From the NCBI RefSeq assembly GCF_014858005.1, contig NZ_JACYOT010000004.1, forward strand, positions 434,001 to 498,000: DNA of 64,000 nucleotides, read 5' to 3'. Position numbers and translations under genes: made by a program. Under the pieces are notes generated by a model. That model saw only the letters and a program-made list of their open reading frames with translations. It searched no databases and had not been told where the DNA came from. This DNA is from Propioniciclava soli. GTDB taxonomy: Bacteria > Actinomycetota > Actinomycetes > Propionibacteriales > Propionibacteriaceae. Shown in pieces: positions 1 to 64,000 of this stretch; position 1 is the first letter of the stretch, and each line of letters begins with the position of its first letter.

Positions 1-100
1 TCCCTGTCGGACGCGTCGCCTCCCTGTCGCACGCGTCGCCTCCCTGTCGCACGCCTCGCCTCCCTGTCGGACGCGTCGCGTCCCTGTCGGACGCGTCGCC
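1..100. repeat. 20-bp tandem repeat array, 5 units (left arm)
   Basis: Five consecutive 20-bp units of consensus TCCCTGTCGGACGCGTCGCC with one or two substitutions each. Read on the minus strand, the unit shares the stretch AGGGAGGCGACG with the units at 176-275, so the two arrays are one repeat family placed head to head. No open frame here looks like a protein. The array may continue beyond the left edge of the window. Confidence 0.9.
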
Positions 101-117
101 GCCCCATCCCAAACCCA

Positions 118-164
118 CGACCCTGCCGCTGCAACGCTGGGGAGGTGGGTTGCGGGCAGGGTCG
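118..164. repeat. Hairpin between the two inverted 20-bp arrays
   Basis: CGACCCTGCC at 118-127 pairs with GGCAGGGTCG at 155-164, with further imperfect pairing inward. It sits at the centre of symmetry of the two flanking arrays. It could act as a terminator for genes entering from either side, but no T tract is present. Confidence 0.6.
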
Positions 165-175
165 CGACGGTGGTG

Positions 176-275
176 GTAGGGAGGCGACGGTACCGGTAGG
201 GAGGCGCGGGCGGCGGCAGGGGAGCGGGGCTACCGGCAGGGTGGCGGGGCTACCGGCAGGGTGGCGGGGATGGGG
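176..275. repeat. 20-bp tandem repeat array, 5 units (right arm)
   Basis: Units start at 176, 196, 216, 236 and 256. The first reads GTAGGGAGGCGACGGTACCG and the later ones drift to GCAGGGTGGCGGGGCTACCG. The later form matches the CAGGGTGGC units at 11713-11905, so the family occurs at two intergenic loci in this window. The exact 20-bp spacing is kept throughout. Confidence 0.9.
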
Positions 276-380
276 GTGACCCATCGGTGGACCCGGCTTG
301 ATCGCAGGAATGGGCGCCGTCGGAGCGGCTCCCACGGCCGGCACCCGTGGACGCCATCCGCCGGGAGGCACCTGCGTCCT

Positions 381-547
381 GTCGACGCCGGACGGTCGGT
401 GGTGTCGAGAACCCATGCACATGCACGCCTTGTCGACGCCTGACGGACCGCGCACGTCGAGAATCCATGCACATGCACGCCTTGTCGACGCTGGACGGCC
501 CGCGCACGTCGAGAACCCATGCACATGCACGCCTCGTCGACGCCGGG
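381..547. repeat. 52-bp tandem repeat, about three copies
   Basis: Copies begin at 381, 432, 484 and 536 (the last partial), each opening with GTCGACGC and containing CCATGCACATGCACGCC. The period is 51-52 bp. Each copy holds the self-complementary TGCACATGCA-like core, so the array can form several small hairpins. It lies just upstream of the yebC promoter. Apparent peptide repeats read from the minus strand are a by-product of the period and are not accepted as coding. Confidence 0.88.
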
Positions 548-618
548 GCGTCAGCAACCGAGACCCTACGGCGCCCGCGCGCCGGACGCCCGCGCGCAGC
601 GGAACGCGCCGAGCGCAC

Positions 619-624
619 TAGAAT
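619..624 (+). promoter_or_regulatory. Probable -10 box of yebC
   Basis: TAGAAT fits the actinobacterial TANNNT -10 element. It would give a start point near 631 and a leader of about 30 bases ending in the GGGAGAAGC Shine-Dalgarno region before the ATG at 661. No clear -35 box is seen. Confidence 0.5.
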
Positions 625-660
625 CGGGAAAGTTGAGAACCCAGAACCAACGGGAGAAGC

Positions 661-1425
661 ATGAGCGGTCACTCCAAGTGGGCCACCACGAAGCACAAGA
701 AGGCGGCGATCGACGCCAAGCGCGGCAAGCTGTTCGCGAACCTCATCAAGAAGATCGAGGTCGCGGCGCGCACCGGTGGTGGTGACCCCGGGGGCAACCC
801 GACGCTGTACGACGCCATCCAGAAGGCGAAGAAGAACTCCGTTCCCAACGACAACATCGATCGCGCCGTCAAGCGCGGTTCGGGCGTCGGCGGCGAGGCG
901 GTCGACTACGTCGAGATCATGTACGAGGCGTACGGCCCCGGGGGCGTCGCGATCCTCATCGAGTGCCTCACCGACAATCGCAACCGCTCGGCGTCCGATG
1001 TGAAGGTCGCGATCACGCGCAACGGCGGCACGCAGGCCGACGTCGGCTCGGTGAGCCGCATCTACGACCGCAAGGGCGTCGTCACGGTCGCCAAGCAGCA
1101 GGCGAAGCCCGTCAGCGAGGATGACCTGCTCGAGGCCACCCTCGAGGCCGAGCCGGAGGACATCGTCGACGGCGGCGAGTCCTTCCAGATCGTCTGCGAC
1201 CCGACCAACCTGGTCGAGGTGCGCAAGGCCGTCCAGGACGCGGGGCTCGACTACGACGCCGCCGAGGTGGAGTTCCGCCCCCAGTACGACCAGGCGGTGT
1301 CGGACGCCGACGGCGCGGCCAAGCTGTTCAAGCTGCTGGACGCCATCGAGGACGTCGACGACGTGCAGAACGTCTACTCCAATGAGGACGTGCCGGAGGA
1401 AATCCTCGAATCCCTCGACGCCTGA
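661..1425 (+). CDS. yebC: YebC/PmpR family protein
   Basis: The 254-residue product has the usual length and opening ([14 protein letters not shown]) of the YebC/PmpR/TACO1 family. Members were first described as DNA-binding transcriptional regulators and more recently as ribosome-associated factors that relieve stalling at proline-rich stretches. The conserved N-terminal basic segment, central alpha/beta domain and acidic C-terminus are all present. The ATG at 661 follows GGGAG at good spacing. The gene heads the Holliday-junction group ruvC-ruvA-ruvB, which is a common actinobacterial order. Membership of the family is clear; which molecular role applies here cannot be told from sequence. 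Confidence 0.96.
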
Positions 1426-1515
1426 GCCTAGGATCCGAACAGACGTTCGGCAGCAGACGGACGGTCGTGCCCCCGGGAGCATCCCGGTGGGTGTGACCTT
1501 CGGCGAAGGGGATTC

Positions 1516-2085
1516 ATGCGCGTTCTGGGGATCGACCCCGGCCTCACCCGGTGCGGCATCGGGGTGATCGAGGGCCAGCCCGGGCGCAAGCCTGCGCTGC
1601 TCCTGGCCGACGTGATCCGCACCCCGGCCGCCATGGAGACCGGTCAGCGGCTCGCCGCCGTCGAACGCTCGCTCGTGCGGTACGTGGCGGAGTACCGCCC
1701 GGACGCCCTCGCCGTCGAGCGGGTCTTCGCGCGCCGGGACGTGAGCTCGATCATCGGGACGGCGCAGGCGTCCGGCGTCGTGCTCCTCGTGGGCACGCGG
1801 GCCGGGCTGGCTGTCGCCCAGCACACGCCGACCGAGGTGAAGGCCGCCATCACCGGCAATGGCCGCGCCGACAAGGCGCAGGTGGGGCAGATGGTCATGC
1901 GGATCCTCGCCCTCGACGCACCCCCCAAGCCGGCAGACGCCGCGGACGCCGTCGCGCTGGCCGTCTGCCACCTGTGGCGCGCGCCCGCCATCGCCCGCAT
2001 CGCCCAGGCGCAGCAGCGCCGCGACCTCGCCGAGGGGCGCGCCCGAGCCCGTGCCCTCGCCGCCGAACGGAGAAAGCCCGCATGA
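1516..2085 (+). CDS. ruvC: Crossover junction endodeoxyribonuclease RuvC
   Basis: RuvC resolves Holliday junctions by symmetric nicking after RuvAB branch migration. The 189-residue product starts with the typical strand carrying the first catalytic aspartate (RVLGIDPGLTRCG). It keeps the glutamate in AVERVF near residue 68 and the C-terminal acidic cluster in PADAADA around residue 140. Its stop overlaps the ruvA start (ATGA), so the two are translationally coupled. A C-terminal Arg/Ala-rich tail of about 20 residues extends beyond the catalytic core. Confidence 0.97.
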   Translation: MRVLGIDPGLTRCGIGVIEGQPGRKPALLLADVIRTPAAMETGQRLAAVERSLVRYVAEYRPDALAVERVFARRDVSSIIGTAQASGVVLLVGTRAGLAVAQHTPTEVKAAITGNGRADKAQVGQMVMRILALDAPPKPADAADAVALAVCHLWRAPAIARIAQAQQRRDLAEGRARARALAAERRKPA

Positions 2086-2690
2086 TCGCCCAGCTGACCG
2101 GCACCGTCGTCTCCGTGGGGGGCACCTGGGTGGTGCTCGATCTCTCCGGTTTCGGCGTGCGCGCCCTGTGCTCCCCGGCGACGGTCGCGTCCGTCCGGGT
2201 GGGGGAGGCGACCACGCTGTACACCTCGCTCATCGTCCGCGAGGACTCCCTCACCCTCTACGGCTTCGCCGAACCCGAGGAGCGGGACGCGTTCGAGCTC
2301 GTGCAGTCGGCGTCCGGGGTCGGACCGAAGATCGCCCAGGCGGTGGTCTCGGTGCTGCCTCCGGGGGAGTTCCGCGCCGCGATCCTTGCTGAGAACGTCG
2401 TGGCGCTCACCAAGGTGCCCGGCATCGGCCCCAAGGGCGCCAAGAAGATGGTCATCGAACTCAAGGACAAGGTCAACGCCCTCGGTGCCACGCCGGACCT
2501 GTCGTCCGGGCCGGTGCCGGCGCCGTCCGAGGTGTGGCGCGAGCAGGTGGCGTCCGGGTTGGAGTCGCTCGGCTGGTCGGCCAAGGACGCCGCCGCCGCG
2601 GTCGAGCGCGTCGCGCCGCTGCAGGAGGAGGACCCGGGCGTCGGCATCGGGGAGCTCATGCGGGCGGCGCTGAAGAGTCTGGCGCGCTGA
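2082..2690 (+). CDS. ruvA: Holliday junction branch migration protein RuvA
   Basis: RuvA binds four-way junctions as a tetramer and loads the RuvB motor. The 202-residue protein begins with the OB-fold domain ([12 protein letters not shown]) and carries the two helix-hairpin-helix motifs around residues 70-125 (SGVGPKIAQ and [10 protein letters not shown]). It ends with the small RuvB-contacting domain (residues 150-202). The ATG at 2082 overlaps the ruvC stop by four bases. An upstream start in the same frame at 1551 would only translate ruvC sequence out of frame and is rejected. Confidence 0.97.
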
Positions 2691-2691
2691 G

Positions 2692-3732
2692 GTGGCCACG
2701 CTGTCGGAGGATCCGCTGGACCCGCACGCCCACCTCGACGACTCCGCCGCCGAGGGTGCGCTGCGGCCCCCCTCGCTGGCCGAGTTCCGCGGCCAGCCAC
2801 GGGTTTCCGAGCAACTCGGCCTCGTGCTGGACGCCGCCCGCGCCCGCGGTCAGGTGCCCGACCACGTGTTGCTGTCCGGCCCGCCCGGGCTGGGCAAGAC
2901 GACGCTGGCCATGATCATCGCCCACGAGCTCGGCCAACCCCTGCGCATCAGCTCGGGCCCGGCGATCCAGCACGCGGGGGACCTCGCCGCGATCCTCAGC
3001 GGGCTGACCGAGGGGGAGGTGTTCTTCCTCGACGAGATCCACCGCATGAGCCGGCCAGCCGAGGAGATGTTGTACCTCGCGATGGAGGACTTCCGCGTCG
3101 ACGTGATCGTCGGCAAGGGCCCGGGCGCCACCGAGATCCCGCTCGAGATCCCGCGGTTCACCCTGGTGGGCGCCACGACGCGCGCCGGTCTGCTGCCCGG
3201 CCCGCTGCGCGACCGTTTCGGCTTCACCGGCCAACTCGACTACTACGAGGCCGGCGCGCTCGTCGGCATCGTCGCGCGCAGCGCAACCCTGCTCCAGGTG
3301 GAGCTCGACACGCCGAGCGCCGAGGTCATCGCATCCCGCAGCCGCGGGACGCCCCGCATCGCGAACCGCCTGCTGCGCCGCGTCCGCGACTATGCGCTCG
3401 TGAAGGCGTCCGGCCGCATCACCCCCGGGGTCGCGGCCGCCGCCCTGGAGCTCTACGAGGTCGACGAACTGGGCCTCGACCGGCTCGACCGCGCGGTGCT
3501 CGACGCAATCTGTGTGCGCTTCGGCGGCGGCCCCGTCGGGCTCTCCACGCTGGCCATGAGCGTGGGGGAGGAGACCGAGACGGTGGAGGAGGTTGCCGAG
3601 CCCTACCTCATCCGGCAGGGGTTCCTCATGCGGACGCCGCGCGGCCGCGTCGCCACCCGGCGGGCCTGGAACCACCTGGGGCTCGCCGTTCCCGCGACGC
3701 ACACGGACCTGTTCAGCACCGGGCAGGAGTAG
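2692..3732 (+). CDS. ruvB: Holliday junction ATP-dependent DNA helicase RuvB
   Basis: RuvB is the AAA+ hexameric motor that drives branch migration with RuvA. The 346-residue product has Walker [10 protein letters not shown] (about residues 64-72), Walker B FLDEIHR (about 115) and sensor 1 GATTR (about 162). The C-terminal winged helix includes [11 protein letters not shown]. The GTG start lies one base after the ruvA stop, so expression depends on reinitiation from ruvA. Length is normal for the family. Confidence 0.97.
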
Positions 3733-3798
3733 AAGGTAGTCTTGCCCGGTGTTCAGCCCCCGGCCGGGGGTGCAGCCGATCGAAAGCTCGAAGGAATC

Positions 3799-4233
3799 AT
3801 GCCTGACCCACAATTGATGTCGACGCTCCTGATGCTCGCGCTGATGGTCGCCGCCTTCTACTTCCTGCTGATCCGCCCCGCGCAGCGCAAGCAGCGCCAG
3901 CAGCAGGAGATGGTGAGCCAGTTGGGCCCGGGCTCGCGCGTCATGACGACGTCGGGCGTCTACGGCACGATCGCGCAGCTCGGTGACCGCCAGGCCGTCA
4001 TCGAGATCGCCCCGGGCGTGGAGATGACCGTGCTGAAGCAGGCCATCATGAAGGCCGTCGACCCGGCCGACGACGAGTTCGTCTACGACGAGGTCGACGC
4101 GGTCGACGCCGACGACGCGGCGCTCACCGACGAGGTGCTCCTCGACGAGACGGTGCAGCCCCTCGACGGGTACGCCGACCCCACGCTGGCCCGCGACGAG
4201 CCGACGACGTACGAGCGCCCCCAACAGCAGTAA
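3799..4233 (+). CDS. yajC: Preprotein translocase subunit YajC
   Basis: YajC is a small membrane partner of the SecDF complex. The 144-residue protein has one N-terminal membrane helix (LLMLALMVAAFYFLLIRPA) followed by the family signature RKQRQQQEM and a soluble beta-rich domain. The acidic C-terminal tail of about 45 residues is longer than in enterobacteria and is typical of actinobacteria. The ATG at 3799 follows GAAGGA. A TTG at 3742 in frame is rejected because its extra residues lack homology. A TAGTCT at 3737-3742 may be the -10 box. Confidence 0.93.
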   Translation: MPDPQLMSTLLMLALMVAAFYFLLIRPAQRKQRQQQEMVSQLGPGSRVMTTSGVYGTIAQLGDRQAVIEIAPGVEMTVLKQAIMKAVDPADDEFVYDEVDAVDADDAALTDEVLLDETVQPLDGYADPTLARDEPTTYERPQQQ

Positions 4234-4270
4234 CCCCTTTCTTCCCCATCGCCTCCGAGGACGTTCACCC

Positions 4271-5956
4271 GTGGCCACCGAGACCAGGCATCGGCAGCGA
4301 CCGCTGCGCACCCTGATCATCTTCTTCGCATTCATTGCGGTGCTGTTCGGCATCATGGCCCTGAGCGGGGCGTGGGCGCCCAAGCTGGGCCTCGACCTGC
4401 GGGGCGGCACGACGATCACGCTCACCGCGCGCAACATCACGGGCGGCGGGGGTGTGGACCAGGCGAGCCTCGAGCAGGCGCGCACGATCATCCAGCAGCG
4501 CGTGGACGCCGTCGGCGTCGGTGAGTCCGAGGTCGCGACGGTCGGCAACAACCAGATCCAGGTCTCGGTGCCGAACGTCGCCCCTGCCCAGCTCCAGGAG
4601 ATGGTCGGCCAGACCGCCCAGCTGTACTTCCGGGGCGTCCACAGCATGGAGGCCGTCCAGGCGGCCGTGGCGCCCACCGAGCCCAGCGTGGACGCCTCCG
4701 GCGACGCCACCGCGGCGCCGGCGGCCCCCGACGCGTCTGCGGAGCCGACGTCGACCGAGTCGCCCGCCGCGGTCGACCCCCGGCCGGCGCCCGGCCTCCC
4801 GACGCCCGCCGCCACCCCGCGCCCGACCGAACCGGCGGCCGTCCAGCCCACCACCGAGGAGGCGTTGGCCTGGCAGCCGTCGAGCCGCGACCTCTCCGAC
4901 TTCGCCGCCTACCAGTGCGGCGACGACTTCCCGGACGTGACCGACCAGCCGCTGATCACCTGCGACCGGGAGGGCACCACGAAGTTCCTGCTCGGGCCGG
5001 CGCTGCTGACCGGTGACATGCTCACCAACGCCCAGGCCGGCATCCCGCAGGGCCAGGTCAGCTGGATCGTCAACCTGCAGTTCAACGACGTGGGCACCGG
5101 CATCTTCAGCACGGTGTCGTCGGATCTGGCGGCTCGCACCGAGCCGCAGAACCAGTTCGCGATCGTGCTGGACTCCCAGGTCATCTCCGCGCCGCGGATG
5201 AACGAGCCGATCCCGAACGGGCAGGCGCAGATCTCGGGCGACTTCACCCAGCAGACGGCGAACGACTTGGCGAACGTGCTGCGCTACGGCGCGCTGCCGC
5301 TGGCCTTCGACCTGTCCGAGGTCTCGAACGTGTCGCCGACCCTGGGCGGCGAGCAGCTGAGCGCCGGCCTCATCGCCGGCGCGATCGGTCTGATCCTCGT
5401 CATCGGGTACGCCGTCTTCTACTACCGCGCTCTCAGCGCCGTGGTCATCGGCTCCCTGGCGGTGGCGGCCGTGCTGACCTACCAGTTCATGGTGCTGCTG
5501 GGTGAGGGCATGGGCTTCGCGCTCAACCTGCCCGGCATCGCCGGCGTCATCGTCGCCATCGGCATGACGGCCGACTCGTTCATCATCTTCTTCGAACGGA
5601 TCCGCGACGAGGTGCGGGAGGGCCGCAGCCTGCGCAGCGCGATCGAGACCGGCTGGGTGGGCTCGCGCAAGACGATCCTGATCGCGGACGCCGTGTCGCT
5701 GCTGTCGGCGGTGGTGCTGTTCATCTTGGCCATCGGATCGGTGCGCGGCTTCGCCTTCACCCTCGGGCTCACGACCCTGATCGACATCGCCGTGGTCTTC
5801 TGGTTCACCAAGCCGCTCATGACGCTGCTCGGCCGCACCCGCTACTTCGGCGAGGGACGCCGCTTCTCGGGCTTCGAGCCGGAGCACCTCGGTGCCACCC
5901 AACGCGGACGCGGCCTCTCCCGCCGGCGTGCGCTCGCCACCCCGAAGGAGGCGTGA
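4271..5956 (+). CDS. secD: Protein translocase subunit SecD
   Basis: SecD, with SecF, uses the proton-motive force to complete export of preproteins through SecYEG. The 561-residue product has a first membrane helix near residues 17-37 and the LGLDLRGG motif just after it. A P1 periplasmic domain is interrupted by a Pro/Ala/Thr-rich insertion at about residues 135-200. An RND-type block of five C-terminal helices follows (LGGEQLSAGLIAG onward, and ADSFIIFFERIRDEVREG). The Pro-rich insert is common in actinobacterial SecD. The GTG start at 4271 is the first plausible start, and the stop overlaps secF. Confidence 0.96.
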   Translation: MATETRHRQRPLRTLIIFFAFIAVLFGIMALSGAWAPKLGLDLRGGTTITLTARNITGGGGVDQASLEQARTIIQQRVDAVGVGESEVATVGNNQIQVSVPNVAPAQLQEMVGQTAQLYFRGVHSMEAVQAAVAPTEPSVDASGDATAAPAAPDASAEPTSTESPAAVDPRPAPGLPTPAATPRPTEPAAVQPTTEEALAWQPSSRDLSDFAAYQCGDDFPDVTDQPLITCDREGTTKFLLGPALLTGDMLTNAQAGIPQGQVSWIVNLQFNDVGTGIFSTVSSDLAARTEPQNQFAIVLDSQVISAPRMNEPIPNGQAQISGDFTQQTANDLANVLRYGALPLAFDLSEVSNVSPTLGGEQLSAGLIAGAIGLILVIGYAVFYYRALSAVVIGSLAVAAVLTYQFMVLLGEGMGFALNLPGIAGVIVAIGMTADSFIIFFERIRDEVREGRSLRSAIETGWVGSRKTILIADAVSLLSAVVLFILAIGSVRGFAFTLGLTTLIDIAVVFWFTKPLMTLLGRTRYFGEGRRFSGFEPEHLGATQRGRGLSRRRALATPKEA

Positions 5957-7152
5957 TGGCGAAGAACGCCCGCTCGAGCCTGGCCCACCGGCTCTACTCC
6001 GGCGAGGTCAGCTACGACTTCGTGGGTCACCGCAAGCGCTGGTACCTGATCTCGGCGGTCCTGTTGGTGGCCTGCCTGGCCTTCATCGGGTTGCGCGGCC
6101 TGAACCTGTCCATCGACTTCACCGGCGGCTCGGAGTTCAACGTGCCCACCCCGGTGACGGCGACGACGGTGGACGAGTACCGCACCGTGGCGCAGGACAC
6201 GGATCTGCCCGACCTGGGTGAGGTGCGGGTGAACACGATCGGCGACGACCAGGTCCGCGTCCAGACGCGCGCCCTGAACGCCGAGGAGATCAACCAGATG
6301 ACGGCCGCGCTGGCCGAGCACGCGGGCGTGGACACCACCGAGGTGACCAACAACCTCATCGGGTCATCCTGGGGCCAGCAGATCACCCAGCAGGGGCTGA
6401 TCGCCCTGGTGGTGTTCCTCGTGCTCGTGGCGTTGATGATCTGGGCCTACTTCCGCAACTGGAAGATGTCGGTCGCAGCACTCATCGCCCTGGCGCACGA
6501 CCTGATCGTGGTGATCGGTGTCTACGCCCTGCTGCAGTTCACGTTCAGCCCGGCCAGCCTCATCGGCACCCTGACCATCCTCGGGTACTCCCTGTACGAC
6601 ACCGTGGTGGTGTTCGATCGGGTGCGGGACAACCTCCGCGAGGTGAAGGGCTCCGACCGCACGCTCGCCCAGTGGGTCAACCTGGCCGTCAACCAGGTGT
6701 TGATCCGCTCGCTGAACACGACGATCATCGGCGTCCTCCCGGTGGCCGCGCTGCTGTTCACCGGCACGTTCATCCTGGGGACCGGCCCGCTCATGGATCT
6801 GGGTCTCGCCCTCTTCGTCGGCATGATCGCCGGCGCGTACAGCTCGATCTTCCTGGCCGCCCCGCTGTTCGTGGAGTTGCGCCAGCGCGACGCCGACATG
6901 GTGGAGCACGAGGCCCGCCTCGAGCGCCGCCGGGCGCGGAAGTCCGAGCGGGCGTCCCGGGTGGGCGCCGACGCGGACGAGCCGGCCACGCAGCAGCCGG
7001 TGGGCTACGCCACGGCGCTCAGTGGGGCGTCCGCCGTCGACCCGCGCACGCTGGGGGCGGTTCGTCCCGACGAGCTGCGACCCGAGCAGATGGGCCCGCG
7101 GACCCAGCCGAAGCGCACCACCCGATCCCAGCGACGCCAGGACCAGCCGTGA
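5956..7152 (+). CDS. secF: Protein translocase subunit SecF
   Basis: SecF pairs with SecD. The 398-residue product has a first helix near residues 32-50, the IDFTGGSEF motif immediately after it, and the C-terminal five-helix block. That block contains YSLYDTVVVFDRVRDN and the conserved LNTTIIGVLPV segment. A charged cytoplasmic tail of about 80 residues rich in Arg, Gln and Thr follows. AAGGAG at 5945-5950 places the start at the ATG 5956, one base overlapping the secD stop, rather than the GTG at 5953. Confidence 0.96.
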   Translation: MAKNARSSLAHRLYSGEVSYDFVGHRKRWYLISAVLLVACLAFIGLRGLNLSIDFTGGSEFNVPTPVTATTVDEYRTVAQDTDLPDLGEVRVNTIGDDQVRVQTRALNAEEINQMTAALAEHAGVDTTEVTNNLIGSSWGQQITQQGLIALVVFLVLVALMIWAYFRNWKMSVAALIALAHDLIVVIGVYALLQFTFSPASLIGTLTILGYSLYDTVVVFDRVRDNLREVKGSDRTLAQWVNLAVNQVLIRSLNTTIIGVLPVAALLFTGTFILGTGPLMDLGLALFVGMIAGAYSSIFLAAPLFVELRQRDADMVEHEARLERRRARKSERASRVGADADEPATQQPVGYATALSGASAVDPRTLGAVRPDELRPEQMGPRTQPKRTTRSQRRQDQP

Positions 7153-7703
7153 GCGCGCCGCTGCCGCTGGGTCCTGACCCGGTCGCTCGGATCGAGGCGC
7201 TGATCCGCGACGTCCCCGACTGGCCCAAGCCCGGCGTCGTCTTCAAGGACATCACGCCGCTCCTGGCCGATGCCGAGGGGTTCCGGCTCGCGGTCGACCA
7301 GATCACCGCGCTGGCCCCCACCCCGATCGACATCGTGGTGGGGATGGAGGCGCGGGGCTTCCTCTTCGCCGCGCCGGTGGCGTTGAGTTTGGGGGCCGGT
7401 TTCGTCCCGGTGCGCAAGCCGGGCAAGCTGCCGTCGGCGTCCATCGAGGAGAGCTTCGCGCTCGAGTACGGTCACGCCACCCTCGCCATGCACACCGACG
7501 CCCTGTGGCCGGGGGCGCGCGTCCTCGTCGTCGACGACATCCTCGCCACCGGCGGCACCGTCGGGGCCACGGCGTCCCTCATCAAGCGGCAGGGGGCCGA
7601 GCTGGTGCACGTGGCGGTGTTGATGGAGCTGGGCTTCCTGAACGGTCGCGAGGCGCTCGCGCAGACGGGCATCGATGCGGTGTCCGCGGTTGTGACGGTC
7701 TGA
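7149..7703 (+). CDS. apt: Adenine phosphoribosyltransferase
   Basis: The enzyme converts adenine and PRPP to AMP in purine salvage. The 184-residue protein shows the type I PRTase PRPP-binding motif VLVVDDILATGGT at about residues 119-131. It also has the Apt-specific segments PGVVFKDITPLL and EARGFLF near the N-terminus. The GTG start overlaps the secF stop (GTGA). The order secDF-apt-rel is common in actinobacteria and links purine salvage to the nearby (p)ppGpp synthetase gene. Confidence 0.95.
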   Translation: MSAPLPLGPDPVARIEALIRDVPDWPKPGVVFKDITPLLADAEGFRLAVDQITALAPTPIDIVVGMEARGFLFAAPVALSLGAGFVPVRKPGKLPSASIEESFALEYGHATLAMHTDALWPGARVLVVDDILATGGTVGATASLIKRQGAELVHVAVLMELGFLNGREALAQTGIDAVSAVVTV

Positions 7704-7706
7704 GGC

Positions 7707-8783
7707 GTGGCCGCGCCCGCCCCTGCGCGTGGGCCCGCGGAGGCCCTCGTCCGGCTGCCGCGGCTGCGCGAGGACCCCTTCCGCGAGATCGCCCGGCGCA
7801 TCGGGCTGGTGGTGTTGATCATGGCCCTCAACACCGCGGTGGTGTGGTTCGACCGCGCCAGCTATGCCGACAACATCAACCAGGACGGCATCAGCCTGAT
7901 CGATGCGGTGTACTACGCCACCGTCACCGTGACCACCACGGGCTACGGTGACATCACGCCCGTGTCCGACCACGCCCGCCTGCTGAACGCCATCGTCGTG
8001 ACGCCGCTGCGCATCGCGTTCCTGGTGTTGTTGGTCGGCACGACGCTGGAGGTGCTGGCCAACCAGGGCCGGCAGTCGATCCTGGACGCCCGCTGGAGGA
8101 GGAAGATGCGCAATCACACCGTGCTGCTGGGTTACGGGACCATGGGGCGCAGCGCGCTGCAGACGCTGCTGCGCAGCGGGGCGCAGCGCGACCGCGTGGT
8201 CGTGGTGGACGCCAACCCCATCGCGGTGGACGCCGCGAACCACGACGGCATCGCGGCCTTCCACGGCGACGCGACGTCACGAGATCTGCTGCGGCGCGCC
8301 GAGCTGCCGAAGGCCAAGCACATCATCATCACGGTCAACCGGGACGACACGGCGATCCTCGCCACGCTGACCGCCCGCCAACTCAACCCGCACGCGCACA
8401 TCGTGGCGTCGGTGCGCCAGGCCGAGAACATCTCCCTGCTGCGGCAGTCCGGCGCCGACGGGGTCGTGACGTCCTCGGACGCCGTCGGTCGCCTCGTCGG
8501 GCTGGCCACCCTGAGCCCCGACATGGGCAACCTCATGGACGACCTGCTGACCCACGGCGAGGGGCTGGAGATCTCCCAGCGCAACGTGGCTCCCGACGAG
8601 GTGGGCGCCGGCGCGGAAACCATCACCGGCGAGCAGGTGCTCGGCGTGGTGCGCGGTGGGCTGCTGCGGCGCTTCTACGACCCGAGCTGTTCGACCCTCA
8701 AGACGGGTGACCAGCTCATCGTGGTCCGCCCCTCGCGCGCGCGGGCGCAGGCGGGGCGTTCGGAGCGTGCCGACAGCGACTAG
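7707..8783 (+). CDS. Potassium channel with RCK/TrkA-N domain
   Basis: The 358-residue product looks like a two-helix K+ channel subunit. Helices lie at about residues 32-52 and 90-112, with the selectivity filter TTTGYGD near residue 73 between them. A cytoplasmic RCK (TrkA-N) Rossmann domain follows, with GYGTMGRSAL around residue 145 and the acidic end of strand two (VVDANP) near 170. The final 70 residues resemble a TrkA-C domain. Such channels (MthK/Kch-like) are ligand-gated K+ conduits in the cell membrane. The specific ligand is not known. The gene sits three bases after apt, so it probably shares its transcript. Confidence 0.9.
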   Translation: MAAPAPARGPAEALVRLPRLREDPFREIARRIGLVVLIMALNTAVVWFDRASYADNINQDGISLIDAVYYATVTVTTTGYGDITPVSDHARLLNAIVVTPLRIAFLVLLVGTTLEVLANQGRQSILDARWRRKMRNHTVLLGYGTMGRSALQTLLRSGAQRDRVVVVDANPIAVDAANHDGIAAFHGDATSRDLLRRAELPKAKHIIITVNRDDTAILATLTARQLNPHAHIVASVRQAENISLLRQSGADGVVTSSDAVGRLVGLATLSPDMGNLMDDLLTHGEGLEISQRNVAPDEVGAGAETITGEQVLGVVRGGLLRRFYDPSCSTLKTGDQLIVVRPSRARAQAGRSERADSD

Positions 8784-8858
8784 GCGCACCGGCGGCGTCC
8801 GGGCGCTCGTGGGGGCCGGGCAGGGCCTAGACTCGGGCCACGAGCGGGAGGTGGGGCG

Positions 8859-11153
8859 ATGAGTGAGACCATGCCGGGTGACCAGGCCCTCGGCGAGGCC
8901 ACGTCCGCGGCCGCCGCGCCCCCGCCGCCGGACCGGGCACCCGAACGCCTGAGCATGCGCAAGGTGCTCGCGCGCCTCGGCTCGGCCAAGCCGGTGGGCG
9001 CGGTGCAGCTCGAGCCGTTGCTCGCCGCCATGCGCCAGCACCACCCGAAGGCGGACGCCGCCCTCATCGAGCGCGCCTACCGGGTGGCCGAGCAGTACCA
9101 CGACGGCCAGCTCCGCAAGAGCGGCGACCCCTACATCACCCACCCGCTGGCGGTGGCGTCCATTCTGGCGACGCTCGGGATGAACGAGGCGACCGTGTGC
9201 GCGGCCCTGCTGCACGACACTGTGGAGGACACGGACTACTCACTGGAACAGCTGGGCGCCGACTTCGGCCCGGAGATCGCCCGCATGGTCGACGGCGTCA
9301 CGAAGCTCGACAAGGTCAAGTACGGCGAGACGGCCAAGGCGGAGACGATCCGCAAGATGGTTGTGGCGATGAGCCGCGACATCCGCGTCCTCGTGATCAA
9401 GCTGGCCGACCGGCTGCACAACATGCGCACGCTGGGTTCGCTGCGGCAGGACAAGCAGATCCGCATCGCCAACGACACCCTCGAGATCTATGCGCCGCTG
9501 GCCCACCGGCTCGGCATGAGCGCGATCAAGTGGGAGCTGGAGGACTTGGCGTTCTCGGTGATCGAGCCGAAGGTGTACTCCGAGATCGTGAAGCTCGTCG
9601 CCGAGCGCGCGCCCCTGCGCGAGCAGTACCTGCGCACGGTCATCGACCAGGTGAACGCCGATCTCGCGGCGAACCGGATCAAGGCGGTGGTGTACGGCCG
9701 GCCGAAGCACTACTACTCGATCTACCAGAAGATGATGGTGCGGGGTCGGGACTTCTACGACATCTACGACCTCGTGGCCCTGCGCATCCTGGTGGACGAC
9801 AAGCGCGACTGCTACGACGTCCTCGGCATCCTGCACAACCGGTGGAAGCCGGTGCCGGGCCGGTTCAAGGACTACATCGCGATGCCGAAGTTCAACCTGT
9901 ACCAGTCGTTGCACACGACCGTGCTGGGCCCGGGCGGCAAGCCGGTCGAGCTCCAGATCCGCACCCACGACATGCACCGGCAGGCCGAGCACGGCGTCGC
10001 GGCGCACTGGCGCTACAAGGAGGGCAAGAGCGCCGGCAACGAGATCACGTGGGTGCAGTCGATCTCGGAGTGGCAGAAGGAGACCGAGGACTCCGGAGAA
10101 TTCCTCGACACGTTCACCGAGGAGATCGTCAAGAACGAGGTGTTCGTGTTCTCGCCCAAGGGCGACGTCATCTCGCTGCCGGCGGGGTCGACGCCGGTGG
10201 ACTTCGCCTACGCGATCCACACCGAGGTCGGTCACCGTTGCATCGGCGCGCGCGTGGACGGTCGCCTGGTGCCGCTGGACTCGACGCTCGACATGGGGAT
10301 GAGCGTCGACATCATCACGTCGAAGGCGCCCACGGCCGGGCCGAGCCGGGACTGGCTGGGGTTCGTCAAGACGCCTCGCGCGCGATCGAAGATTCGGCAG
10401 CACTTCAGCCGGGAGCGGCGCGACGAGGCGATCGAGACGGGCAAGGACGCCTTGGCGCGACAGATGCGGCGTCAGCAGTTGGCGTCCCGGCTCTTGACGA
10501 GCGAGGTGCTCGTCGGGCTGGCGCAGCACTTCCATGTGTCCGACAGCCAGTCGCTGCTCGCCGCCGTCGGGGAGGGCACCATCGGCGCGCAAGCGGTGAT
10601 CGCGCAGCTCGTGGAGTCGATGGGCGGGGGCGTGGCCGCGGCGGAGGCGTCCCTGGTGGACGAGGCGCTGCTCCTGCAGCCCGGACGCAAGCTGCCGCGC
10701 GGGCACACCGGCGTCGTCGTGCAGGGGGACGCCGGCCTGCAGACCAAGCTGGCGAAGTGTTGCCTGCCGGTGCCGGGGGATCCGATCGTGGGTTTCGTGA
10801 CCCGCGGGGACGGCATCTCGGTGCACCGCGAGGACTGCACGAACGTCACCGCCCTGCGGCGGATGTCGGACCGGATGGTCGACGTCTCCTGGGCGCCCAC
10901 CACGGACGCGGCATTCACCGTGGCCGTCCAACTGGAGGGGATCGACCGGCAGGGCATGCTCTCCGACGTCACCCGGGTGCTCTCGGAGCTGCACACCTCC
11001 ATCGCCTCGGTGAGCGCGAACGCCACCCCGGACCACGTGTTCACCATGCAGCTCACGTTCCAGGTGGCCGACCCCAGCCTGTTGGAGACCGTCATGACCG
11101 GCCTGCGGCGCCTCCCGGGTGTCTACGAGGTCAACCGGGTGAAGCCAGGCTGA
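8859..11153 (+). CDS. rel: Bifunctional (p)ppGpp synthetase/hydrolase
   Basis: This RelA/SpoT homologue makes and degrades the alarmone (p)ppGpp in response to uncharged tRNA on the ribosome. The 764-residue protein has the long multidomain layout. The HD hydrolase domain (HTVEDTDYSLEQLGADFG, with HD in LLHDT) covers about residues 75-230. The synthetase domain (GRPKHYYSIYQKM, residues about 290-400) follows, then TGS (about 430-490), a zinc-finger/helical region and the C-terminal ACT domain (about 690-764). Both catalytic domains look intact, so the protein is expected to be bifunctional. ATG 8859 follows GGGAGGTGGGG. Confidence 0.96.
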   Translation: MSETMPGDQALGEATSAAAAPPPPDRAPERLSMRKVLARLGSAKPVGAVQLEPLLAAMRQHHPKADAALIERAYRVAEQYHDGQLRKSGDPYITHPLAVASILATLGMNEATVCAALLHDTVEDTDYSLEQLGADFGPEIARMVDGVTKLDKVKYGETAKAETIRKMVVAMSRDIRVLVIKLADRLHNMRTLGSLRQDKQIRIANDTLEIYAPLAHRLGMSAIKWELEDLAFSVIEPKVYSEIVKLVAERAPLREQYLRTVIDQVNADLAANRIKAVVYGRPKHYYSIYQKMMVRGRDFYDIYDLVALRILVDDKRDCYDVLGILHNRWKPVPGRFKDYIAMPKFNLYQSLHTTVLGPGGKPVELQIRTHDMHRQAEHGVAAHWRYKEGKSAGNEITWVQSISEWQKETEDSGEFLDTFTEEIVKNEVFVFSPKGDVISLPAGSTPVDFAYAIHTEVGHRCIGARVDGRLVPLDSTLDMGMSVDIITSKAPTAGPSRDWLGFVKTPRARSKIRQHFSRERRDEAIETGKDALARQMRRQQLASRLLTSEVLVGLAQHFHVSDSQSLLAAVGEGTIGAQAVIAQLVESMGGGVAAAEASLVDEALLLQPGRKLPRGHTGVVVQGDAGLQTKLAKCCLPVPGDPIVGFVTRGDGISVHREDCTNVTALRRMSDRMVDVSWAPTTDAAFTVAVQLEGIDRQGMLSDVTRVLSELHTSIASVSANATPDHVFTMQLTFQVADPSLLETVMTGLRRLPGVYEVNRVKPG

Positions 11154-11154
11154 T

Positions 11155-11292
11155 GGGGGCTGGTCGGGGTTGGTCGGGGCTGATCCGGGGCTGCTCCGGG
11201 GCTGGTTGGGGCTGCTCGGGGCTGATCCGGGGATGATCGGGACTGCTCGGGGCTGGTGGGGGCTGGTCGGACTGGTTGGGGCTGATCCGGGT
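11155..11292 (+). repeat. G-rich short-period repeat, quadruplex-prone
   Basis: Directly after the rel stop come about a dozen degenerate copies of an 11-12 base unit such as GGGGCTGGTC or GGGGCTGATCC. Runs of three to four or more G occur every 7-8 bases on the plus strand, the spacing that favours G-quadruplexes in the rel mRNA 3' end. No coding potential is seen. Confidence 0.8.
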
Positions 11293-11514
11293 CGGGATCC
11301 TCGGTGGTGGCGGTTGCGCCCCCGCGGCCGTGATCGGCGCCGACACGCACACTTCGGTCTCAAACCCTCCTCTAGGGCGCGTGATCACCCCCGTTTGAGC
11401 GCCGCGCAGGCAGGGGAGCGGCCCCGGGGTGGCGGACGCTCGATGCCTGGCCTGCTCGTGGCCCGAAGCGGAGGTACCTGGCGCACCTCGGAGGCAGGTG
11501 GCGCACTTCGAATG

Positions 11515-11584
11515 CACGTGGCGCAGTGCAACTCACCTGGAGGGCCTTGGACGGGCCGCCACGTGAGCTGCACTGCGCCACGTG
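11515..11584. repeat. Long imperfect palindrome with GGCC-flanked loop (dispersed element, copy 1)
   Basis: Arms at 11515-11540 and 11559-11584 match at 24 of 26 positions. The 18-base loop AGGGCCTTGGACGGGCCG is exactly the reverse complement of the loop at 56304-56321. The flanks on both sides (from about 11479 and to about 11612) contain further GTGGCGCAC or GCGCCACGTG half-sites. This marks a mobile or structurally selected non-coding element. It could serve as the rel terminator. Confidence 0.85.
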
Positions 11585-11711
11585 CCCCGGACGCGCGCCA
11601 CGTGGGCTCCGACGAGGTGACCCCCGGCGTCCTCGTGCCTGGCCGGGGACACACCTCCCTGTCCTTGACGCCGCCGCCCTGCCCGAAGACGACCAGAAGC
11701 CTGTTGCGAAG

Positions 11712-11905
11712 GCAGGGTGGTGGGATTCTGGCAGGGCGGCGGACGTAAGGACAGGGTGGCGGGCCCAGCGACAGGGTGGCCGTCGCAACGACAGGGTGGC
11801 GGGGCCAGCCACAGGGTGGCCGTCGCAATGACAGGGTGGCGGGCCCTACCGCCAAGGACGCCGTCGCAACGACAGGGTGGTGGGACCTCTCGACAGGGTG
11901 GCGCC
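11712..11905. repeat. 20-bp repeat array, about nine units
   Basis: CAGGGTGGC or a one-base variant begins at 11713, 11732, 11752, 11772, 11792, 11812, 11832, 11873 and 11894. Spacing is therefore almost exactly 20 bp, with one unit near 11852 degenerated. Between cores the filler alternates between a GGGCCAGC type and a CGTCGCAA type. The core and period are those of the array at 236-275. Confidence 0.9.
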
Positions 11906-11977
11906 CCCAACGGTGGCCCAGAACCCCAGGGAACGCCCCCAACGAGGGACTCGGCGGCATCCAGACCGAGCGGCCGA

Positions 11978-12101
11978 CCGCACGCGTACCGGCAATGCCT
12001 GACGCCGGCCGCACGCGTCCCGGCAATGCCTGACGTCAGCCGCACGCATGCCGGCAAGGCCGGACGCCCGTTGCTTGCGTCCCGGCAACGCCGGACGCCC
12101 C
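11978..12101. repeat. 31-bp tandem repeat, four units
   Basis: Units start at 11978, 12009, 12040 and 12071 and share the frame CCGCACGCGT-CCGGCAA-GCC-GACG. The first two differ at only three positions and the later ones diverge more. The array ends 28 bases before the stop of the minus-strand DUF349 gene. It may be that gene's 3' untranslated region. Confidence 0.88.
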
Positions 12102-12129
12102 AGCGCGCAGCGCGCGGACGGGCGTCCGC

Positions 12130-13374
12130 TCAGCGGGTGAAGTCCGCCAGGGTGGCCTTGGCCTGATCGAGCCAGGTGGTGTAGGCCGCGACGGAGTCCT
12201 GGGCCTTCTTGACCGCGGACGCGTCCCCGCGGGCCTCGGCCTTGGCAATCCGCTCCTGCAGCTTCTCGATCTCGGCGCTGAGCATGTTCACCGTCTCCTC
12301 GGCGCGCTGACGCGCTTCGGGATCGGTGCGCTTCCACTCGGCGTCCTCGGCCTCCTTGACGGCACTCTCCAGCTTGCGGAGCCGCTGGTCGAGCGGGCGG
12401 ATCGCGTCGCGCGGCACCTTGCCGAGCGCGTTGTACTCCTCCAGGAACGCTCGGTACGCCGTGCGCGCCGCGACGGGATCGGTGACGGGCAGCAGATCCG
12501 CCTCCGCCTTCGTGAGCAGCTCCTCCTTGGCAGTCTGGTTGCCGGCGAACTCCTCGTCCTGCACCGACTGGGCCGAGGTGCGGGCGTTGAAGAACTGGTC
12601 CTGCAGCCCGCGGAACTCGGCCCACAGCTTCTCGTCGGCGTCGCGCTGGGCGGAGCCGGCGGCACGCCAGCGGTTCATCAGTTCGCGGAACGCGCCGGCC
12701 GTCGGCCCCCAGTCGGTGGAGTCGGCCAGCTCGCGGGCCTCGGCGATGATCTCCTGCTTCGTGGCCTTCGCGGCGTCCCACTTGACCGATTGCTCGGCGA
12801 ACTGCGCCTTGCGCCGGCGCGTGTACGTGGTGCGCGCGGAGCTGAAGCGGTGCCACAGGGCGTCATCGGTGGCGCGGTCGATGCGGGGGAGGGCCTTCCA
12901 CTCGTCCAGCAGGGCGCGGAATCGGTTGACGCCGCCGCGCCAGTCGTTGCCCTGGGCGATCTTCTCGGCCTCGGCGACCATGCCCTCCTTGGCGGCGCGG
13001 GTCGCCTCGTTCTGCTTGGCCCGTTCGGCCTTGCGGGCCTCCGTCGCCTCGGTCAGCTTCGGCGCCAGGGCGTCCAGCCGTGCCGTCAGCGACGCCAAAT
13101 CGCCCACCGCGTTGGCCCCCGTCACCGACTTCGTGACCGACGTGATCGCCTTGCGGGCGTCGTCGGGGGAGACGAGCCCCGAGTTCAACCGCTGCTCCAG
13201 CAGCGTCACCTCGAGCTCGAGTGCCTCGTACCGGCGGACGAAGAAGGCCAGCGCTTCCTCGGGCGAGACGCCGGGCACCTGGCCGACGGCGCGTTCGCCG
13301 TCCGCCGTCGTCACGTGGACGGTGCCGTCGGAATCGACCCGACCGAAGCTCGCCGGACCCTGTGCATCAGTCAT
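12130..13374 (-). CDS. DUF349 domain-containing protein
   Basis: The 414-residue protein consists of repeated DUF349 modules of about 75 residues. Each is a helical hairpin with Trp residues near its ends, for example NDWRGGVNRFRALLDEWK and DSTDWGPTAGAFRELMNRW. A long helical, coiled-coil-like C-terminus follows (SAEIEKLQERIAKAEARG). DUF349 proteins are widespread in actinobacteria and their biochemical role is not settled. The start was set at the ATG 13374 (MTDAQGP); the longer frame to 13422 adds sequence without similarity. It is divergent from the metallohydrolase gene at 13440. Confidence 0.88.
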   Translation of the reverse strand: MTDAQGPASFGRVDSDGTVHVTTADGERAVGQVPGVSPEEALAFFVRRYEALELEVTLLEQRLNSGLVSPDDARKAITSVTKSVTGANAVGDLASLTARLDALAPKLTEATEARKAERAKQNEATRAAKEGMVAEAEKIAQGNDWRGGVNRFRALLDEWKALPRIDRATDDALWHRFSSARTTYTRRRKAQFAEQSVKWDAAKATKQEIIAEARELADSTDWGPTAGAFRELMNRWRAAGSAQRDADEKLWAEFRGLQDQFFNARTSAQSVQDEEFAGNQTAKEELLTKAEADLLPVTDPVAARTAYRAFLEEYNALGKVPRDAIRPLDQRLRKLESAVKEAEDAEWKRTDPEARQRAEETVNMLSAEIEKLQERIAKAEARGDASAVKKAQDSVAAYTTWLDQAKATLADFTR

Positions 13375-13426
13375 GCGCCCCATCTTGCCCCATAACGCGC
13401 GCGCGGTCGCGCCGAGTCCCAATCGC

Positions 13427-13432
13427 TAGGGT
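13427..13432 (+). promoter_or_regulatory. -10 box, leaderless start of the MBL-fold gene
   Basis: TAGGGT ends seven bases before the ATG at 13440, so the predicted transcription start falls on or next to the start codon. No Shine-Dalgarno is needed in this arrangement. Confidence 0.6.
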
Positions 13433-13439
13433 GGGAGCC

Positions 13440-14117
13440 ATGTTCCTGACGTCCTTCCCGGCGGGCCCGTTGCAGGCCAACTGCTACGTCTGGTCCGCCG
13501 ACGACGCCCACGCGGTCGTCGTCGACCCGGGCGTCAACGCGGCCGACGGCGTCCACGGCATCCTCACCGAACAGGGCCTCACCCTGGACGCCGTCCTCCT
13601 CACCCACGGCCACCCCGACCACGTCGGGGCCGCCGCGGACGTGGCCGATCGCCACGGCGTCCCCGCCTATCTGCACGCGGCGGACGCCCCCATGCTCGAC
13701 CCGGCCACGCTGCCGGACTGGGCTCGCGAGATCGTCGAGCGTTTCGGTGTGAACCACACCGCACCGGCCGACCTGCGCCTGCTCGCCGGCGGTGAAACGG
13801 TGGACGCCGCGGGCGCCCGGTTCACCACGGTCGCCGCGCCGGGGCACACGCCCGGATCGCTGCTGTGGCGCGTGGAGCTGCCCGAGCGCTTCGCGCAGGC
13901 TCCCGAGCTGACCGAGCTCGTCTTCACCGGCGACGTGGTGTTCGCCGGCGCCATCGGACGTACCGACCTGCCCGGCGGCGACCACGCCACCATGCTCACC
14001 ACGCTCGCCGACGTGGTGCTGGCCCTGCCGGACACCGCGGCCCTGCTGCCCGGTCACGGCCCAGAGACCACCCTGGCCCACGAGCGGGCCACGAACCCGT
14101 TCCTCCGATCCCACTGA
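13440..14117 (+). CDS. MBL-fold metallohydrolase (glyoxalase II-like)
   Basis: The 225-residue protein carries the metallo-beta-lactamase metal motif THGHPDH (about residues 58-64). Other ligand positions are APGHTPGS (about 124), FTGDVVF (about 160) and LPGHGPET near the C-terminus. This set binds two metal ions and hydrolyses thioesters or similar bonds in the hydroxyacylglutathione-hydrolase branch. Actinobacteria mostly use mycothiol rather than glutathione, so a mycothiol thioester is a possible substrate (inference). It lies eight bases before hisS, an arrangement seen in many actinobacteria. Confidence 0.9.
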   Translation: MFLTSFPAGPLQANCYVWSADDAHAVVVDPGVNAADGVHGILTEQGLTLDAVLLTHGHPDHVGAAADVADRHGVPAYLHAADAPMLDPATLPDWAREIVERFGVNHTAPADLRLLAGGETVDAAGARFTTVAAPGHTPGSLLWRVELPERFAQAPELTELVFTGDVVFAGAIGRTDLPGGDHATMLTTLADVVLALPDTAALLPGHGPETTLAHERATNPFLRSH

Positions 14118-14125
14118 AGGTGACC

Positions 14126-15445
14126 ATGCGACCCAAGCCGCTCTCCGGCTTCCCCGAGTTCCTGCCGTCCGGACGCATCGTCGAGCAGGCCGTGCTCGAC
14201 ACGCTGCGCGAGACCTTCGAGCTGCACGGCTTCGCGTCCATCGAGACCCGCGCGCTCGAGACGATGGACTCCCTGACGCGCAAGGGCGAGATCACCAAGG
14301 AGGTGTATGTCGTCCGGCGGCTGCACGCGGCGTCCGACGACGTCGCCGAGCTGGGCCTGCACTACGACCTCACCGTGCCGTTTGCGCGCTACGTGCTGGA
14401 GAATTCGGGTCACCTGACGTTCCCGTTCCGCCGCTACCAGATCCAGAAGGCGTGGCGCGGCGAGCGACCCCAGGAGGGCCGCTACCGCGAGTTCTGCCAG
14501 GCCGACATCGACATCGTGGGCGAGAACACCCTCGCCGAGCACCACGACGTCGAGGTCGTTCTGGTGATGCTCGAGGCGCTGGAGCGGCTCCACGAGCGCT
14601 TCGGCGTGCCCCCCGTCGTGATGGCCGTGAACAACCGCAAGCTCGCCGAGGGGTTCTACGCGGGGCTGGGCATCGAGGACCATCTTGCCGTCCTGCAGCG
14701 CGTCGACAAGTTCGACAAGATCGGACGCGACGGCGTCCAGAGGTTGCTCGTCGATGAATTGGCGCTGGACGCCGGCGTCGCGGCCACGTGCCTCGACCTG
14801 GCCGAGATTCGCACCGCCGACACCTCGTTCGTGGAGCGCGTCCGCGCCCTCGGCGTGCAGCACCCCTTGCTGGACGAGGGGCTGGCGTCCCTGGCAGAGG
14901 TGGTGACCGCGGCGGCAGAGGCTGTTCCCGGGCGGCTGGTCGCCGACCTGCGGATCGCCCGCGGCCTGGACTACTACACCGGCACCGTCTACGAGACGCA
15001 GATGACCGGGTTGGAGTCGCTGGGTTCGATCTGCTCGGGGGGACGCTACGACGCGCTCGCCTCGGACGGGAAGCGGACGTGGCCCGGGGTGGGCATCTCG
15101 CTGGGGGTGAGCCGGATCGTTGCGCCGCTCGTGGCCCGCGGGGCACTGACGGCGTCGCGCTCGGTGCCCTCGTGCGTGCTGGTGGCGGTGGACGCGGAGG
15201 AGACGCGCGGGCAGGCGTCCGCCGTGGCGGCGCAGTTGCGGGCGCGGGGCATCCCGACCGAGGTGGCGCCGAAGGCGGACAAGTTCGGCAAGCAGATCCG
15301 CTACGCCGACCGCCGCGGCATCCCCTACGTGTGGTTCAGCGACAACTCGGTGAAGGACATCCGCTCCGGTGAGCAGGTCCCGGCCGACCCGCAGACGTGG
15401 ACGCCGCCGGCGTCCGACCTGCGCCCCACGGTCACCGCGGGCTGA
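14126..15445 (+). CDS. hisS: Histidine-tRNA ligase
   Basis: A class II aminoacyl-tRNA synthetase that charges tRNA-His. The 439-residue protein has motif 1 near residues 40-55, motif 2 (FRRYQIQKAWRGERPQEGR) around residue 97, and the histidine-specific segments GLDYYTGTVYE near 280 and GGRYDALA near 305. A C-terminal anticodon-binding domain follows (from about 345). The first residues, RPKPLSGFPEFLP, are the usual actinobacterial opening. ATG 14126 follows GAAGGTGACC. Confidence 0.96.
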   Translation: MRPKPLSGFPEFLPSGRIVEQAVLDTLRETFELHGFASIETRALETMDSLTRKGEITKEVYVVRRLHAASDDVAELGLHYDLTVPFARYVLENSGHLTFPFRRYQIQKAWRGERPQEGRYREFCQADIDIVGENTLAEHHDVEVVLVMLEALERLHERFGVPPVVMAVNNRKLAEGFYAGLGIEDHLAVLQRVDKFDKIGRDGVQRLLVDELALDAGVAATCLDLAEIRTADTSFVERVRALGVQHPLLDEGLASLAEVVTAAAEAVPGRLVADLRIARGLDYYTGTVYETQMTGLESLGSICSGGRYDALASDGKRTWPGVGISLGVSRIVAPLVARGALTASRSVPSCVLVAVDAEETRGQASAVAAQLRARGIPTEVAPKADKFGKQIRYADRRGIPYVWFSDNSVKDIRSGEQVPADPQTWTPPASDLRPTVTAG

Positions 15446-15487
15446 CGCCCCCGCTGCCGCGCGGCTCCGGACGACCGGGGCTGGGCG

Positions 15488-15535
15488 TTTGGACCCGAGG
15501 AAATGGCGCCATGGCGCCATTTCCTCGGGTCCAAA
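15488..15535. repeat. Perfect 48-bp palindrome (copy 1 of pair)
   Basis: This stretch equals its own reverse complement over all 48 bases. It begins TTTGGACCCGAGGAAATGG and is centred on GGCGCCATGGCGCC. The same 48 bases recur at 18026-18073. It sits 42 bases after the hisS stop. It can form a 24-bp stem without a loop on DNA (cruciform) or a strong RNA hairpin. Confidence 0.95.
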
Positions 15536-15547
15536 TCTTCAGAAAAC

Positions 15548-15567
15548 CCTGTCCAGCGATGGACAGG
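15548..15567 (+). promoter_or_regulatory. Short inverted repeat upstream of the SRPBCC gene
   Basis: CCTGTCCA and TGGACAGG form an 8-bp perfect inverted repeat with a four-base spacer, about 85 bases before the start of the SRPBCC gene. It could be an operator or a small hairpin. No regulator binding it is identified. Confidence 0.4.
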
Positions 15568-15652
15568 TGTGGCACGCTTCCCCTGCGGCAATCCCGCGCG
15601 TCGTGACCGCCTCGGCCCTCCGACGCACCCCGCCCCAGAGAGGAGGCTCTCG

Positions 15653-16120
15653 ATGACCGCGAACGTGATCGTGGTGGTCGAGCGAAGGCTGGATCATCCC
15701 CGACCCCGCGTGTTCCGCGCGTGGACGGCCCCCGAAGAATTGGCGCAGTGGCGCGGCAGCCCCGGCTGGCACGTGGAGGCCGAGACGGTGACGTCCGACC
15801 TCACGCTCGGTGGGCGCCACCATCACGTGAAGGTGCGCGACGACGACCCGAGCGTCCGCGTCACCACCGACGCCGTCTTCACGGAGTTCTTCGACCCCGA
15901 CGTCTTCGTCGCCAAGCAGCGCATCACCGGGGACGCCGACATCGACCCCGACACCCCGCTGGAACTCCGCGTCGAGTTCACCGCCCAGGGCAAGCAGGCC
16001 ACCCTGGTACGCATCATCCAGGGCCCCTACGCCCCGGCCGTGGCGCAGTACCACGCCGACGGCTGGGAGGCCGAACTCGGACGCCTCGACGCGTACCTGG
16101 CACGGGAGGAGGCACGATGA
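15653..16120 (+). CDS. SRPBCC (AHSA1-like) domain protein
   Basis: The 155-residue product has the fold signature of the START-like/AHSA1 superfamily: an N-terminal strand then RPRVFRAWTAPEELAQW, a pattern found in most bacterial AHSA1 proteins. These have a deep hydrophobic pocket and act in lipid, polyketide or stress pathways, so no specific role can be given. AGGAGG 11 bases before ATG 15653 supports the start. The stop overlaps the next gene (ATGA), making a coupled pair with the MFS transporter. Confidence 0.82.
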   Translation: MTANVIVVVERRLDHPRPRVFRAWTAPEELAQWRGSPGWHVEAETVTSDLTLGGRHHHVKVRDDDPSVRVTTDAVFTEFFDPDVFVAKQRITGDADIDPDTPLELRVEFTAQGKQATLVRIIQGPYAPAVAQYHADGWEAELGRLDAYLAREEAR

Positions 16121-17496
16121 CCGCCGCCACGACCGTGGTGCGCACCAAGCCGTTGATGAACATGAAGCAGATCCTGCTCATGAACCTCGGCTTCTTCGGC
16201 ATCCAGTACAGCTTCGGCATGCAGCAGACGGCGGTGACGCCGATCTACAGCTTCCTCGGCGCGAACCCGCACGACCTGCCGCTGCTCAACATGGCGGGTC
16301 CGATCACCGGCCTGCTGATCCAGCCCATCATCGGCGCATGGTCGGACAGGGTGTGGAGCGAGAAGTGGGGACGCCGCAAGGCCTTCTTCATCATCGGCGC
16401 CATCGGCTGCTCGATCTGCCTGTTCCTCTTCCCGTTCGTCGCCGCGGTGTGGATGGCCGTGGTGCTGTTGTGGCTGCTCGACATCAGCAACAACACCGCC
16501 ATGGAGCCCTACCGCGCCTTCATCGCCGACCGGCTGCCGCCCTCGCAGGTCGGCAAGGGCTTCCTCGCCCAGTCGTTCTTCACCGGCCTGGGCATCACGC
16601 TGGCCAATCTGTCGCTCGCGGTCTTCCAGGCGCTCATCGCCGGCGGCACCGCGGCGGGCATCCCGTATTGGGTGTTCGGCTCGTTCATGCTCGGCGCCGT
16701 CTGCTCCATCTCGACCGTGCTGGTCTCCGTGATCTCCACCCCGGAGCTGCCGCCCAGCCCGTCGGAGCTGGCGGAGCTGAAGCGCAAGCGCGAGGCGGGC
16801 AACCCGGTGGTCGGCACCTTCCGCGAGATCGGGGAGGCCATCGTGGAGATGCCCGTCGAGCTGCGGAAGCTGGCGCTCGTCTACCTCTTCCAGTGGTACG
16901 CCATGAACTGCTACTGGCAGTACGTGGCGCTCACCGTCGCCGACTCGGTGTTCGGGACGACGGACACGCACTCGGCCGAGTACCAGGACGCCGTCGCCTG
17001 GACGGGCCTGGTCAACGGCGCCTACAACATCGTCACCTTCAGCGTGGCGTTCGCGCTGGTCGCGATGGCGCGCCGCTACGGCGCGAAGTGGGTGCACATC
17101 GGTGCGCTGCTGTGCGCCACGGTGGGCCTGCTCGTCTTCCCGCACATCACCGACCGGTTCCTGCTGTTCGTGCCGATCATCGGCCTCGGCATCGCGTGGG
17201 CGTCCATCATGGGGGTGCCCTACATCATGGCCGTCCGCATGGTGCCGTCGTCGCGCTACGGCGTGTACATGGGCGTCATCAACATGATGATCGTGATCCC
17301 CATGCTGATCCAGACGCTGACCTTCGGCTGGGTGTACAACCTGCTCGGCGGCGTCCCCGGCAACGCGATCACCTTCGCCGCGATCCTGTTGGGGCTCGCC
17401 GCGGTGGCGATGCTGTGGATCAAGGAGCCGCCCATCGTCAAGGACATGGACGAGGTCTCCGTCACCGTTCCCGATTCGCTGTCGCGGGAGGGCTGA
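16117..17496 (+). CDS. MFS transporter, SLC45/GPH-like sugar transporter
   Basis: The 459-residue integral membrane protein has about 12 helices. It carries the loop 2-3 motif WSDRVWSEKWGRRKAFF and the segment MEPYRAFIADRLP, which resemble the sucrose/SLC45 and glycoside-pentoside-hexuronide groups of the major facilitator superfamily. A sugar or glycoside substrate carried by cation symport is likely but not specified by sequence. It is preceded by an overlapping SRPBCC gene and followed three bases later by a universal stress protein. The trio lies between two copies of one palindrome. Confidence 0.86.
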   Translation: MTAATTVVRTKPLMNMKQILLMNLGFFGIQYSFGMQQTAVTPIYSFLGANPHDLPLLNMAGPITGLLIQPIIGAWSDRVWSEKWGRRKAFFIIGAIGCSICLFLFPFVAAVWMAVVLLWLLDISNNTAMEPYRAFIADRLPPSQVGKGFLAQSFFTGLGITLANLSLAVFQALIAGGTAAGIPYWVFGSFMLGAVCSISTVLVSVISTPELPPSPSELAELKRKREAGNPVVGTFREIGEAIVEMPVELRKLALVYLFQWYAMNCYWQYVALTVADSVFGTTDTHSAEYQDAVAWTGLVNGAYNIVTFSVAFALVAMARRYGAKWVHIGALLCATVGLLVFPHITDRFLLFVPIIGLGIAWASIMGVPYIMAVRMVPSSRYGVYMGVINMMIVIPMLIQTLTFGWVYNLLGGVPGNAITFAAILLGLAAVAMLWIKEPPIVKDMDEVSVTVPDSLSREG

Positions 17497-17499
17497 GCC

Positions 17500-18009
17500 A
17501 TGGCGAGCATGACCCACTACGGCCGCATCGTCGTCGGCACGGACGGCTCGCCGCTGGCGGGCCCGACCATCGCGCGCGCAGCCGTTTTGGCGGCGGACTC
17601 GGACGCCGACCTGCTGATCGTCTGCGCGTTCTCGGAGCTGTCGCAGCGGGACGAGGCGCGCGGCGTCCAGGGCCCGAGCGACGCCCGCCGCGGGGCCGTC
17701 CTCGGCCGGCAGGCCGCCACGGACGCCCTCGCCGCCGGGGCGGCCATCGCGCAGGGGCTCGGCGCGCGGGTGGCGTCCACCCTGCTCGTGGAGGGTGAGC
17801 CGGCCGCGGGACTCGTGCGCACGGCCGAGGCGCGCGGGGCCGCGCTGATCGTGATCGGGGCGATTCGCGACCGCAGTATCGCCAATCGCGTGCTGGGCGA
17901 CGTGGCGACCGACGTCGTCCGCACGGCGGGGTGCGACGTGCTGGTGGTGCGGCCCCCGGCCGAGCTGGGGGAGCCCGAGGAGTTCGCGGTGCCCCAGGAC
18001 GACGCCTGA
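17500..18009 (+). CDS. Universal stress protein family
   Basis: The 169-residue protein has the UspA fold. It opens with a strand ending in GTDGSPLA, has a central variable region, and ends with the nucleotide-binding type signature (VIGAIRDRSIANRVLG, then CDVLVVR). The spacing resembles the ATP-binding G-2X-G-9X-G class, but the first glycine position is not canonical (AI-R-DRS), so ATP binding is uncertain. It is the last gene of the SRPBCC-MFS-USP unit. Confidence 0.85.
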   Translation: MASMTHYGRIVVGTDGSPLAGPTIARAAVLAADSDADLLIVCAFSELSQRDEARGVQGPSDARRGAVLGRQAATDALAAGAAIAQGLGARVASTLLVEGEPAAGLVRTAEARGAALIVIGAIRDRSIANRVLGDVATDVVRTAGCDVLVVRPPAELGEPEEFAVPQDDA

Positions 18010-18021
18010 CGCCCCGCACAC

Positions 18022-18077
18022 GGCATTTGGACCCGAGGAAATGGCGCCATGGCGCCATTTCCTCGGGTCCAAATGCC
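18022..18077. repeat. Perfect 56-bp palindrome (copy 2 of pair)
   Basis: It contains the same 48 bases as the element at 15488-15535 plus four more paired bases on each side (GGCA and TGCC). It starts 12 bases after the USP gene stop. The two copies bracket the SRPBCC-MFS-USP genes. It can serve as a terminator before aspS. Confidence 0.95.
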
Positions 18078-18236
18078 CAGTGGCAACCCCCGCACACGGT
18101 CCGGGCGCTCGGCGGGGCACTCCGGCTGGGGCGGACGGCGGGGCAGGGCGTGCGGGGTGGACGCCGGCGTCCGGGCTAGGATGGTCGGCGTTGCGCCCGC
18201 ACCGTCTATGCGGGGCTGAGAAAGGAAGACTGCGTC

Positions 18237-20039
18237 ATGCTGCGGACCCACGAGGCGGGCACCCTGCGCGCCACCGATGTCGGACAGACCGTCACCCTCG
18301 CCGGCTGGGTGGGCCGGCGCCGCGACCATGGCGGGGTCGCCTTCATCGATCTGCGGGACGCCTCGGGCGTCGCCCAGGTGGTGGTGCGGGACGAGATCCT
18401 CGATTCTTCGGGCGCGCACGACCTGCGCAACGAGTTCTGCATCCGGGTCACCGGCGTCGTCGAGGCCCGCCCCGAGGGCAACGCGAACCCCGATCTGCCC
18501 TCCGGCGAGATCGAGGTGGCGATCAGCGAGCTCGAGGTGCTCAACCCGTCCGCGCCGCTGCCGTTCCAGATCGACGAGCGCATCAACGTCGGCGAGGAGG
18601 CGCGGCTGCGCTACCGCTACCTGGACCTGCGGCGTCCGGCCCCCGCCGCGGCGATCCGGCTGCGCAGCCAGGTCAACGCCGCCGCCCGCCGCGTGCTGGG
18701 CGAGCGCGACTTCGTCGAGATCGAGACGCCCACCATGACGCGCTCGACGCCCGAGGGTGCGCGCGACTTCATCGTGCCCGCGCGGCTCGCGCCGGGCAGC
18801 TGGTACGCCTTGCCGCAGAGCCCCCAGCTGTTCAAGCAGCTGCTCATGGTGGCCGGCATGGAGCGGTACTACCAGATCGCGCGCTGCTACCGCGACGAAG
18901 ACTTCCGCGCCGATCGCCAGCCGGAGTTCACCCAGCTCGACATCGAGATGAGCTTCGTCGACCAGGACGACGTCATCGCGCTCGGCGAGGCCATCGCCGC
19001 CGAGGTGTGGTCGCTCATCGGCGTCGAGCTGACGACGCCGTTCCCGCGCCTGACGTTCGCCGACGCGATGAACCGCTACGGCTCCGACAAGCCCGATCTG
19101 CGCTTCGACCTCGAGCTCACCGAGCTCACGGAGTATTTCGCCGACACGCCGTTCCGGGTGTTCCAGGCGCCCTACGTCGGCGCGGTCGTCATGCCGGGTG
19201 GGGCGTCCCAGCCGCGCCGCACGTTCGACGCGTGGCAGGAGTGGGCCAAGCAGCGCGGCGCCCGCGGGTTGGCCTACGTCACGGTCGGCGAGGACGGCGA
19301 GCTCGGCGGGCCGGTCGCCAAGAACATCACGGACGCCGAACGCGCCGGTCTCGCGGCGGCCACCGGTGCGAAGCCCGGCGACTGCATCTTCTTCGCCGCC
19401 GGTGCGCGCACCGCGTCGCAGAACCTGCTCGGGGCGGCCCGCAACGAGATCGCCGAGCGGTGCGGCCTCATCGAGCCCGGCAGCTGGAGCTTCCTGTGGG
19501 TGGTGGACGCCCCGCTGTTCAAGCCCGCGAACGAGGCGACGGCGGAGGGTGACGTCGCGGTCGGTGAGGGCGCGTGGACGGCCGTCCACCACGCGTTCAC
19601 CGCGCCGCAGGAGGTCGACACCTTCGACACCGACCCCGGCAACGCGCTGGCGTGGGCCTATGACATGGTGTGCAACGGCAACGAGATCGGCGGCGGGTCG
19701 ATCCGTATCCACCGCCGCGACGTCCAGGAGCGCGTGTTCGCGATCATGGGCATCGACGAGGAGCAGGCGCAGGAGAAGTTCGGCTTCCTCCTCGACGCCT
19801 TCAAGTTCGGCGCGCCGCCCCACGGCGGCATCGCGTTCGGGTGGGACCGCATCGTCGCCCTGCTCGCGGGTGCGGAGTCGATCCGCGAGGTCATCGCGTT
19901 CCCGAAGACCGGCAACGGCTACGACCCGCTCACCCAGGCGCCCGCGCCGATCACGCCGCAGCAGCGGCGTGAGGCCGGTGTGGACGCCCGTCCCGCGGAC
20001 AAGAAGAAGCAGGCGGACGCCGAGGCTCCCGCCAGCTGA
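18237..20039 (+). CDS. aspS: Aspartate-tRNA ligase (possibly Asp/Asn)
   Basis: A class IIb synthetase that charges tRNA-Asp. The 600-residue bacterial-type enzyme has an N-terminal OB anticodon-binding domain (residues 1-110), motif 1 near 150, and motif 2 ([21 protein letters not shown]) near 205-225. A GAD insertion domain follows (about 280-420), then motif 3 ([12 protein letters not shown]) near 540. In the anticodon domain the sequence RRDHGG has His where discriminating enzymes such as E. coli's have Leu. From recalled family work, this His goes with non-discriminating AspRS that also forms Asp-tRNA-Asn for the GatCAB pathway. A TAGGAT near 18178 may be the -10 box, with a leader of about 50 bases. 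Confidence 0.95.
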
Positions 20040-20062
20040 GCTGGGCCGCGCTCGGCGAGGGC

Positions 20063-20126
20063 GCACCCAGCATCAAGGCCGCACCCAGCATCAAGGCCGC
20101 CCCGGGAATGCCCCGGGGCGGCCTTG
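20063..20126 (+). terminator. Direct repeat followed by a strong stem-loop, between aspS and padR-like gene
   Basis: Two copies of the 18-mer GCACCCAGCATCAAGGCC (20063 and 20081) run into a perfect 15-bp stem at 20092-20106 and 20112-20126 with a five-base loop (AATGC). It lies between two convergent stops (20039 plus strand, 20137 minus strand), so it fits a bidirectional terminator. It lacks a clear T tract, as is usual at this GC content. Confidence 0.8.
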
Positions 20127-20136
20127 GTGCGTTGCG

Positions 20137-20988
20137 TCACTCGGTCGGGGCGTCCTCGGGCTCACCGAGCAGGCGGTAGATCGCCTTCTCGGCCTCGCCC
20201 AGCGCGGACGCGGCGCGCGCGACCTGCTCGGGCGTGCCGGTCTGGGAGACGGCTTGCACCGCGGTGGCGAGGGTCTGGTAGGCCTGCCAGGCGGTCGGGT
20301 CGAACGCGGCCTCGGCAGCCTGGGCCTCGGCGTTGACCGCTTCCCACGGCTTGTCGGCGTTCTCGGCGGGCTCGCGGCCGGCCTCGGTGAGGGTGAAGGC
20401 GCGCTGGCCGTCCACCTCGGTCTCGGTGATGAGGCCCTCGTCGACGAGCTGGGCCAGGGCGGGGTAGACCGCGCCCGGGCTGGGCTTCCAGAGCCCCTGG
20501 GTCCGCTCAGCGAGGGTGGTGATGATCTGGTAGCCGTTCATGGGCTGCTCGGTGAGCAGCGCCAAGATGGCCTGGCGGACGTCGCCGCGCCGGGCGCGGC
20601 CACCCCGGCCCCGTCCTCGGCCACGGCCGCCGCGTCCTGGCCCGCCGGGGCCCATCGGGCCGTGCTCGCCCGGGCCGAACCCACCGGGCCCACCGGGGCC
20701 TCCCGGGCCGAACCCGCCAGGGCCACCCGGCCCCATCGGCCCGTGTCCGCCGGGCCCGCCCGGCCCGCCGGGGCCGAACCCGCCGGGGCGGCGTCCGTGA
20801 CCCTCGGGACCTTCGTGGCCCATGTTCGCCTGGGGGCCGAAGCCCCAGCGGCGCCCGCGCGGGCGTCCTTCGTCGTCGGGGCGCTCGCCCCGGCCACGCC
20901 GCTTGCCGCGGCGTCCGTCGCGGCCGCGCTCGCGGCCGTCATCATCGGTCATGCCCAGCCACCAGGGCTGGTTCATTGCGTACTCCAT
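20137..20988 (-). CDS. PadR family transcriptional regulator with Gly/Pro-rich N-terminus
   Basis: The C-terminal half (about residues 135-283) is a PadR-type winged helix: RRGDVRQAILALLTEQP, then MNGYQIITTL, then SPGAVYPALAQLVDEGLI. A helical effector/dimer domain follows. PadR proteins are repressors that respond to phenolic acids, drugs or other small ligands. Ahead of it lies an unusual 130-residue N-terminus: a basic Arg/Gly stretch, then tandem GPGGPGG and GFGPGG repeats at about residues 70-130. This length and composition are atypical, although similar disordered heads occur in some actinobacterial PadR proteins. The start ATG 20988 follows GAAAGGACATCCCC. Confidence 0.85.
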   Translation of the reverse strand: MEYAMNQPWWLGMTDDDGRERGRDGRRGKRRGRGERPDDEGRPRGRRWGFGPQANMGHEGPEGHGRRPGGFGPGGPGGPGGHGPMGPGGPGGFGPGGPGGPGGFGPGEHGPMGPGGPGRGGRGRGRGRGGRARRGDVRQAILALLTEQPMNGYQIITTLAERTQGLWKPSPGAVYPALAQLVDEGLITETEVDGQRAFTLTEAGREPAENADKPWEAVNAEAQAAEAAFDPTAWQAYQTLATAVQAVSQTGTPEQVARAASALGEAEKAIYRLLGEPEDAPTE

Positions 20989-21020
20989 GGGGATGTCCTT
21001 TCGTCAGGAGATGTCACTAA

Positions 21021-21030
21021 CGATATATCG
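21021..21030. promoter_or_regulatory. AT-rich palindrome in the padR-like/adh intergenic region
   Basis: CGATATATCG is a perfect 10-bp palindrome in a short AT-rich patch, about 35 bases upstream of the PadR-like start and 23 bases upstream of the nearest start of the divergent gene. Location and composition fit an autoregulatory PadR operator overlapping promoters for both genes. Confidence 0.55.
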
Positions 21031-21103
21031 AAGATAGCTCTAAAGCAAGTCCATGCACCTCAGCACCACCGCGCCACCGGTGGACGCGCGGCAGGATGGA
21101 CGC

Positions 21104-22138
21104 GTGCGCGCGCTCACCTATGACCGCTTCGGCGGCAGCATCATCGTCTCCGACATCGCCGAGCCGACGCCGCCGCCACGCGGGGTCGTCGTGGCGGTGG
21201 AGGCGGCCGGGCTCTGCCGCAGCGACTGGCACGGCTGGCAGGGCCACGACGCCGACATCGCCGCCTTCCCCCACGTGCCCGGCCACGAGTTTGCCGGCCG
21301 GATCGCCGCGCTGGGCGACGGCGTCACCGGCTTCGCGCTCGGCGAGCGGGTGACCGCGCCGTTCGTCCAGGCGTGCGGGGACTGCCCCACGTGCGCCGCC
21401 GGCGACGGCCAGGTCTGCCCGCACCAGCGTCAGCCGGGCTTCAGCGATCCGGGCTGCTTCGCCGAGCGCGTGGTCGTCCACGCCGCGGAGACCAACCTCG
21501 TGCGCCTGCCGGACGCGGTGGGCGTCCGGGAGGCCGCGGGGTTGGGCTGCCGGGTGGCGACGGCGTTCCGCGGGGTGGTGCACCGCGGCAGGGTCTGCCC
21601 CGGGGAGTGGCTCCTGGTGATCGGCTGCGGGGGTGTGGGGCTCGCGGCCGTCGCGATCGGGGTGGCCGCGGGCGCGCGGGTCGTGGCCGTCGACGTCGCG
21701 GACGCCTCACGGACGCGGGCCCGCGAGCTGGGCGCCGAGATCACGCTCTCACCGGCCGAACTCGCCTGTGCCCCCGAGCTCACCGGCGGTGGTGCGCACG
21801 TGGGGGTGGACGCCCTCGGCTCGCCCGAGGCGCTGGCCGGCTCGCTGGCGTCCCTGCGGCGGCGGGGGCGTCACGTGCAGATCGGGTTGCTGCCCGACGC
21901 GACGACGCCGGTGCCGATGGGTCCGGTCATCGCCCGGGAGCTGGATGTGCTGGGCAGCCACGGCATGGCGGCGTCCGCGTACGCCGAGTTGCTGGCCTGG
22001 GTGGCGGACGGCCGGCTCGACCTCGGCGCCCTGGTGGCACCGGGGGAGCCGCTCACGCTGGCCGAAGCCGCCGCGGCGTTGCCGCGCCTGGGCAACGCTG
22101 CCTCGCGCGGCGTGGTGCTGGTCGATCCCCGCCGCTGA
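21104..22138 (+). CDS. Zinc-dependent alcohol dehydrogenase family protein
   Basis: A medium-chain dehydrogenase/reductase of 344 residues. The N-terminal GroES-like domain has the catalytic-zinc ligands in [10 protein letters not shown] and PGHEFAGRI. The structural-zinc cysteines are in [17 protein letters not shown] (about residues 88-104). The Rossmann motif [10 protein letters not shown] lies at about 175, ending in [10 protein letters not shown]. It oxidises alcohols or polyols with NAD(P), and the substrate is unknown. GTG 21104 gives the usual opening (RALTYDRFG); ATG 21053 and GTG 21080 are alternatives. It is divergent from the PadR-like gene, which may control it. Confidence 0.88.
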
Positions 22139-22166
22139 GGGCCGAGCCGCCCCATGGGCTCGGCCC
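22139..22166 (+). terminator. Stem-loop terminator between convergent genes
   Basis: GGGCCGAGCC (22139-22148) pairs with GGCTCGGCCC (22157-22166) around an eight-base loop. It begins directly after the dehydrogenase stop and precedes the stop of the minus-strand lipoprotein gene at 22182, so it can serve both. Confidence 0.75.
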
Positions 22167-22181
22167 GTCAGCGCGCGTGGG

Positions 22182-22772
22182 TCAGGGCACGATCTGGCCG
22201 GTCTGGGCGTCCACGACGATGTCGTCGTCGGTCAGGCCGTCGCCGTCGATCTCGACCTCCCATTCGACGTCGGACTCGTCGAACTCGACGTCAGTGACGG
22301 TGCCGGGGCGCTCGGCCAGGGCGGTCTCGATGGCTTGCGTGATGGTCACCGAGGCGGCCTCGTACGACGCGACGTCGCCGGCGTCGATGGTGTCGGGGTC
22401 GTCGTCGGTGCGCGTGACGGCGGTGCCGTCACCGGAGACCTGGAGTTCGTGGAGCTGGTCACCCACGAGCACGTCCAGCTCCCAGTGGGCGTCGTCCGTC
22501 ACCAGCGCGTCGTCCCACTCGAGGTCGACCACGCGGCCGTCGAGCTGGGCCTCAGCGGTCTCGATGGCGGCCGTGGCGGCCGCGTTGTGCGCGTCGGCGT
22601 CGGTGGCGCCGGCCGTGGAATCGGCGGTCGGCGTCGTGGCCGGGGTGGTGGCGGCATCCGTGACGACCGGCTGGGTGCTGGCCGCGGGAGCGGTGTCGGA
22701 GGTTGAGGAGGCGCAGCCGGTGACGGCCATGCCGAGGACAATGGTCGCTGCTGCGAGTGACTTCTTGTTCAT
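22182..22772 (-). CDS. PepSY domain lipoprotein
   Basis: The 196-residue product has a lipoprotein signal ([20 protein letters not shown]) with the lipobox cysteine at residue 20. A Thr/Ala/Asp-rich linker of about 45 residues follows, then two PepSY-like repeats at about 65-125 and 130-196 (the first [21 protein letters not shown], the second with [10 protein letters not shown] and later WEVEID). PepSY domains are thought to inhibit or modulate peptidases or bind ligands outside the membrane. The protein is very acidic. The start follows GGTGGAAGGC. The gene is monocistronic and divergent from rarA. Confidence 0.87.
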
Positions 22773-22805
22773 GCCTTCCACCGTAGGTGCCCCGACAAGG
22801 CAGGG

Positions 22806-22811
22806 TAGCGT
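22806..22811 (+). promoter_or_regulatory. -10 box, leaderless start of rarA
   Basis: TAGCGT ends seven bases before the GTG at 22819, predicting a leaderless or near-leaderless transcript. The GGGGAG in between could also act as a weak Shine-Dalgarno if transcription starts further upstream. Confidence 0.5.
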
Positions 22812-22818
22812 CGGGGAG

Positions 22819-24198
22819 GTGAGCGACCTCTTCGGCAACCCTGATCCGGAACCCGCCGGCGTCGCGGGGCGCACGGGGGGATCACTGTCCGGCGCGGCCC
22901 ACGAGCACCTCCCGCTGGCGGTGCGCCTGCGCCCGCGCACCCTGGAGGAGATCGTCGGCCAGCAGCACCTCCTCGGGCCCGGCTCGCCGCTGCGCCGCCT
23001 CGCGGACGGCCAGCCGATGAGCGTCTTTCTCTGGGGCCCCCCGGGGGTGGGCAAGACGACGATCGCCTCGGTGGTCTCCCGCGCCACCAACCGACGGTTC
23101 GTGGAGCTCTCGGGTGTCACCGCCGGCGTCAAGGAGGTGCGGGCCGAGTTGGACGCCGCCAAGCGCGAGCTGGCCCGCGGCCGCGGCACCGTCTTGTTCG
23201 TCGACGAGGTGCACCGCTTCAACAAGGCCCAGCAGGACGTCCTGCTGCCGGCCGTCGAGAACCGCCTCGTCACGCTCATCGCCGCCACCACGGAGAACCC
23301 GTCGTTCTCCGTCATCTCCCCGCTGCTCTCCCGCTCGCTGCTGCTCACCCTCAAGCCGCTCACCGACGACGACATCACCGGGCTGCTGGAGCGGGCCCTG
23401 ACCGACGAGCGGGGCCTCCGCACGCCCGAGGGCGACCCCTACACGCTGGCAACGGACGCCCGCGCCACCCTCGTCCGCCTGGCCGGCGGCGACGCCCGGC
23501 GCTCCCTGACGTACCTCGAGGAGGCCGCGGCGTCGGCGTCCGCCCTGGGCAGCACGACGATCACGGGCGAGGCCGTCGAGCTGGCCGTCGACCGCGCCGC
23601 CCTGCGCTACGACCGCGACGGCGACCAGCACTACGACGTCATCAGCGCCTTCATCAAGTCCATCCGCGGCTCCGACGTGGACGCCGGGCTGCACTACCTG
23701 GCCCGCATGCTCGAGGGCGGCGAGGACCCCCGCTTCATCGCCCGCCGCCTCATCATCCTCGCCAGCGAGGACATCGGCATGGCAGCCCCCTCGGTGCTCA
23801 CCACGTGCGTGGCCGCAGCGCAGGCCGTCCAGCTCATCGGCATGCCCGAGGGACGCCTCACGCTCGCCCACGCGGTGGTCGCGTGCGCCACCGCACCCAA
23901 GTCGAACGCGGTCACCACCGCCATCGGCGCGGCCAGCGCCGACGTGCAGGCCGGCCGCGGCGGCGCAGTGCCGGCGCACCTGCGCGACGCGCACTACGCG
24001 GGCGCCAAGCAGCACGGCCACGGGCAGGGCTACCGGTACGCCCATGACTTTCCTCACGGCGTGGCATCGCAGCAGTACCTGCCGGACGACCTCGCGTCCG
24101 CCCGCTACTACACGCCCACCGATCACGGCAACGAGGCGCTGATCGCCGAGCGGCTGGGGGCGATCCGCGCCCTGCTCGGGCGTGCGGTCGACGACTGA
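22819..24198 (+). CDS. rarA: Replication-associated recombination protein RarA (MgsA)
   Basis: RarA is an AAA+ ATPase related to clamp loaders that acts at stalled replication forks. The 459-residue protein has the typical [21 protein letters not shown] segment at about residue 35, Walker [10 protein letters not shown] at about 75, and Walker [15 protein letters not shown] near 130. Sensor AATTENPSF lies near 155. A C-terminal tetramerisation domain follows ([21 protein letters not shown] onward). The GTG at 22819 gives SDLFGNPD, a normal opening. It is followed by a 50-codon ORF and alaS, and this order is conserved in actinobacteria. Confidence 0.95.
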
Positions 24199-24209
24199 GG
24201 CCGGTGCAC

Positions 24210-24215
24210 TAGGCT
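24210..24215 (+). promoter_or_regulatory. -10 box before the small ORF and alaS operon
   Basis: TAGGCT ends eight bases before the ATG at 24224. It would start a leaderless transcript covering the small ORF and the alaS-ruvX-mltG-aro genes. Confidence 0.55.
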
Positions 24216-24223
24216 TGCGTGCC

Positions 24224-24376
24224 ATGAGTGTCGGGGAGATCGCCGGGTTGGTCGCAGCCGTCCGCCCCCGCGCCTGGGTGGCTGACTTCGCCACCACCGA
24301 CGCCCGCGCCCGCCGCGCGAAGCACACCGAACTGATGGGTCTGTTGACCACCACCGAAAGAGGACGCCTCGAATGA
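24224..24376 (+). CDS. 50-residue ORF coupled to alaS (DUF948 remnant or leader peptide)
   Basis: The product opens MSVGEIAGLVAAV, like the first residues of DUF948 membrane proteins normally encoded between rarA and alaS in actinobacteria. It then lacks the membrane helix and continues with a hydrophilic, Arg- and Ala-rich sequence ending LMGLLTTTERGRLE. Its stop overlaps the alaS start by four bases (ATGA). Two readings fit: a DUF948 gene that lost its middle, or a short coupled leader for alaS (about 9 of 50 codons are Ala). The leaderless -10 box and tight coupling suggest it is translated. Confidence 0.55.
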   Translation: MSVGEIAGLVAAVRPRAWVADFATTDARARRAKHTELMGLLTTTERGRLE

Positions 24377-27048
24377 AGACCGCGGAGATCCGGCGCCGCT
24401 TCCTCGACCATTTCGTCGCCCGGGAGCACCTGTTGATCCCCTCGGCGTCCCTGGTCTACCCCGACCCGACGCTGCTGTTCGTCAACGCCGGCATGGTGCC
24501 GTTCAAGCCCTACTTCGTCGGCGACGAGCCCGCGCCCGCGCCGCGCGCCGTGTCGTGCCAGAAGTGCGTCCGCACCCTCGACATCGAGGACGTCGGCAAG
24601 ACCACCCGCCACGGCACGTTCTTCCAGATGCTCGGCAACTTCTCCTTCGGCGACTACTTCAAGGCCGGCGCCATCGAGATGGCGTGGTCGCTCGTCACGG
24701 GTTCCCAGGACGAGGGCGGGCTCGGCTTCGACCCCGAGAAGGTCTGGGTGACGGTGCTCGGGCCGGGCCACCACCCGGACTACCCCGACGGCGACGTCGA
24801 GGCGCGCGAGCTGTGGCGCTCGGTCGGCATCCCCGACGAGCGCATCCAGGGGCGCAACCTCAAGGACAACTACTGGCACATGGGCGTCCCCGGCCCCGGC
24901 GGCCCCTGCTCGGAGATCTACATCGATCGCGGGCCGGAGTTCGGCCCCGATGGCGGCCCGGTGGTGGACGAGGACCGGTTCCTGGAGATCTGGAACCTGG
25001 TGTTCCAGACCGAGGACCTGGCCGAGGTGCGCGCCAAGGACGACTTCGACATCGCCAGCCCGCTGCCGAGCCGCAACATCGACACCGGCGCTGGTCTGGA
25101 GCGCATCGCCTACCTGCTGCAGGGCCGCGCGAACATGTACGAGATCGACGAGATCTTCCCCGTCATCGAGCGGGCGGCCGAGCTGGCCGGCATCCGGTAC
25201 GGCGACGACGCGGACGCCGACGTCCGGCTCCGCGTCGTGGGAGACCACGTGCGCAGCGCCCTGATGCTGATGACCGACGGTGTCACGCCCGGCAACGAGG
25301 CGCGCGGCTACGTGCTGCGACGCCTCCTGCGCCGCTCGGTGCGCTCGATGCGGCTGTTGGGGGTGGCCGATCCGGTGCTGCCCACCCTGCTGCCGGTGAG
25401 CCGTGACCTGATGGCCACCAGCTACCCCGAGGTGCGCGAGCAGTGGGAGCGCGTGTCGGCGTCCGCCTACGCGGAGGAGGAGAGCTTCCGCCGGACGCTC
25501 GCCTCCGGCACCCAGATCTTCGATGTCGCGGTGGCGGACGCGAAGGCAGCCCACCAGACGACGCTGGCCGGCGCCAAGGCGTTCCAGCTGCACGACACCT
25601 ACGGCTTCCCCATCGACCTGACGCTGGAGATGGCGTCCGAGGCGGGCCTGGCCGTGGACGCCGCGGAGTTCCGCCGCCTCATGGGTGAGCAGAAGGCGCG
25701 CGCGAAGGCGGACGCCAAGGCGAAGAAGGGCGGCGCGGTCAACACCGAGGCGTACCGGGGCCTGCGCGAGGCCGGCGAGACGCCGTTCCTGGGCTACACC
25801 GAGCTCGGGGTGGCCTCGACGGTGCGCGGCATCGTCCGTGAGGGGCAGCTCGTGGCCGCGGCGCGGCCCGGCGAGCTGGTCGAGGTCGTCCTCGACGAGA
25901 CGCCGTTCTACGCCGAGGCGGGTGGCCAGGACGCCGACAGCGGCCTCCTCACCGCCCACGGCGTCGAGCTGGAGGTGCTCGACGTCCAGCGGCCCGTGCC
26001 GGGGCTGGTCGTCCACACCGCGCGGGTGAACGAGGGCGAGCTCGAGGCGGGCGCGGAGGTGTTCGCGCAGGTGGATGCCGCCGCGCGCTTCGGCGCCTGC
26101 CAGGCCCACACCGCCACGCACGTCGTGAACGCGGCGCTGCGCCAGATGCTGGGCCAGGGCACGCACCAGGCCGGTTCCTACAACAAGCCGGGCTACCTGC
26201 GGTTCGACTTCAACGCCGCCCAGGGCCTCTCGGCCGGCGCGCGCAACGAGTTGGAGAGCATCGTCAACGCGGCGATCCGCGACGACTTCGCCGTCACCGC
26301 GCAGGAGATGGCCCTCGACGAGGCGCGCGCGCTCGGCGCGCAGGCGATGTTCGGCGAGAAGTACGGCGCCGTCGTCCGCATGGTCGAGCTGGCGGGCCCG
26401 TGGTCGCGCGAGCTGTGTGGCGGCACGCACGTGGCCTCCACCGCGCAGATCGGGCTGGTCAACCTGGTGGGCGAGGGCTCGGTCGGCTCCGGCATCCGCC
26501 GCGTCGAGGCGCTGGTGAGCGCGGACGCCTTCGCGTCCTTCGCCGCCGAGCGCGCCCTCGTCGCGACCCTGAGCGACACCCTCAAGACCCAGCCCGACCA
26601 GCTGGAGGATCGCGTCGAGAAGCTGCTGGCCCAGCTCAAGGCCGCGGAGAAGACGATCGCCGACCTGCGCGCCAAGGAACTGCTCGGCAACGCCGACGCG
26701 ATGCTGGCCGCCGCGACGGACGCCGGCGGGTACCGGCTCGTCGCCCGGCACCTGCCCGGCACGGCCGGCGGCGACCTGCGCACCCTCGCGGTCGACCTGC
26801 GCGCCCGACTGGGCGACGCCGCGGGCGTCGTGGCGCTCGTCGGCGGCGACGCGAAGCCGGTCGTCACGGTGGCGACCACCGCGGCGGCGCGGGAGCGGGG
26901 CGCCAAGGCCGGCCGGCTCGTGGGCACGGCCGCGGCCGAGCTCGGGGGCCGCGGCGGCGGCTCGGATGACCTAGCCCAGGGTGGCGGCACGGACGCCTCC
27001 GGCGCCGAACGTGCGCTCGCGGCCGTCCGCACCGCTCTGACCGCATGA
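24373..27048 (+). CDS. alaS: Alanine-tRNA ligase
   Basis: A class II synthetase that charges tRNA-Ala and edits Ser/Gly mischarging. The 891-residue protein has the catalytic domain at 1-240 (PDPTLLFVNAGMVPFKPYF). The tRNA-recognition helices follow, then the editing domain with HTATHVVN (about residue 577) and CGGTHV (about 680) zinc ligands. The C-terminal oligomerisation/C-Ala region (from about 760) ends with a DHHA1-type GGRGGGSDDLAQGGG. All key motifs are intact. ATG 24373 overlaps the preceding small ORF; AAGAGGACG lies upstream. Confidence 0.97.
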   Translation: MKTAEIRRRFLDHFVAREHLLIPSASLVYPDPTLLFVNAGMVPFKPYFVGDEPAPAPRAVSCQKCVRTLDIEDVGKTTRHGTFFQMLGNFSFGDYFKAGAIEMAWSLVTGSQDEGGLGFDPEKVWVTVLGPGHHPDYPDGDVEARELWRSVGIPDERIQGRNLKDNYWHMGVPGPGGPCSEIYIDRGPEFGPDGGPVVDEDRFLEIWNLVFQTEDLAEVRAKDDFDIASPLPSRNIDTGAGLERIAYLLQGRANMYEIDEIFPVIERAAELAGIRYGDDADADVRLRVVGDHVRSALMLMTDGVTPGNEARGYVLRRLLRRSVRSMRLLGVADPVLPTLLPVSRDLMATSYPEVREQWERVSASAYAEEESFRRTLASGTQIFDVAVADAKAAHQTTLAGAKAFQLHDTYGFPIDLTLEMASEAGLAVDAAEFRRLMGEQKARAKADAKAKKGGAVNTEAYRGLREAGETPFLGYTELGVASTVRGIVREGQLVAAARPGELVEVVLDETPFYAEAGGQDADSGLLTAHGVELEVLDVQRPVPGLVVHTARVNEGELEAGAEVFAQVDAAARFGACQAHTATHVVNAALRQMLGQGTHQAGSYNKPGYLRFDFNAAQGLSAGARNELESIVNAAIRDDFAVTAQEMALDEARALGAQAMFGEKYGAVVRMVELAGPWSRELCGGTHVASTAQIGLVNLVGEGSVGSGIRRVEALVSADAFASFAAERALVATLSDTLKTQPDQLEDRVEKLLAQLKAAEKTIADLRAKELLGNADAMLAAATDAGGYRLVARHLPGTAGGDLRTLAVDLRARLGDAAGVVALVGGDAKPVVTVATTAAARERGAKAGRLVGTAAAELGGRGGGSDDLAQGGGTDASGAERALAAVRTALTA

Positions 27049-27554
27049 GCGACGCCGACGCGGCCCGGCCCGACGCCGCGCCCCCGATCCAGGGCGTCCG
27101 TCTGGCGCTGGACTGGGGGCAGGCGCGCATCGGCGTGGCCGCGTGCGACGCGCGCGGCACCCTGGCGCACCCCGTCGAGACGCTCAACGCGCGCGACCGC
27201 GGCCAGGTGTTGGCGCGGCTGCGGGCCTTGGTGGCCGAGTACGAGCCCACCGGCTTCGTGCTCGGGCTGCCGCGACATCTGAACGGACATGAGGGCGTCA
27301 ACGCCAGGCTCGTGCGCGACAGCGCGGCGTGGCTGGCCGCGCAGTTCCCGGAGGTGGACGTCCGGCTCGTGGACGAGCGCCTGACCACGGTGACCGCGAG
27401 CGCCCAGCTGCGCGCGGCGGGACGGACGGCGCGCCAGCAGCGCGGTGTCATCGATCAGGCGGCCGCCGTGGCAATCTTGAACGCAGCCCTGGACACTGAG
27501 CGCGCCACCGGACGTCGCGCCGGGGAGCCCATCAACGAAAGGACGCCGGAATGA
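27045..27554 (+). CDS. ruvX: Putative pre-16S rRNA nuclease YqgF/RuvX
   Basis: The 169-residue RNase H-fold protein carries the YqgF signature: ALDWGQARIGVA with the first catalytic Asp, GLPRHLNGHEG in mid-sequence, and VDERLTTVTASAQL near the C-terminus. A DQAAAVAILNAAL segment holds the last Asp. YqgF matures the 5' end of 16S rRNA in E. coli, and in some species it is a Holliday-junction nuclease. The N-terminal extension of about 15 residues is Asp/Ala/Pro-rich. ATGA overlaps join it to alaS and mltG. Confidence 0.94.
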   Translation: MSDADAARPDAAPPIQGVRLALDWGQARIGVAACDARGTLAHPVETLNARDRGQVLARLRALVAEYEPTGFVLGLPRHLNGHEGVNARLVRDSAAWLAAQFPEVDVRLVDERLTTVTASAQLRAAGRTARQQRGVIDQAAAVAILNAALDTERATGRRAGEPINERTPE

Positions 27555-28711
27555 CCGAGCGCCAACGTCGGGTCGAGCCGGGTCGCCTGCGCGACCCGGA
27601 GACGGGCGAGTGGAACCGCAAGGAGATCTGGCACTACCTGCGGGGGTGGGTGGCCGTGGCCGTCGCGCTGGCGGTGGTCTTCGGCGGGCTCTGGTTCGTC
27701 GGAACCCGGGCGTGGGACGCCTGGCAGGAGTTCCGCACCGCGGAGGACTACGAGGGCGAGGGCGCCGAGCAGGTCCAGATCCAGATCCCCACCGGCGCCA
27801 CCATGCGTCAGATCGGCGATCTGCTCGCGGAGGCGGACGTCGTCAGCTCGGCCGACACGTTCGTTCGCGTCGCGAACTCCCGTTCGGAGGACGCGGCCCG
27901 CGTCCAGGCCGGCACGTACAGCATGCTGACCCGGATGCCTGCGGCGGCTGCCTTCGAGCGCTTGCTCGATCCGGCCTTCCAGGTGCGCGACATGATCCAG
28001 TTCCGCGAGGGGCAGCGGCTCACCGAGCAGGTGGCGCTCATGGCGGAGGCCACCGGCATCCCCGCCGAGGAGTTCACCGAGGTGGTCACGAACCGCATCG
28101 CCGAGCTCGGCCTGCCCGAGTGGGCGCCGGCCGACAATGCGGAGGGATTCCTGTTCCCCGACACCTACGAGCTGCCGACGGACCGGACGGCCCTGTCGGT
28201 GACGCGGCTGGCGACCACCCACTTCTCCACGGTCGCGAACGAGCTCGACTTCGCCAACCAGGCTGCGGCGTCGCCCGCTGAGAATCCCTACACGGCGCTG
28301 ATCATGGCCAGCGTTTTGGAGCGGGAGGCCAACCGGCAGGAGGATCGCTACCGCGTCGCGCGCGTGTTCTACAACCGCCTGGCCGAAGGCATGCCGTTGC
28401 AGTCCGACGCGACCATCGCCTACGCCAACAACATCACCGGGCGCGTGTTCACCACCGACGCGGAGCGGGCGATCGACTCGCCCTACAACACCTACCTCAA
28501 CACCGGCCTGCCGCCGGGGCCGGTCACGTCCCCGTCGCGCAACGCCCTGGACGCGGCGCTGCACCCGGCCGAGGGCAACTGGTTGTACTTCGTGGTCGTG
28601 AACCTCGACACGGGGGAGACCGAGTTCAACGACACCTACGAGGCGCACCAGGCCTCGGTAAACAAGTTGCAGGAGTGGTGCCAGACGCAGGCACCCGGCC
28701 GTTGCCAGTGA
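27551..28711 (+). CDS. mltG: Endolytic murein transglycosylase MltG
   Basis: MltG cuts nascent glycan strands and so sets peptidoglycan chain length at the cell membrane. The 386-residue product has one membrane helix (about residues 34-55) after a cytoplasmic head. A LysM-like region follows ([17 protein letters not shown]), then the YceG catalytic domain with the conserved glutamate in [14 protein letters not shown] near residue 257. It also has the signature [16 protein letters not shown] near 314. It overlaps ruvX by four bases and precedes aroC by 22 bases, the usual actinobacterial arrangement. Confidence 0.95.
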
Positions 28712-28733
28712 GCCCCCGGAAAGGCTGAATCCC

Positions 28734-29921
28734 ATGCTCCGATACCTGACGGCCGGGGAATCCCATGGCCGCGCGCTCGTCGCGACCATCGAGGGAATCC
28801 CCGCCCACGTCCGGCTGAGGTCCGACGACGTCGCCGAGGCCCTGGCGCGGCGCCGGCTCGGCGTCGGCCGGGGTGCGCGCATGAAGTTCGAGGCGGACGC
28901 CGTGACGCTGCTCGCCGGCGTCCGGCACGGGGAGACGCTGGGCTCGCCGATCGCGATCATGGTCGACAACACCGAGTGGCCCAAGTGGGAGACGGTGATG
29001 GCGTCCGATCCGGTGGACGCCGACGTGCTCGCCGCCCAGGCCCGCAACGCGGCGCTGACTCGGCCGCGGCCCGGCCACGCCGACCTGGCCGGCATGCAGA
29101 AGTACGACTGGGACGAGGCTCGGCCGATCCTGGAGCGTGCCTCGGCGCGGGAGACGGCGGCCCGCGTCGCGATCGGGCGGGTCGCCTCGAACTTCCTCGA
29201 GCAGGCGCTCGGGGTGACCCTGGTGAGCCACGTCGTCGAGATCGGGCCGGTCGCGTCCGACGGGGAACACCTGCCGACGGCGGCCGACCGTGACGCCATC
29301 GACGCCGACCCGGTGCGCTGCTTCGACGCAGCCAGTTCGGCCCGCATGCTCGCCGAGATCGACGCGGCCAAGGCCGAGGGGGACACCATCGGCGGCGTCG
29401 TCGAGGTGGTGGTGCACGGGCTACCCGTGGGCATCGGCTCCCACGCGTCGGGGGATCGGCGGTTGGACGCCCGCCTGGCCGGCGCGCTCATGGGCATCCA
29501 GGCCATCAAGGGTGTCGAGGTGGGTGACGGGTTCGAGCTGGCCCGCACCCGCGGCAGCCTGGCCCACGACGAGATGGCCACCGACGACGGACGCATCCGG
29601 CGACTGTCGCACCGTTCCGGCGGCACCGAGGGCGGCATGAGCACCGGTGAAATGGTGCGCGTCCGGGCCGCGATGAAGCCGATCGCCACTGTGCCGCGCG
29701 CGCTGCGCACCGTCGACGTCGCCACCGGCGAGGCCGCGCAGGCCCACCACCAGCGCTCCGACGTGTGCGCGGTGCCGGCCGCCGGGGTGGTGGCGGAGGC
29801 CATGGTCGCCCTGGTGCTGGCCGAGCTGTGCCTGGAGAAGTTCGGCGGCGACTCGGTGGCCGAGACCGCCCGCAACCACGCCGCCTACCTCGCCCGGCTC
29901 GCCGAGCGGGGCCTGGCGTGA
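28734..29921 (+). CDS. aroC: Chorismate synthase
   Basis: This enzyme makes chorismate from EPSP in the last common step of the aromatic pathway and needs reduced FMN. The 395-residue protein begins [16 protein letters not shown] and contains the family patterns [28 protein letters not shown] (about 117-145) and [14 protein letters not shown] near 297. Length is normal. GGAAAGG precedes the ATG at 28734. It heads aroC-aroK-aroB. Confidence 0.97.
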
Positions 29922-30427
29922 GCACGCTCGCCCTCATCGGCGCGCCCGGCGCGGGCAAGAGCACGGTCGGGCCCCTGCTGGCGGCCCGGCTGGGACTGGA
30001 CTTCGTCGACGTCGACCAGTGGATCGAGGCGGCGCAGGGACGCCGCGTCCGCGACCTGTTCGCCGCCGACGGCGAGGCGGCGTTCCGCGCGATCGAGCGC
30101 GACGCCACCCTCACGCTGCTCGCCCGTCCCGGCGTCGTGAGCCTGGGCGGCGGTGCGCCGCTGACCCCGGCGGTGGCCGAGGCGCTGGCGTCCCACACCG
30201 TGGTGTGGTTGCAGGTGGACGCCCGCCACGCCCTGCAGCGCATCGGCGTCGACGACGGCGGCAGTGAGTTGCGCGCCCCCGTGGGGCTGCGCGGCCGCCT
30301 GATTGCCCTGCTCAACGAGCGGACGCCGGTCTACCGGTCGCTCGCGACCCACACCGTCGACACCTCGGCCCGCACCCCCGACGCCGTGGTGGACGACATC
30401 GTGGCGCTGCTGGGGGTGGCGGCGTGA
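29918..30427 (+). CDS. aroK: Shikimate kinase, lid motif divergent
   Basis: Shikimate kinase phosphorylates shikimate with ATP. The 169-residue protein has Walker [10 protein letters not shown] (residues 8-16), the shikimate-binding Asp in DVDQWIE, Arg57 in AFRAIERD, and GGGA near 78-80. The Arg in NERTPVY corresponds to Arg136 of the M. tuberculosis enzyme. The lid segment, RPLL in the well-studied enzymes, is RAPV here and about three residues shorter. A second complete shikimate kinase, with a standard RPLL lid, is fused to PyrD at 42807. GTG 29918 overlaps the aroC stop. Confidence 0.93.
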
Positions 30428-31500
30428 CGGTCGTCCAGGTCAACGCCGAGCGTCCCTACGACGTGACCGTGGGCCGGGGCATCGTCGCCGGCCTGCCCGC
30501 TGCCCTCGGTGGGGCGACCCGCGTCGCCGTCGTGCACCCGCCCGTGCTGGCCGACGCCGCGCGCCGGCTGACCGCCGACGTTCCGGCGCAGGTCAGCCTG
30601 CTGGAGGTGCCCGCGGGGGAGGACGCCAAGACCGCCGCCGTGCTGGCCGACCTCTGGGGCCGGCTCGCCGAGGCGGGCTTCACCCGGGGCGACGCGATCG
30701 TCGGCTTCGGCGGGGGAGCGACCACCGACCTCGCCGGGTTCGTCGCGTCCAGCTGGCTGCGCGGCGTCCGCTACGTGAGCGTTCCCACGACCCTGCTGGC
30801 CATGGTGGACGCCGCGGTCGGCGGCAAGACCGGCATCAATCTGCCGCACGGCAAGAACCTCGTGGGCGCGTTCTGGGAGCCGGCAGCGGTGTTCTGCGAC
30901 CTCGACTTCTTGGGCACGCTGCCGGCCGATGACCTGCGCGGCGGCCTGGCCGAGATGGTCAAGCACGGCTTCATCGCCGACGAGCGCACCCTGGAGCTCT
31001 TCGAGGCCGACCCGGCGGCGATGCGCGACCCGGCGTCCGACGCGTTGGCCGAGGCCGTGACGCGTTCGATCGCGGTGAAGGCGGCCGTGGTCAGCGGCGA
31101 CCTGCGGGAGGCGACGTCGGTCGGGGGCCGGGTGGGCCGCGAGCTGCTCAACTACGGTCACACCCTCGGCCACGCCATCGAGCGGCGCGAGCACTACCGC
31201 TGGCGCCACGGGTACGCCGTGAGCGTCGGCGTCCGCTACGCCGCGTTGCTCTCGGCGCGGCTGGGCCACGCCGACGACGGCTTCGTCGCCCGGCACACCG
31301 ACATCCTCGCCTCGGTGGGGCTGCCGCTGACCTACGCGCCGGACGCCTTCGCCGAACTGCGCGCCACGATGAACCTCGACAAGAAGACCCGCGGCGCCGC
31401 GCTGCGCTTCGTGCTGTTGGACGCCGTGGCCGCGCCCTTCATCGCCGAGGCGCCGGATGAGCGGGTGCTCGAGGCGGCCTACGCCGACCTCACCGCCTGA
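30424..31500 (+). CDS. aroB: 3-dehydroquinate synthase
   Basis: This NAD- and metal-dependent enzyme turns DAHP into 3-dehydroquinate. The 358-residue protein has GFGGGATTDLAGFVAS near residue 95, PTTLLAMVDAAVGGKTGIN near 122-140, and the metal-site segment ELLNYGHTLGHAIER near 240-255. A further His lies in YRWRHGYAVSVG. All active-site blocks are present. The GTG start overlaps the aroK stop, and the stop overlaps the next ATG by one base. Confidence 0.97.
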   Translation: MTVVQVNAERPYDVTVGRGIVAGLPAALGGATRVAVVHPPVLADAARRLTADVPAQVSLLEVPAGEDAKTAAVLADLWGRLAEAGFTRGDAIVGFGGGATTDLAGFVASSWLRGVRYVSVPTTLLAMVDAAVGGKTGINLPHGKNLVGAFWEPAAVFCDLDFLGTLPADDLRGGLAEMVKHGFIADERTLELFEADPAAMRDPASDALAEAVTRSIAVKAAVVSGDLREATSVGGRVGRELLNYGHTLGHAIERREHYRWRHGYAVSVGVRYAALLSARLGHADDGFVARHTDILASVGLPLTYAPDAFAELRATMNLDKKTRGAALRFVLLDAVAAPFIAEAPDERVLEAAYADLTA

Positions 31501-32177
31501 TGTACACGCCGAAGCACTTCGCGCTCGACGACGCCGGCACCCGCGCCCTGCTCGCCTCCGCCGAGACCGCGGAGCTGGTGACGGCGCACCCGACGGGGCC
31601 GGTGGCCACCCTGCTACCGCTCACGCACCGGCCGGATCCGGACGGGGTGGGGTTCGGCTCGCTGATCTTCCACGTGACCCGGGTGAACCCGGTGTGGCGC
31701 GACGTCGGCCTGGGGGATGCGCTCGCGATCCTGGCGGGACCCCACGGGTACATCGACGCCGACTGGTACGCCTCGAACGCGGCCAGCCCGGGCGTCCCGA
31801 CCTGGAACTACGTGACCGTGCACGCCTACGGGCGGTTGGTGGTGCACGACGACCCCGCGTGGGTGCGCGCGGCGGTGGAGGAGATGTCGGAGCGCTTTGA
31901 TTATGACGCTGGCCGTGTCGAAGCGGGCGCGTTCGAGCGCATGCTGCGGGCCATCGTCGGGCTGGAGCTGCCGATCAGCCGGATCGAGGCCAAGGCGAAG
32001 TTGAACCAGAACCGGACGCCCGCCGACATCGAGGGCGCGGTGGCCGGGCTGCGGACCGTCGGTGGTGCCGAGCTGGCCGCACAGATGGAGGAGATCAGCC
32101 TGCCGCACGCGCGGGCGCGGGAGACCCTCGTGGCCGACGTCCGCGCCCGGCGTGGAGACCCCGGGTGCCCGAGCTAG
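31500..32177 (+). CDS. FMN-binding negative transcriptional regulator, PaiB-like
   Basis: The 225-residue protein matches the PaiB family in order and length: MYTPKHFALDD, the strand ATLLPLTH, then HVTRVNPVWR, PHGYIDADWY and VPTWNYVTVHAYGRL. These are split-barrel flavin-binding proteins. B. subtilis PaiB is reported to affect sporulation and protease genes; here the function is unknown. The ATG overlaps the aroB stop (TGATG), so it is the last gene of the alaS-to-aroB chain. The sequence after its stop marks the start of a region of different composition. Confidence 0.9.
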   Translation: MYTPKHFALDDAGTRALLASAETAELVTAHPTGPVATLLPLTHRPDPDGVGFGSLIFHVTRVNPVWRDVGLGDALAILAGPHGYIDADWYASNAASPGVPTWNYVTVHAYGRLVVHDDPAWVRAAVEEMSERFDYDAGRVEAGAFERMLRAIVGLELPISRIEAKAKLNQNRTPADIEGAVAGLRTVGGAELAAQMEEISLPHARARETLVADVRARRGDPGCPS

Positions 32178-32384
32178 TGCCGCTGACCGGCAGACCGGTT
32201 GACGCCGGCGACAGGTCCCGAAGGTCTCCCTGACCGGGGAGGCGTCGCCACCATCCAGCACAATGTGCACGCATAGACACTCGCTTGTGGGCCGCACTGA
32301 CAACGCGAACACGCGGACGGGCGGCCACCCGCACGCACATTTGCCGCGGGTCGATCGTGCCGGTGGCCGGATGTGCCCTGAGTC

Positions 32385-32422
32385 TTGCAGTTGGACCATG
32401 TGTCGACTAAAATCGACACATG
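32385..32422 (+). promoter_or_regulatory. Promoter and operator of the toxin-antitoxin operon
   Basis: TTGCAG (32385-32390), a 17-base spacer and TAAAAT (32408-32413) form a near-consensus promoter. The expected start point is at or next to the toxin ATG (32420), so the mRNA is leaderless. A perfect 10-bp inverted repeat, CATGTGTCGA / TCGACACATG (32397-32406 and 32413-32422), covers the -10 box and the start codon. It is the likely operator for the antitoxin or the complex. Confidence 0.8.
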
Positions 32423-32731
32423 GTCGAGGTCTACAGCACCGATGACTTCGACAGGTGGCTGCGCAAGCTGAAAGACCGCGAAGGTCGGCTGCGGATCCTG
32501 TCCAGGATCGACCGTCTGACCCACGGCAATCCTGGCGACGTCAAGGGCGTGGGTCGCGGGGTCTGGGAGCTTCGCCTGACCTATGGACCGGGCTATCGGG
32601 TCTACTACGCACAACGCGGCAACCGCGTCGTGCTCCTGCTGTGCGGAGGCGACAAGTCCACGCAGCCGAACGACATCGCCACAGCACAGCGGCTCGCGAC
32701 CGAATGGCACACCAAGGAGGAGGGATCATGA
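32420..32731 (+). CDS. RelE/ParE-fold toxin, HigB (HI1419) type
   Basis: The 103-residue basic protein fits the phage Gp49-like/HigB branch of RelE-type toxins: FDRWLRKLKDREGRLRIL, then GVWELRLTYGPGYRVYYA and LLLCGGDKSTQPNDI. Members are ribosome-dependent mRNA endonucleases or related growth inhibitors. Arg and Lys residues expected at the active site are present, so it looks intact. It precedes the antitoxin gene with a four-base overlap, the inverted toxin-first order usual for higBA. It is encoded in an accessory patch of lower GC. Confidence 0.93.
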   Translation: MVEVYSTDDFDRWLRKLKDREGRLRILSRIDRLTHGNPGDVKGVGRGVWELRLTYGPGYRVYYAQRGNRVVLLLCGGDKSTQPNDIATAQRLATEWHTKEEGS

Positions 32732-33024
32732 CCACCGAGCAGTTCCGCCGCTTCGACCCGGCCGACTACCTGGAGAACATCGAGGACGTCGCCGCATACC
32801 TGCAGATCGCCCTGGAGGACTCGGCCGACGACCCCAGCGCAGTGCCCCGCGCCCTGGGTGTCATCGCCCGCTCGGGCAACATGAGCGAACTGGCCCGCAC
32901 AGTCGGAATGAGCCGTGACGGTCTCTACAAAGCACTGTCCGACAACGGCAACCCCACCTGGTCCACCGTCCTCAAGGTCTGCGAAGCTCTTGGACTCAAG
33001 CTCACCTTCCACGCCGTCGCGTAA
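32728..33024 (+). CDS. HigA-type antitoxin (HI1420-like, HTH)
   Basis: The 98-residue protein matches the HI1420-type addiction-module antidote family. It opens with FDPADYLENIEDVAAYLQIALE and has a helix-turn-helix at about residues 52-85 (NMSELARTVGMSRDGLYKALS and NPTWSTVLKVCEALGL). It should neutralise the preceding toxin and repress the operon through the palindrome at 32397-32422. AGGAGGAGGG lies just before ATG 32728. Confidence 0.93.
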   Translation: MTTEQFRRFDPADYLENIEDVAAYLQIALEDSADDPSAVPRALGVIARSGNMSELARTVGMSRDGLYKALSDNGNPTWSTVLKVCEALGLKLTFHAVA

Positions 33025-33288
33025 CGCCTCAAACTGCCGCGGTGAGGGTGCGCGTCCCCATGGCCCCTGGTGACGATGCCGGAAATGTCGGCTCCTGCTT
33101 CGTCGACAGCCACGCCGTCGTCTCGATCGCTCGGCACGGCTACCACCGGGTCGCCTACCTGATCGCCAGCGGCACGGTCGCGGGCCACGAACGCACACCC
33201 GACTTCGCACGACAAGGAGGCGCACAACCGAAACTGCCGCGCATGGACCCGGTCCTATTGATGGTGGACCGTGCCTGCCGGTGGAGCT
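33025..33288. other. Stretch without a recognised gene
   Basis: Between the antitoxin stop and the HEPN-motif ORF, a plus-strand frame (from 33042) reads SHAVVSIARHGYHRVAYLIAS and similar, but matches no family I know and runs on into the antisense of the next gene. It may be a degraded gene. A GGAGG at 33215 has no suitable start after it. Confidence 0.5.
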
Positions 33289-33954
33289 TCAGGACCGTCT
33301 CTCTTGCGTGCCTGAGGGATCAGGCGCGTTTGGCGCGGATACACGGCTCTCGTCAATTGCTTCGATACACAGCTCCAAGAGGTAGGCACTCAGGGGTACC
33401 GCTGCATCTGCAGTTGCGTCGATATCCTCCCCCTCCAAAGTGATCAGCCCACCCGTGTCGATCTCCATCTGGGCCCAGAAATTCTGGATCTTGCGAAGCA
33501 GGGCTAGGGCCTCAACGTAGAGGTCAAGGTCAGGATTCTTGTCGATGTCGACGAGGTACTTGCCCAGCTCGTGGGTGAGCTCGTGACGATGCGAGTAGAT
33601 GGATTGCAGCCGGTCTGCCTCAGTTGAGGTGATGGCCTCAGCTCTGACGAGCCACGCCACCGATCCGCGGAAGCGGTTCGGTCGTCCGCCCTGAAGCGAC
33701 GGCTCAAGCACGTCGCGTGTGTATGCATCCTCATCGTAGAGCTGCGTGGACCCGTCGAAGCCCCTCCAATAGTACTCACGAACTTTGTCCAAGATCGCTG
33801 ACTTCAGCAACTCATGCGTTAGCTGAAACAAGCCCGCAAAAGCCAGGGTGAACCGCAAGCTCGGAGGGGTCAGCTTCTCGCAAAGTAAGTCGGCGTACTC
33901 TTCTCGTGTTCGGCCCCCATACGGCGCTCTTGGTCGCTGGGCTGCGTCATCCAC
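33289..33954 (-). CDS. Hypothetical protein with HEPN-like Rx4H motif
   Basis: The 221-residue, mostly helical protein is not a family I can name. Residues 121-129 read SHRHELTHE, giving Arg123-x4-His128 with a polar residue after the Arg. This is the RNase signature of HEPN domains, and the hydrophobic helix pattern around it (about residues 34-60 and 95-165) fits a HEPN four-helix bundle. HEPN proteins are common in defence, toxin-antitoxin and abortive-infection loci. Codon use is less GC-biased than in neighbours, which suggests transfer. The GTG start at 33954 is the first in frame and no strong ribosome site is seen. Confidence 0.6.
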   Translation of the reverse strand: MDDAAQRPRAPYGGRTREEYADLLCEKLTPPSLRFTLAFAGLFQLTHELLKSAILDKVREYYWRGFDGSTQLYDEDAYTRDVLEPSLQGGRPNRFRGSVAWLVRAEAITSTEADRLQSIYSHRHELTHELGKYLVDIDKNPDLDLYVEALALLRKIQNFWAQMEIDTGGLITLEGEDIDATADAAVPLSAYLLELCIEAIDESRVSAPNAPDPSGTQERRS

Positions 33955-34280
33955 GCCACCAGCGTAACCGGAGTTTGCGCGTCCTTCGTTCTACCTGCCC
34001 CCGGGAAGCGTCCACTGATACCGCTGCCGTCGCGCTGGACAAGCACTGAGGCCACCGAGTCGAACGTTGTTGGCGCCTCAGAATCCCGGGCCGGAACTCT
34101 TCTTGCAGTACCTCCCGGGGGAAATAGGTGAGGCACGTGCCGACGCCCAGGCCGCGGGCCCCTCGACCAGCCCTGCACGAGATCGCATGTCTCTGGGTCA
34201 GGAGGCGTGGATGGCCGGTGGTAGGGCGCTGAGCTTGCGAGCATGCCGTTGGCGAGGGTGACGTCGTTGGGGTGGTGTGT
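33955..34280. other. Non-coding stretch left of the IS481 remnant
   Basis: No frame here gives a recognisable product. The sequence is of intermediate GC and contains no copies of the host-typical GGACGCC heptamer. It probably represents decayed mobile DNA. Confidence 0.5.
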
Positions 34281-34430
34281 GGCCGGTGGGCCTACGCCCG
34301 CTGCCACCGCAGTGAGCAGGATCGCCGCGACGCCATGCAGGCCTGGCTTCACCAGTACAACCGGCATCGTCCGCACACGACTTGTGGCACGTGGCCGTCC
34401 TCGCCACGATTGATCAACGTTCCCGGTCAG
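34281..34430 (+). pseudogene. IS481-family transposase C-terminal remnant
   Basis: About 50 codons read WAYARCHRSEQDRR, then AWLHQYNRHRPHT and RLINVPGQ. This matches the end of the integrase core and the C-terminus of IS481-type transposases, including the YN-xx-RPH pattern. The N-terminal part with the first two catalytic Asp residues is missing, and no terminal inverted repeats are evident. The fragment marks past insertion-sequence activity at the right edge of the accessory patch. Confidence 0.75.
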
Positions 34431-34549
34431 TCCACCGGGTCGACGTCGTCCCTCAGACCGTCCCCAGAGATCGGCGAAATGGCGTTGCCCTGGTCAAACC
34501 GCCCTAGTCAGGCTGCGTTCGCAGCCCCCCTGGCGCTACGGTTGCCCGC

Positions 34550-35623
34550 ATGATCCTCCTTCGCTGCCCCCGGTGCGACCAGGTGGCCGAACTCGACGAT
34601 CTGATGTGCTGCCAGTGCGGCGCCGAGCTGGGGTTCCACCCGCCGAGCCTCACGATGGTGACGTGCGGCCCCACCGGCACCACGACCGACGACGGCCGCT
34701 GGGTGTGGTGCTCGCAGCGCGACCGGCTGGACTGCAACTGGCTGCGCGACCTGGCGCTCGACACCGAGGAGTGCTTCGCCTGCCATGTCGTGCGCCGGCG
34801 TCCGGAGGCCGACCAGGACTCCGCCTGGGAGAAGCTCGCGCAGGCGTCCAGCCCCAAGCGGCGGCTGCTGGTCCAGCTGGCGGTGCTGGGGTTGCCCGTC
34901 GAGACGTTCCGCGACCAGAAGGGCGGGCTGGCGTTCGACCTGCTGTCGTCGAAGTCCAGCGGCGAGAACGTGACGATCGGGCACTCCAACGGCGTCATCA
35001 CGATCGACCTCGCCGAGAGCCTCGACGACCACCGGGAGAAGCTGCGTGTCCAGCTGGGTGAGCCCTACCGCACGATGCTCGGCCACTTCCGCCATGAGGT
35101 GGGGCACTACTACCAGTGGAAGCTGGTGGAACAGACCGACTTCATCGGCGAGAGCCGCGCGCTGTTCGGTGACGAGCGCGCCTCCTACAGCGACGCGCTC
35201 GACCGGCACTACGCGCAGGGCGCCCCGGAGGACTGGCACGAGTCGTTCATCTCCGAATACGCCACGATGCACCCCTGGGAGGACTTCGCGGAGACGTTCG
35301 CCCACTACCTCCACATCACCGACACGCTGTCGACGGTGGCGCTGGGCGGCGTGGTGCTGCAGGGGGAGCGCTCCGACGGCGTCCTGGAGCGCGACGTCGT
35401 GCCCCGCGTGAGCTACGCGGAGGCGTCCACCGAGGAGATGGTGGACGACTGGCACTGGCTCTCCTTGCTGCTGAACCGGGCCAGCCGCGCCATGGGACGC
35501 CGTGACCTCTACCCGTTCACGCTGCCGGAGCCGGTCGTCCGCAAGCTCGACTTCGTGCACCGGGTGGTGGGCGCGACCGGACGGGTCACGGACCGGCCGA
35601 TCCTGATCGGCGCGGCCGAGTAA
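34550..35623 (+). CDS. Putative zinc-binding metallopeptidase with N-terminal zinc ribbon
   Basis: The 357-residue cytosolic protein starts with a Cys-rich ribbon (RCPRC at 5-9, CCQCG at 20-24) and further Cys at 39, 54, 62, 75 and 78. The C-terminal two thirds resemble the 'putative zinc-binding metallopeptidase' family. The zincin motif HEVGH lies at residues 182-186 and a downstream conserved segment HPWEDFAETFAHYLH at about 243-257 probably supplies the third ligand. The substrate is unknown. ATG 34550 was chosen as the first start. High GC and GGACGCC motifs resume within this gene, so host sequence restarts here. Confidence 0.82.
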   Translation: MILLRCPRCDQVAELDDLMCCQCGAELGFHPPSLTMVTCGPTGTTTDDGRWVWCSQRDRLDCNWLRDLALDTEECFACHVVRRRPEADQDSAWEKLAQASSPKRRLLVQLAVLGLPVETFRDQKGGLAFDLLSSKSSGENVTIGHSNGVITIDLAESLDDHREKLRVQLGEPYRTMLGHFRHEVGHYYQWKLVEQTDFIGESRALFGDERASYSDALDRHYAQGAPEDWHESFISEYATMHPWEDFAETFAHYLHITDTLSTVALGGVVLQGERSDGVLERDVVPRVSYAEASTEEMVDDWHWLSLLLNRASRAMGRRDLYPFTLPEPVVRKLDFVHRVVGATGRVTDRPILIGAAE

Positions 35624-35632
35624 CGTTCATCC

Positions 35633-36151
35633 ATGACCACGGCCTTCCACGCGGACTCGACCGACCTGCCCGAGAAGGAGGTCCTGACCTGGGAGCGCTT
35701 CGGCAGCGCCTGCCGCGAGCTGGCCCACCAGGTGGCCGACTCGGGCTTCGCGCCGGAGGTCATCATCGCCGTGGCGCGCGGCGGACTGCTGCCGGGTGGC
35801 GGCCTGTCCTACGCGCTGGGCTGCAAGCTGTCCGACGCCATCAACGTCGAGTTCTACACCGACGTGCACGAGACGTTGCCCGACCCGGTGCTGCTGGCTC
35901 CGATGCTCGACACCGAGAACATCCGCGGCAAGCGGCTGCTCGTGGTGGACGACGTGGTCGACTCCGGCCGCACGCTCGAGCTGGTGCTCGACCTGCTGCG
36001 CGAGGTCGGGGCCGAGGCCCGCAGCGCGGTGCTGTACGCCAAGCCGACCACGATCTGCCACCCCGACTATGTCTGGGCGCACACCGACCGGTGGATCGCC
36101 TTCCCCTGGAGCGCCGAGCCGCCGGTCACCGCCACGCGCGGCGAGGCCTGA
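35633..36151 (+). CDS. Phosphoribosyltransferase (xanthine/hypoxanthine type)
   Basis: The 172-residue protein is a type I PRTase with the PRPP loop LLVVDDVVDSGRTLE at about residues 102-116 and the early IIAVARGGLLPGG segment near 43-55. The hood region (HPDYVWAHTDRWIAFPW) resembles xanthine-guanine or related purine PRTases, but base specificity is not certain. It starts nine bases after the metallopeptidase stop. A pyrimidine-operon regulator role is unlikely because PyrR signatures are missing. Confidence 0.82.
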   Translation: MTTAFHADSTDLPEKEVLTWERFGSACRELAHQVADSGFAPEVIIAVARGGLLPGGGLSYALGCKLSDAINVEFYTDVHETLPDPVLLAPMLDTENIRGKRLLVVDDVVDSGRTLELVLDLLREVGAEARSAVLYAKPTTICHPDYVWAHTDRWIAFPWSAEPPVTATRGEA

Positions 36152-36279
36152 GCCGGGCTGGGCCGCCCGGGGCGGGTCGTCCGGCATCGCGGCGCGGTAC
36201 CGCAGGGCGTTTCGTGCCCGGGGGCTGGCCCGGGTAGCATGGTCCGCCGAACCCACACGCACGTCGAAAGGGACGCCGC

Positions 36280-36849
36280 ATGCCCACGATCTCCACCAAC
36301 GATCTCAAGAACGGCACCGTTCTCGACCTGGACGGCCAGCTTTGGCAGGTCATCTGGTTCCAGCACCACAAGCCGGGCAAGGGCAACACCGTGGTCCGCA
36401 GCAAGCTGAAGCACGTGCTGAGCGGCAAGGTCGTCGACCGCACGTTCAACTCCGACACCAAGGTCGAGAGCGCGAACGTCGACAAGCGTGAGATGCAGTA
36501 CCTCTACCACGACGGCCACGCCTATGTGTTCATGGACACGAGCACCTACGAGCAGCTCCCCATCGCCGACGAGGTGGTGGGCGACGCGTCCGACTACATG
36601 CTCGAGAACCAGATGGCCACGGTCGCGACCCACGACGGCGACCCGCTCTACATCGAGCTGCCGGCGTCCGTGGAGCTCGAGATCACCTACACCGAGCCGG
36701 GCCTGCAGGGCGACCGCAGCTCCGCCGGCACCAAGCCCGCCACCCTCGAGACAGGCAAGCAGATCCAGGTGCCGCTGTTCATGGAGCAGGGCACCCGCGT
36801 GAAGGTCGACACCCGCGACGGCAGCTACCTCGGCCGGATCAGCGGGTGA
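36280..36849 (+). CDS. efp: Elongation factor P
   Basis: EF-P rescues ribosomes stalled at polyproline. The 189-residue protein has the three-domain layout. The KOW-like N-domain includes the loop HHKPGKGN, whose Lys is the usual modification position. The two OB domains end in [18 protein letters not shown] 36280 follows GAAAGGGACGCCGC, and TAGCAT near 36233 may be the -10 box. It overlaps nusB by four bases, a conserved pair in actinobacteria. Confidence 0.97.
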
Positions 36850-37379
36850 CCGAGAACCGCCAGAACACCACGCGCGGGAAGGCCCGCAAGCACGCCCTCG
36901 ACATCCTGTACGAGGCGGACGTGCGCGGTGCCGACCCCCGCGAGATGCTCGCCGACCGCATCGCGCTCGGCGAGCGGACCGTCCGGCCGTTCACGATCGA
37001 GATCGTCCAGGGCGTCACCGATCACGGGGAGGCGCTGGACGCCACCCTGCGGGACGCCCTCGCCGAGGGCTGGTCGGTGGAACGCATGCCGTCGGTGGAT
37101 CGCTGCCTCGCCCGCATCGGGTTGTTCGAGCTGGCCCACACCGACACCCCGGCCGCCATCGTGGTGAACGAGGCCGTCGACCTGGCCGCTGAGTACTCGA
37201 CCCCCACCTCGCCCGGATTCCTCAACGCGCTCCTCGCCCGCGTGGCGCGCGACCGCGAGGGTGCCGAGGCCACCCCTGCGGTGGCCGACGCACCCGCCGC
37301 CGACGACGACGCACCCGCGGCCGAGGCCGGGACGCCCCCGGTGGCGGCCCAAGGGGCGGGAGACGCACCCGCCCCGTGA
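36846..37379 (+). CDS. nusB: Transcription antitermination factor NusB
   Basis: NusB binds boxA RNA with NusE and supports rRNA antitermination. The 177-residue protein has the helical NusB core ([17 protein letters not shown], then [14 protein letters not shown] and [28 protein letters not shown]) over the first 140 residues. A low-complexity Ala/Asp/Pro tail of about 40 residues follows and is not part of the fold. GTG 36846 overlaps the efp stop. Confidence 0.95.
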
Positions 37380-37402
37380 CCCGATAGGGAAGGATCACCC
37401 TC

Positions 37403-38557
37403 ATGGCGAGCCACAGTGACACCCCCGCCCTCCTCGTGTTGGAGGACGGCCGGGCGTTCCGAGGGGTTTCCTTCGGGGCCACCGGCGAGACGTTCGGCGA
37501 GGCGGTGTTCGCCACCGGCATGTCGGGCTACCAGGAGACGCTGACCGACCCGAGCTACCGCCGTCAGGTGGTCGTCGCGACCGCCCCCCACATCGGCAAC
37601 ACCGGCTGGAATGACGAGGACGACGAGTCGAGCCGCATCTGGGTCGCCGGCTACGTCGTGCGCGACGTGAGCCGCGTCCGGTCGAACTGGCGCAGCAACC
37701 GCAGCCTGGACGAGGTGTTGCGCGCCCAGGACGTCGTCGGCATCGCCGAGATCGACACTCGCGCGCTCACCCGCCATCTCCGCGAGCGCGGCGCCATGCG
37801 CGTCGGCATCTCCACGACCGATCTGGACGCCGACGCCCTGCTCGAGCGCGTGCGCGAGCAGCCGCCGATGGCCGGGGCCAACCTCGTCTCCGACGTCACC
37901 GTCGACGAGCCGGTGGTGTGGGAGGCGCAGGGGGAGAAGCGCTTCACCGTCGCGGCGGTGGATCTGGGCATCAAGTCCATGACCCCCGAGCAGATGAGCC
38001 GGCGCGGCATCGAGGTGCACGTGCTGCCGGCGAGCAGCACCCTGGCCGACATCACGGCGCTGGGCGCCGACGGGGTCTTCTTCAGCAACGGCCCGGGCGA
38101 CCCGGCGGCGGCCGACGAGGCGGTCGCCCTGCTGACCGACGTGCTGGACGCCGACCTGCCCTATTTCGGCATCTGCTTCGGCAACCAGATTTTCGGCCGC
38201 GCGCTGGGTTTCGGCACGTACAAGCTCAAGTACGGCCACCGCGGCATCAACCAGCCCGTGATGGATCTGCGCACCGGACGCGTCGAGATCACCTCGCAGA
38301 ACCATGGCTTCGCGGTGGACGCCCCGGCCGGCGTCGGGACGCCGACCCGCTGGGGCGAGGCGTGGGTCAGCCACGTCTGCCTCAACGACGACGTGGTGGA
38401 GGGCCTCGAACTGCGCGACGCGAGCGGGCGCGTCCGAGGCTTCAGCGTGCAGTACCACCCCGAGGCCGCCGCCGGCCCGCACGACTCGGCCTACCTGTTC
38501 GACCGCTTCCTCGCCGTGATGGCCGACCACCGTGCAGACGACCAGGAGACGAACTGA
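37403..38557 (+). CDS. carA: Carbamoyl-phosphate synthase small subunit
   Basis: CarA is the glutaminase subunit that supplies ammonia to CarB. The 384-residue protein has the N-terminal CPSase domain ([15 protein letters not shown]) and the class I amidotransferase domain. The nucleophile Cys is in FGICFGNQ near residue 257 and the His/Glu pair is in YHPEAAAG near 352. GGAAGGATCACCCTC precedes ATG 37403. One base separates its stop from the carB start. Confidence 0.96.
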
Positions 38558-38558
38558 C

Positions 38559-41938
<3,380 letters not shown>

Positions 41939-41942
<4 letters not shown>

Positions 41943-42730
41943 GCGTGGCCGGGGCGTCCTGGGCGCCGGAGACCGACGCCCCGGTGACGCTGCGCGATGT
42001 CACGCTGGGGCGCGGCCCGGTGAAGGTGATCGTTCCGATCGTGGGCGAGACCACCGCCGAGTTGGTGGACGCCGCCGCTGCGGCCGCCGCGGCCGGGCCC
42101 GACATCGTGGAGTGGCGGGTCGACGGCTTCGGCTCCGCGCAGCCGGACGCCGTGCTGGCCGCGGCGGCGGCGGTGGTGGACGTGCTCGGCGGGCGTCCGC
42201 TGCTGTTCACGTTCCGCACCGCGGCCGAGGGGGGCGCGCGGGTCATCGCGCCCGAGGCCTACGTGGCGCTGCACGCCGCCGTGATCGCCGCGGGCCTGGT
42301 GGAAGCGGTCGACGTCGAGCACCGGTTCGACGTCGCGGCCGGCGACGCCGTGCTGGCCGCCGCCCGCGCGGCCGGCGTCGCGGTGATCGGCAGCGCGCAC
42401 GACTTCGCCGCCACGCCGGACGCCGACGCGCTCGTCGCGCTGTTGACGGCGATGCAGCACCGGGGTTTCGACGTGGTCAAGGCGGCCGTGATGCCGCATG
42501 ACCCGGGCGACGTGCTGGCCCTGCTCGACGCGACCTGGACGATGGCCAGTGCGCACCGCGCCACCCCGGTGATCACGATGGCGATGGGGGAGCTCGGCGC
42601 CCTCTCGCGCATGGCGGCGCCGGTGGTCGGCTCGTGCGCGACGTTCGCGATGCTCGGCCGGGCGTCCGCGCCGGGGCAGCTGCCGCTCGCGGAGCTGAAG
42701 CCGATCTTGGCCCGCCTGTCGATGGACTAG
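41939..42730 (+). CDS. aroD: 3-dehydroquinate dehydratase, type I
   Basis: The product dehydrates 3-dehydroquinate through a Schiff-base lysine. The 263-residue protein fits type [10 protein letters not shown] near residue 56, the general-base His in SAHDF near 151, and the catalytic Lys in DVVKAAVM near 181. A C-terminal [19 protein letters not shown] segment closes the barrel. Type I is less usual than type II in actinobacteria (family knowledge), but this assignment is clear. GTG 41939 overlaps the carB stop; GTG 41945 is the alternative. Confidence 0.92.
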
Positions 42731-42806
42731 GCTTTCCGGCGTTTCCCCCAGGCTCGCGCACGTGTGGTGCGTGCGCCCGTCCCCCGGTGAGAAGGAGTCA
42801 TCACTC

Positions 42807-44465
42807 ATGGTCGCCGTCGCGCTGATCGGGCTCTCCGGGTCGGGCAAGTCCACGCTCGGCCCCCTGCTCGCGCAGCGCCTCGGGGTGCCCCACATCGACG
42901 TGGACGCCGCGATCGAGCGCCGCGAGGCCCGCAGCATCCGCGCCATCTTCGACACCGACGGCGAGGCCCACTTCCGGGCGCTGGAGCGCGATCTCACGCG
43001 GGAGTCGCTCGCCGGCGACGCCGTGGTGAGCCTGGGCGGGGGCGCCCCCATGACGCCGGCCGTCGCGGACGCCCTCGCCGGCCACCCGGTGGTGTGGCTG
43101 CAGGCCGACCCGGCCACCGCCGCCCGCCGCGTCGGCGACGACCCGAACCGGCCGTTGCTCAGCGGTTCGGACGCCGTCGCGCGGCTCGAGGCCATGCTCG
43201 CCGAGCGCGGCGCCACCTACGCCCTCCTCGCCACCCTCGCCGTGGACACCGCCGACGCCGATCCCGCCGTGCTGGTGGAGACGATCGCCGCGCACGCGGA
43301 GTCCTTCCGAGCCGCGACCCCGGCTTCCCCCGAGCACGTCGGTGGTTCAGCGGGTGACGTCGGCCGCGCCGGCCGAAGCGCCGGCGTCCGGGCCGCGGTC
43401 GTGGCCCACGGGTACCGGCGGGTGCTGCGGCCGGTATTGTTCCGCGCCCGCGGCGGGGATCCCGAGCGCATCCACGAGGACATGATTGCCGGCCTGGCCC
43501 GGTTGGGGGACACCCCCGGCGTCCGCGCCGCGGTGGGCGCGCTGACGCGCACGGCGTCCGACCCGGTCGAGGTGGCCGGCATCACCTTCGGCGGTCGGGT
43601 GGGCCTGGCCGCGGGCATGGACAAGGACGGCCGCGCCGCGCTCGCCTGGCAGCACCTCGGCTTCGCGTTCGCCGAGCTCGGCACCGTCACGGCACGGCCG
43701 CAGCCCGGCAACCCACGCCCGCGGATGTTCCGGGCGCCGGCGTCCGGTGGCCTCGTCAACCGCATGGGCTTCAACAACGGCGGCGCCGCCGCCCTCGCCG
43801 CCCGACTGGCGTCGGTCGGGATCGTGCGGAACAGCAGCCGGGAGAACGGCCCGGCCGGCATCCCGCTCGGCATCTCCATCGGCAAGTCGAAGGACACCGC
43901 GCTGGACGACGCGGTCGGCGATTATCTGTTCTCCCTGCGCGCGGTCGCCCCGCACGCCGACTACGTGGCGATCAACGTGTCCAGCCCCAACACGCCCGGG
44001 CTGCGCTCGCTGCAGGACGGCGGCGCGCTCGCCGAGCTGTTGGGGGCACTGGTCGCCGAGACCCGCACCCTCGACGCCGCCCGGCCGGTGCCGGTGTTCG
44101 TGAAGATCGCCCCGGATCTGAGCTGGAGCCAGGTCGACGAGGTGCTCGCCACCGCCACCGACGCGGGGGCGTCCGGCATCATCGCGACCAACACGACCCT
44201 GTCGCGCGACGGGCTGGCGCCGGCCGATGCGGCGCTCGCCCACGAGGCCGGGGGGCTCTCGGGTGCCCCCCTGACGCAGCGTGCCCGCGCCGTGGTGCGG
44301 CACGTGGCCGCGCACACCGACCTGCCCGTGATGGGCTCGGGCGGAGTGATGACGCCCGACGACGCCGTCGCCCTGCTGGACGCCGGCGCGTCGTTGGTGC
44401 AGCTCTACACTGGCTTCGTCTACGCCGGGCCGGCGCTCATCGCCGGCATCAACGCCAGGAGGTGA
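42807..44465 (+). CDS. Fused shikimate kinase / dihydroorotate dehydrogenase (class 2)
   Basis: One uninterrupted frame of 552 residues joins two enzymes. Residues 1-170 are a shikimate kinase: Walker [13 protein letters not shown] at 31-33, Arg57, GGG at 77-79, lid RPLL with Arg115, and Arg134. Residues about 197-552 are a quinone-type dihydroorotate dehydrogenase. It has an N-terminal membrane-associating helix ([19 protein letters not shown]), [30 protein letters not shown] with the catalytic Ser, and [13 protein letters not shown] and YTGFVY for FMN. A Gly/Ala-rich linker lies between. GAAGGAG before ATG 42807 serves the fusion, and no separate ribosome site is obvious for pyrD. Confidence 0.9.
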
Positions 44466-44470
44466 CACAC

Positions 44471-45277
44471 GTGCCCACGTATCGGCAGCGGTTGAAGGAG
44501 ATCACGGCCCAACGGGGCAACCTGTGCGTCGGCATCGACCCCCACCCCGGGGTGTTGCAGGCGTGGGGGCTGCCCGTGTCGGTGGCCGGCCTGGAGCAGT
44601 GCGCCCGGGGCGTGGTCGCGGCGCTCGGGGAGTCGGTGGCCGTGTTCAAGCCGCAGTCGGCTTTCTTCGAGGCGTACGGTTCGGCAGGCGTGGCCGTGCT
44701 GGAGCGTGTGCTGGCCGACATCCGCACCGCCGGGGCGCTCTCGATCGTGGACGCCAAGCGCGGCGACATCGGCTCCACCATGCGCGCCTACGCGCAGGCC
44801 TACCTGACCGACGACTCCCCGCTGGCCGGCGACGCGGTGACCCTGTCGCCCTACCTGGGGTTCGCCTCCCTCATGCCGGCGTTCGAGGCGGCGATCGCGT
44901 CCGACCGGGGTGTGTACGTGCTGGCCCGGACGTCGAACCCGGAGGGGGCCGGCGTCCAGCTCGCCCTGGGGCAGGAGGGGTCGGTGGTCCAGGAGATCAT
45001 CGACGCCGCCAAGGCCCTCAACACCTCGGCTCGGACGCGCGCGATCGGCCTGGTGGTGGGCGGGACGCACGACTCGCTGGGGTGCGACGTCGGCGACTTC
45101 AACGGCTCGATCCTGGTGCCCGGCATCGGGGCGCAGGGCGGTGCCGTGGCGGACCTGCCCGACCTGTTCGGGCCGGCGTATGCAAACGTTTTGCCGATGG
45201 TGGGGCGCGGCATCCTCGGTGCCGGGCCCGACACGTCGGCGCTCGTGGCACGGGCGCGCGCCTTCGGGGCACAGTGA
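44471..45277 (+). CDS. pyrF: Orotidine 5'-phosphate decarboxylase (type 2)
   Basis: The enzyme decarboxylates OMP to UMP. The 268-residue protein belongs to the longer actinobacterial/proteobacterial type 2 subfamily: VGIDPHPGVL, VFKPQSAFFEAYG, and the catalytic VDAKRGDIGSTMRAYA near residue 98. GIGAQGGAV lies near the phosphate site. AGGAGG at 44457-44462 is eight bases from GTG 44471, which is chosen over the GTG at 44462 that would sit inside the ribosome site. Confidence 0.95.
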   Translation: MPTYRQRLKEITAQRGNLCVGIDPHPGVLQAWGLPVSVAGLEQCARGVVAALGESVAVFKPQSAFFEAYGSAGVAVLERVLADIRTAGALSIVDAKRGDIGSTMRAYAQAYLTDDSPLAGDAVTLSPYLGFASLMPAFEAAIASDRGVYVLARTSNPEGAGVQLALGQEGSVVQEIIDAAKALNTSARTRAIGLVVGGTHDSLGCDVGDFNGSILVPGIGAQGGAVADLPDLFGPAYANVLPMVGRGILGAGPDTSALVARARAFGAQ

Positions 45278-45282
45278 TTGCT

Positions 45283-45313
45283 ACCCTTTCGGGTACCCGC
45301 CCTTTCGGGTGGG
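45283..45313 (+). terminator. Two tandem TTTC-loop hairpins after pyrF
   Basis: ACCC-TTTC-GGGT (45283-45294) is followed directly by CCCGCCC-TTTC-GGGTGGG (45296-45313). Both share the loop TTTC. They lie six bases after the pyrF stop and 26 bases before mihF, so they may terminate part of the upstream mRNA or protect its 3' end. Confidence 0.6.
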
Positions 45314-45338
45314 ATGCCAGAACAGCCCCAGAACGACC

Positions 45339-45665
45339 ATGACGGAGCCCGACGTGTCCATTCCGCAGCTCACCACTGAACAACTCCAGGCTGCCCGTGC
45401 GGCCGCGACGCAGGCGCGCCGCGTCCGAGCGGACCTGAAGGCGAAGGTGCGCACCGGCGCCCTGTCGCTGTCCGAGGCGCTCGACGTCGCGGGCGGCGAC
45501 GAGGTGCTCGCCCACGTCAAGGTCGTCGACCTGCTGAAGTCGCTGCCGCACGTGGGGGAGAAGCGTGCCGCGGCGGTCATGGAGCGGCTCGACATCGCGT
45601 CGAACCGTCGCGTCCGCGGGCTCGGCCGCCACCAGGTGGCCGGCCTGAAGGCCGAATTCAAGTGA
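45339..45665 (+). CDS. mihF: Integration host factor, actinobacterial type
   Basis: The 108-residue basic DNA-binding protein belongs to the actinobacterial IHF family, which is unrelated to HU/IHF. It has a long basic helix (ARRVRADLKAKVRTGALSL) and a helix-two-turns-helix with LPHVGEKRAAAVMERL and VRGLGRHQVAGLKAEF. In mycobacteria it shapes the nucleoid and stimulates integration and transcription. The pyrF-mihF-gmk order is conserved. ATG 45339 was chosen from the family opening, and the stop overlaps gmk. Confidence 0.93.
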   Translation: MTEPDVSIPQLTTEQLQAARAAATQARRVRADLKAKVRTGALSLSEALDVAGGDEVLAHVKVVDLLKSLPHVGEKRAAAVMERLDIASNRRVRGLGRHQVAGLKAEFK

Positions 45666-46213
45666 GTTCCGGCATCACGGTCATCTCCGGGCCCGCCGGT
45701 GTGGGCAAGGGAACCGTGGTGTCACACCTCGTCGCCGCGCACCCCGAGATCTGGGTGTCGGTGTCGGCGACGACGCGCCCGCCGCGCCCCGGTGAGGTCG
45801 AGGGCCGCCACTACCACTTCGTCAGCGAGAGCGACTTCGATGCGCTCGTCGCCGGCGACGGCCTGCTCGAGTGGGCCGTCGTGCACGGCCGCCACCGCTA
45901 CGGGACGCCGGCGGAGCCGGTGCGTCGCGCGGCGGACGCCGGCCGCGTCGTGGTGTTGGAGATCGACCTGGCCGGGGCCCGCCAGGTGCGCAAGGCGCTC
46001 CCGGAGGCGCGTTCGGTGTTCCTGGCTCCGCCGGACTGGGACACCCTGGTGGGGCGCCTCGCCGGCCGGGGCACGGAGACCAGCGAACAGGTGGAGCGCC
46101 GGTTGCAGACCGCCAAGGTGGAGTTGGACGCGGCCCAGGAGTTCGACCACGTGGTCGTCAACGACGATGTCGAGGGCACCGTCGGGCAGCTGGTAAGCTT
46201 GCTGGGCTTGTAG
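45662..46213 (+). CDS. gmk: Guanylate kinase
   Basis: The enzyme phosphorylates GMP to GDP with ATP. The 183-residue protein has the P-loop SGPAGVGKGT at residues 9-18 and the GMP-binding segments SATTRPPRPGEVEGRHYHFV and LLEWAVVHGRHRYGTP. VLEIDLAGARQV lies near 97. Length is normal. GTG 45662 overlaps the mihF stop. Confidence 0.96.
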   Translation: MSSGITVISGPAGVGKGTVVSHLVAAHPEIWVSVSATTRPPRPGEVEGRHYHFVSESDFDALVAGDGLLEWAVVHGRHRYGTPAEPVRRAADAGRVVVLEIDLAGARQVRKALPEARSVFLAPPDWDTLVGRLAGRGTETSEQVERRLQTAKVELDAAQEFDHVVVNDDVEGTVGQLVSLLGL

Positions 46214-46223
46214 TCACAAGCCC
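46204..46223 (+). terminator. Hairpin spanning the gmk stop codon
   Basis: GGGCTTGT and ACAAGCCC form a perfect 8-bp stem with loop AGTC, and the TAG stop (46211-46213) is at the stem-loop junction. There is no T tract. It could reduce read-through into rpoZ or be a processing site. Confidence 0.5.
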
Positions 46224-46250
46224 CCCATCCCACATTTGCGAGAAGGTTGA

Positions 46251-46589
46251 ATGAGCACGCATGTTCCCGAGGGGATCACGAATCCCCCGATCGATGAGCT
46301 CCTGACCAAGGTCGACTCCAAGTACCGCCTGGTGCTGTTCGCCGCCAAGCGCGCGCGGCAGATCAACGCGTACTACAGCCAGCTCGGTGAGGGCCTGCTG
46401 GAGAACGTTGGCCCGCTGGTCGACACCACCGTGCAGGAGAAGCCGCTGACGATCGCGCTGCGCGAGATCAACTCCGACCTGCTGGAGTGCGGCGACATCG
46501 ACCCCGAGGCCGAGGCGCAGGCCCGCGCCGCGGCCGAGAGCGACCCCGAGTTCTCGTTCGACCCGTTCGACCCCGACGACCTGGCCTGA
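46251..46589 (+). CDS. rpoZ: DNA-directed RNA polymerase omega subunit
   Basis: Omega assists folding and assembly of beta-prime and contributes to ppGpp response in some bacteria. The 112-residue protein carries the core signature [23 protein letters not shown] followed by the acidic actinobacterial C-terminus. GAGAAGGTTGA precedes ATG 46251. The gmk-rpoZ-coaBC order is widely conserved. Confidence 0.95.
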
Positions 46590-46611
46590 GCGCCGGCCGT
46601 CTGACGCCAGC

Positions 46612-47838
46612 GTGAGCCGCATCGTCCTCGGGGTCTCCGGGGGAATCGCCGCCTACAAGGCGTGCGAGGTGCTCCGTCGGCTGTCCGAGGGCGGCCACGA
46701 GGTCACGGTCGTGCCGACGCCGAACGCGCTGATGTTCGTGGGCGAGGCCACGTGGGCGGCCCTGTCGGGGCGTCCGGTGGCGACCGGGGTCTTCGAGCAC
46801 GTCCACGAGGTGCCCCACGTGCGGCTGGGCCGGCAGGCCGAGCTGGTGGTCGTGGCGCCGGCGACCGCCGACCTGCTCGCGCGGGCGGCGTCCGGACGGG
46901 CCGACGACCTGCTGACGAACACCCTGCTCACCGCGTCCTGCCCGGTGCTCATGGTGCCGGCGATGCACACCGAGATGTGGCTGCACCCGGCGACCCGGGC
47001 CAACGTGGCGACGCTGCGGGAGCGGGGTGTCATCGTCATGAATCCGGCCGACGGACGCCTGACCGGCGCCGATTCCGGCCCGGGGCGGCTGCCCGAGCCG
47101 GTGGACATCGTCGCGGTGGCGACCTCGCTGCTGGACGACCCGGCCACGGTGGACGCCGTGCGGCGCCGCGACCTGGACGGCCGCCATGTGGTGGTCAGCG
47201 CCGGCGGCACCCACGAGGCTCTCGACCCCGTCCGCTTTCTCGGCAACGCCGCGAGCGGCTTGCAGGGCGTCGCCCTGGCGCGCGCCGCGGCGCTGCGCGG
47301 CGCGACGGTGACGCTGGTGGCCGCGCACGTCACCGCCGCGCTGCCCGCGGGGGTGCAGGTGCAGCGGGTGTCGTCGACCGCCGACCTGGCAGACACCATG
47401 ACCGGCCTGGCCGGCGAGGCGGACGCCCTCGTCATGGCTGCCGCGCCGGCCGACTTCACCCCCGCGCGGCCGAGCGAGGGGAAGATCAAGAAGGACGGCG
47501 ACGCCGGGCTGAGCATCGACCTGGTGCAGACCACCGACGTGCTCGCCACGCTGAGCCGTCACCGGCCGCGTCCGCAGACGATCGTGGGCTTCGCGGCGGA
47601 GACCGCGGCGTCGGCCGACGCGTTGGTCGCGCTCGGCCGCGCCAAGCTGGCGCGCAAGGGCTGCGACCTGCTCGTCTGCAACGACGTGAGCGGGGGCGCG
47701 GTGTTCGGCCGGGCGGAGAACAGCGTGGTCATCGTGTCCGCCGAGGGCGTCGTGGGCGAGGCCGCCGGCGACAAGTCCGTGATCGCCCACCGCATCTGGG
47801 ACGCCGTCGTGGCGTCGGAGAAGGAGAAGGACCGTTGA
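46612..47838 (+). CDS. coaBC: Phosphopantothenoylcysteine decarboxylase/synthetase
   Basis: This bifunctional enzyme couples phosphopantothenate to cysteine and decarboxylates the product in CoA synthesis. The 408-residue protein has the FMN-binding CoaC domain ([27 protein letters not shown] near residue 120) in the first 180 residues. The CoaB domain follows ([23 protein letters not shown], and AAPADFTP). GTG 46612 follows the rpoZ stop by 22 bases. Confidence 0.95.
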
Positions 47839-49025
47839 GCCGTCTGTTCACGTCGGAATCGGTGACCGAAGGCCACCCCGACAAACTGGCCGACTCCGTG
47901 AGCGATGCCGTCCTCGACGCGCTGCTCGCCGACGACCCGCGGTCGCGGGTCGCGGTGGAGACGCTGGTGACGACGGGCACCGTGGTGGTCGCCGGTGAGG
48001 TGTCGACCGAGACGTACGCCGACATCGCGGGCATCGCGCGGCAGCGGATCCTGGCGACGGGTTACGACCACGCCGGGGCGTCATTCGACGGCAAGTCGTG
48101 CGGCGTGCTGGTGTCGCTGGGCAACCAGAGCCCCGACATCGCGCAGGGCGTCGACCGGGCGGAGGAGTCGCGCGACGGCACCGGGGTGGAGGATCTCGAC
48201 CTGCAGGGTGCCGGTGACCAGGGCCTCATGTTCGGCTACGCGTGCACCGACACGCCGTCGCTGATGCCGCTGCCGATCGACATCGCCCACCGGCTGTCGG
48301 AGCGGCTCGCCCTCGTGCGTCGCGAGGGGATTCTGCCCTGGGTGCTGCCCGACGGCAAGACGCAGGTGACGATCGAGTACGACGGCGACCAGGCGGTGCG
48401 GGTGGACACGGTCGTCGTGTCGACCCAGCACACCGAGGACGCGTGGCGTGACGGCATCATCAAGTCGGCCCTCGTCGAGAATGTCGTGAACCCGGTGCTG
48501 GCCGACTACGCGATCGCCTCTGGTGACAAGAAGACGTTCGTCAACCCGACGGGCAAGTTCATCATCGGCGGCCCCATGGGCGACGCGGGGCTCACGGGCC
48601 GCAAGATCATCGTCGACACCTACGGCGGCATGGCCCGCCACGGGGGCGGGGCGTTCTCGGGCAAGGACCCGTCGAAGGTGGACCGCTCGGCGTCCTATGC
48701 GATGCGCTGGGTGGCGAAGAACGTGGTGGCCGCGGGGCTCGCCGAGCGGTGCGAGGTGCAGGTGGCCTATGCCATCGGCCGCGCCCACCCGGTGGGTTTC
48801 TACACGCAGTGCTTCGGCACCGAGCAGGTGCCGGTGGAGCAGATCAACGACGCCGTGCTGGCGACCTTCGACCTGCGCCCGGCCGCGATCATCCGGGACC
48901 TCGACCTGCTGCGGCCGATCTATTCGAAGACGACCAACTACGGCCACTTCGGCCGCGAGTTGCCCGAGTTCACCTGGGAGCGGACCGACCGCGCGGACGC
49001 CCTCGCCGCGGCCGTCCGGGGCTGA
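47835..49025 (+). CDS. metK: S-adenosylmethionine synthase
   Basis: The enzyme makes SAM from methionine and ATP. The 396-residue protein has the canonical [24 protein letters not shown] opening, [12 protein letters not shown] near residue 120, and [16 protein letters not shown] near 270. The coaBC stop overlaps a TTG (TTGA) at 47835 that gives the normal start SRLFTSE, and AAGGAGAAGG lies just upstream. The TTG start is uncommon but best supported. Confidence 0.95.
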
Positions 49026-49072
49026 GCCCGCGGGCGGATCGGCGCCGGCGTCCGATTGTCGGAGTCTGAGCC

Positions 49073-49078
49073 TAGGAT
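49073..49078 (+). promoter_or_regulatory. -10 box, leaderless start of priA
   Basis: TAGGAT ends seven bases before ATG 49086. No Shine-Dalgarno-like sequence lies between, consistent with a leaderless mRNA. Confidence 0.55.
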
Positions 49079-49085
49079 CGCGTGC

Positions 49086-51053
49086 ATGCCCACCGAACCC
49101 GACCACCTGCGCATCGCGCGCGTGGCCGTGGACGTGCCGTTGGCCCACTTGGACCGTCCGTTCGACTATCTCGTGCCGGAGGCGATGGCCGCCGACGTGA
49201 CGCCTGGCGTGCGGGTGCGCGTGAAGTTCGCCGGACGCCTGCGCGACGGCTGGGTGCTGGAGGTCGCCGACACCACCGAGGTGGACGCGAAGCTGGCGCC
49301 GTTGGAGCGGGTGACGTCACCGGAGCCGGTGCTGAGCCCGGCGGTGGCGGGGTTGGTGCGAGCCGTCGCCGACCACTGGGGCGGCACGTTCTCCGACGTC
49401 GTGCGGCTGGCCGTGCCGCCCCGGCACGCCGCCACCGAGAAGGCTGAGCCGCCGGAGCGTCCGCAACCCCGGTGGGAGGTGCTGCCGGGGGTGCTGGGTG
49501 GCTCGGCCGCGGGGGAGCGGTATCTCGCCGGGGTGCGGCGCGGCGAGCCGCTGCGCGCGGTGTGGAACCCGGTCGGCGTCTTCGGGGGGCCGGGGGACTG
49601 GGCCGGGGGGCTGACCGACGCGGTGGGGGCGGCGCTGGCGTCCGGGCGCGGCGTGATCGTCGTGGTGCCGGACGCCGACGCGTTGGCCCGGCTGTCGGCG
49701 CGGTTGACCGACGTGTTGGGGGCGGGGAGTTTCGCGACGCTGGCTGCGGACGCCGGCCCGGCGGCCCGGTACCGGAACTTCCTGGCGGTGGCGCGCGGGG
49801 ATGTCCGGCTGGTGATCGGGACGCGCGCGGCCGTGTTCGCGCCGGTGCACGACCTGGGGCTGGTGGTGGTGTGGGACGAGGGCAACGACTCCTTGGCCGA
49901 GCCGCGCGCGCCCTACCCGCACGCCCGAGAGGTGGCCGTGCTGCGGGCGTCCCGGGAGCGGTGCGCGCTGTTGCTCGCGGGGTTCGGGCGGACGGCGGAG
50001 GTGCAGGCCCTCGTGGAGCGCGGCTGGCTGGTGCCGCTGGGGGTGCCGGCGCAGGAGGCGCGCCGGCTGGGCCCGGCGGTGCGCGTCGCCGCGGACACCG
50101 ACCGTGCGCTGGAGCGCGATCCGGATGCCCACGCCGCCCGATTGCCGAGGGACGTGTTCGGCGTGATCCGTGCCGGGTTGGCGTCCGGACCCGTGCTGCT
50201 GCAGGTGCCGCGGGCGGGGTATGCCCCGGCGCTGGCGTGCCAGCGCTGCCGGACGCTGGCGCGGTGCCCGAACTGCTCCCAGCCGCTGCGGGGTGACCGG
50301 GCTCGGGACGGATTCGCGGTGGCGTGCGCGCTGTGCGGGCCACTGGAGGGGGTGTGGGCGTGCCCGGAGTGCGGTGACGGGCGGCTGCGGGCGCCACGGG
50401 TCGGGGTGACGCGGACGGCCGAAGAACTGGGCCGGGCGTTCCCGCAGGTGCGGGTGGTGACGTCGTGGTCGGGGCACCTGGTGGACGCGGTGGACGACGC
50501 CCCGGCGCTGGTGCTGGCGACACCGGGCGCCGAGCCGTTCCCGTCGGCGGGGTACGCGGCGGCGGTGCTGATGGACGCCGGGCTCATGCTGGGGCGTCCC
50601 GACCTGCGGGCCGCAGAGGAGGCGTTGCGGCGCTGGTTGGCGGTGTGCGCGCTGGTGCGGCCGGCGGCCGAGGGCGGCACCGTGACGGTGGTCGGGGAGC
50701 CGGAGGCCCGCGCCGTGCAGGCGCTGGTGCGCCTGGATCCGGCCGGGTTCGCCGAGCGCGAGCTTGCCGAGCGCTTTGAGACGCATTTTCCGCCCGCGGC
50801 GCGGTTGGTGACGCTGGACGGTCCGCAGGCCGCGCTCACCGACGCGGAGGCGGCATGGCGTCCGGTGACGGGGGTGGAGCATTTCGGCCCCGTGCCCTTG
50901 CCGGAGGACGACGCCTGGCGGCTGACGTTGCGGGCCCCGGTGGCCGAGGCGTCCGAGCTGGTTGGCGCCCTGAAGGGCTACCTGGCCGAGCGCTCGTCGC
51001 GCAAGGCCCCGGGGTCCGTCCGGCTCCGCGTCGATCCGGCGGCGATCGGCTGA
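49086..51053 (+). CDS. priA: Primosomal protein N' (PriA), helicase motifs degenerate
   Basis: PriA recognises stalled forks and starts primosome assembly. The 655-residue protein has the N-terminal DNA-binding domain (VAVDVPLAHLDRPFDYLVP) and the zinc-binding cysteines (CQRC, CPNC, CALCG, CPECG) at about residues 385-440. The Walker A lysine motif is missing and the DEAD-box position reads WDEGN rather than DEEH. Loss of ATPase motifs is characteristic of actinobacterial PriA, so this is not a pseudogene. It acts by binding rather than unwinding (inference). ATG 49086 was preferred over a start at 49056 that has no support. Confidence 0.92.
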   Translation: MPTEPDHLRIARVAVDVPLAHLDRPFDYLVPEAMAADVTPGVRVRVKFAGRLRDGWVLEVADTTEVDAKLAPLERVTSPEPVLSPAVAGLVRAVADHWGGTFSDVVRLAVPPRHAATEKAEPPERPQPRWEVLPGVLGGSAAGERYLAGVRRGEPLRAVWNPVGVFGGPGDWAGGLTDAVGAALASGRGVIVVVPDADALARLSARLTDVLGAGSFATLAADAGPAARYRNFLAVARGDVRLVIGTRAAVFAPVHDLGLVVVWDEGNDSLAEPRAPYPHAREVAVLRASRERCALLLAGFGRTAEVQALVERGWLVPLGVPAQEARRLGPAVRVAADTDRALERDPDAHAARLPRDVFGVIRAGLASGPVLLQVPRAGYAPALACQRCRTLARCPNCSQPLRGDRARDGFAVACALCGPLEGVWACPECGDGRLRAPRVGVTRTAEELGRAFPQVRVVTSWSGHLVDAVDDAPALVLATPGAEPFPSAGYAAAVLMDAGLMLGRPDLRAAEEALRRWLAVCALVRPAAEGGTVTVVGEPEARAVQALVRLDPAGFAERELAERFETHFPPAARLVTLDGPQAALTDAEAAWRPVTGVEHFGPVPLPEDDAWRLTLRAPVAEASELVGALKGYLAERSSRKAPGSVRLRVDPAAIG

Positions 51054-51082
51054 TCCGAGATCGGGTCAGCAGGGTGGTGGGC

Positions 51083-52408
51083 TCAGACCCAGAGGCGCGT
51101 GAAGGTGTCGTCCACCAACTCCTGGAACAACCCCAGCTCCCAGGCCACGTCGAGCGCGGTGTACCGGGAGCGGTAGTACATGGCGCGTGGGAACGTCGCC
51201 CGGACGTCGGCCGCCGTCAGGCCGATGTCCTCCGGACGCGACGGGGCTCCGGCGGCGGCCAGCATGCCGGCGAGTTCGGCGCTGGTCACGAGCTGGGTCC
51301 GGAGCCGCTCGCGCACCGAGGGCCAGTCATCCACCAGCGGGCGCAGCCGCGCCACCAGATCATCGCCGGTCACGTACTTGGCCCGCGTCTCCTTCACCGC
51401 ATTGTCGGCCAGGGCCCCGGTGAACGTGTCGCGGATGTCGGCCTCGATCCGGTCCCACGGCGTCCGCGCTGCGGCGGCAGCCTCCAGATCGATGGCAGCG
51501 AAATCGCGCTCCACCAGCACCTCGTGGAACGCGCACATCGCCAGCGACCCGATACCCACCTTGAACCCGTGCGACAGCGGCGGGTCGAGGTCGGCGCCCA
51601 GGTGATCCAGCTCCCACAGGTGGCTGAAGTAGTGCTCCGCACCGGACGCCGGTCGCGTTCCGGCGTAGGCCTGCATCGCCAGACCCGAGAGCGCGAGCCC
51701 CTCGACCAGGCCGGCGAAGGCGTCCGGATCGCCGGCCGCCAGATCGCTCGGCCGGGCCAACGCCATGGCGACACCACCTTGCACCATGCCCCACACGGCG
51801 GTGTCGATGGGCTCCACCTCCGTGACGTCGGCGAGGATCCAGTCGGCGCCGCCGGGGATCTTCGCCGCCAGGTCCCCATACCCCGACGCCGTCAGGAAGC
51901 CCGGCGCGGCCGCCACCACGTCCAGATCCAGCACCGCCACCGCCGGAGCGGGGCAGGGCCGGGTGATCTTGACGCCGTCCGCCTCCATCGGCGCACCGAA
52001 ACCGGTGTACCCGTCCATGGACGCCGCCGTGCCGACCACGGCGTAGGGCCGGCCGTGCTCGTGCGAGGCCAGCTTGCTCAGGTCGTTGAGCGTTCCCGCC
52101 CCGAGCGCGATCGCTGTGGCGTCCCCCAGCCGCTCGCCCACGGTGAGGCAGTTGTCGTAGGAGGCGTACAGCGCCGGGCGGCCCGGGAACACCAGGGGCT
52201 CGGCCAGCGCGCACCCTGCCGCGCGCAGCGAGGCGGTGAGCGCCTCGCCGGCGACGGCCCAGGTGTTCTCGTCGGCGACCACCACGTAGGGCCCCTGCCC
52301 GAGGACGTCGGCGATCCGGCGTCCCGCCTCCGTCAGGACGCCGCGGCCGACCACCACGTCCCGGGTGTCGGTCGCCCGCGCCAACGCAGCGTCCAGGGCG
52401 TCACTCAT
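51083..52408 (-). CDS. sn-Glycerol-1-phosphate dehydrogenase family (AraM/EgsA-like)
   Basis: The 441-residue product belongs to the iron-type dehydrogenase superfamily, G1P dehydrogenase branch. It has ALGAGTLNDLSKLASHEHGRPYAVVGTA, the motif ASMDGYTGFGAPME, and metal-ligand segments SGAEHYFSHLWE and LSHGFKVGIGS. B. subtilis AraM reduces DHAP to glycerol-1-phosphate. Actinobacterial homologues are less studied and may use other polyol phosphates. Its start lies eight bases inside the preceding GutA-like gene, so the two are translationally coupled. A NagD/AraL-type phosphatase is encoded divergently next door, matching the AraL-AraM pairing of B. subtilis. Confidence 0.85.
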   Translation of the reverse strand: MSDALDAALARATDTRDVVVGRGVLTEAGRRIADVLGQGPYVVVADENTWAVAGEALTASLRAAGCALAEPLVFPGRPALYASYDNCLTVGERLGDATAIALGAGTLNDLSKLASHEHGRPYAVVGTAASMDGYTGFGAPMEADGVKITRPCPAPAVAVLDLDVVAAAPGFLTASGYGDLAAKIPGGADWILADVTEVEPIDTAVWGMVQGGVAMALARPSDLAAGDPDAFAGLVEGLALSGLAMQAYAGTRPASGAEHYFSHLWELDHLGADLDPPLSHGFKVGIGSLAMCAFHEVLVERDFAAIDLEAAAAARTPWDRIEADIRDTFTGALADNAVKETRAKYVTGDDLVARLRPLVDDWPSVRERLRTQLVTSAELAGMLAAAGAPSRPEDIGLTAADVRATFPRAMYYRSRYTALDVAWELGLFQELVDDTFTRLWV

Positions 52409-52763
52409 GACCGAACACCACCGTGACGCCGAGACCCAGCGCGGGTGTCTCGTCCACCCCCCCGAGGTGCAGGGCGCCGGGCAGGCGAGGAGACTCCTTG
52501 CCGTCGAACACCATCGTGACGTGCCCCAGGTCGGCCAGGTTCTTGCGGGCCACGGAGCCGACCGCGGTCAGCGTCCAGGCCTGGTCGCCGATCAGCACCT
52601 GCTGGCCGGCGACGAGATCCCCCTCCATCGCGGCGTTCTCGACGATGAAGCAGAACGGCCGCAACGCGTCGGGAACATCTGCTCCGAACGTCAGCGCGAG
52701 GCCCTCGTCGAGCGTGGCATCGGCGTCGTGACCGACCTCGATGACAGTCGTGACGTAGGCCAT
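52401..52763 (-). CDS. PTS glucitol/sorbitol IIA-like protein lacking the phospho-His
   Basis: The 120-residue protein aligns along its whole length with E. coli SrlB/GutA (CFI near residue 40; LTAVGSVARKNLADLGHVTMVFDG). In E. coli SrlB the phosphorylated His43 lies in FIHCHGE (recalled sequence). The aligned stretch here is FIVENAA, so the position is Val41 and the following His is lost too. No sorbitol IIB or IIC gene is near. It therefore probably does not transfer phosphate and may be a regulator or partner of the coupled dehydrogenase. AGGGAG precedes the ATG at 52763. Confidence 0.87.
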   Translation of the reverse strand: MAYVTTVIEVGHDADATLDEGLALTFGADVPDALRPFCFIVENAAMEGDLVAGQQVLIGDQAWTLTAVGSVARKNLADLGHVTMVFDGKESPRLPGALHLGGVDETPALGLGVTVVFGHE

Positions 52764-52851
52764 CGGCGGCTCCCTTCTCATCGGGGTCAGCCTAGCCAGT
52801 GGTGGGCCCGCGGCGGTGCGGCTGGCAGGCTGGTGCCCGAACGGAGGACCC

Positions 52852-53673
52852 ATGCGACCCACCACCTTCTACGACGCCTACGTCTTCGACCTGGACGGCA
52901 CGATCTACCTCGGTGACGAGCTGCTGCCCGGCGCGTCCGATCTGGTGCAGACGCTCCGGGAGCGGGGCAAGCTGGTCCGCTTCCTGTCGAACAACCCGAC
53001 CCGCGATCCGGCGATGTACGCCGACAAGCTGGCCCGCTTGGGCCTGCCCACGCCGGTGGCCGACATCGCCAACACCCTCGTCACCACCACGCGGTGGCTC
53101 GGTGAGCACCACCCGGACGCCGTCCTGTTCGTCCTCGGCGAGGAGCCGCTGTGCCGGGCGCTGCGCGAGGCGGGCTTCCGGCTGTCGGAGGATCCGGCCG
53201 AGATCGACGTCGTCGTCGCGTCCTACGACCGCACGTTCGACTACCGCAAGCTCCAGATCGCATTCGACGCGCTGTGGTTCCATCGCCGGGCGGTGTTGAT
53301 CCAGACGAACCCCGACCGGTTCTGCCCCTTTCCCGGCGGACGCGGCGAGCCCGATTGCGCGGCCATCACGGCCGCCATCGAGGCCTGCACCGGCGTCACC
53401 TGCGCGGTGAGCCTCGGCAAGCCGTCGCCGCTCATGCTCGCCGAGGCGCTCCGGGGCCACGACCTCGACCCGTCGCGCTGCCTCATGGTGGGCGATCGGC
53501 TGCACACCGACATCCAGATGGCGCTGGACGCCGGCATGGATTCCGCCCTCGTGCTCACCGGCGAGTCCACCCGCGACGACGTCGCGGCCCGGCCGCCCGA
53601 CCAGCGCCCCACCTGGGTCGTGGAACGCATCGACCACCTGCTCCCGGAGGGGAGAACGAACCAGCGCAGCTAG
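52852..53673 (+). CDS. HAD-IIA family phosphatase (NagD/AraL-like)
   Basis: The 273-residue protein is a HAD hydrolase with motif I DLDGTIY near residue 12, motif II FLSNNPTR, motif III Lys in LGKPSPLM near 196, and motif IV MVGDRLHTDI near 215. The C2a cap type is that of NagD, AraL and glycerol-phosphate phosphatases, which dephosphorylate small phosphosugars. It is divergent from the GutA-like/AraM-like pair, and an AraL-AraM partnership is plausible. GGAGG precedes ATG 52852. Its TAG stop also forms the fmt -10 box. Confidence 0.9.
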   Translation: MRPTTFYDAYVFDLDGTIYLGDELLPGASDLVQTLRERGKLVRFLSNNPTRDPAMYADKLARLGLPTPVADIANTLVTTTRWLGEHHPDAVLFVLGEEPLCRALREAGFRLSEDPAEIDVVVASYDRTFDYRKLQIAFDALWFHRRAVLIQTNPDRFCPFPGGRGEPDCAAITAAIEACTGVTCAVSLGKPSPLMLAEALRGHDLDPSRCLMVGDRLHTDIQMALDAGMDSALVLTGESTRDDVAARPPDQRPTWVVERIDHLLPEGRTNQRS

Positions 53674-53676
53674 GGT
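53671..53676 (+). promoter_or_regulatory. -10 box, leaderless start of fmt
   Basis: TAGGGT ends seven bases before GTG 53684. Its first three bases are the stop codon of the HAD phosphatase gene. Confidence 0.6.
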
Positions 53677-53683
53677 GGACGCC

Positions 53684-54637
53684 GTGCGTCTCGTCTTCGC
53701 CGGTACCCCGGCCGTCGCTGTGCCGTCGCTGGCGGCCCTCCTCGCCTCCGAACACGAGGTGGTCGCCGTCGTCACCCGGCCGGACGCCCCCCGCGGCCGG
53801 TCCCGCCGTCCCGTGCCCAGCGACGTCGCGCAATGGGCCGCCGATCAGGGATTGCCCGTGCTCAAGCCCGTGCATCCCAAGGATGCCGACTTCGTCGCCA
53901 CGCTCCGCGACCTCGCGCCGGACGCCTGCCCCGTCGTCGCCTACGGCGCGCTCGTGCCGCAACACGTCCTCGACATCCCGGCCCACGGCTGGATCAACCT
54001 GCACTTCTCCCTGCTGCCCCGCTGGCGGGGCGCGGCCCCCGTGCAACGGGCCATCATGGCCGGCGACACCGTCACCGGTGCCACGACGTTCCGACTCGTG
54101 CGCGAGCTGGACGCCGGCCCCGTCCACCACACCCTCGAGCTTCCGCTGGCCGGCACGGAGACGGCCGGCGACGTGCTCGCCACCCTGGCCGATTCCGGGG
54201 CCCGCCTGCTGCTGCAGACCATCGACGCCCTCGGGGACGCCGAGCCGCGTCCGCAGGAAGACGCCGGCGTCACCGTCGCCCCCAAGCTGAGCGTCGAGGA
54301 GGCAGAGCTTGACTGGCGGCGTCCGGCCATCGATCTCGACCGGCTGATCCGCGGTTGCTCACCCGAGCCGATGGCCTGGACGACCCTGGACGGCCAGCGG
54401 TTCACCGTGGCGCTGGCTCGGCCCGTCGACGTCGGTGATCTCGCGCCGGGGGAGATCCGCGCCGAGAAGCGCCGCGTGCTCGCCGGCACCGGCGCGGGCG
54501 CGCTGGAGCTGCTCCGCGTCCAGCCCCAGGGCCGCAAGGAGATGGCCGGAGCCGACTGGGGCCGCGGCCTGCACGGATCCGGGCGCGGCTTCGACATCGC
54601 ACCCGGTTCAGCGGGCCCGGCAGAAGCGAGGGCCTGA
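53684..54637 (+). CDS. fmt: Methionyl-tRNA formyltransferase
   Basis: Fmt formylates initiator Met-tRNA with 10-formyl-THF. The 317-residue protein has the normal opening RLVFAGTPAVAVPSL, the catalytic NLHFSLLPRWRGAAPVQRAI block near residues 105-125, and a C-terminal OB-fold domain. GTG 53684 is chosen over the GTG at 53675 because it gives the family N-terminus and a leaderless arrangement. The stop overlaps rsmB (TGATG). Confidence 0.96.
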   Translation: MRLVFAGTPAVAVPSLAALLASEHEVVAVVTRPDAPRGRSRRPVPSDVAQWAADQGLPVLKPVHPKDADFVATLRDLAPDACPVVAYGALVPQHVLDIPAHGWINLHFSLLPRWRGAAPVQRAIMAGDTVTGATTFRLVRELDAGPVHHTLELPLAGTETAGDVLATLADSGARLLLQTIDALGDAEPRPQEDAGVTVAPKLSVEEAELDWRRPAIDLDRLIRGCSPEPMAWTTLDGQRFTVALARPVDVGDLAPGEIRAEKRRVLAGTGAGALELLRVQPQGRKEMAGADWGRGLHGSGRGFDIAPGSAGPAEARA

Positions 54638-55977
54638 TGCCGAACCGCACGTTGCGCCGCCGGCGTCCGGACGCCGCGCGCCGGGCCGCGTTCACCGCCC
54701 TCCGCGCAGTGAGCGAGGGCGCCTACGCCAACCTCGAGACCGCCAAGGTGCTGGGGGAGGCGCGCCTGCCGGTTCGCGACGCCGCCTTCGTCACCGAGCT
54801 GGTGTTCGGCACGTGCCGGCTGCAGGGAACCTACGACCGCATCCTCACCGCCGCCTCGGGACGCGACACCTTCGACCCCCCGCTGCGCGACGCCCTGCGC
54901 CTCGGCGCCCACCAGCTGCTCGGCATGCGCGTGCCGAGCCACGCCGCTCTCGCCGCGACGGTCGACCTTGCCGCGGCCGAGGTCGGCGAGCGCGTGGCGG
55001 GCCTGACCAACGCGGTGCTCCGCAAGGTCGCCGCCCGCGACCTGCCGGGGTGGATCGACCACCTCTCCGTGGGCCTCGACCCCCTGGACGCCCTCGCCCT
55101 GCGGACCCACCACCCCCGCTGGATCGTCGACGCCCACGTCGATCTCCTGGGGGAGGAGGCCGAGGCCGCGTTGGCCGCCAACAACGTCACCCCCGTGCCG
55201 CATCTCGTGGTGCGGCCCGGTCTGGCCCGGGTCGACGAACTCGACGGCGAGCCCACCACGTACTCACCCTTCGGCGCCCGCCGCGCCGGCAACCCCGCGG
55301 ACGTCCCCGCCGTTCGCGAGGGCCGCGCCGGCGTCCAGGACGAGGGGAGCCAGTTGGTGGCGTGGGCGCTGGCCCAGGCGGACGCCCCCGCCGGCCCGTG
55401 GCTCGACCTGTGCGCCGGGCCGGGCGGCAAGGCGGCGCTGCTCACCGGCCTCGCCCGCGAGCGCGACGAGCTGCTGCTGGCCGCCGAGCGGCTCCCGCAC
55501 CGCGCCCAGCTCGTCGCCCAGGCGCTGCGCGCCTACCCGGAGCCGAACGTGCCGGTGGTGCTCGCCGCCGACGGCACGCGGCCGGCGTGGCGTCCGGCCA
55601 CCTTCGCCCGGGTGATCGCCGACGTCCCCTGCACCGGGCTCGGAGCGCTGCGCCGGCGCCCGGAGTCGCGGTGGCGGCGCAGCCCCGCCGACCTGGCTGA
55701 TCTCGTTCCGCTGCAACGCGCCCTGCTCGGCTCGGCGCTGGACGCCGCCGCCCCCGGCGGTGTGGTGGCGTACGCGACCTGCTCGCCGCACCGAGCCGAG
55801 ACCAGCGAGGTGGTCGCGGCGGTCACGGCGTCCCGGGAGGACGTGACGATTCTTGACGCCCCCGCCCTGCTGCCCGGTGTCGCCCACACCGCGTCGGGGC
55901 CGTTCGTGCAACTGTGGCCCCACCGGCACGGCACCGATGCGATGTTCCTGGCGATGCTGCGCAAGGACGCGCGCTGA
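54637..55977 (+). CDS. rsmB: 16S rRNA (cytosine-967) methyltransferase RsmB
   Basis: The 446-residue protein has an N-terminal NusB-like helical domain (residues 10-140) and a C-terminal SAM-dependent methyltransferase domain. The latter has the SAM motif DLCAGPGGKAALL near 270, the two conserved cysteines in DVPCTGLG (about 330) and in TCSPHRAET (about 388), and QLWPHRHGTDAMFLA at the end. Fmt-RsmB adjacency is widely conserved. The start overlaps the fmt stop by one base. Confidence 0.95.
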   Translation: MPNRTLRRRRPDAARRAAFTALRAVSEGAYANLETAKVLGEARLPVRDAAFVTELVFGTCRLQGTYDRILTAASGRDTFDPPLRDALRLGAHQLLGMRVPSHAALAATVDLAAAEVGERVAGLTNAVLRKVAARDLPGWIDHLSVGLDPLDALALRTHHPRWIVDAHVDLLGEEAEAALAANNVTPVPHLVVRPGLARVDELDGEPTTYSPFGARRAGNPADVPAVREGRAGVQDEGSQLVAWALAQADAPAGPWLDLCAGPGGKAALLTGLARERDELLLAAERLPHRAQLVAQALRAYPEPNVPVVLAADGTRPAWRPATFARVIADVPCTGLGALRRRPESRWRRSPADLADLVPLQRALLGSALDAAAPGGVVAYATCSPHRAETSEVVAAVTASREDVTILDAPALLPGVAHTASGPFVQLWPHRHGTDAMFLAMLRKDAR

Positions 55978-56069
55978 CGCTGGTGCCGCACGTCCGTCGG
56001 CGTCGACCCCGCCCGGGAGCGCCGCCGTCAGCTCACCTCGTCGCCCCGTCGGGTGCGGCGACACGGCCG

Positions 56070-56162
56070 CGCGACGAAAAGGCGGCACTCGATTTTGCAC
56101 CACATCAGTGGGACTGATGTTGGTGGCCCGCTCGTGTGATCGAGTGCAGCCTTTTCGTCGCC
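56070..56162. repeat. Nested hairpins in the rsmB-symporter gap
   Basis: GCGACGAAAAGGC-GCACTCGAT near 56070-56093 pairs with its complement near 56140-56162 with one mismatch. Inside it CACCACATCAGT and ACTGATGTTGGTG (56098-56125) pair with one bulge. This AT-richer cruciform-like structure could terminate rsmB transcription or be a separate structured RNA. A second structure follows at 56238. Confidence 0.7.
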
Positions 56163-56237
56163 GTTGCCTTGTATCTGGGGCGATTCGACCGGCACCAGCG
56201 TGCAAGGAGGCGTCCCGGACGCGCCCCACGACCCCAT

Positions 56238-56367
56238 CACGTGGCGCACCTGGGGATCACGTGGCGCACCTCGGAGCCACCTGGCGCAGTGGAGCTCACG
56301 TGGCGGCCCGTCCAAGGCCCTCCACGTGAGCTCCACTGCGCCAGATGATCCCCAGGTGCGCCACGTG
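56238..56367. repeat. Compound palindrome with GGCC-flanked loop (dispersed element, copy 2)
   Basis: Outer arms at 56238-56259 and 56346-56367 are perfect over 22 bases. Inner arms at 56281-56303 and 56322-56344 are perfect over 23 bases, around an 18-base loop identical in reverse complement to that at 11541-11558. The element can fold into one long, interrupted stem of over 45 bp. It lies in a 622-base gap without genes. No terminal repeats of a standard insertion sequence were seen. Confidence 0.88.
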
Positions 56368-56599
56368 GGGGTGGCGTGCGCCGGGTGAGTCTGGGAGGGT
56401 GTCCCCACCACACCACAGGGCTCTGTGGCCACGGCACGGCAGCCTCGGACCAGCGATGACGGGACGGCACCCCGGGAGAAAGGCCACGGAAAGCGTCGAT
56501 GCTCACCCTGCGGACTGAAACATGAGCGGAACACGGTCTGTCTAACGTTTCTCCACGGTCCGACGTCCGGCCCACGATTTCCTGAAAGGGGGTGCCCTC
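56368..56599. other. Gene-free part of the rsmB-symporter gap
   Basis: No coding signal. It contains the leader of the symporter gene, with GAAAGGGGG about 10 bases before ATG 56600. A clear promoter could not be picked; a TCTAAC at 56540 is a weak candidate. Confidence 0.4.
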
Positions 56600-58048
56600 A
56601 TGATCGACGAGATCATCGCCTGGCTCAACGAATCGCTTGGCTGGGTGCTCATTGTCACCCTGCTGACCGCCGGTGTGCTCTTCACCGTCCTCACCCGTGG
56701 CGTGCAGTTCCGCCACTTCGGCACGATGTGGCGCACGATCTTCTCCTCCCGTGGCAATGCCGGCCAGGGAGTTTCCAGCTTCCAGGCCTTCGCCATCTCG
56801 CTGGCCTCCCGCGTCGGCACCGGCAACATCGTCGGCGTCGCCGTCGCGCTGACCCTCGGCGGCCCGGGTGCCATCTTCTGGATGTGGGTCATGGCCCTGT
56901 TCGGCATGGCGACCGCGTTCATCGAGGCGACCCTGGCGCAGCTCTACAAGATCCGCCACGGGGAGGACCACACCTTCCGCGGCGGCCCGGCCTACTACAT
57001 CCAGGCGGGCATGGGCGTTCGTTGGCTCGGCATCGTCTTCGCGGTGGCGCTCATCTTCACGTTCGGCTTCGCCTTCAACATGGTGCAGGCCAACACGATC
57101 GCCGGCGTGGTGCAGGGCACGTGGGGCATCGAGCCCCTCTGGACGGCCATCGTGCTCACCCTGCTGGCCGGCGTCATCATTTTCGGTGGCATCAAGTCGG
57201 TCGCCCGCGTCGCTGAGTTCCTCGCGCCGGGCATGGCGCTGGTGTACGTGCTGCTGGCCGTGGCCGTCCTCGTCGTCCGCGCCGGTGACATCCCCGAGGC
57301 CGTGGGCCAGATCTTCGCCGGGGCGTTCGGGCTGGACCAGGCGCTCGCCGGCACGGCCGGCGGCATCCTCGCCGCGCTGCTGAACGGCGTGCGCCGCGGC
57401 ATGTTCTCCAACGAGGCCGGCATGGGCTCCGCACCCAACGCGGCGGCCACCGCCAACGCGTCCCACCCGGTGCAGCAGGGCCTCATCCAATCCGCGGGCG
57501 TGTTCGTCGACACGATCATCATCTGCACCGCGACCGCGCTGATGATCCTGCTGTCGGCACCGGACGTCTACACCCCCGGTGTCACGCAGCGCGACGTTTC
57601 GGCCACGTTGACGCAGACGGCGCTGGCGTCCGAGCTGGGCACGTGGGTCGCGCCGGTCATGGCCGTGCTGATTTTTGTGTTCGCTTTCAGCTCGGTGCTG
57701 GGCAACTACACCTACGCCGAGGTCAACCAGGACTTCATCGGCGGCGGCCGCGTGGCGAACTACGCGACGCGGGCCCTGGCCGTGGGCGCGGTGTTCTGGG
57801 GCGCGCTGCAGGAGCTCGGCACCGTGTGGTCGCTGGCCGACGTCGCCATGTCCGTCATGGCCGTCATCAACCTGACCGCGCTCGCCTTCCTGGGCGTGCG
57901 CGCCGTCGAGGCGCTGAAGGACTTCGACGCCCAGAAGGGTCTTCCCCCGATGGAGCGCACGCTGGTCATCGAACCGGGCAGCAAGCTGGACAAGGCGGTC
58001 CCCGGTGACATGTGGCGCGAGGCGTCGCCCACCAGGGTGACCTCCTGA
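56600..58048 (+). CDS. Sodium:alanine/glycine symporter (AGCS family)
   Basis: The 482-residue membrane protein has about 10-11 helices and the AGCS signatures. These are GRVGTGNIVGVA-like text (SRVGTGNIVGVAVALTLGGPGAIFW, about residues 73-97), FRGGPAYYIQ near 127, and NEAGMGSAPNAAATA near 273. AGCS proteins import alanine or glycine with Na+. The specific substrate is not determined. A hydrophilic C-terminus ends in RVTS. It is monocistronic between a repeat-bearing gap and rpe. Confidence 0.92.
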   Translation: MIDEIIAWLNESLGWVLIVTLLTAGVLFTVLTRGVQFRHFGTMWRTIFSSRGNAGQGVSSFQAFAISLASRVGTGNIVGVAVALTLGGPGAIFWMWVMALFGMATAFIEATLAQLYKIRHGEDHTFRGGPAYYIQAGMGVRWLGIVFAVALIFTFGFAFNMVQANTIAGVVQGTWGIEPLWTAIVLTLLAGVIIFGGIKSVARVAEFLAPGMALVYVLLAVAVLVVRAGDIPEAVGQIFAGAFGLDQALAGTAGGILAALLNGVRRGMFSNEAGMGSAPNAAATANASHPVQQGLIQSAGVFVDTIIICTATALMILLSAPDVYTPGVTQRDVSATLTQTALASELGTWVAPVMAVLIFVFAFSSVLGNYTYAEVNQDFIGGGRVANYATRALAVGAVFWGALQELGTVWSLADVAMSVMAVINLTALAFLGVRAVEALKDFDAQKGLPPMERTLVIEPGSKLDKAVPGDMWREASPTRVTS

Positions 58049-58062
58049 CCCGCGGCGATCGC

Positions 58063-58068
58063 TAGGCT
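58063..58068 (+). promoter_or_regulatory. -10 box, leaderless start of rpe
   Basis: TAGGCT ends six bases before GTG 58075, with no ribosome-binding site in between. Confidence 0.6.
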
Positions 58069-58074
58069 GCTCGG

Positions 58075-58746
58075 GTGGCCAATCGCATCCACCCGAGCAT
58101 CCTCAACGCCAACCTCGCCGGCATCGACGGCGAGCTGGCGCGCATCCCGAGCGCCCACGGCATCCACGTGGACGTCATGGACAACCACTTCGTGCCCAAC
58201 CTCACCCTCGGGCTACCCGTCGTGGAGAGCATCCGGGCCAACCACCCGGAGCTCTTCCTCGACATCCACCTCATGATCGAAGAGGCCGACCGGTGGGCCC
58301 CGGGTTACGCCGAGGCGGGGTGTGAGTCGGTCACGTTCCACCTCGAGGCGTCGGCGGCGCCGATCCGGACGGCCCGGCAGATCCGGCAGCTGGGGTCGCG
58401 CGCGGCCATCGCGCTGCGTCCGCAGACCCCGGTCGAGCCGCTGGCCGATCTGCTCACCGAGTTCGACATGGTGCTCGTCATGACCGTCGACCCCGGCTTC
58501 GGCGGCCAGTCGTTCCTCGACAACCAACTCGGCAAGATCCGCCGCACGCGCGACCTGGTGCGGGCGTCCGGGCAGGAGATCTGGATCCAGGTGGACGGCG
58601 GCGTGTCCGAGTCCACCATCGAGCGGTGCGTGGACGCCGGCGCCGACGTGTTCGTCGCCGGCTCCGCCGTCTTCCGCGCCGACGACCCGGACGCCATGGT
58701 GCGTCACCTCACCGAGATCGCGGACGCCCGGTGCGCAGCCCACTGA
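58075..58746 (+). CDS. rpe: Ribulose-phosphate 3-epimerase
   Basis: The enzyme interconverts ribulose 5-phosphate and xylulose 5-phosphate in the pentose phosphate pathway. The 223-residue TIM barrel shows [26 protein letters not shown] with the metal-binding His and catalytic Asp, HLMIEEAD, and [12 protein letters not shown]. The last catalytic Asp is in VDGGVSE, and VAGSAVF closes the phosphate site. Length is normal. Confidence 0.96.
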
Positions 58747-59543
58747 GCCGGCGGCGCGACGCCGCAGCGGACGCGTCCGGCGTCGCCCGCAGCCGGGAGC
58801 CGCTCCGCACGCCCACCCCGCCGGGGGAGGGCCCCACCTATCGCCACCTCGGCCAACTGGTCGGCTTCGTGATGCGCCTCGGTACGCGCGAGGTGTGGGA
58901 CGACGCGGCCGCGCTGCCGCCCCAGGGCGAGGGCGTCCTCGTCGTGGCCAACCATGTCAGCTATCTCGACGTGCTGGCCGTCGGCCGCTACCTGATCTGG
59001 TCGGGCCGCTGGCCGCGCTACCTCGGCAAGGCTGAGCTGTGGAACGTATGGCCCATCGGCTGGCTCGGACGCCGCTGCCGGCAGATCCCGATCGACCGCT
59101 ACACCTCGCGCGCCAAGGACGGCCTCGCGAACGCGCGCGCCGCGCTGGAGGCGGGGGAGTGCGTCGCGATCTATCCCGAGGGCGGGCGCACGCGCGATCC
59201 CGAGCTGTGGCCCCAGCGGGGCCGCACCGGCGTGGCGCGCCTGGCGCTCGCGACCGGCGTCCCCGTGATCCCGGTCGGCCACTGGGGCACCCATGAGGTC
59301 ATGCCCGGACGCCGGCTCACCGTGCCGCGCATCGTCCCGAAGCGCAAGGTCCGCGTCGTGATGGGCGATCCGGTTCCGCTCGACGACCTCATCGGACGCC
59401 AGGACGATGCCGCCGCCCTGCGCGAGGCCACCGACCGCATCATGGAGGCGATCACGGCGCTCGTAGAGGATCTGCGCCGTGAGGTCCGCCCCGCCGCCGG
59501 TGTCTGGGATGGCACCAAAGGCCGCCGGCACTCTCCGTCCTGA
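58731..59543 (+). CDS. 1-acylglycerol-3-phosphate acyltransferase family (PlsC-like)
   Basis: The 270-residue product carries the acyltransferase motifs NHVSYLD (HX4D) near residue 80 and [10 protein letters not shown] (EGTR-like) near 150, with [13 protein letters not shown] as motif IV. It probably acylates a lysophospholipid at the membrane face. GTG 58731 starts 16 bases inside rpe and gives an Arg-rich head of about 35 residues before the homologous part, so a later start is possible. Coupling to rpe is likely. Confidence 0.85.
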
Positions 59544-59592
59544 CGCCGGGTGACATGCCCCCCTCGAGGCGCGCGGCCACGTCACTTGGCGC

Positions 59593-59736
59593 TCAGGCGA
59601 TTCTCTCCGAATCCAGCCGGTCCAGGATCCATGAGCGCACCAGCGTTGAGGCGGGCAGGTGCCGCGCCTCGGCGACCGCCTCGACCCGGGCCTGCTCATG
59701 CGAACTGAGGCGGACCGAGTAAACCCTGCTGGACAC
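59593..59736 (-). CDS. Small ribbon-helix-helix protein or fragment
   Basis: The frame from a GTG at 59736 gives 47 residues: SSRVYSVRLSSHEQARVEAVAEAR, then STLVRSWILDRLD. This is the CopG/Arc-type ribbon-helix-helix pattern seen in type II antitoxins and small repressors. A longer in-frame start (59886) adds a low-complexity Arg/Pro stretch and is rejected. No partner toxin is recognisable next to it, so it is either a solitary regulator or the remains of a toxin-antitoxin pair. It lies at the edge of an accessory patch. Confidence 0.55.
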   Translation of the reverse strand: MSSRVYSVRLSSHEQARVEAVAEARHLPASTLVRSWILDRLDSERIA

Positions 59737-60088
59737 CCGACTGCCGCTTCGCCGACTACAACCGCAGTGCGGCAGATGCGCGCGTTCGGCAGCGCGGGCG
59801 GGAGGTCGCGCGCGAAGATGGCGTCGTGATGGGTACCACGGGCTGAGAGTGGTCGGCGTCGGATGCCTCCCACTGCTGTCCCTCATTCCGCGCGGGGCGG
59901 GGACGTACCGACTACCTCTTGGCCACTACGACCAGGCAGTGAAGGTCTGCCTGCGCGGTTAGGAAGCCACCGCGGGGGAGGTTTGGTATCCCCGATCTCC
60001 GGGGATGCAAGCTTGGTCGGATTGGGAGGGCAGGGGACTGCATCCTCTAGGCTAAGCCTTCGCCTGCTCACCCGCCGCGCCAGCTGAC
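59737..60088. other. Gene-free stretch in the second accessory patch
   Basis: No frame encodes a recognisable product, and both strands lack host-type GGACGCC heptamers. A toxin gene expected beside the ribbon-helix-helix ORF was looked for and not found. Confidence 0.5.
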
Positions 60089-60607
60089 TCAAGGCTGATC
60101 GAGCGGCGCCGGGGTGGCGCCAGCATCTGACCATCGGCGGATGGCAACTTCGAGATCGTCGCCACTCCCCGCAAGCACGACGTGGAAGGGTACTGCCGGG
60201 CGATCCCACCACTCACCGAGCTCGACTGGTCGGGCCCAGCCATGCGCCGCCGACTTGAGCGAGGACGCGAACCACTCCAAGCAACCAGCTCTCTCGTCGG
60301 CGAGCACTTGGTCGGGCTCGGTGATGAGCACGACGTAACCGGCACCAGCGGGTAAGGTCCCCAAGTCCGCGATGCACTCATCGAAGGCATCCCCGTTCTC
60401 GCCGAAGTACAGCGGGAACTGGAGGGCGGATGCGAACTCATCGAAGACGCCAGCACGCTTGCGCATCTTGCGGCCACGTACGATGCGCGCGGTCAAACCG
60501 GAATCGACCCAGCGCATCACCGCCGAGCCGACGACTTGAGCGTCGCCCTCCATCGGCAACGGGTGAAACTCGTCATCGACCGTCATCAGGGCAAGTGCAT
60601 CGATCAT
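60089..60607 (-). CDS. Barstar-like protein
   Basis: The 172-residue protein contains the barstar (barnase inhibitor) pattern at about residues 35-100. It reads VRGRKMRKRAGVFDEFASAL, then FPLYFGENGDAFDECIADL and VLITEPDQVLADE, including the Tyr-Phe-Gly-x-Asn and Asp-rich helix of the family. Barstar proteins neutralise cognate ribonucleases, often as immunity proteins of contact-dependent or polymorphic toxins. No barnase-like or toxin gene lies in the window. ATG 60607 was chosen; the longer frame to 60760 adds a Cys/Arg stretch without similarity. Confidence 0.78.
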   Translation of the reverse strand: MIDALALMTVDDEFHPLPMEGDAQVVGSAVMRWVDSGLTARIVRGRKMRKRAGVFDEFASALQFPLYFGENGDAFDECIADLGTLPAGAGYVVLITEPDQVLADERAGCLEWFASSLKSAAHGWARPVELGEWWDRPAVPFHVVLAGSGDDLEVAIRRWSDAGATPAPLDQP

Positions 60608-61283
60608 CCTGTTGGACCTCGGAACTTCAGGCGCCAGTCGTGGTGATTGCCACAATAGTGGGCAGACCTGTCGTCGCCGACGACACGCCCCACACGGGCA
60701 TTCACCTACCTCAGGCTGCCCGCGCACCCGTCCGTATGCCGACGGCCATGCCCGTACCACTCGTCGACCATGACTTGGTCGCTTGGACCATGACCCAGCC
60801 CTCTCGCCTCTGAGTCTCCTCGCGCCCGCTCATCGGCATCTGCGAACATCCGACTTTCGGCATGACAGTGCGCTCAGCGATCCGTCGACGCAGCCCACGT
60901 ACACCTTCGACCGGTTCGGGCGGTCCGGCGTCGAACCGCCGGATAGTCGTGCTCGCGGCTGGCTTCGGACTCCTCCCGCAGACGAGCAGCAAGGTCACCA
61001 TCCATCGTCTTCGCCCTGATTGGTCTCCTCTCGACACAGCGGTTCGTCTGCGCCGGTGGCCGGCCAGGCATTGGTCAGGTGGAGATCTCCGTCCCCGTCG
61101 CGGGGGGCGATCACCGTCAACACCCGCCCTATCGTGGCTGAGTAGCCGATGAAGCAAATAGCCCTCATCCGCGACTTGGGATCTGGCTCCAGCGACGCCA
61201 GTCGGGATCGTCCAGCACTTCCTGGGTCCACTCGGGTTCCATACCTCAGTGCTCTATGCTGCGCACCTGAGGAAGGAACGTTC
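60608..61283. other. Gene-free stretch before the DUF1707 gene
   Basis: No supported gene on either strand over about 675 bases. Several short frames of Arg- and Ser-rich text are composition artefacts. Together with the flanking orphan genes it looks like decayed accessory DNA. GGAAGGA at 61271 belongs to the next gene. Confidence 0.5.
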
Positions 61284-61817
61284 ATGACGAGTGAAGCTGG
61301 GTACCCGTGGTCGTCGTTCACCGTGGACCCTCACGTCCATCCGACAGTCAGGGCCGGTGACATTGATCGAGATGCCGCCGCGCAGATCTTGGCGGCCGCG
61401 TTCGCCGAGGGTCGCCTCGATCACGACGAGTACGATCAGCGACTCACCGCCGTGATGGCAGCCAAGACGGTGGGTGAGTTCTTGCCCCTGCTCGACGACG
61501 TCGCGGTCCTCAGCCACCCGCCTCACCGTTCTCCTCGCCGCAACCTTGGGCTCCGGCCGTCAACTGTCCGAGGGCGTGCCATCGCAGCTTGGGTCGCCGC
61601 GGCGGTGGTCTTCAACGTGCTGTGGACCGCAAGCTGGTTCGGCCAAGGCACACCCACCGCAGTCGAGTACTGGCCACTGTGGGCCATGCTGCTCACTGCA
61701 ATTCCCGCAGCATGGATCGGCACCCAAGGTGGCCAGATCGAATCCGGTCGGTCCCGTCCCACACCCAAGCCGCTCCCAGGGCTGACTTCCAATCACCCGG
61801 GACAAGCAATCCTCTGA
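61284..61817 (+). CDS. DUF1707 and 2TM domain membrane protein
   Basis: The 177-residue protein has a DUF1707 domain at about residues 20-70 (VRAGDIDRDAAAQILAAAFAEGRLDHDEYDQRL), a helical hairpin common at the start of actinobacterial membrane proteins. Two membrane helices follow at about 98-118 and 128-148. A Pro/Ser-rich tail ends the protein. The function is unknown. ATG 61284 follows GGAAGGA. Longer in-frame starts from 61149 add an unrelated head and are rejected. Confidence 0.82.
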   Translation: MTSEAGYPWSSFTVDPHVHPTVRAGDIDRDAAAQILAAAFAEGRLDHDEYDQRLTAVMAAKTVGEFLPLLDDVAVLSHPPHRSPRRNLGLRPSTVRGRAIAAWVAAAVVFNVLWTASWFGQGTPTAVEYWPLWAMLLTAIPAAWIGTQGGQIESGRSRPTPKPLPGLTSNHPGQAIL

Positions 61818-61850
61818 AGCCGTACGGGTTGGGCCGTGGCCCGTGGCTTC
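61816..61850. terminator. Stem-loop between convergent DUF1707 and PAC2 genes
   Basis: GAAGCC at 61816-61821 pairs with GGCTTC at 61845-61850, and GGGCC-GT-GGCCC lies inside. It overlaps the DUF1707 stop and lies 40 bases from the PAC2 stop, so it can act in both directions. Confidence 0.55.
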
Positions 61851-61889
61851 TCTCGGTGGCCGAACGTCCGGGGGCGTCCCCGTGACGGC

Positions 61890-62684
61890 TCAGCGTTCCC
61901 GACGCCGCAGGTAGCGCTCGAACTGCAGCGCGATCTCGTCGCCGGTGGCCTCGGCGGTGTCGTAGCGCTCCTCGAGATCGGTGACGTACTCGGCGATGTC
62001 CGGGTCCTCGGCCACGAGCTCGTTGACCCGGCCCTCCCAGACCGTCGCGTGCTCGGGCAGGTCGCCCAGCTCGATCGTCTGGTCGATGAGGTCCTCGACC
62101 CGGCTGAGCAGCGCGACGGTGGCCTTCGGGTTCGGCGGGTCGGAGACGTAGTGTGGCACGGACGCCCACAGCGACGTCACGTCGAACCCGGCGTCGCGGC
62201 AGGCGCTCGCGAAGATGCCGACGATGCCGGTGGGCCCCTCGTAGTCGGTGCCGTTCTCCGAGACCGGCGTGGGACGCGAGTGGGGGGCGTCCGCCAGCAT
62301 GGCCCCCATCGCGATCACGCGCTCGGGGTTGACCGAGCGCACCAGCGACACCAACGAGGAGCAGAACGCCTTCCACCGGAAGTTTGGCTCGGGCCCGTTG
62401 ATCAGCACGAGGTCGCGCTCCTCCAGGTGCACGACGAGCACCTCGGTGGTCGCCCACTGCAGGGTGCGCTCGCCGCTCTCGTCGCGGACGAGCACGGGCC
62501 GGGTCTCGGTGAAGTCGTAGTGGTCCTCCGGGTCGAGCGCGAACGCCAGCTCGGTGTCGCCCAGGCCCGACAGGTGGTCGACGGCACCGGTCGCAGCGTC
62601 GCCGGCGTCGTTCCAGCCGCTGAAGGCGGCGAGCACCACGGGGCGGCGGAGGTGTCGGAGGTCAACCGGAACCATGCGCGCCAC
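61890..62684 (-). CDS. PAC2 family protein
   Basis: The 264-residue protein matches the actinobacterial PAC2 family, related to proteasome assembly chaperone 2. It has PVVLAAFSGWNDAGDAATGAVDHL, then DFTETRPVL, and GPEPNFRWKAFC. PTGIVGIFASACRDAGF follows near residue 150, then DLEERYDTAEATGDEIALQFERYLRRRE. The C-terminal part is helical and charged. Its precise function in bacteria is not established. A second Met three residues in (62675) is an equally good start. It is divergent from metH. Confidence 0.9.
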   Translation of the reverse strand: MARMVPVDLRHLRRPVVLAAFSGWNDAGDAATGAVDHLSGLGDTELAFALDPEDHYDFTETRPVLVRDESGERTLQWATTEVLVVHLEERDLVLINGPEPNFRWKAFCSSLVSLVRSVNPERVIAMGAMLADAPHSRPTPVSENGTDYEGPTGIVGIFASACRDAGFDVTSLWASVPHYVSDPPNPKATVALLSRVEDLIDQTIELGDLPEHATVWEGRVNELVAEDPDIAEYVTDLEERYDTAEATGDEIALQFERYLRRRER

Positions 62685-62719
62685 TCTATCGCCGGTGCCC
62701 AGCGCACGGCCGGATCGCC

Positions 62720-62725
62720 TATCCT
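62720..62725 (+). promoter_or_regulatory. -10 box, leaderless start of metH
   Basis: TATCCT ends six bases before GTG 62732. No riboswitch-like fold was seen in the short gap to the divergent PAC2 gene. Confidence 0.55.
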
Positions 62726-62731
62726 TGCCCG

Positions 62732-64000
62732 GTGACCCAGCCGCTGCGTGAAGCCCTCTCGAGCCGTGTCGTCGTGGCCGACGGGGGCATGGGCACGATG
62801 CTGCAGGGCCACGACCTCTCCCTGGACGACTTCGCCGGGCTGGAGGGCTGCAACGAGATCCTCAACGTGACGCGCCCCGACGTGGTTGAGGCGATCCACA
62901 CCGCCTACCTCGACGCCGGCGCCGATTTCGTCACCGCCAACACGTTCGGCACCAACCTGTCCGCGCTGGGGGAGTACGACATCGTCGACCGGCTGGCCGA
63001 GCTTGCCGAGGCCGGCGCGGCCATCGCGAAGCGGGCGGCGGACGCGGCGTCCACCCCCGAGCGGACGCGCTGGGCCGTCGGCTCAGTCGGGCCGGGCACG
63101 AAGCTGCCCAGCTTGGGGCACATCGGGTTCGCGGCGCTCCGGGACGCCTACCAGCGCCAGGTCGAGGCCATGCTGGCCGGCGGCATCGACGGCGTCCAGA
63201 TCGAGACGTGCCAAGACCTGTTGCAGGCCAAGGCCGCCGTCCAGGGCGCCCGCCGGGCCCAGCGCGCGGTGGGGCGCGAGATTCCGGTGATGGTGAATGT
63301 CAGCGTCGAGACCAACGGCACCATGCTGCTCGGCTCCGAGATCGGCGCGGCGCTCACGGCGCTGGAGCCGCTCGGCATCGACGTGATCGGCCTCAACTGC
63401 TCCACCGGCCCCGCCGAGATGAGCGAACACCTGCGCCACCTCGCCCGCTTCGCCCGCACCGGCGTGGGCTGCATGCCGAATGCCGGTCTGCCCGAGCTGA
63501 CCGCCGACGGCGCGGTTTACCCGCTGGGCCCGGAGGGATTCACCACGGCCCTCACCGACTACGTGGACGCGTTCGGTCTCAGCGTGGTCGGCGGCTGCTG
63601 CGGCACGACGCCGGAGCACATCCGCCAGCTGGTGGCCTCCGTGGGCGGGCGTCCGCTCACCCGGAAGGCGGACGCCGCCGCGCGCCCGGCCGGGGGCAAC
63701 GTCGCGTCGCTGTACGCCGACGTGCCGCTGCGGCAGGACACGAGCTACCTCAGCGTCGGCGAGCGCACCAACGCGAACGGGTCGAAGGCGTTCCGCGAGG
63801 CCATGCTCGCCGAGGACTGGAACGCCTGCCTCGACATCGCCAAGGGCCAGTCCCGCGAGGGTGCCCACCTGCTCGACCTGTGCGTCGACTACGTCGGCCG
63901 CGATGGCGTCGCCGACATGCGTGAGCTCGCGTCCCGGGTGAACACGGCCGTCCCGCTGCCGGTCGTGCTCGACTCCACCGAGCCGCCCGTCATCGAGGCC
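62732..64000 (+). CDS. metH: Cobalamin-dependent methionine synthase, 5' part
   Basis: MetH transfers a methyl group from 5-methyl-THF through cobalamin to homocysteine. The 423 codons visible run open to the window edge. They cover the homocysteine-binding barrel, with ADGGMGTMLQGHDL near residue 17, GADFVTANTFGTN near 70, and the zinc ligands in GLNCSTGP and VGGCCGTTPEH. The start of the folate-binding barrel follows (SVGERTNANGSKAF onward). The cobalamin and reactivation domains lie beyond the window. GTG 62732 gives TQPLREALSSRVVVADGG, a normal opening. Confidence 0.95.
   Translation, partial: MTQPLREALSSRVVVADGGMGTMLQGHDLSLDDFAGLEGCNEILNVTRPDVVEAIHTAYLDAGADFVTANTFGTNLSALGEYDIVDRLAELAEAGAAIAKRAADAASTPERTRWAVGSVGPGTKLPSLGHIGFAALRDAYQRQVEAMLAGGIDGVQIETCQDLLQAKAAVQGARRAQRAVGREIPVMVNVSVETNGTMLLGSEIGAALTALEPLGIDVIGLNCSTGPAEMSEHLRHLARFARTGVGCMPNAGLPELTADGAVYPLGPEGFTTALTDYVDAFGLSVVGGCCGTTPEHIRQLVASVGGRPLTRKADAAARPAGGNVASLYADVPLRQDTSYLSVGERTNANGSKAFREAMLAEDWNACLDIAKGQSREGAHLLDLCVDYVGRDGVADMRELASRVNTAVPLPVVLDSTEPPVIEA

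Follow-up and report, generated by a model that had tools for sequence, protein, structure and literature searches.

What accounts for the abundance of one heptamer, GGACGCC (GGCGTCC on the opposite strand), in this 64,000-bp stretch of Propioniciclava soli DNA, hereafter the window? Exact counting gave 226 copies, 121 of GGACGCC on the forward strand and 105 of GGCGTCC, or one per 283 bp. They are spread throughout positions 1..64000, with 207 copies within called genes and 19 outside. Base composition predicts 38 copies, an order-2 Markov model 36.4 and an order-3 model 56.6, and no other 7-mer of the window reaches as high a z-score. The claim of an earlier note that the heptamer is a strongly over-represented, highly iterated genome word is upheld by these figures and by the 10,369 copies of the whole genome. 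Its hand counts were exact for 29941..31500 (11 copies, 7 + 4) and 2101..3700 (seven copies, 4 + 3), and one short for 53677..54640, which holds six copies (5 + 1) and not five. The three stretches together contain 24 copies, not 23, in about 4.1 kb, where about 2.5 had been expected by chance. They are richer than average, as the density is 3.5 per kb in the window and 2.7 per kb in the genome, so that the claimed excess of about 10-fold shrinks. The longest word-free gap (32021..34796, about 2.8 kb) has a G+C content of 0.65 versus 0.715 window-wide.

The abundance of the word is not a by-product of codon usage. In 200 shuffles of the called genes of the window that preserved both codons and dinucleotides, the control that the earlier note had named as a possible refutation, the mean count was 68.9 +/- 6.9 (maximum 89) against the 207 observed, a 3-fold excess (z 20). 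All six combinations of frame and orientation were enriched over the shuffle, which bears out the earlier argument that codon preference is insufficient for a word occurring in varied frames and in both orientations. The same type of null gave an excess of 3.7-fold in genome G003 and of 9-fold in G016 for its own word. The word overrides codon choice, and the rare codons GGA and GTA are concentrated in it: in G001, GGACGCC accounts for 92 of 442 GGA codons, and in G016, GGTACGC accounts for 129 of the 223 GTA codons sampled. With more than half of the latter captured, the rewriting is heavy enough to influence how rare codons are used. The excess belongs to the exact 7-mer. Its single-mismatch neighbours mostly stand close to 1 or lower and are slightly depleted overall (0.90 to 0.93), and it is chiefly at the last base that a deviation is tolerated. 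GGACCCC, which has the lowest value of the well-counted one-off words, is a transversion (0.35 in G000, 0.42 in G003). It is therefore highly improbable that base composition, preferred codons or context-dependent mutation suffice to account for the word. A G+C content of 71% does lift the background, as the order-3 expectation indicates, but this explanation is largely refuted by the codon-aware nulls, and the gathering of rare codons, the behaviour of the neighbours and the ratio below 3-fold in 293 of the 296 genomes surveyed across the phylum all speak against it.

The enrichment, which the earlier note had suggested looking for elsewhere in the genome, is present there: 5,203 + 5,166 copies compare with 811 + 774 (1,585) of the reversed word used as a control. 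All 13 genomes of Propioniciclava, a genus of the Propionibacteriaceae, are enriched: each has 4,888 to 13,828 copies, which outnumber the reversed word 3.5- to 11.7-fold. In the phylum survey, the present genome is one of only three among 296 that reach at least 3-fold for GGACGCC. The word ranked fourth, not first, in a single 20-kb stretch of G005 (50 versus 23.4), and it was not the top word of a 22-kb locus of P. flava (30 versus 11.6).

We report here that other genera of the Propionibacteriaceae carry related words sharing the trinucleotide ACG, chiefly GGTACGCC, which in G016 is 26-fold over its control. This word reaches at least 3-fold in g5 (2 of 2 genomes), g10 (1 of 1), g14 (5 of 5) and g18 (9 of 20) and in none of the 13 genomes of g1; single genomes pass the same threshold in g21 (G120, G152, G168, G184) and g28 (G094). 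Further variants also retain ACG. Judged from 60-kb samples, the family word is weak or absent in g13, g20, g33 and g34. GGACGCC and GGTACGCC are both asymmetric, and palindromic versions occur as CGTACG in G057 and, more weakly, as CGACGTCG in G062. Related words that share ACG in different genera are thus dialects, as in the uptake sequences of Neisseriaceae.

Replication polarity, which the earlier note had proposed to look for as a strand skew around origin and terminus, was tested in G001 only, with the origin set at dnaA and the terminus assumed opposite; none was found, with 478 leading and 470 lagging copies over 21 stretches. In G016, in which the origin was not located, the strands carry 152 and 154 copies. 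KOPS/AIMS words are strongly skewed toward the terminus, and the lack of any such skew in G001 speaks against a polarized architecture word of that type. Neighbouring copies were not significantly in excess on the same strand in any of four genomes (same versus opposite: 411/372 in G000, 449/478 in G001, 488/555 in G003 and 116/179 in G016). In G016 neighbours are in fact more often opposite (p 0.0003) and sites slightly under-dispersed; we do not build on this one exploratory result, since many tests were run and four comparison words gave p 0.017 to 0.23. Within the genus, copies show neither regular spacing nor helical phasing: for the window, the variance-to-mean ratio is 0.76 with bins of 1 kb (P 0.08) and 0.43 with the 12 bins of 5 kb (P 0.056), and sites are over-dispersed in G000 and G003.

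Individual copies are loosely placed. In 11 relatives, 61 to 89% of sites were not kept at the orthologous position; the count covers sites aligned without gaps, in those genes of the window (4 to 32 of 54) for which a partner was found. The kept fraction (0.11 to 0.39) compares with 0.10 to 0.24 for pooled words of the same composition, the ratio being 1.05 to 2.4 in 10 of the 11 relatives and 0.6 in G010 (18 sites). Synonymous third bases within the word were lost 0.84 times as often as those of the same codons elsewhere, which places it at rank 12 among the 121 words of the same composition that had 150 codons or more; this test is weak, because at such distances synonymous sites are close to saturation.

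Two acquired-looking stretches are word-poor: L019 of G001, a relaxase/transposase element, and L166 of G016, which looks like a biosynthetic cluster and showed no clear phage genes among nine proteins. Word-poor stretches are not always mobile, since in G001 the gaps of L014 and L018 are occupied by genes of HD-domain, FAD-type and glycosyltransferase proteins. Among the long gaps whose genes we examined (L014, L018, L019, L027 and L056), only L019 is clearly mobile, and in L021 and L024 the word-free gaps correspond to rRNA operons and not to foreign DNA.

We propose, with a probability of roughly 0.4, that GGACGCC is a self-recognition word read in DNA uptake. It would be the Propioniciclava dialect of a family-wide, fast-evolving word, about G[G/T]ACGCC, and a sequence-specific reader would favour word-bearing DNA moving between cells of one species. 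This reader would most likely act in uptake, through a Flp/Tad pilus and a ComEA/ComEC machine such as that of the actinobacterium Micrococcus luteus. If word-bearing fragments were taken up and recombined more often, copies would build up on both strands, wherever coding permits, in any DNA exchanged by recombination among relatives. If the reader changed, the entire genome could then move to another dialect, and gene exchange would be narrowed to kin.

An uptake signal was among the roles listed in the earlier note, and of these it fits best, although the protein that would read the word is so far only inferred. As in the DUS and USS systems, the word is over-represented on both strands and shows no replication polarity in G001, related taxa carry dialects with a common core, the main words are non-palindromic and competence genes are present. 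The excess over codon-aware nulls, the loose placement of copies, the tolerance of mismatches mainly at the last base and the word-poverty of L019 and L166 agree with it as well. The latter comprise a comEA-comEC operon and two tad pilus clusters, and ComEC was matched in 189 of 197 family genomes. No PilT scored over the cut-off as an uptake motor in 20 family genomes; tad clusters turned up instead. ComEC is near-universal even in genera that lack a strong word, and is thus no predictor of it. The word occurs in G012 (100% complete, 330 contigs), and the other dialect in G168, each with no ComEC match, possibly through an assembly gap. Further points against uptake are that RecC is as universal as ComEC, so that a recombination reader is possible, that copy numbers in the genus are above those given for DUS, and that the extra retention of sites in 10 of 11 relatives (1.05 to 2.4 times) is also expected from selection on the sites. 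We found no uptake experiments in Propionibacteriaceae in the literature searched; the accessible part of the Flp-pilus study of M. luteus (PMC4322843) mentions no uptake word, and titles and abstract openings, which cover few subscription papers, yielded neither GGACGCC nor any uptake word of Actinomycetota.

The main rival to uptake is that the words are Chi-like signals scanned by RecC within RecBCD, with dialects following changes in the recognition tunnel of RecC; we consider this unlikely, though worth serious attention. Chi sites are described, in the part of PMC8022716 available, as short sequences that RecC reads and that are over-represented in core genes, and RecC (PF04257) is present in 189 of 197 family genomes, while among 14 named controls only E. 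coli has it. RecC E-values are at most 2.3e-51 in g5, g10, g14 and g18, which consistently carry GGTACGCC, and at least 3.4e-42 in g1, g17, g31 and the weaker g9, a difference confounded with phylogeny. The correspondence fails in G120, G152, G168 and G184 (g21) and in G094 (g28), where GGTACGCC exceeds 3-fold and RecC E-values lie between 3e-21 and 2e-32, as well as in g6, g19 and g29, where RecC scores high and GGTACGCC is lacking. Polarity in G001 and same-strand runs in the four genomes were not seen, and the density of the word exceeds the one per 5 kb given for Chi in E. coli by a factor of 8 to 23. The same text reports candidate Chi motifs of Vibrio without polarization, so that polarity is not decisive.

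The earlier note had also named HIP1 as an analogue, and it is conceivable, if improbable, that the word is made or kept by a DNA methyltransferase together with methylation-directed mismatch repair. The resemblance holds for density alone, which is of the same order. HIP1 is reported in PMC4390886, as far as its accessible text goes, at about one per kb, with alternate words in some cyanobacteria and with deviations favoured at the word ends, and here deviations are tolerated at the last base and the dialects of G057 and, more weakly, G062 are palindromic. The main words GGACGCC and GGTACGCC are not, however, and MutS, required by the published model, was matched in 0 of 33 genomes, our own included, versus 11 of 14 controls. 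PF00145 was unmatched in 5 of the 13 genus genomes (G002, G007, G008, G010 and G012, the assemblies of G007 and G010 being incomplete) and in G016, all of them word-rich; PF01555 was unmatched in the least-enriched genome, G011, and heterogeneous in the other 12. A shared methyltransferase is thus unsupported as the cause for these two families, neither being in all word-rich genomes. No single transition precursor is emptied, contrary to one repair bias, which also speaks against Vsr-like mutation from one precursor. A nucleoid protein or other intracellular architecture factor that binds the word is still less probable: the genome-wide occurrence on both strands, in genic and intergenic DNA, would suit it, but no clear regularity of spacing or helical phase is seen in the genus, positional conservation is low and the dialect differs between genera.

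Setting uptake again beside its main rival, we find it possible, at somewhat less than even odds, that each lineage of Propionibacteriaceae marks its genome with its own ACG-core dialect, read by a Flp/Tad-pilus or RecBCD protein, that dialect switches are borders of gene exchange, and that these are the first 'mate-recognition' words to be found in the DNA of Gram-positive bacteria. The dialects offer ready donor/recipient contrasts between gene-exchange passwords, recombination signals and repair by-products.

Uptake words in several versions have been described in two proteobacterial families (PMC3630211; PMC1939737), compared here through the parts of these papers available. The DUS of Neisseriaceae is likewise a short, exact, non-palindromic and over-represented word whose lineage versions surround an invariant three-base core, CTG in all eight dialects there and ACG here (PMC3630211). 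It differs in having 10 bases, against 7 to 8 here, and fewer copies (2,245 and 3,269), and its dialects are read by ComP; no pilin receptor of that kind was identified in this Gram-positive family, where tad clusters occur and 20 genomes gave no PilT match above the cut-off. The USS of Pasteurellaceae similarly lacks orientation bias and has two versions within one family, but its mismatched forms are over-represented, whereas one-off forms stand at 0.90 to 0.93 here, the last base excepted (PMC1939737). Chi (GCTGGTGG) and its relatives share a short over-represented word, with RecC near-universal in our family, yet the word here is non-polarized, far denser and unrelated in sequence (PMC8022716, in part). 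HIP1, whose function is left open in the portion of PMC4390886 available, is also G+C-rich and similar in density (about one per kb, while our word has 1.6 to 4.6), and it gives way to other words in some genomes, but it is palindromic and tied to orphan methyltransferases and MutS-type repair, in contrast to an asymmetric word in genomes lacking MutS and any shared PF00145 or PF01555. An asymmetric word with HIP1-like or higher density and DUS-like dialects, in genomes with comEA/comEC, tad and RecC but no MutS, thus separates hypotheses that are hard to part elsewhere.

In the window, exact counting returned 121 copies of GGACGCC and 105 of GGCGTCC; an order-3 Markov model expects 56.6 copies of this word and ranks it first among the window's 7-mers. 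The hand counts of the earlier note, 11, 7 and 5 copies in three stretches, agree with our recount (11, 7 and 6) to within one copy. That note also held that codon preference alone does not explain the word, and this was borne out: the window genes, called with a simple in-house codon-usage script, carry 207 copies against a mean of 68.9 and a maximum of 89 in 200 shuffles preserving amino acids, codon usage and dinucleotides. All six combinations of orientation and frame are enriched over this null (2.2-fold to 12-fold). The enrichment recurs elsewhere in the Propioniciclava soli genome, with 728 copies versus 278.6 shuffled in twelve stretches (284 kb including the window) and 5,203 + 5,166 copies in the whole assembly (3,795,546 bp, 65 contigs), compared with 811 + 774 for the reversed word, our control of equal composition. 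Genome-wide counts throughout refer to whole genomes, and codon-aware tests to between about 24 kb and 420 kb of sampled sequence from each genome.

The word is nearly exact, as its one-off forms sum to 0.90-0.93 of expectation. Mismatches are tolerated chiefly at the last base (GGACGCA, 1.87-fold in genome G003; the last-base variant GGTACGCA, 6.4-fold in G016, a genome of another genus). Codon preference is overridden by the word: 92 of 442 GGA codons in genome G001 and 270 of 1,078 TCC codons in G003 lie inside GGACGCC/GGCGTCC, and in the sample from G016, GGTACGC contains 129 of the 223 GTA codons. Word density per kb was 2.98 within genes and 1.65 outside them in genome G000; the corresponding values were 2.58 and 1.04 in G001, and 5.34 and 4.90 in G003.

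Two other window genes deserve mention. A single ORF at 42807-44465, downstream of the large carbamoyl-phosphate synthase gene, fuses a shikimate kinase (residues 11-161) to a dihydroorotate dehydrogenase (254-548), an arrangement that looks unusual. The only part of PriA that Pfam recognised in a PriA-like protein of 655 aa at 49086-51053 was its 3'-DNA-binding domain, and the search returned no helicase domain; the protein's identity is 69% to P. flava, 72% to P. sinopodophylli and 76% to a Propioniciclava MAG, which points to Propioniciclava as the genus.

All 13 Propioniciclava genomes are enriched over the reversed word, from 3.5-fold (G011) to 11.7-fold (G003, 13,828 copies in 3.0 Mb). 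In the shuffle test, the G003 sample gave 889 copies versus 240.6, and G011, which scored lowest among the genus genomes so tested, 159 versus 77.6. Across 197 genomes of Propionibacteriaceae, GGACGCC is at least 3-fold enriched in Propioniciclava (13/13) and in genera g31 (3/3), g17 (4/6) and g4 (1/5). An even draw of 296 genomes from across the phylum includes three at this level: P. soli (6.5) and two genomes of one genus (5.5 and 5.2), whose control word is itself rare.

Other genera of the family use related words. GGACGCC is not in excess in G016 (0.71 of the codon and dinucleotide shuffle); GGTACGCC occurs there 134 times in genes versus 14.7 shuffled, and 3,442 times genome-wide versus 132 for its reversed control. 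Across the same 197 genomes, GGTACGCC is at least 3-fold enriched in g5 (2/2), g10 (1/1), g14 (5/5) and g18 (9/20), and in none of the 13 Propioniciclava genomes; a handful of g9, g21 and g28 genomes also reach 3-fold for one of the two words. When codon-aware counting was applied to samples of roughly 60 kb, further variants emerged: GTACGCC preceded by C or G in G103 (92 versus 12.0), CGTACG in G057 (101 versus 30.7) and, more weakly, CGACGTC in G062 (90 versus 44.7). Since the palindromes CGTACG (G057 of g28; stretches L126-L128) and, less strongly, CGACGTCG (G062 of g4; L132-L134) are enriched, one word family includes asymmetric and palindromic forms. ACG is common to all dialect words, and GGACGCC and GTACGCC differ by one base in a common 7-base frame. 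Words are weak or absent in g6, g13, g20, g33 and g34, where samples of this size may overlook modest ones. Separately, G027 (g16; L005, L068, L069) contains a 10-mer family around GACAGGCTCA/TGAGCCTGTC (15 copies in 60 kb versus 0.1 expected). This is probably dispersed repetitive DNA and differs in kind from the word in coding sequence.

The strand skew around origin and terminus that the earlier note had suggested looking for was not seen in G001, where 21 stretches hold 478 leading and 470 lagging copies, taking dnaA at the start as origin and assuming the terminus opposite. By strand, G016 has 152 and 154 copies, its origin not being located. Neighbouring GGTACGC copies in G016 (L004, L060-L065, L165-L168) are more often opposite (179) than in the same orientation (116; p 0.0003), and at 0.5 to 1 kb they are spaced a little more regularly than a Poisson process would give. 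Eleven relatives retain the word at the orthologous position in 11 to 39% of cases versus 10 to 24% for same-composition words (G009, 37/135 versus 0.22; G002, 44/112 versus 0.24; G003, 30/100 versus 0.16). Word sites may thus be retained somewhat beyond same-composition words; what is maintained is density rather than position. Synonymous sites are near saturation at the distances between these species, so rates of word gain and loss do not separate. The long gaps without the word in G001 cover two rRNA operons, ordinary-looking genes at L014 and L018, and a mobile element in stretch L019. This element (1-16800) encodes two TrwC relaxases, a DDE transposase and an MFS transporter as well as a member of the rRNA adenine dimethylase family; the first 16.8 kb of L019 holds 7 copies, compared with 2.26 per kb in the G001 sample. 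In G016, stretch L166, with a halogenase/DUF1702 biosynthetic cluster at 1-19300 (a 1,872-aa ORF, a DUF1702 protein and two halogenase-like proteins), has 6 GGTACGC copies in 20 kb versus a mean of about 28.

A HIP1-like word is argued against by the asymmetry of the main words, by the absence of MutS from 33 of 33 genomes including P. soli, and by the lack of a methyltransferase common to word-rich genomes in the two families tested (no PF00145 match in G002, G008, G012 and G016; no PF01555 match in G011). A leading reading is a Chi-like word, RecC being the Chi reader within RecBCD. RecC is near-universal in the family (189/197), but the missing polarity and the density of the word speak against Chi. 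RecC match scores across the 197 genomes form a high group (g2, g3, g5, g6, g10, g14, g18, g19, g29) and a low one (Propioniciclava, g9, g17, g31 and others); genera with consistent GGTACGCC fall in the former, and individual g21 and g28 genomes that carry GGTACGCC fall in the latter. The other leading reading is DNA uptake. ComEC is likewise found in 189 of 197 genomes, and P. soli encodes a comEA-comEC operon and two tad clusters, in which an ATPase is followed by T2SSF-type proteins, a Flp-sized ORF and TadE. Flp and TadZ are assigned from position and length only. Micrococcus luteus has similar tad clusters, and its transformation reportedly depends on Flp-pilus biogenesis (PMC4322843). 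No uptake experiments in Propionibacteriaceae were among the literature matches listed. On either of these two leading readings the word belongs to DNA exchange or recombination, and the proteins named are candidate readers.

Of the known kinds of word, uptake sequences are what this one resembles most, given that its dialects share a core, that it is asymmetric and shows no polarity, that its positions are loose, and that two stretches of acquired appearance have few copies. Drive through biased uptake and recombination is described as accounting for density without fixed position (PMC1939737). DUS keep a CTG core in 8 of 8 dialects (PMC3630211); the words of Propionibacteriaceae likewise form dialects around a core, here ACG.
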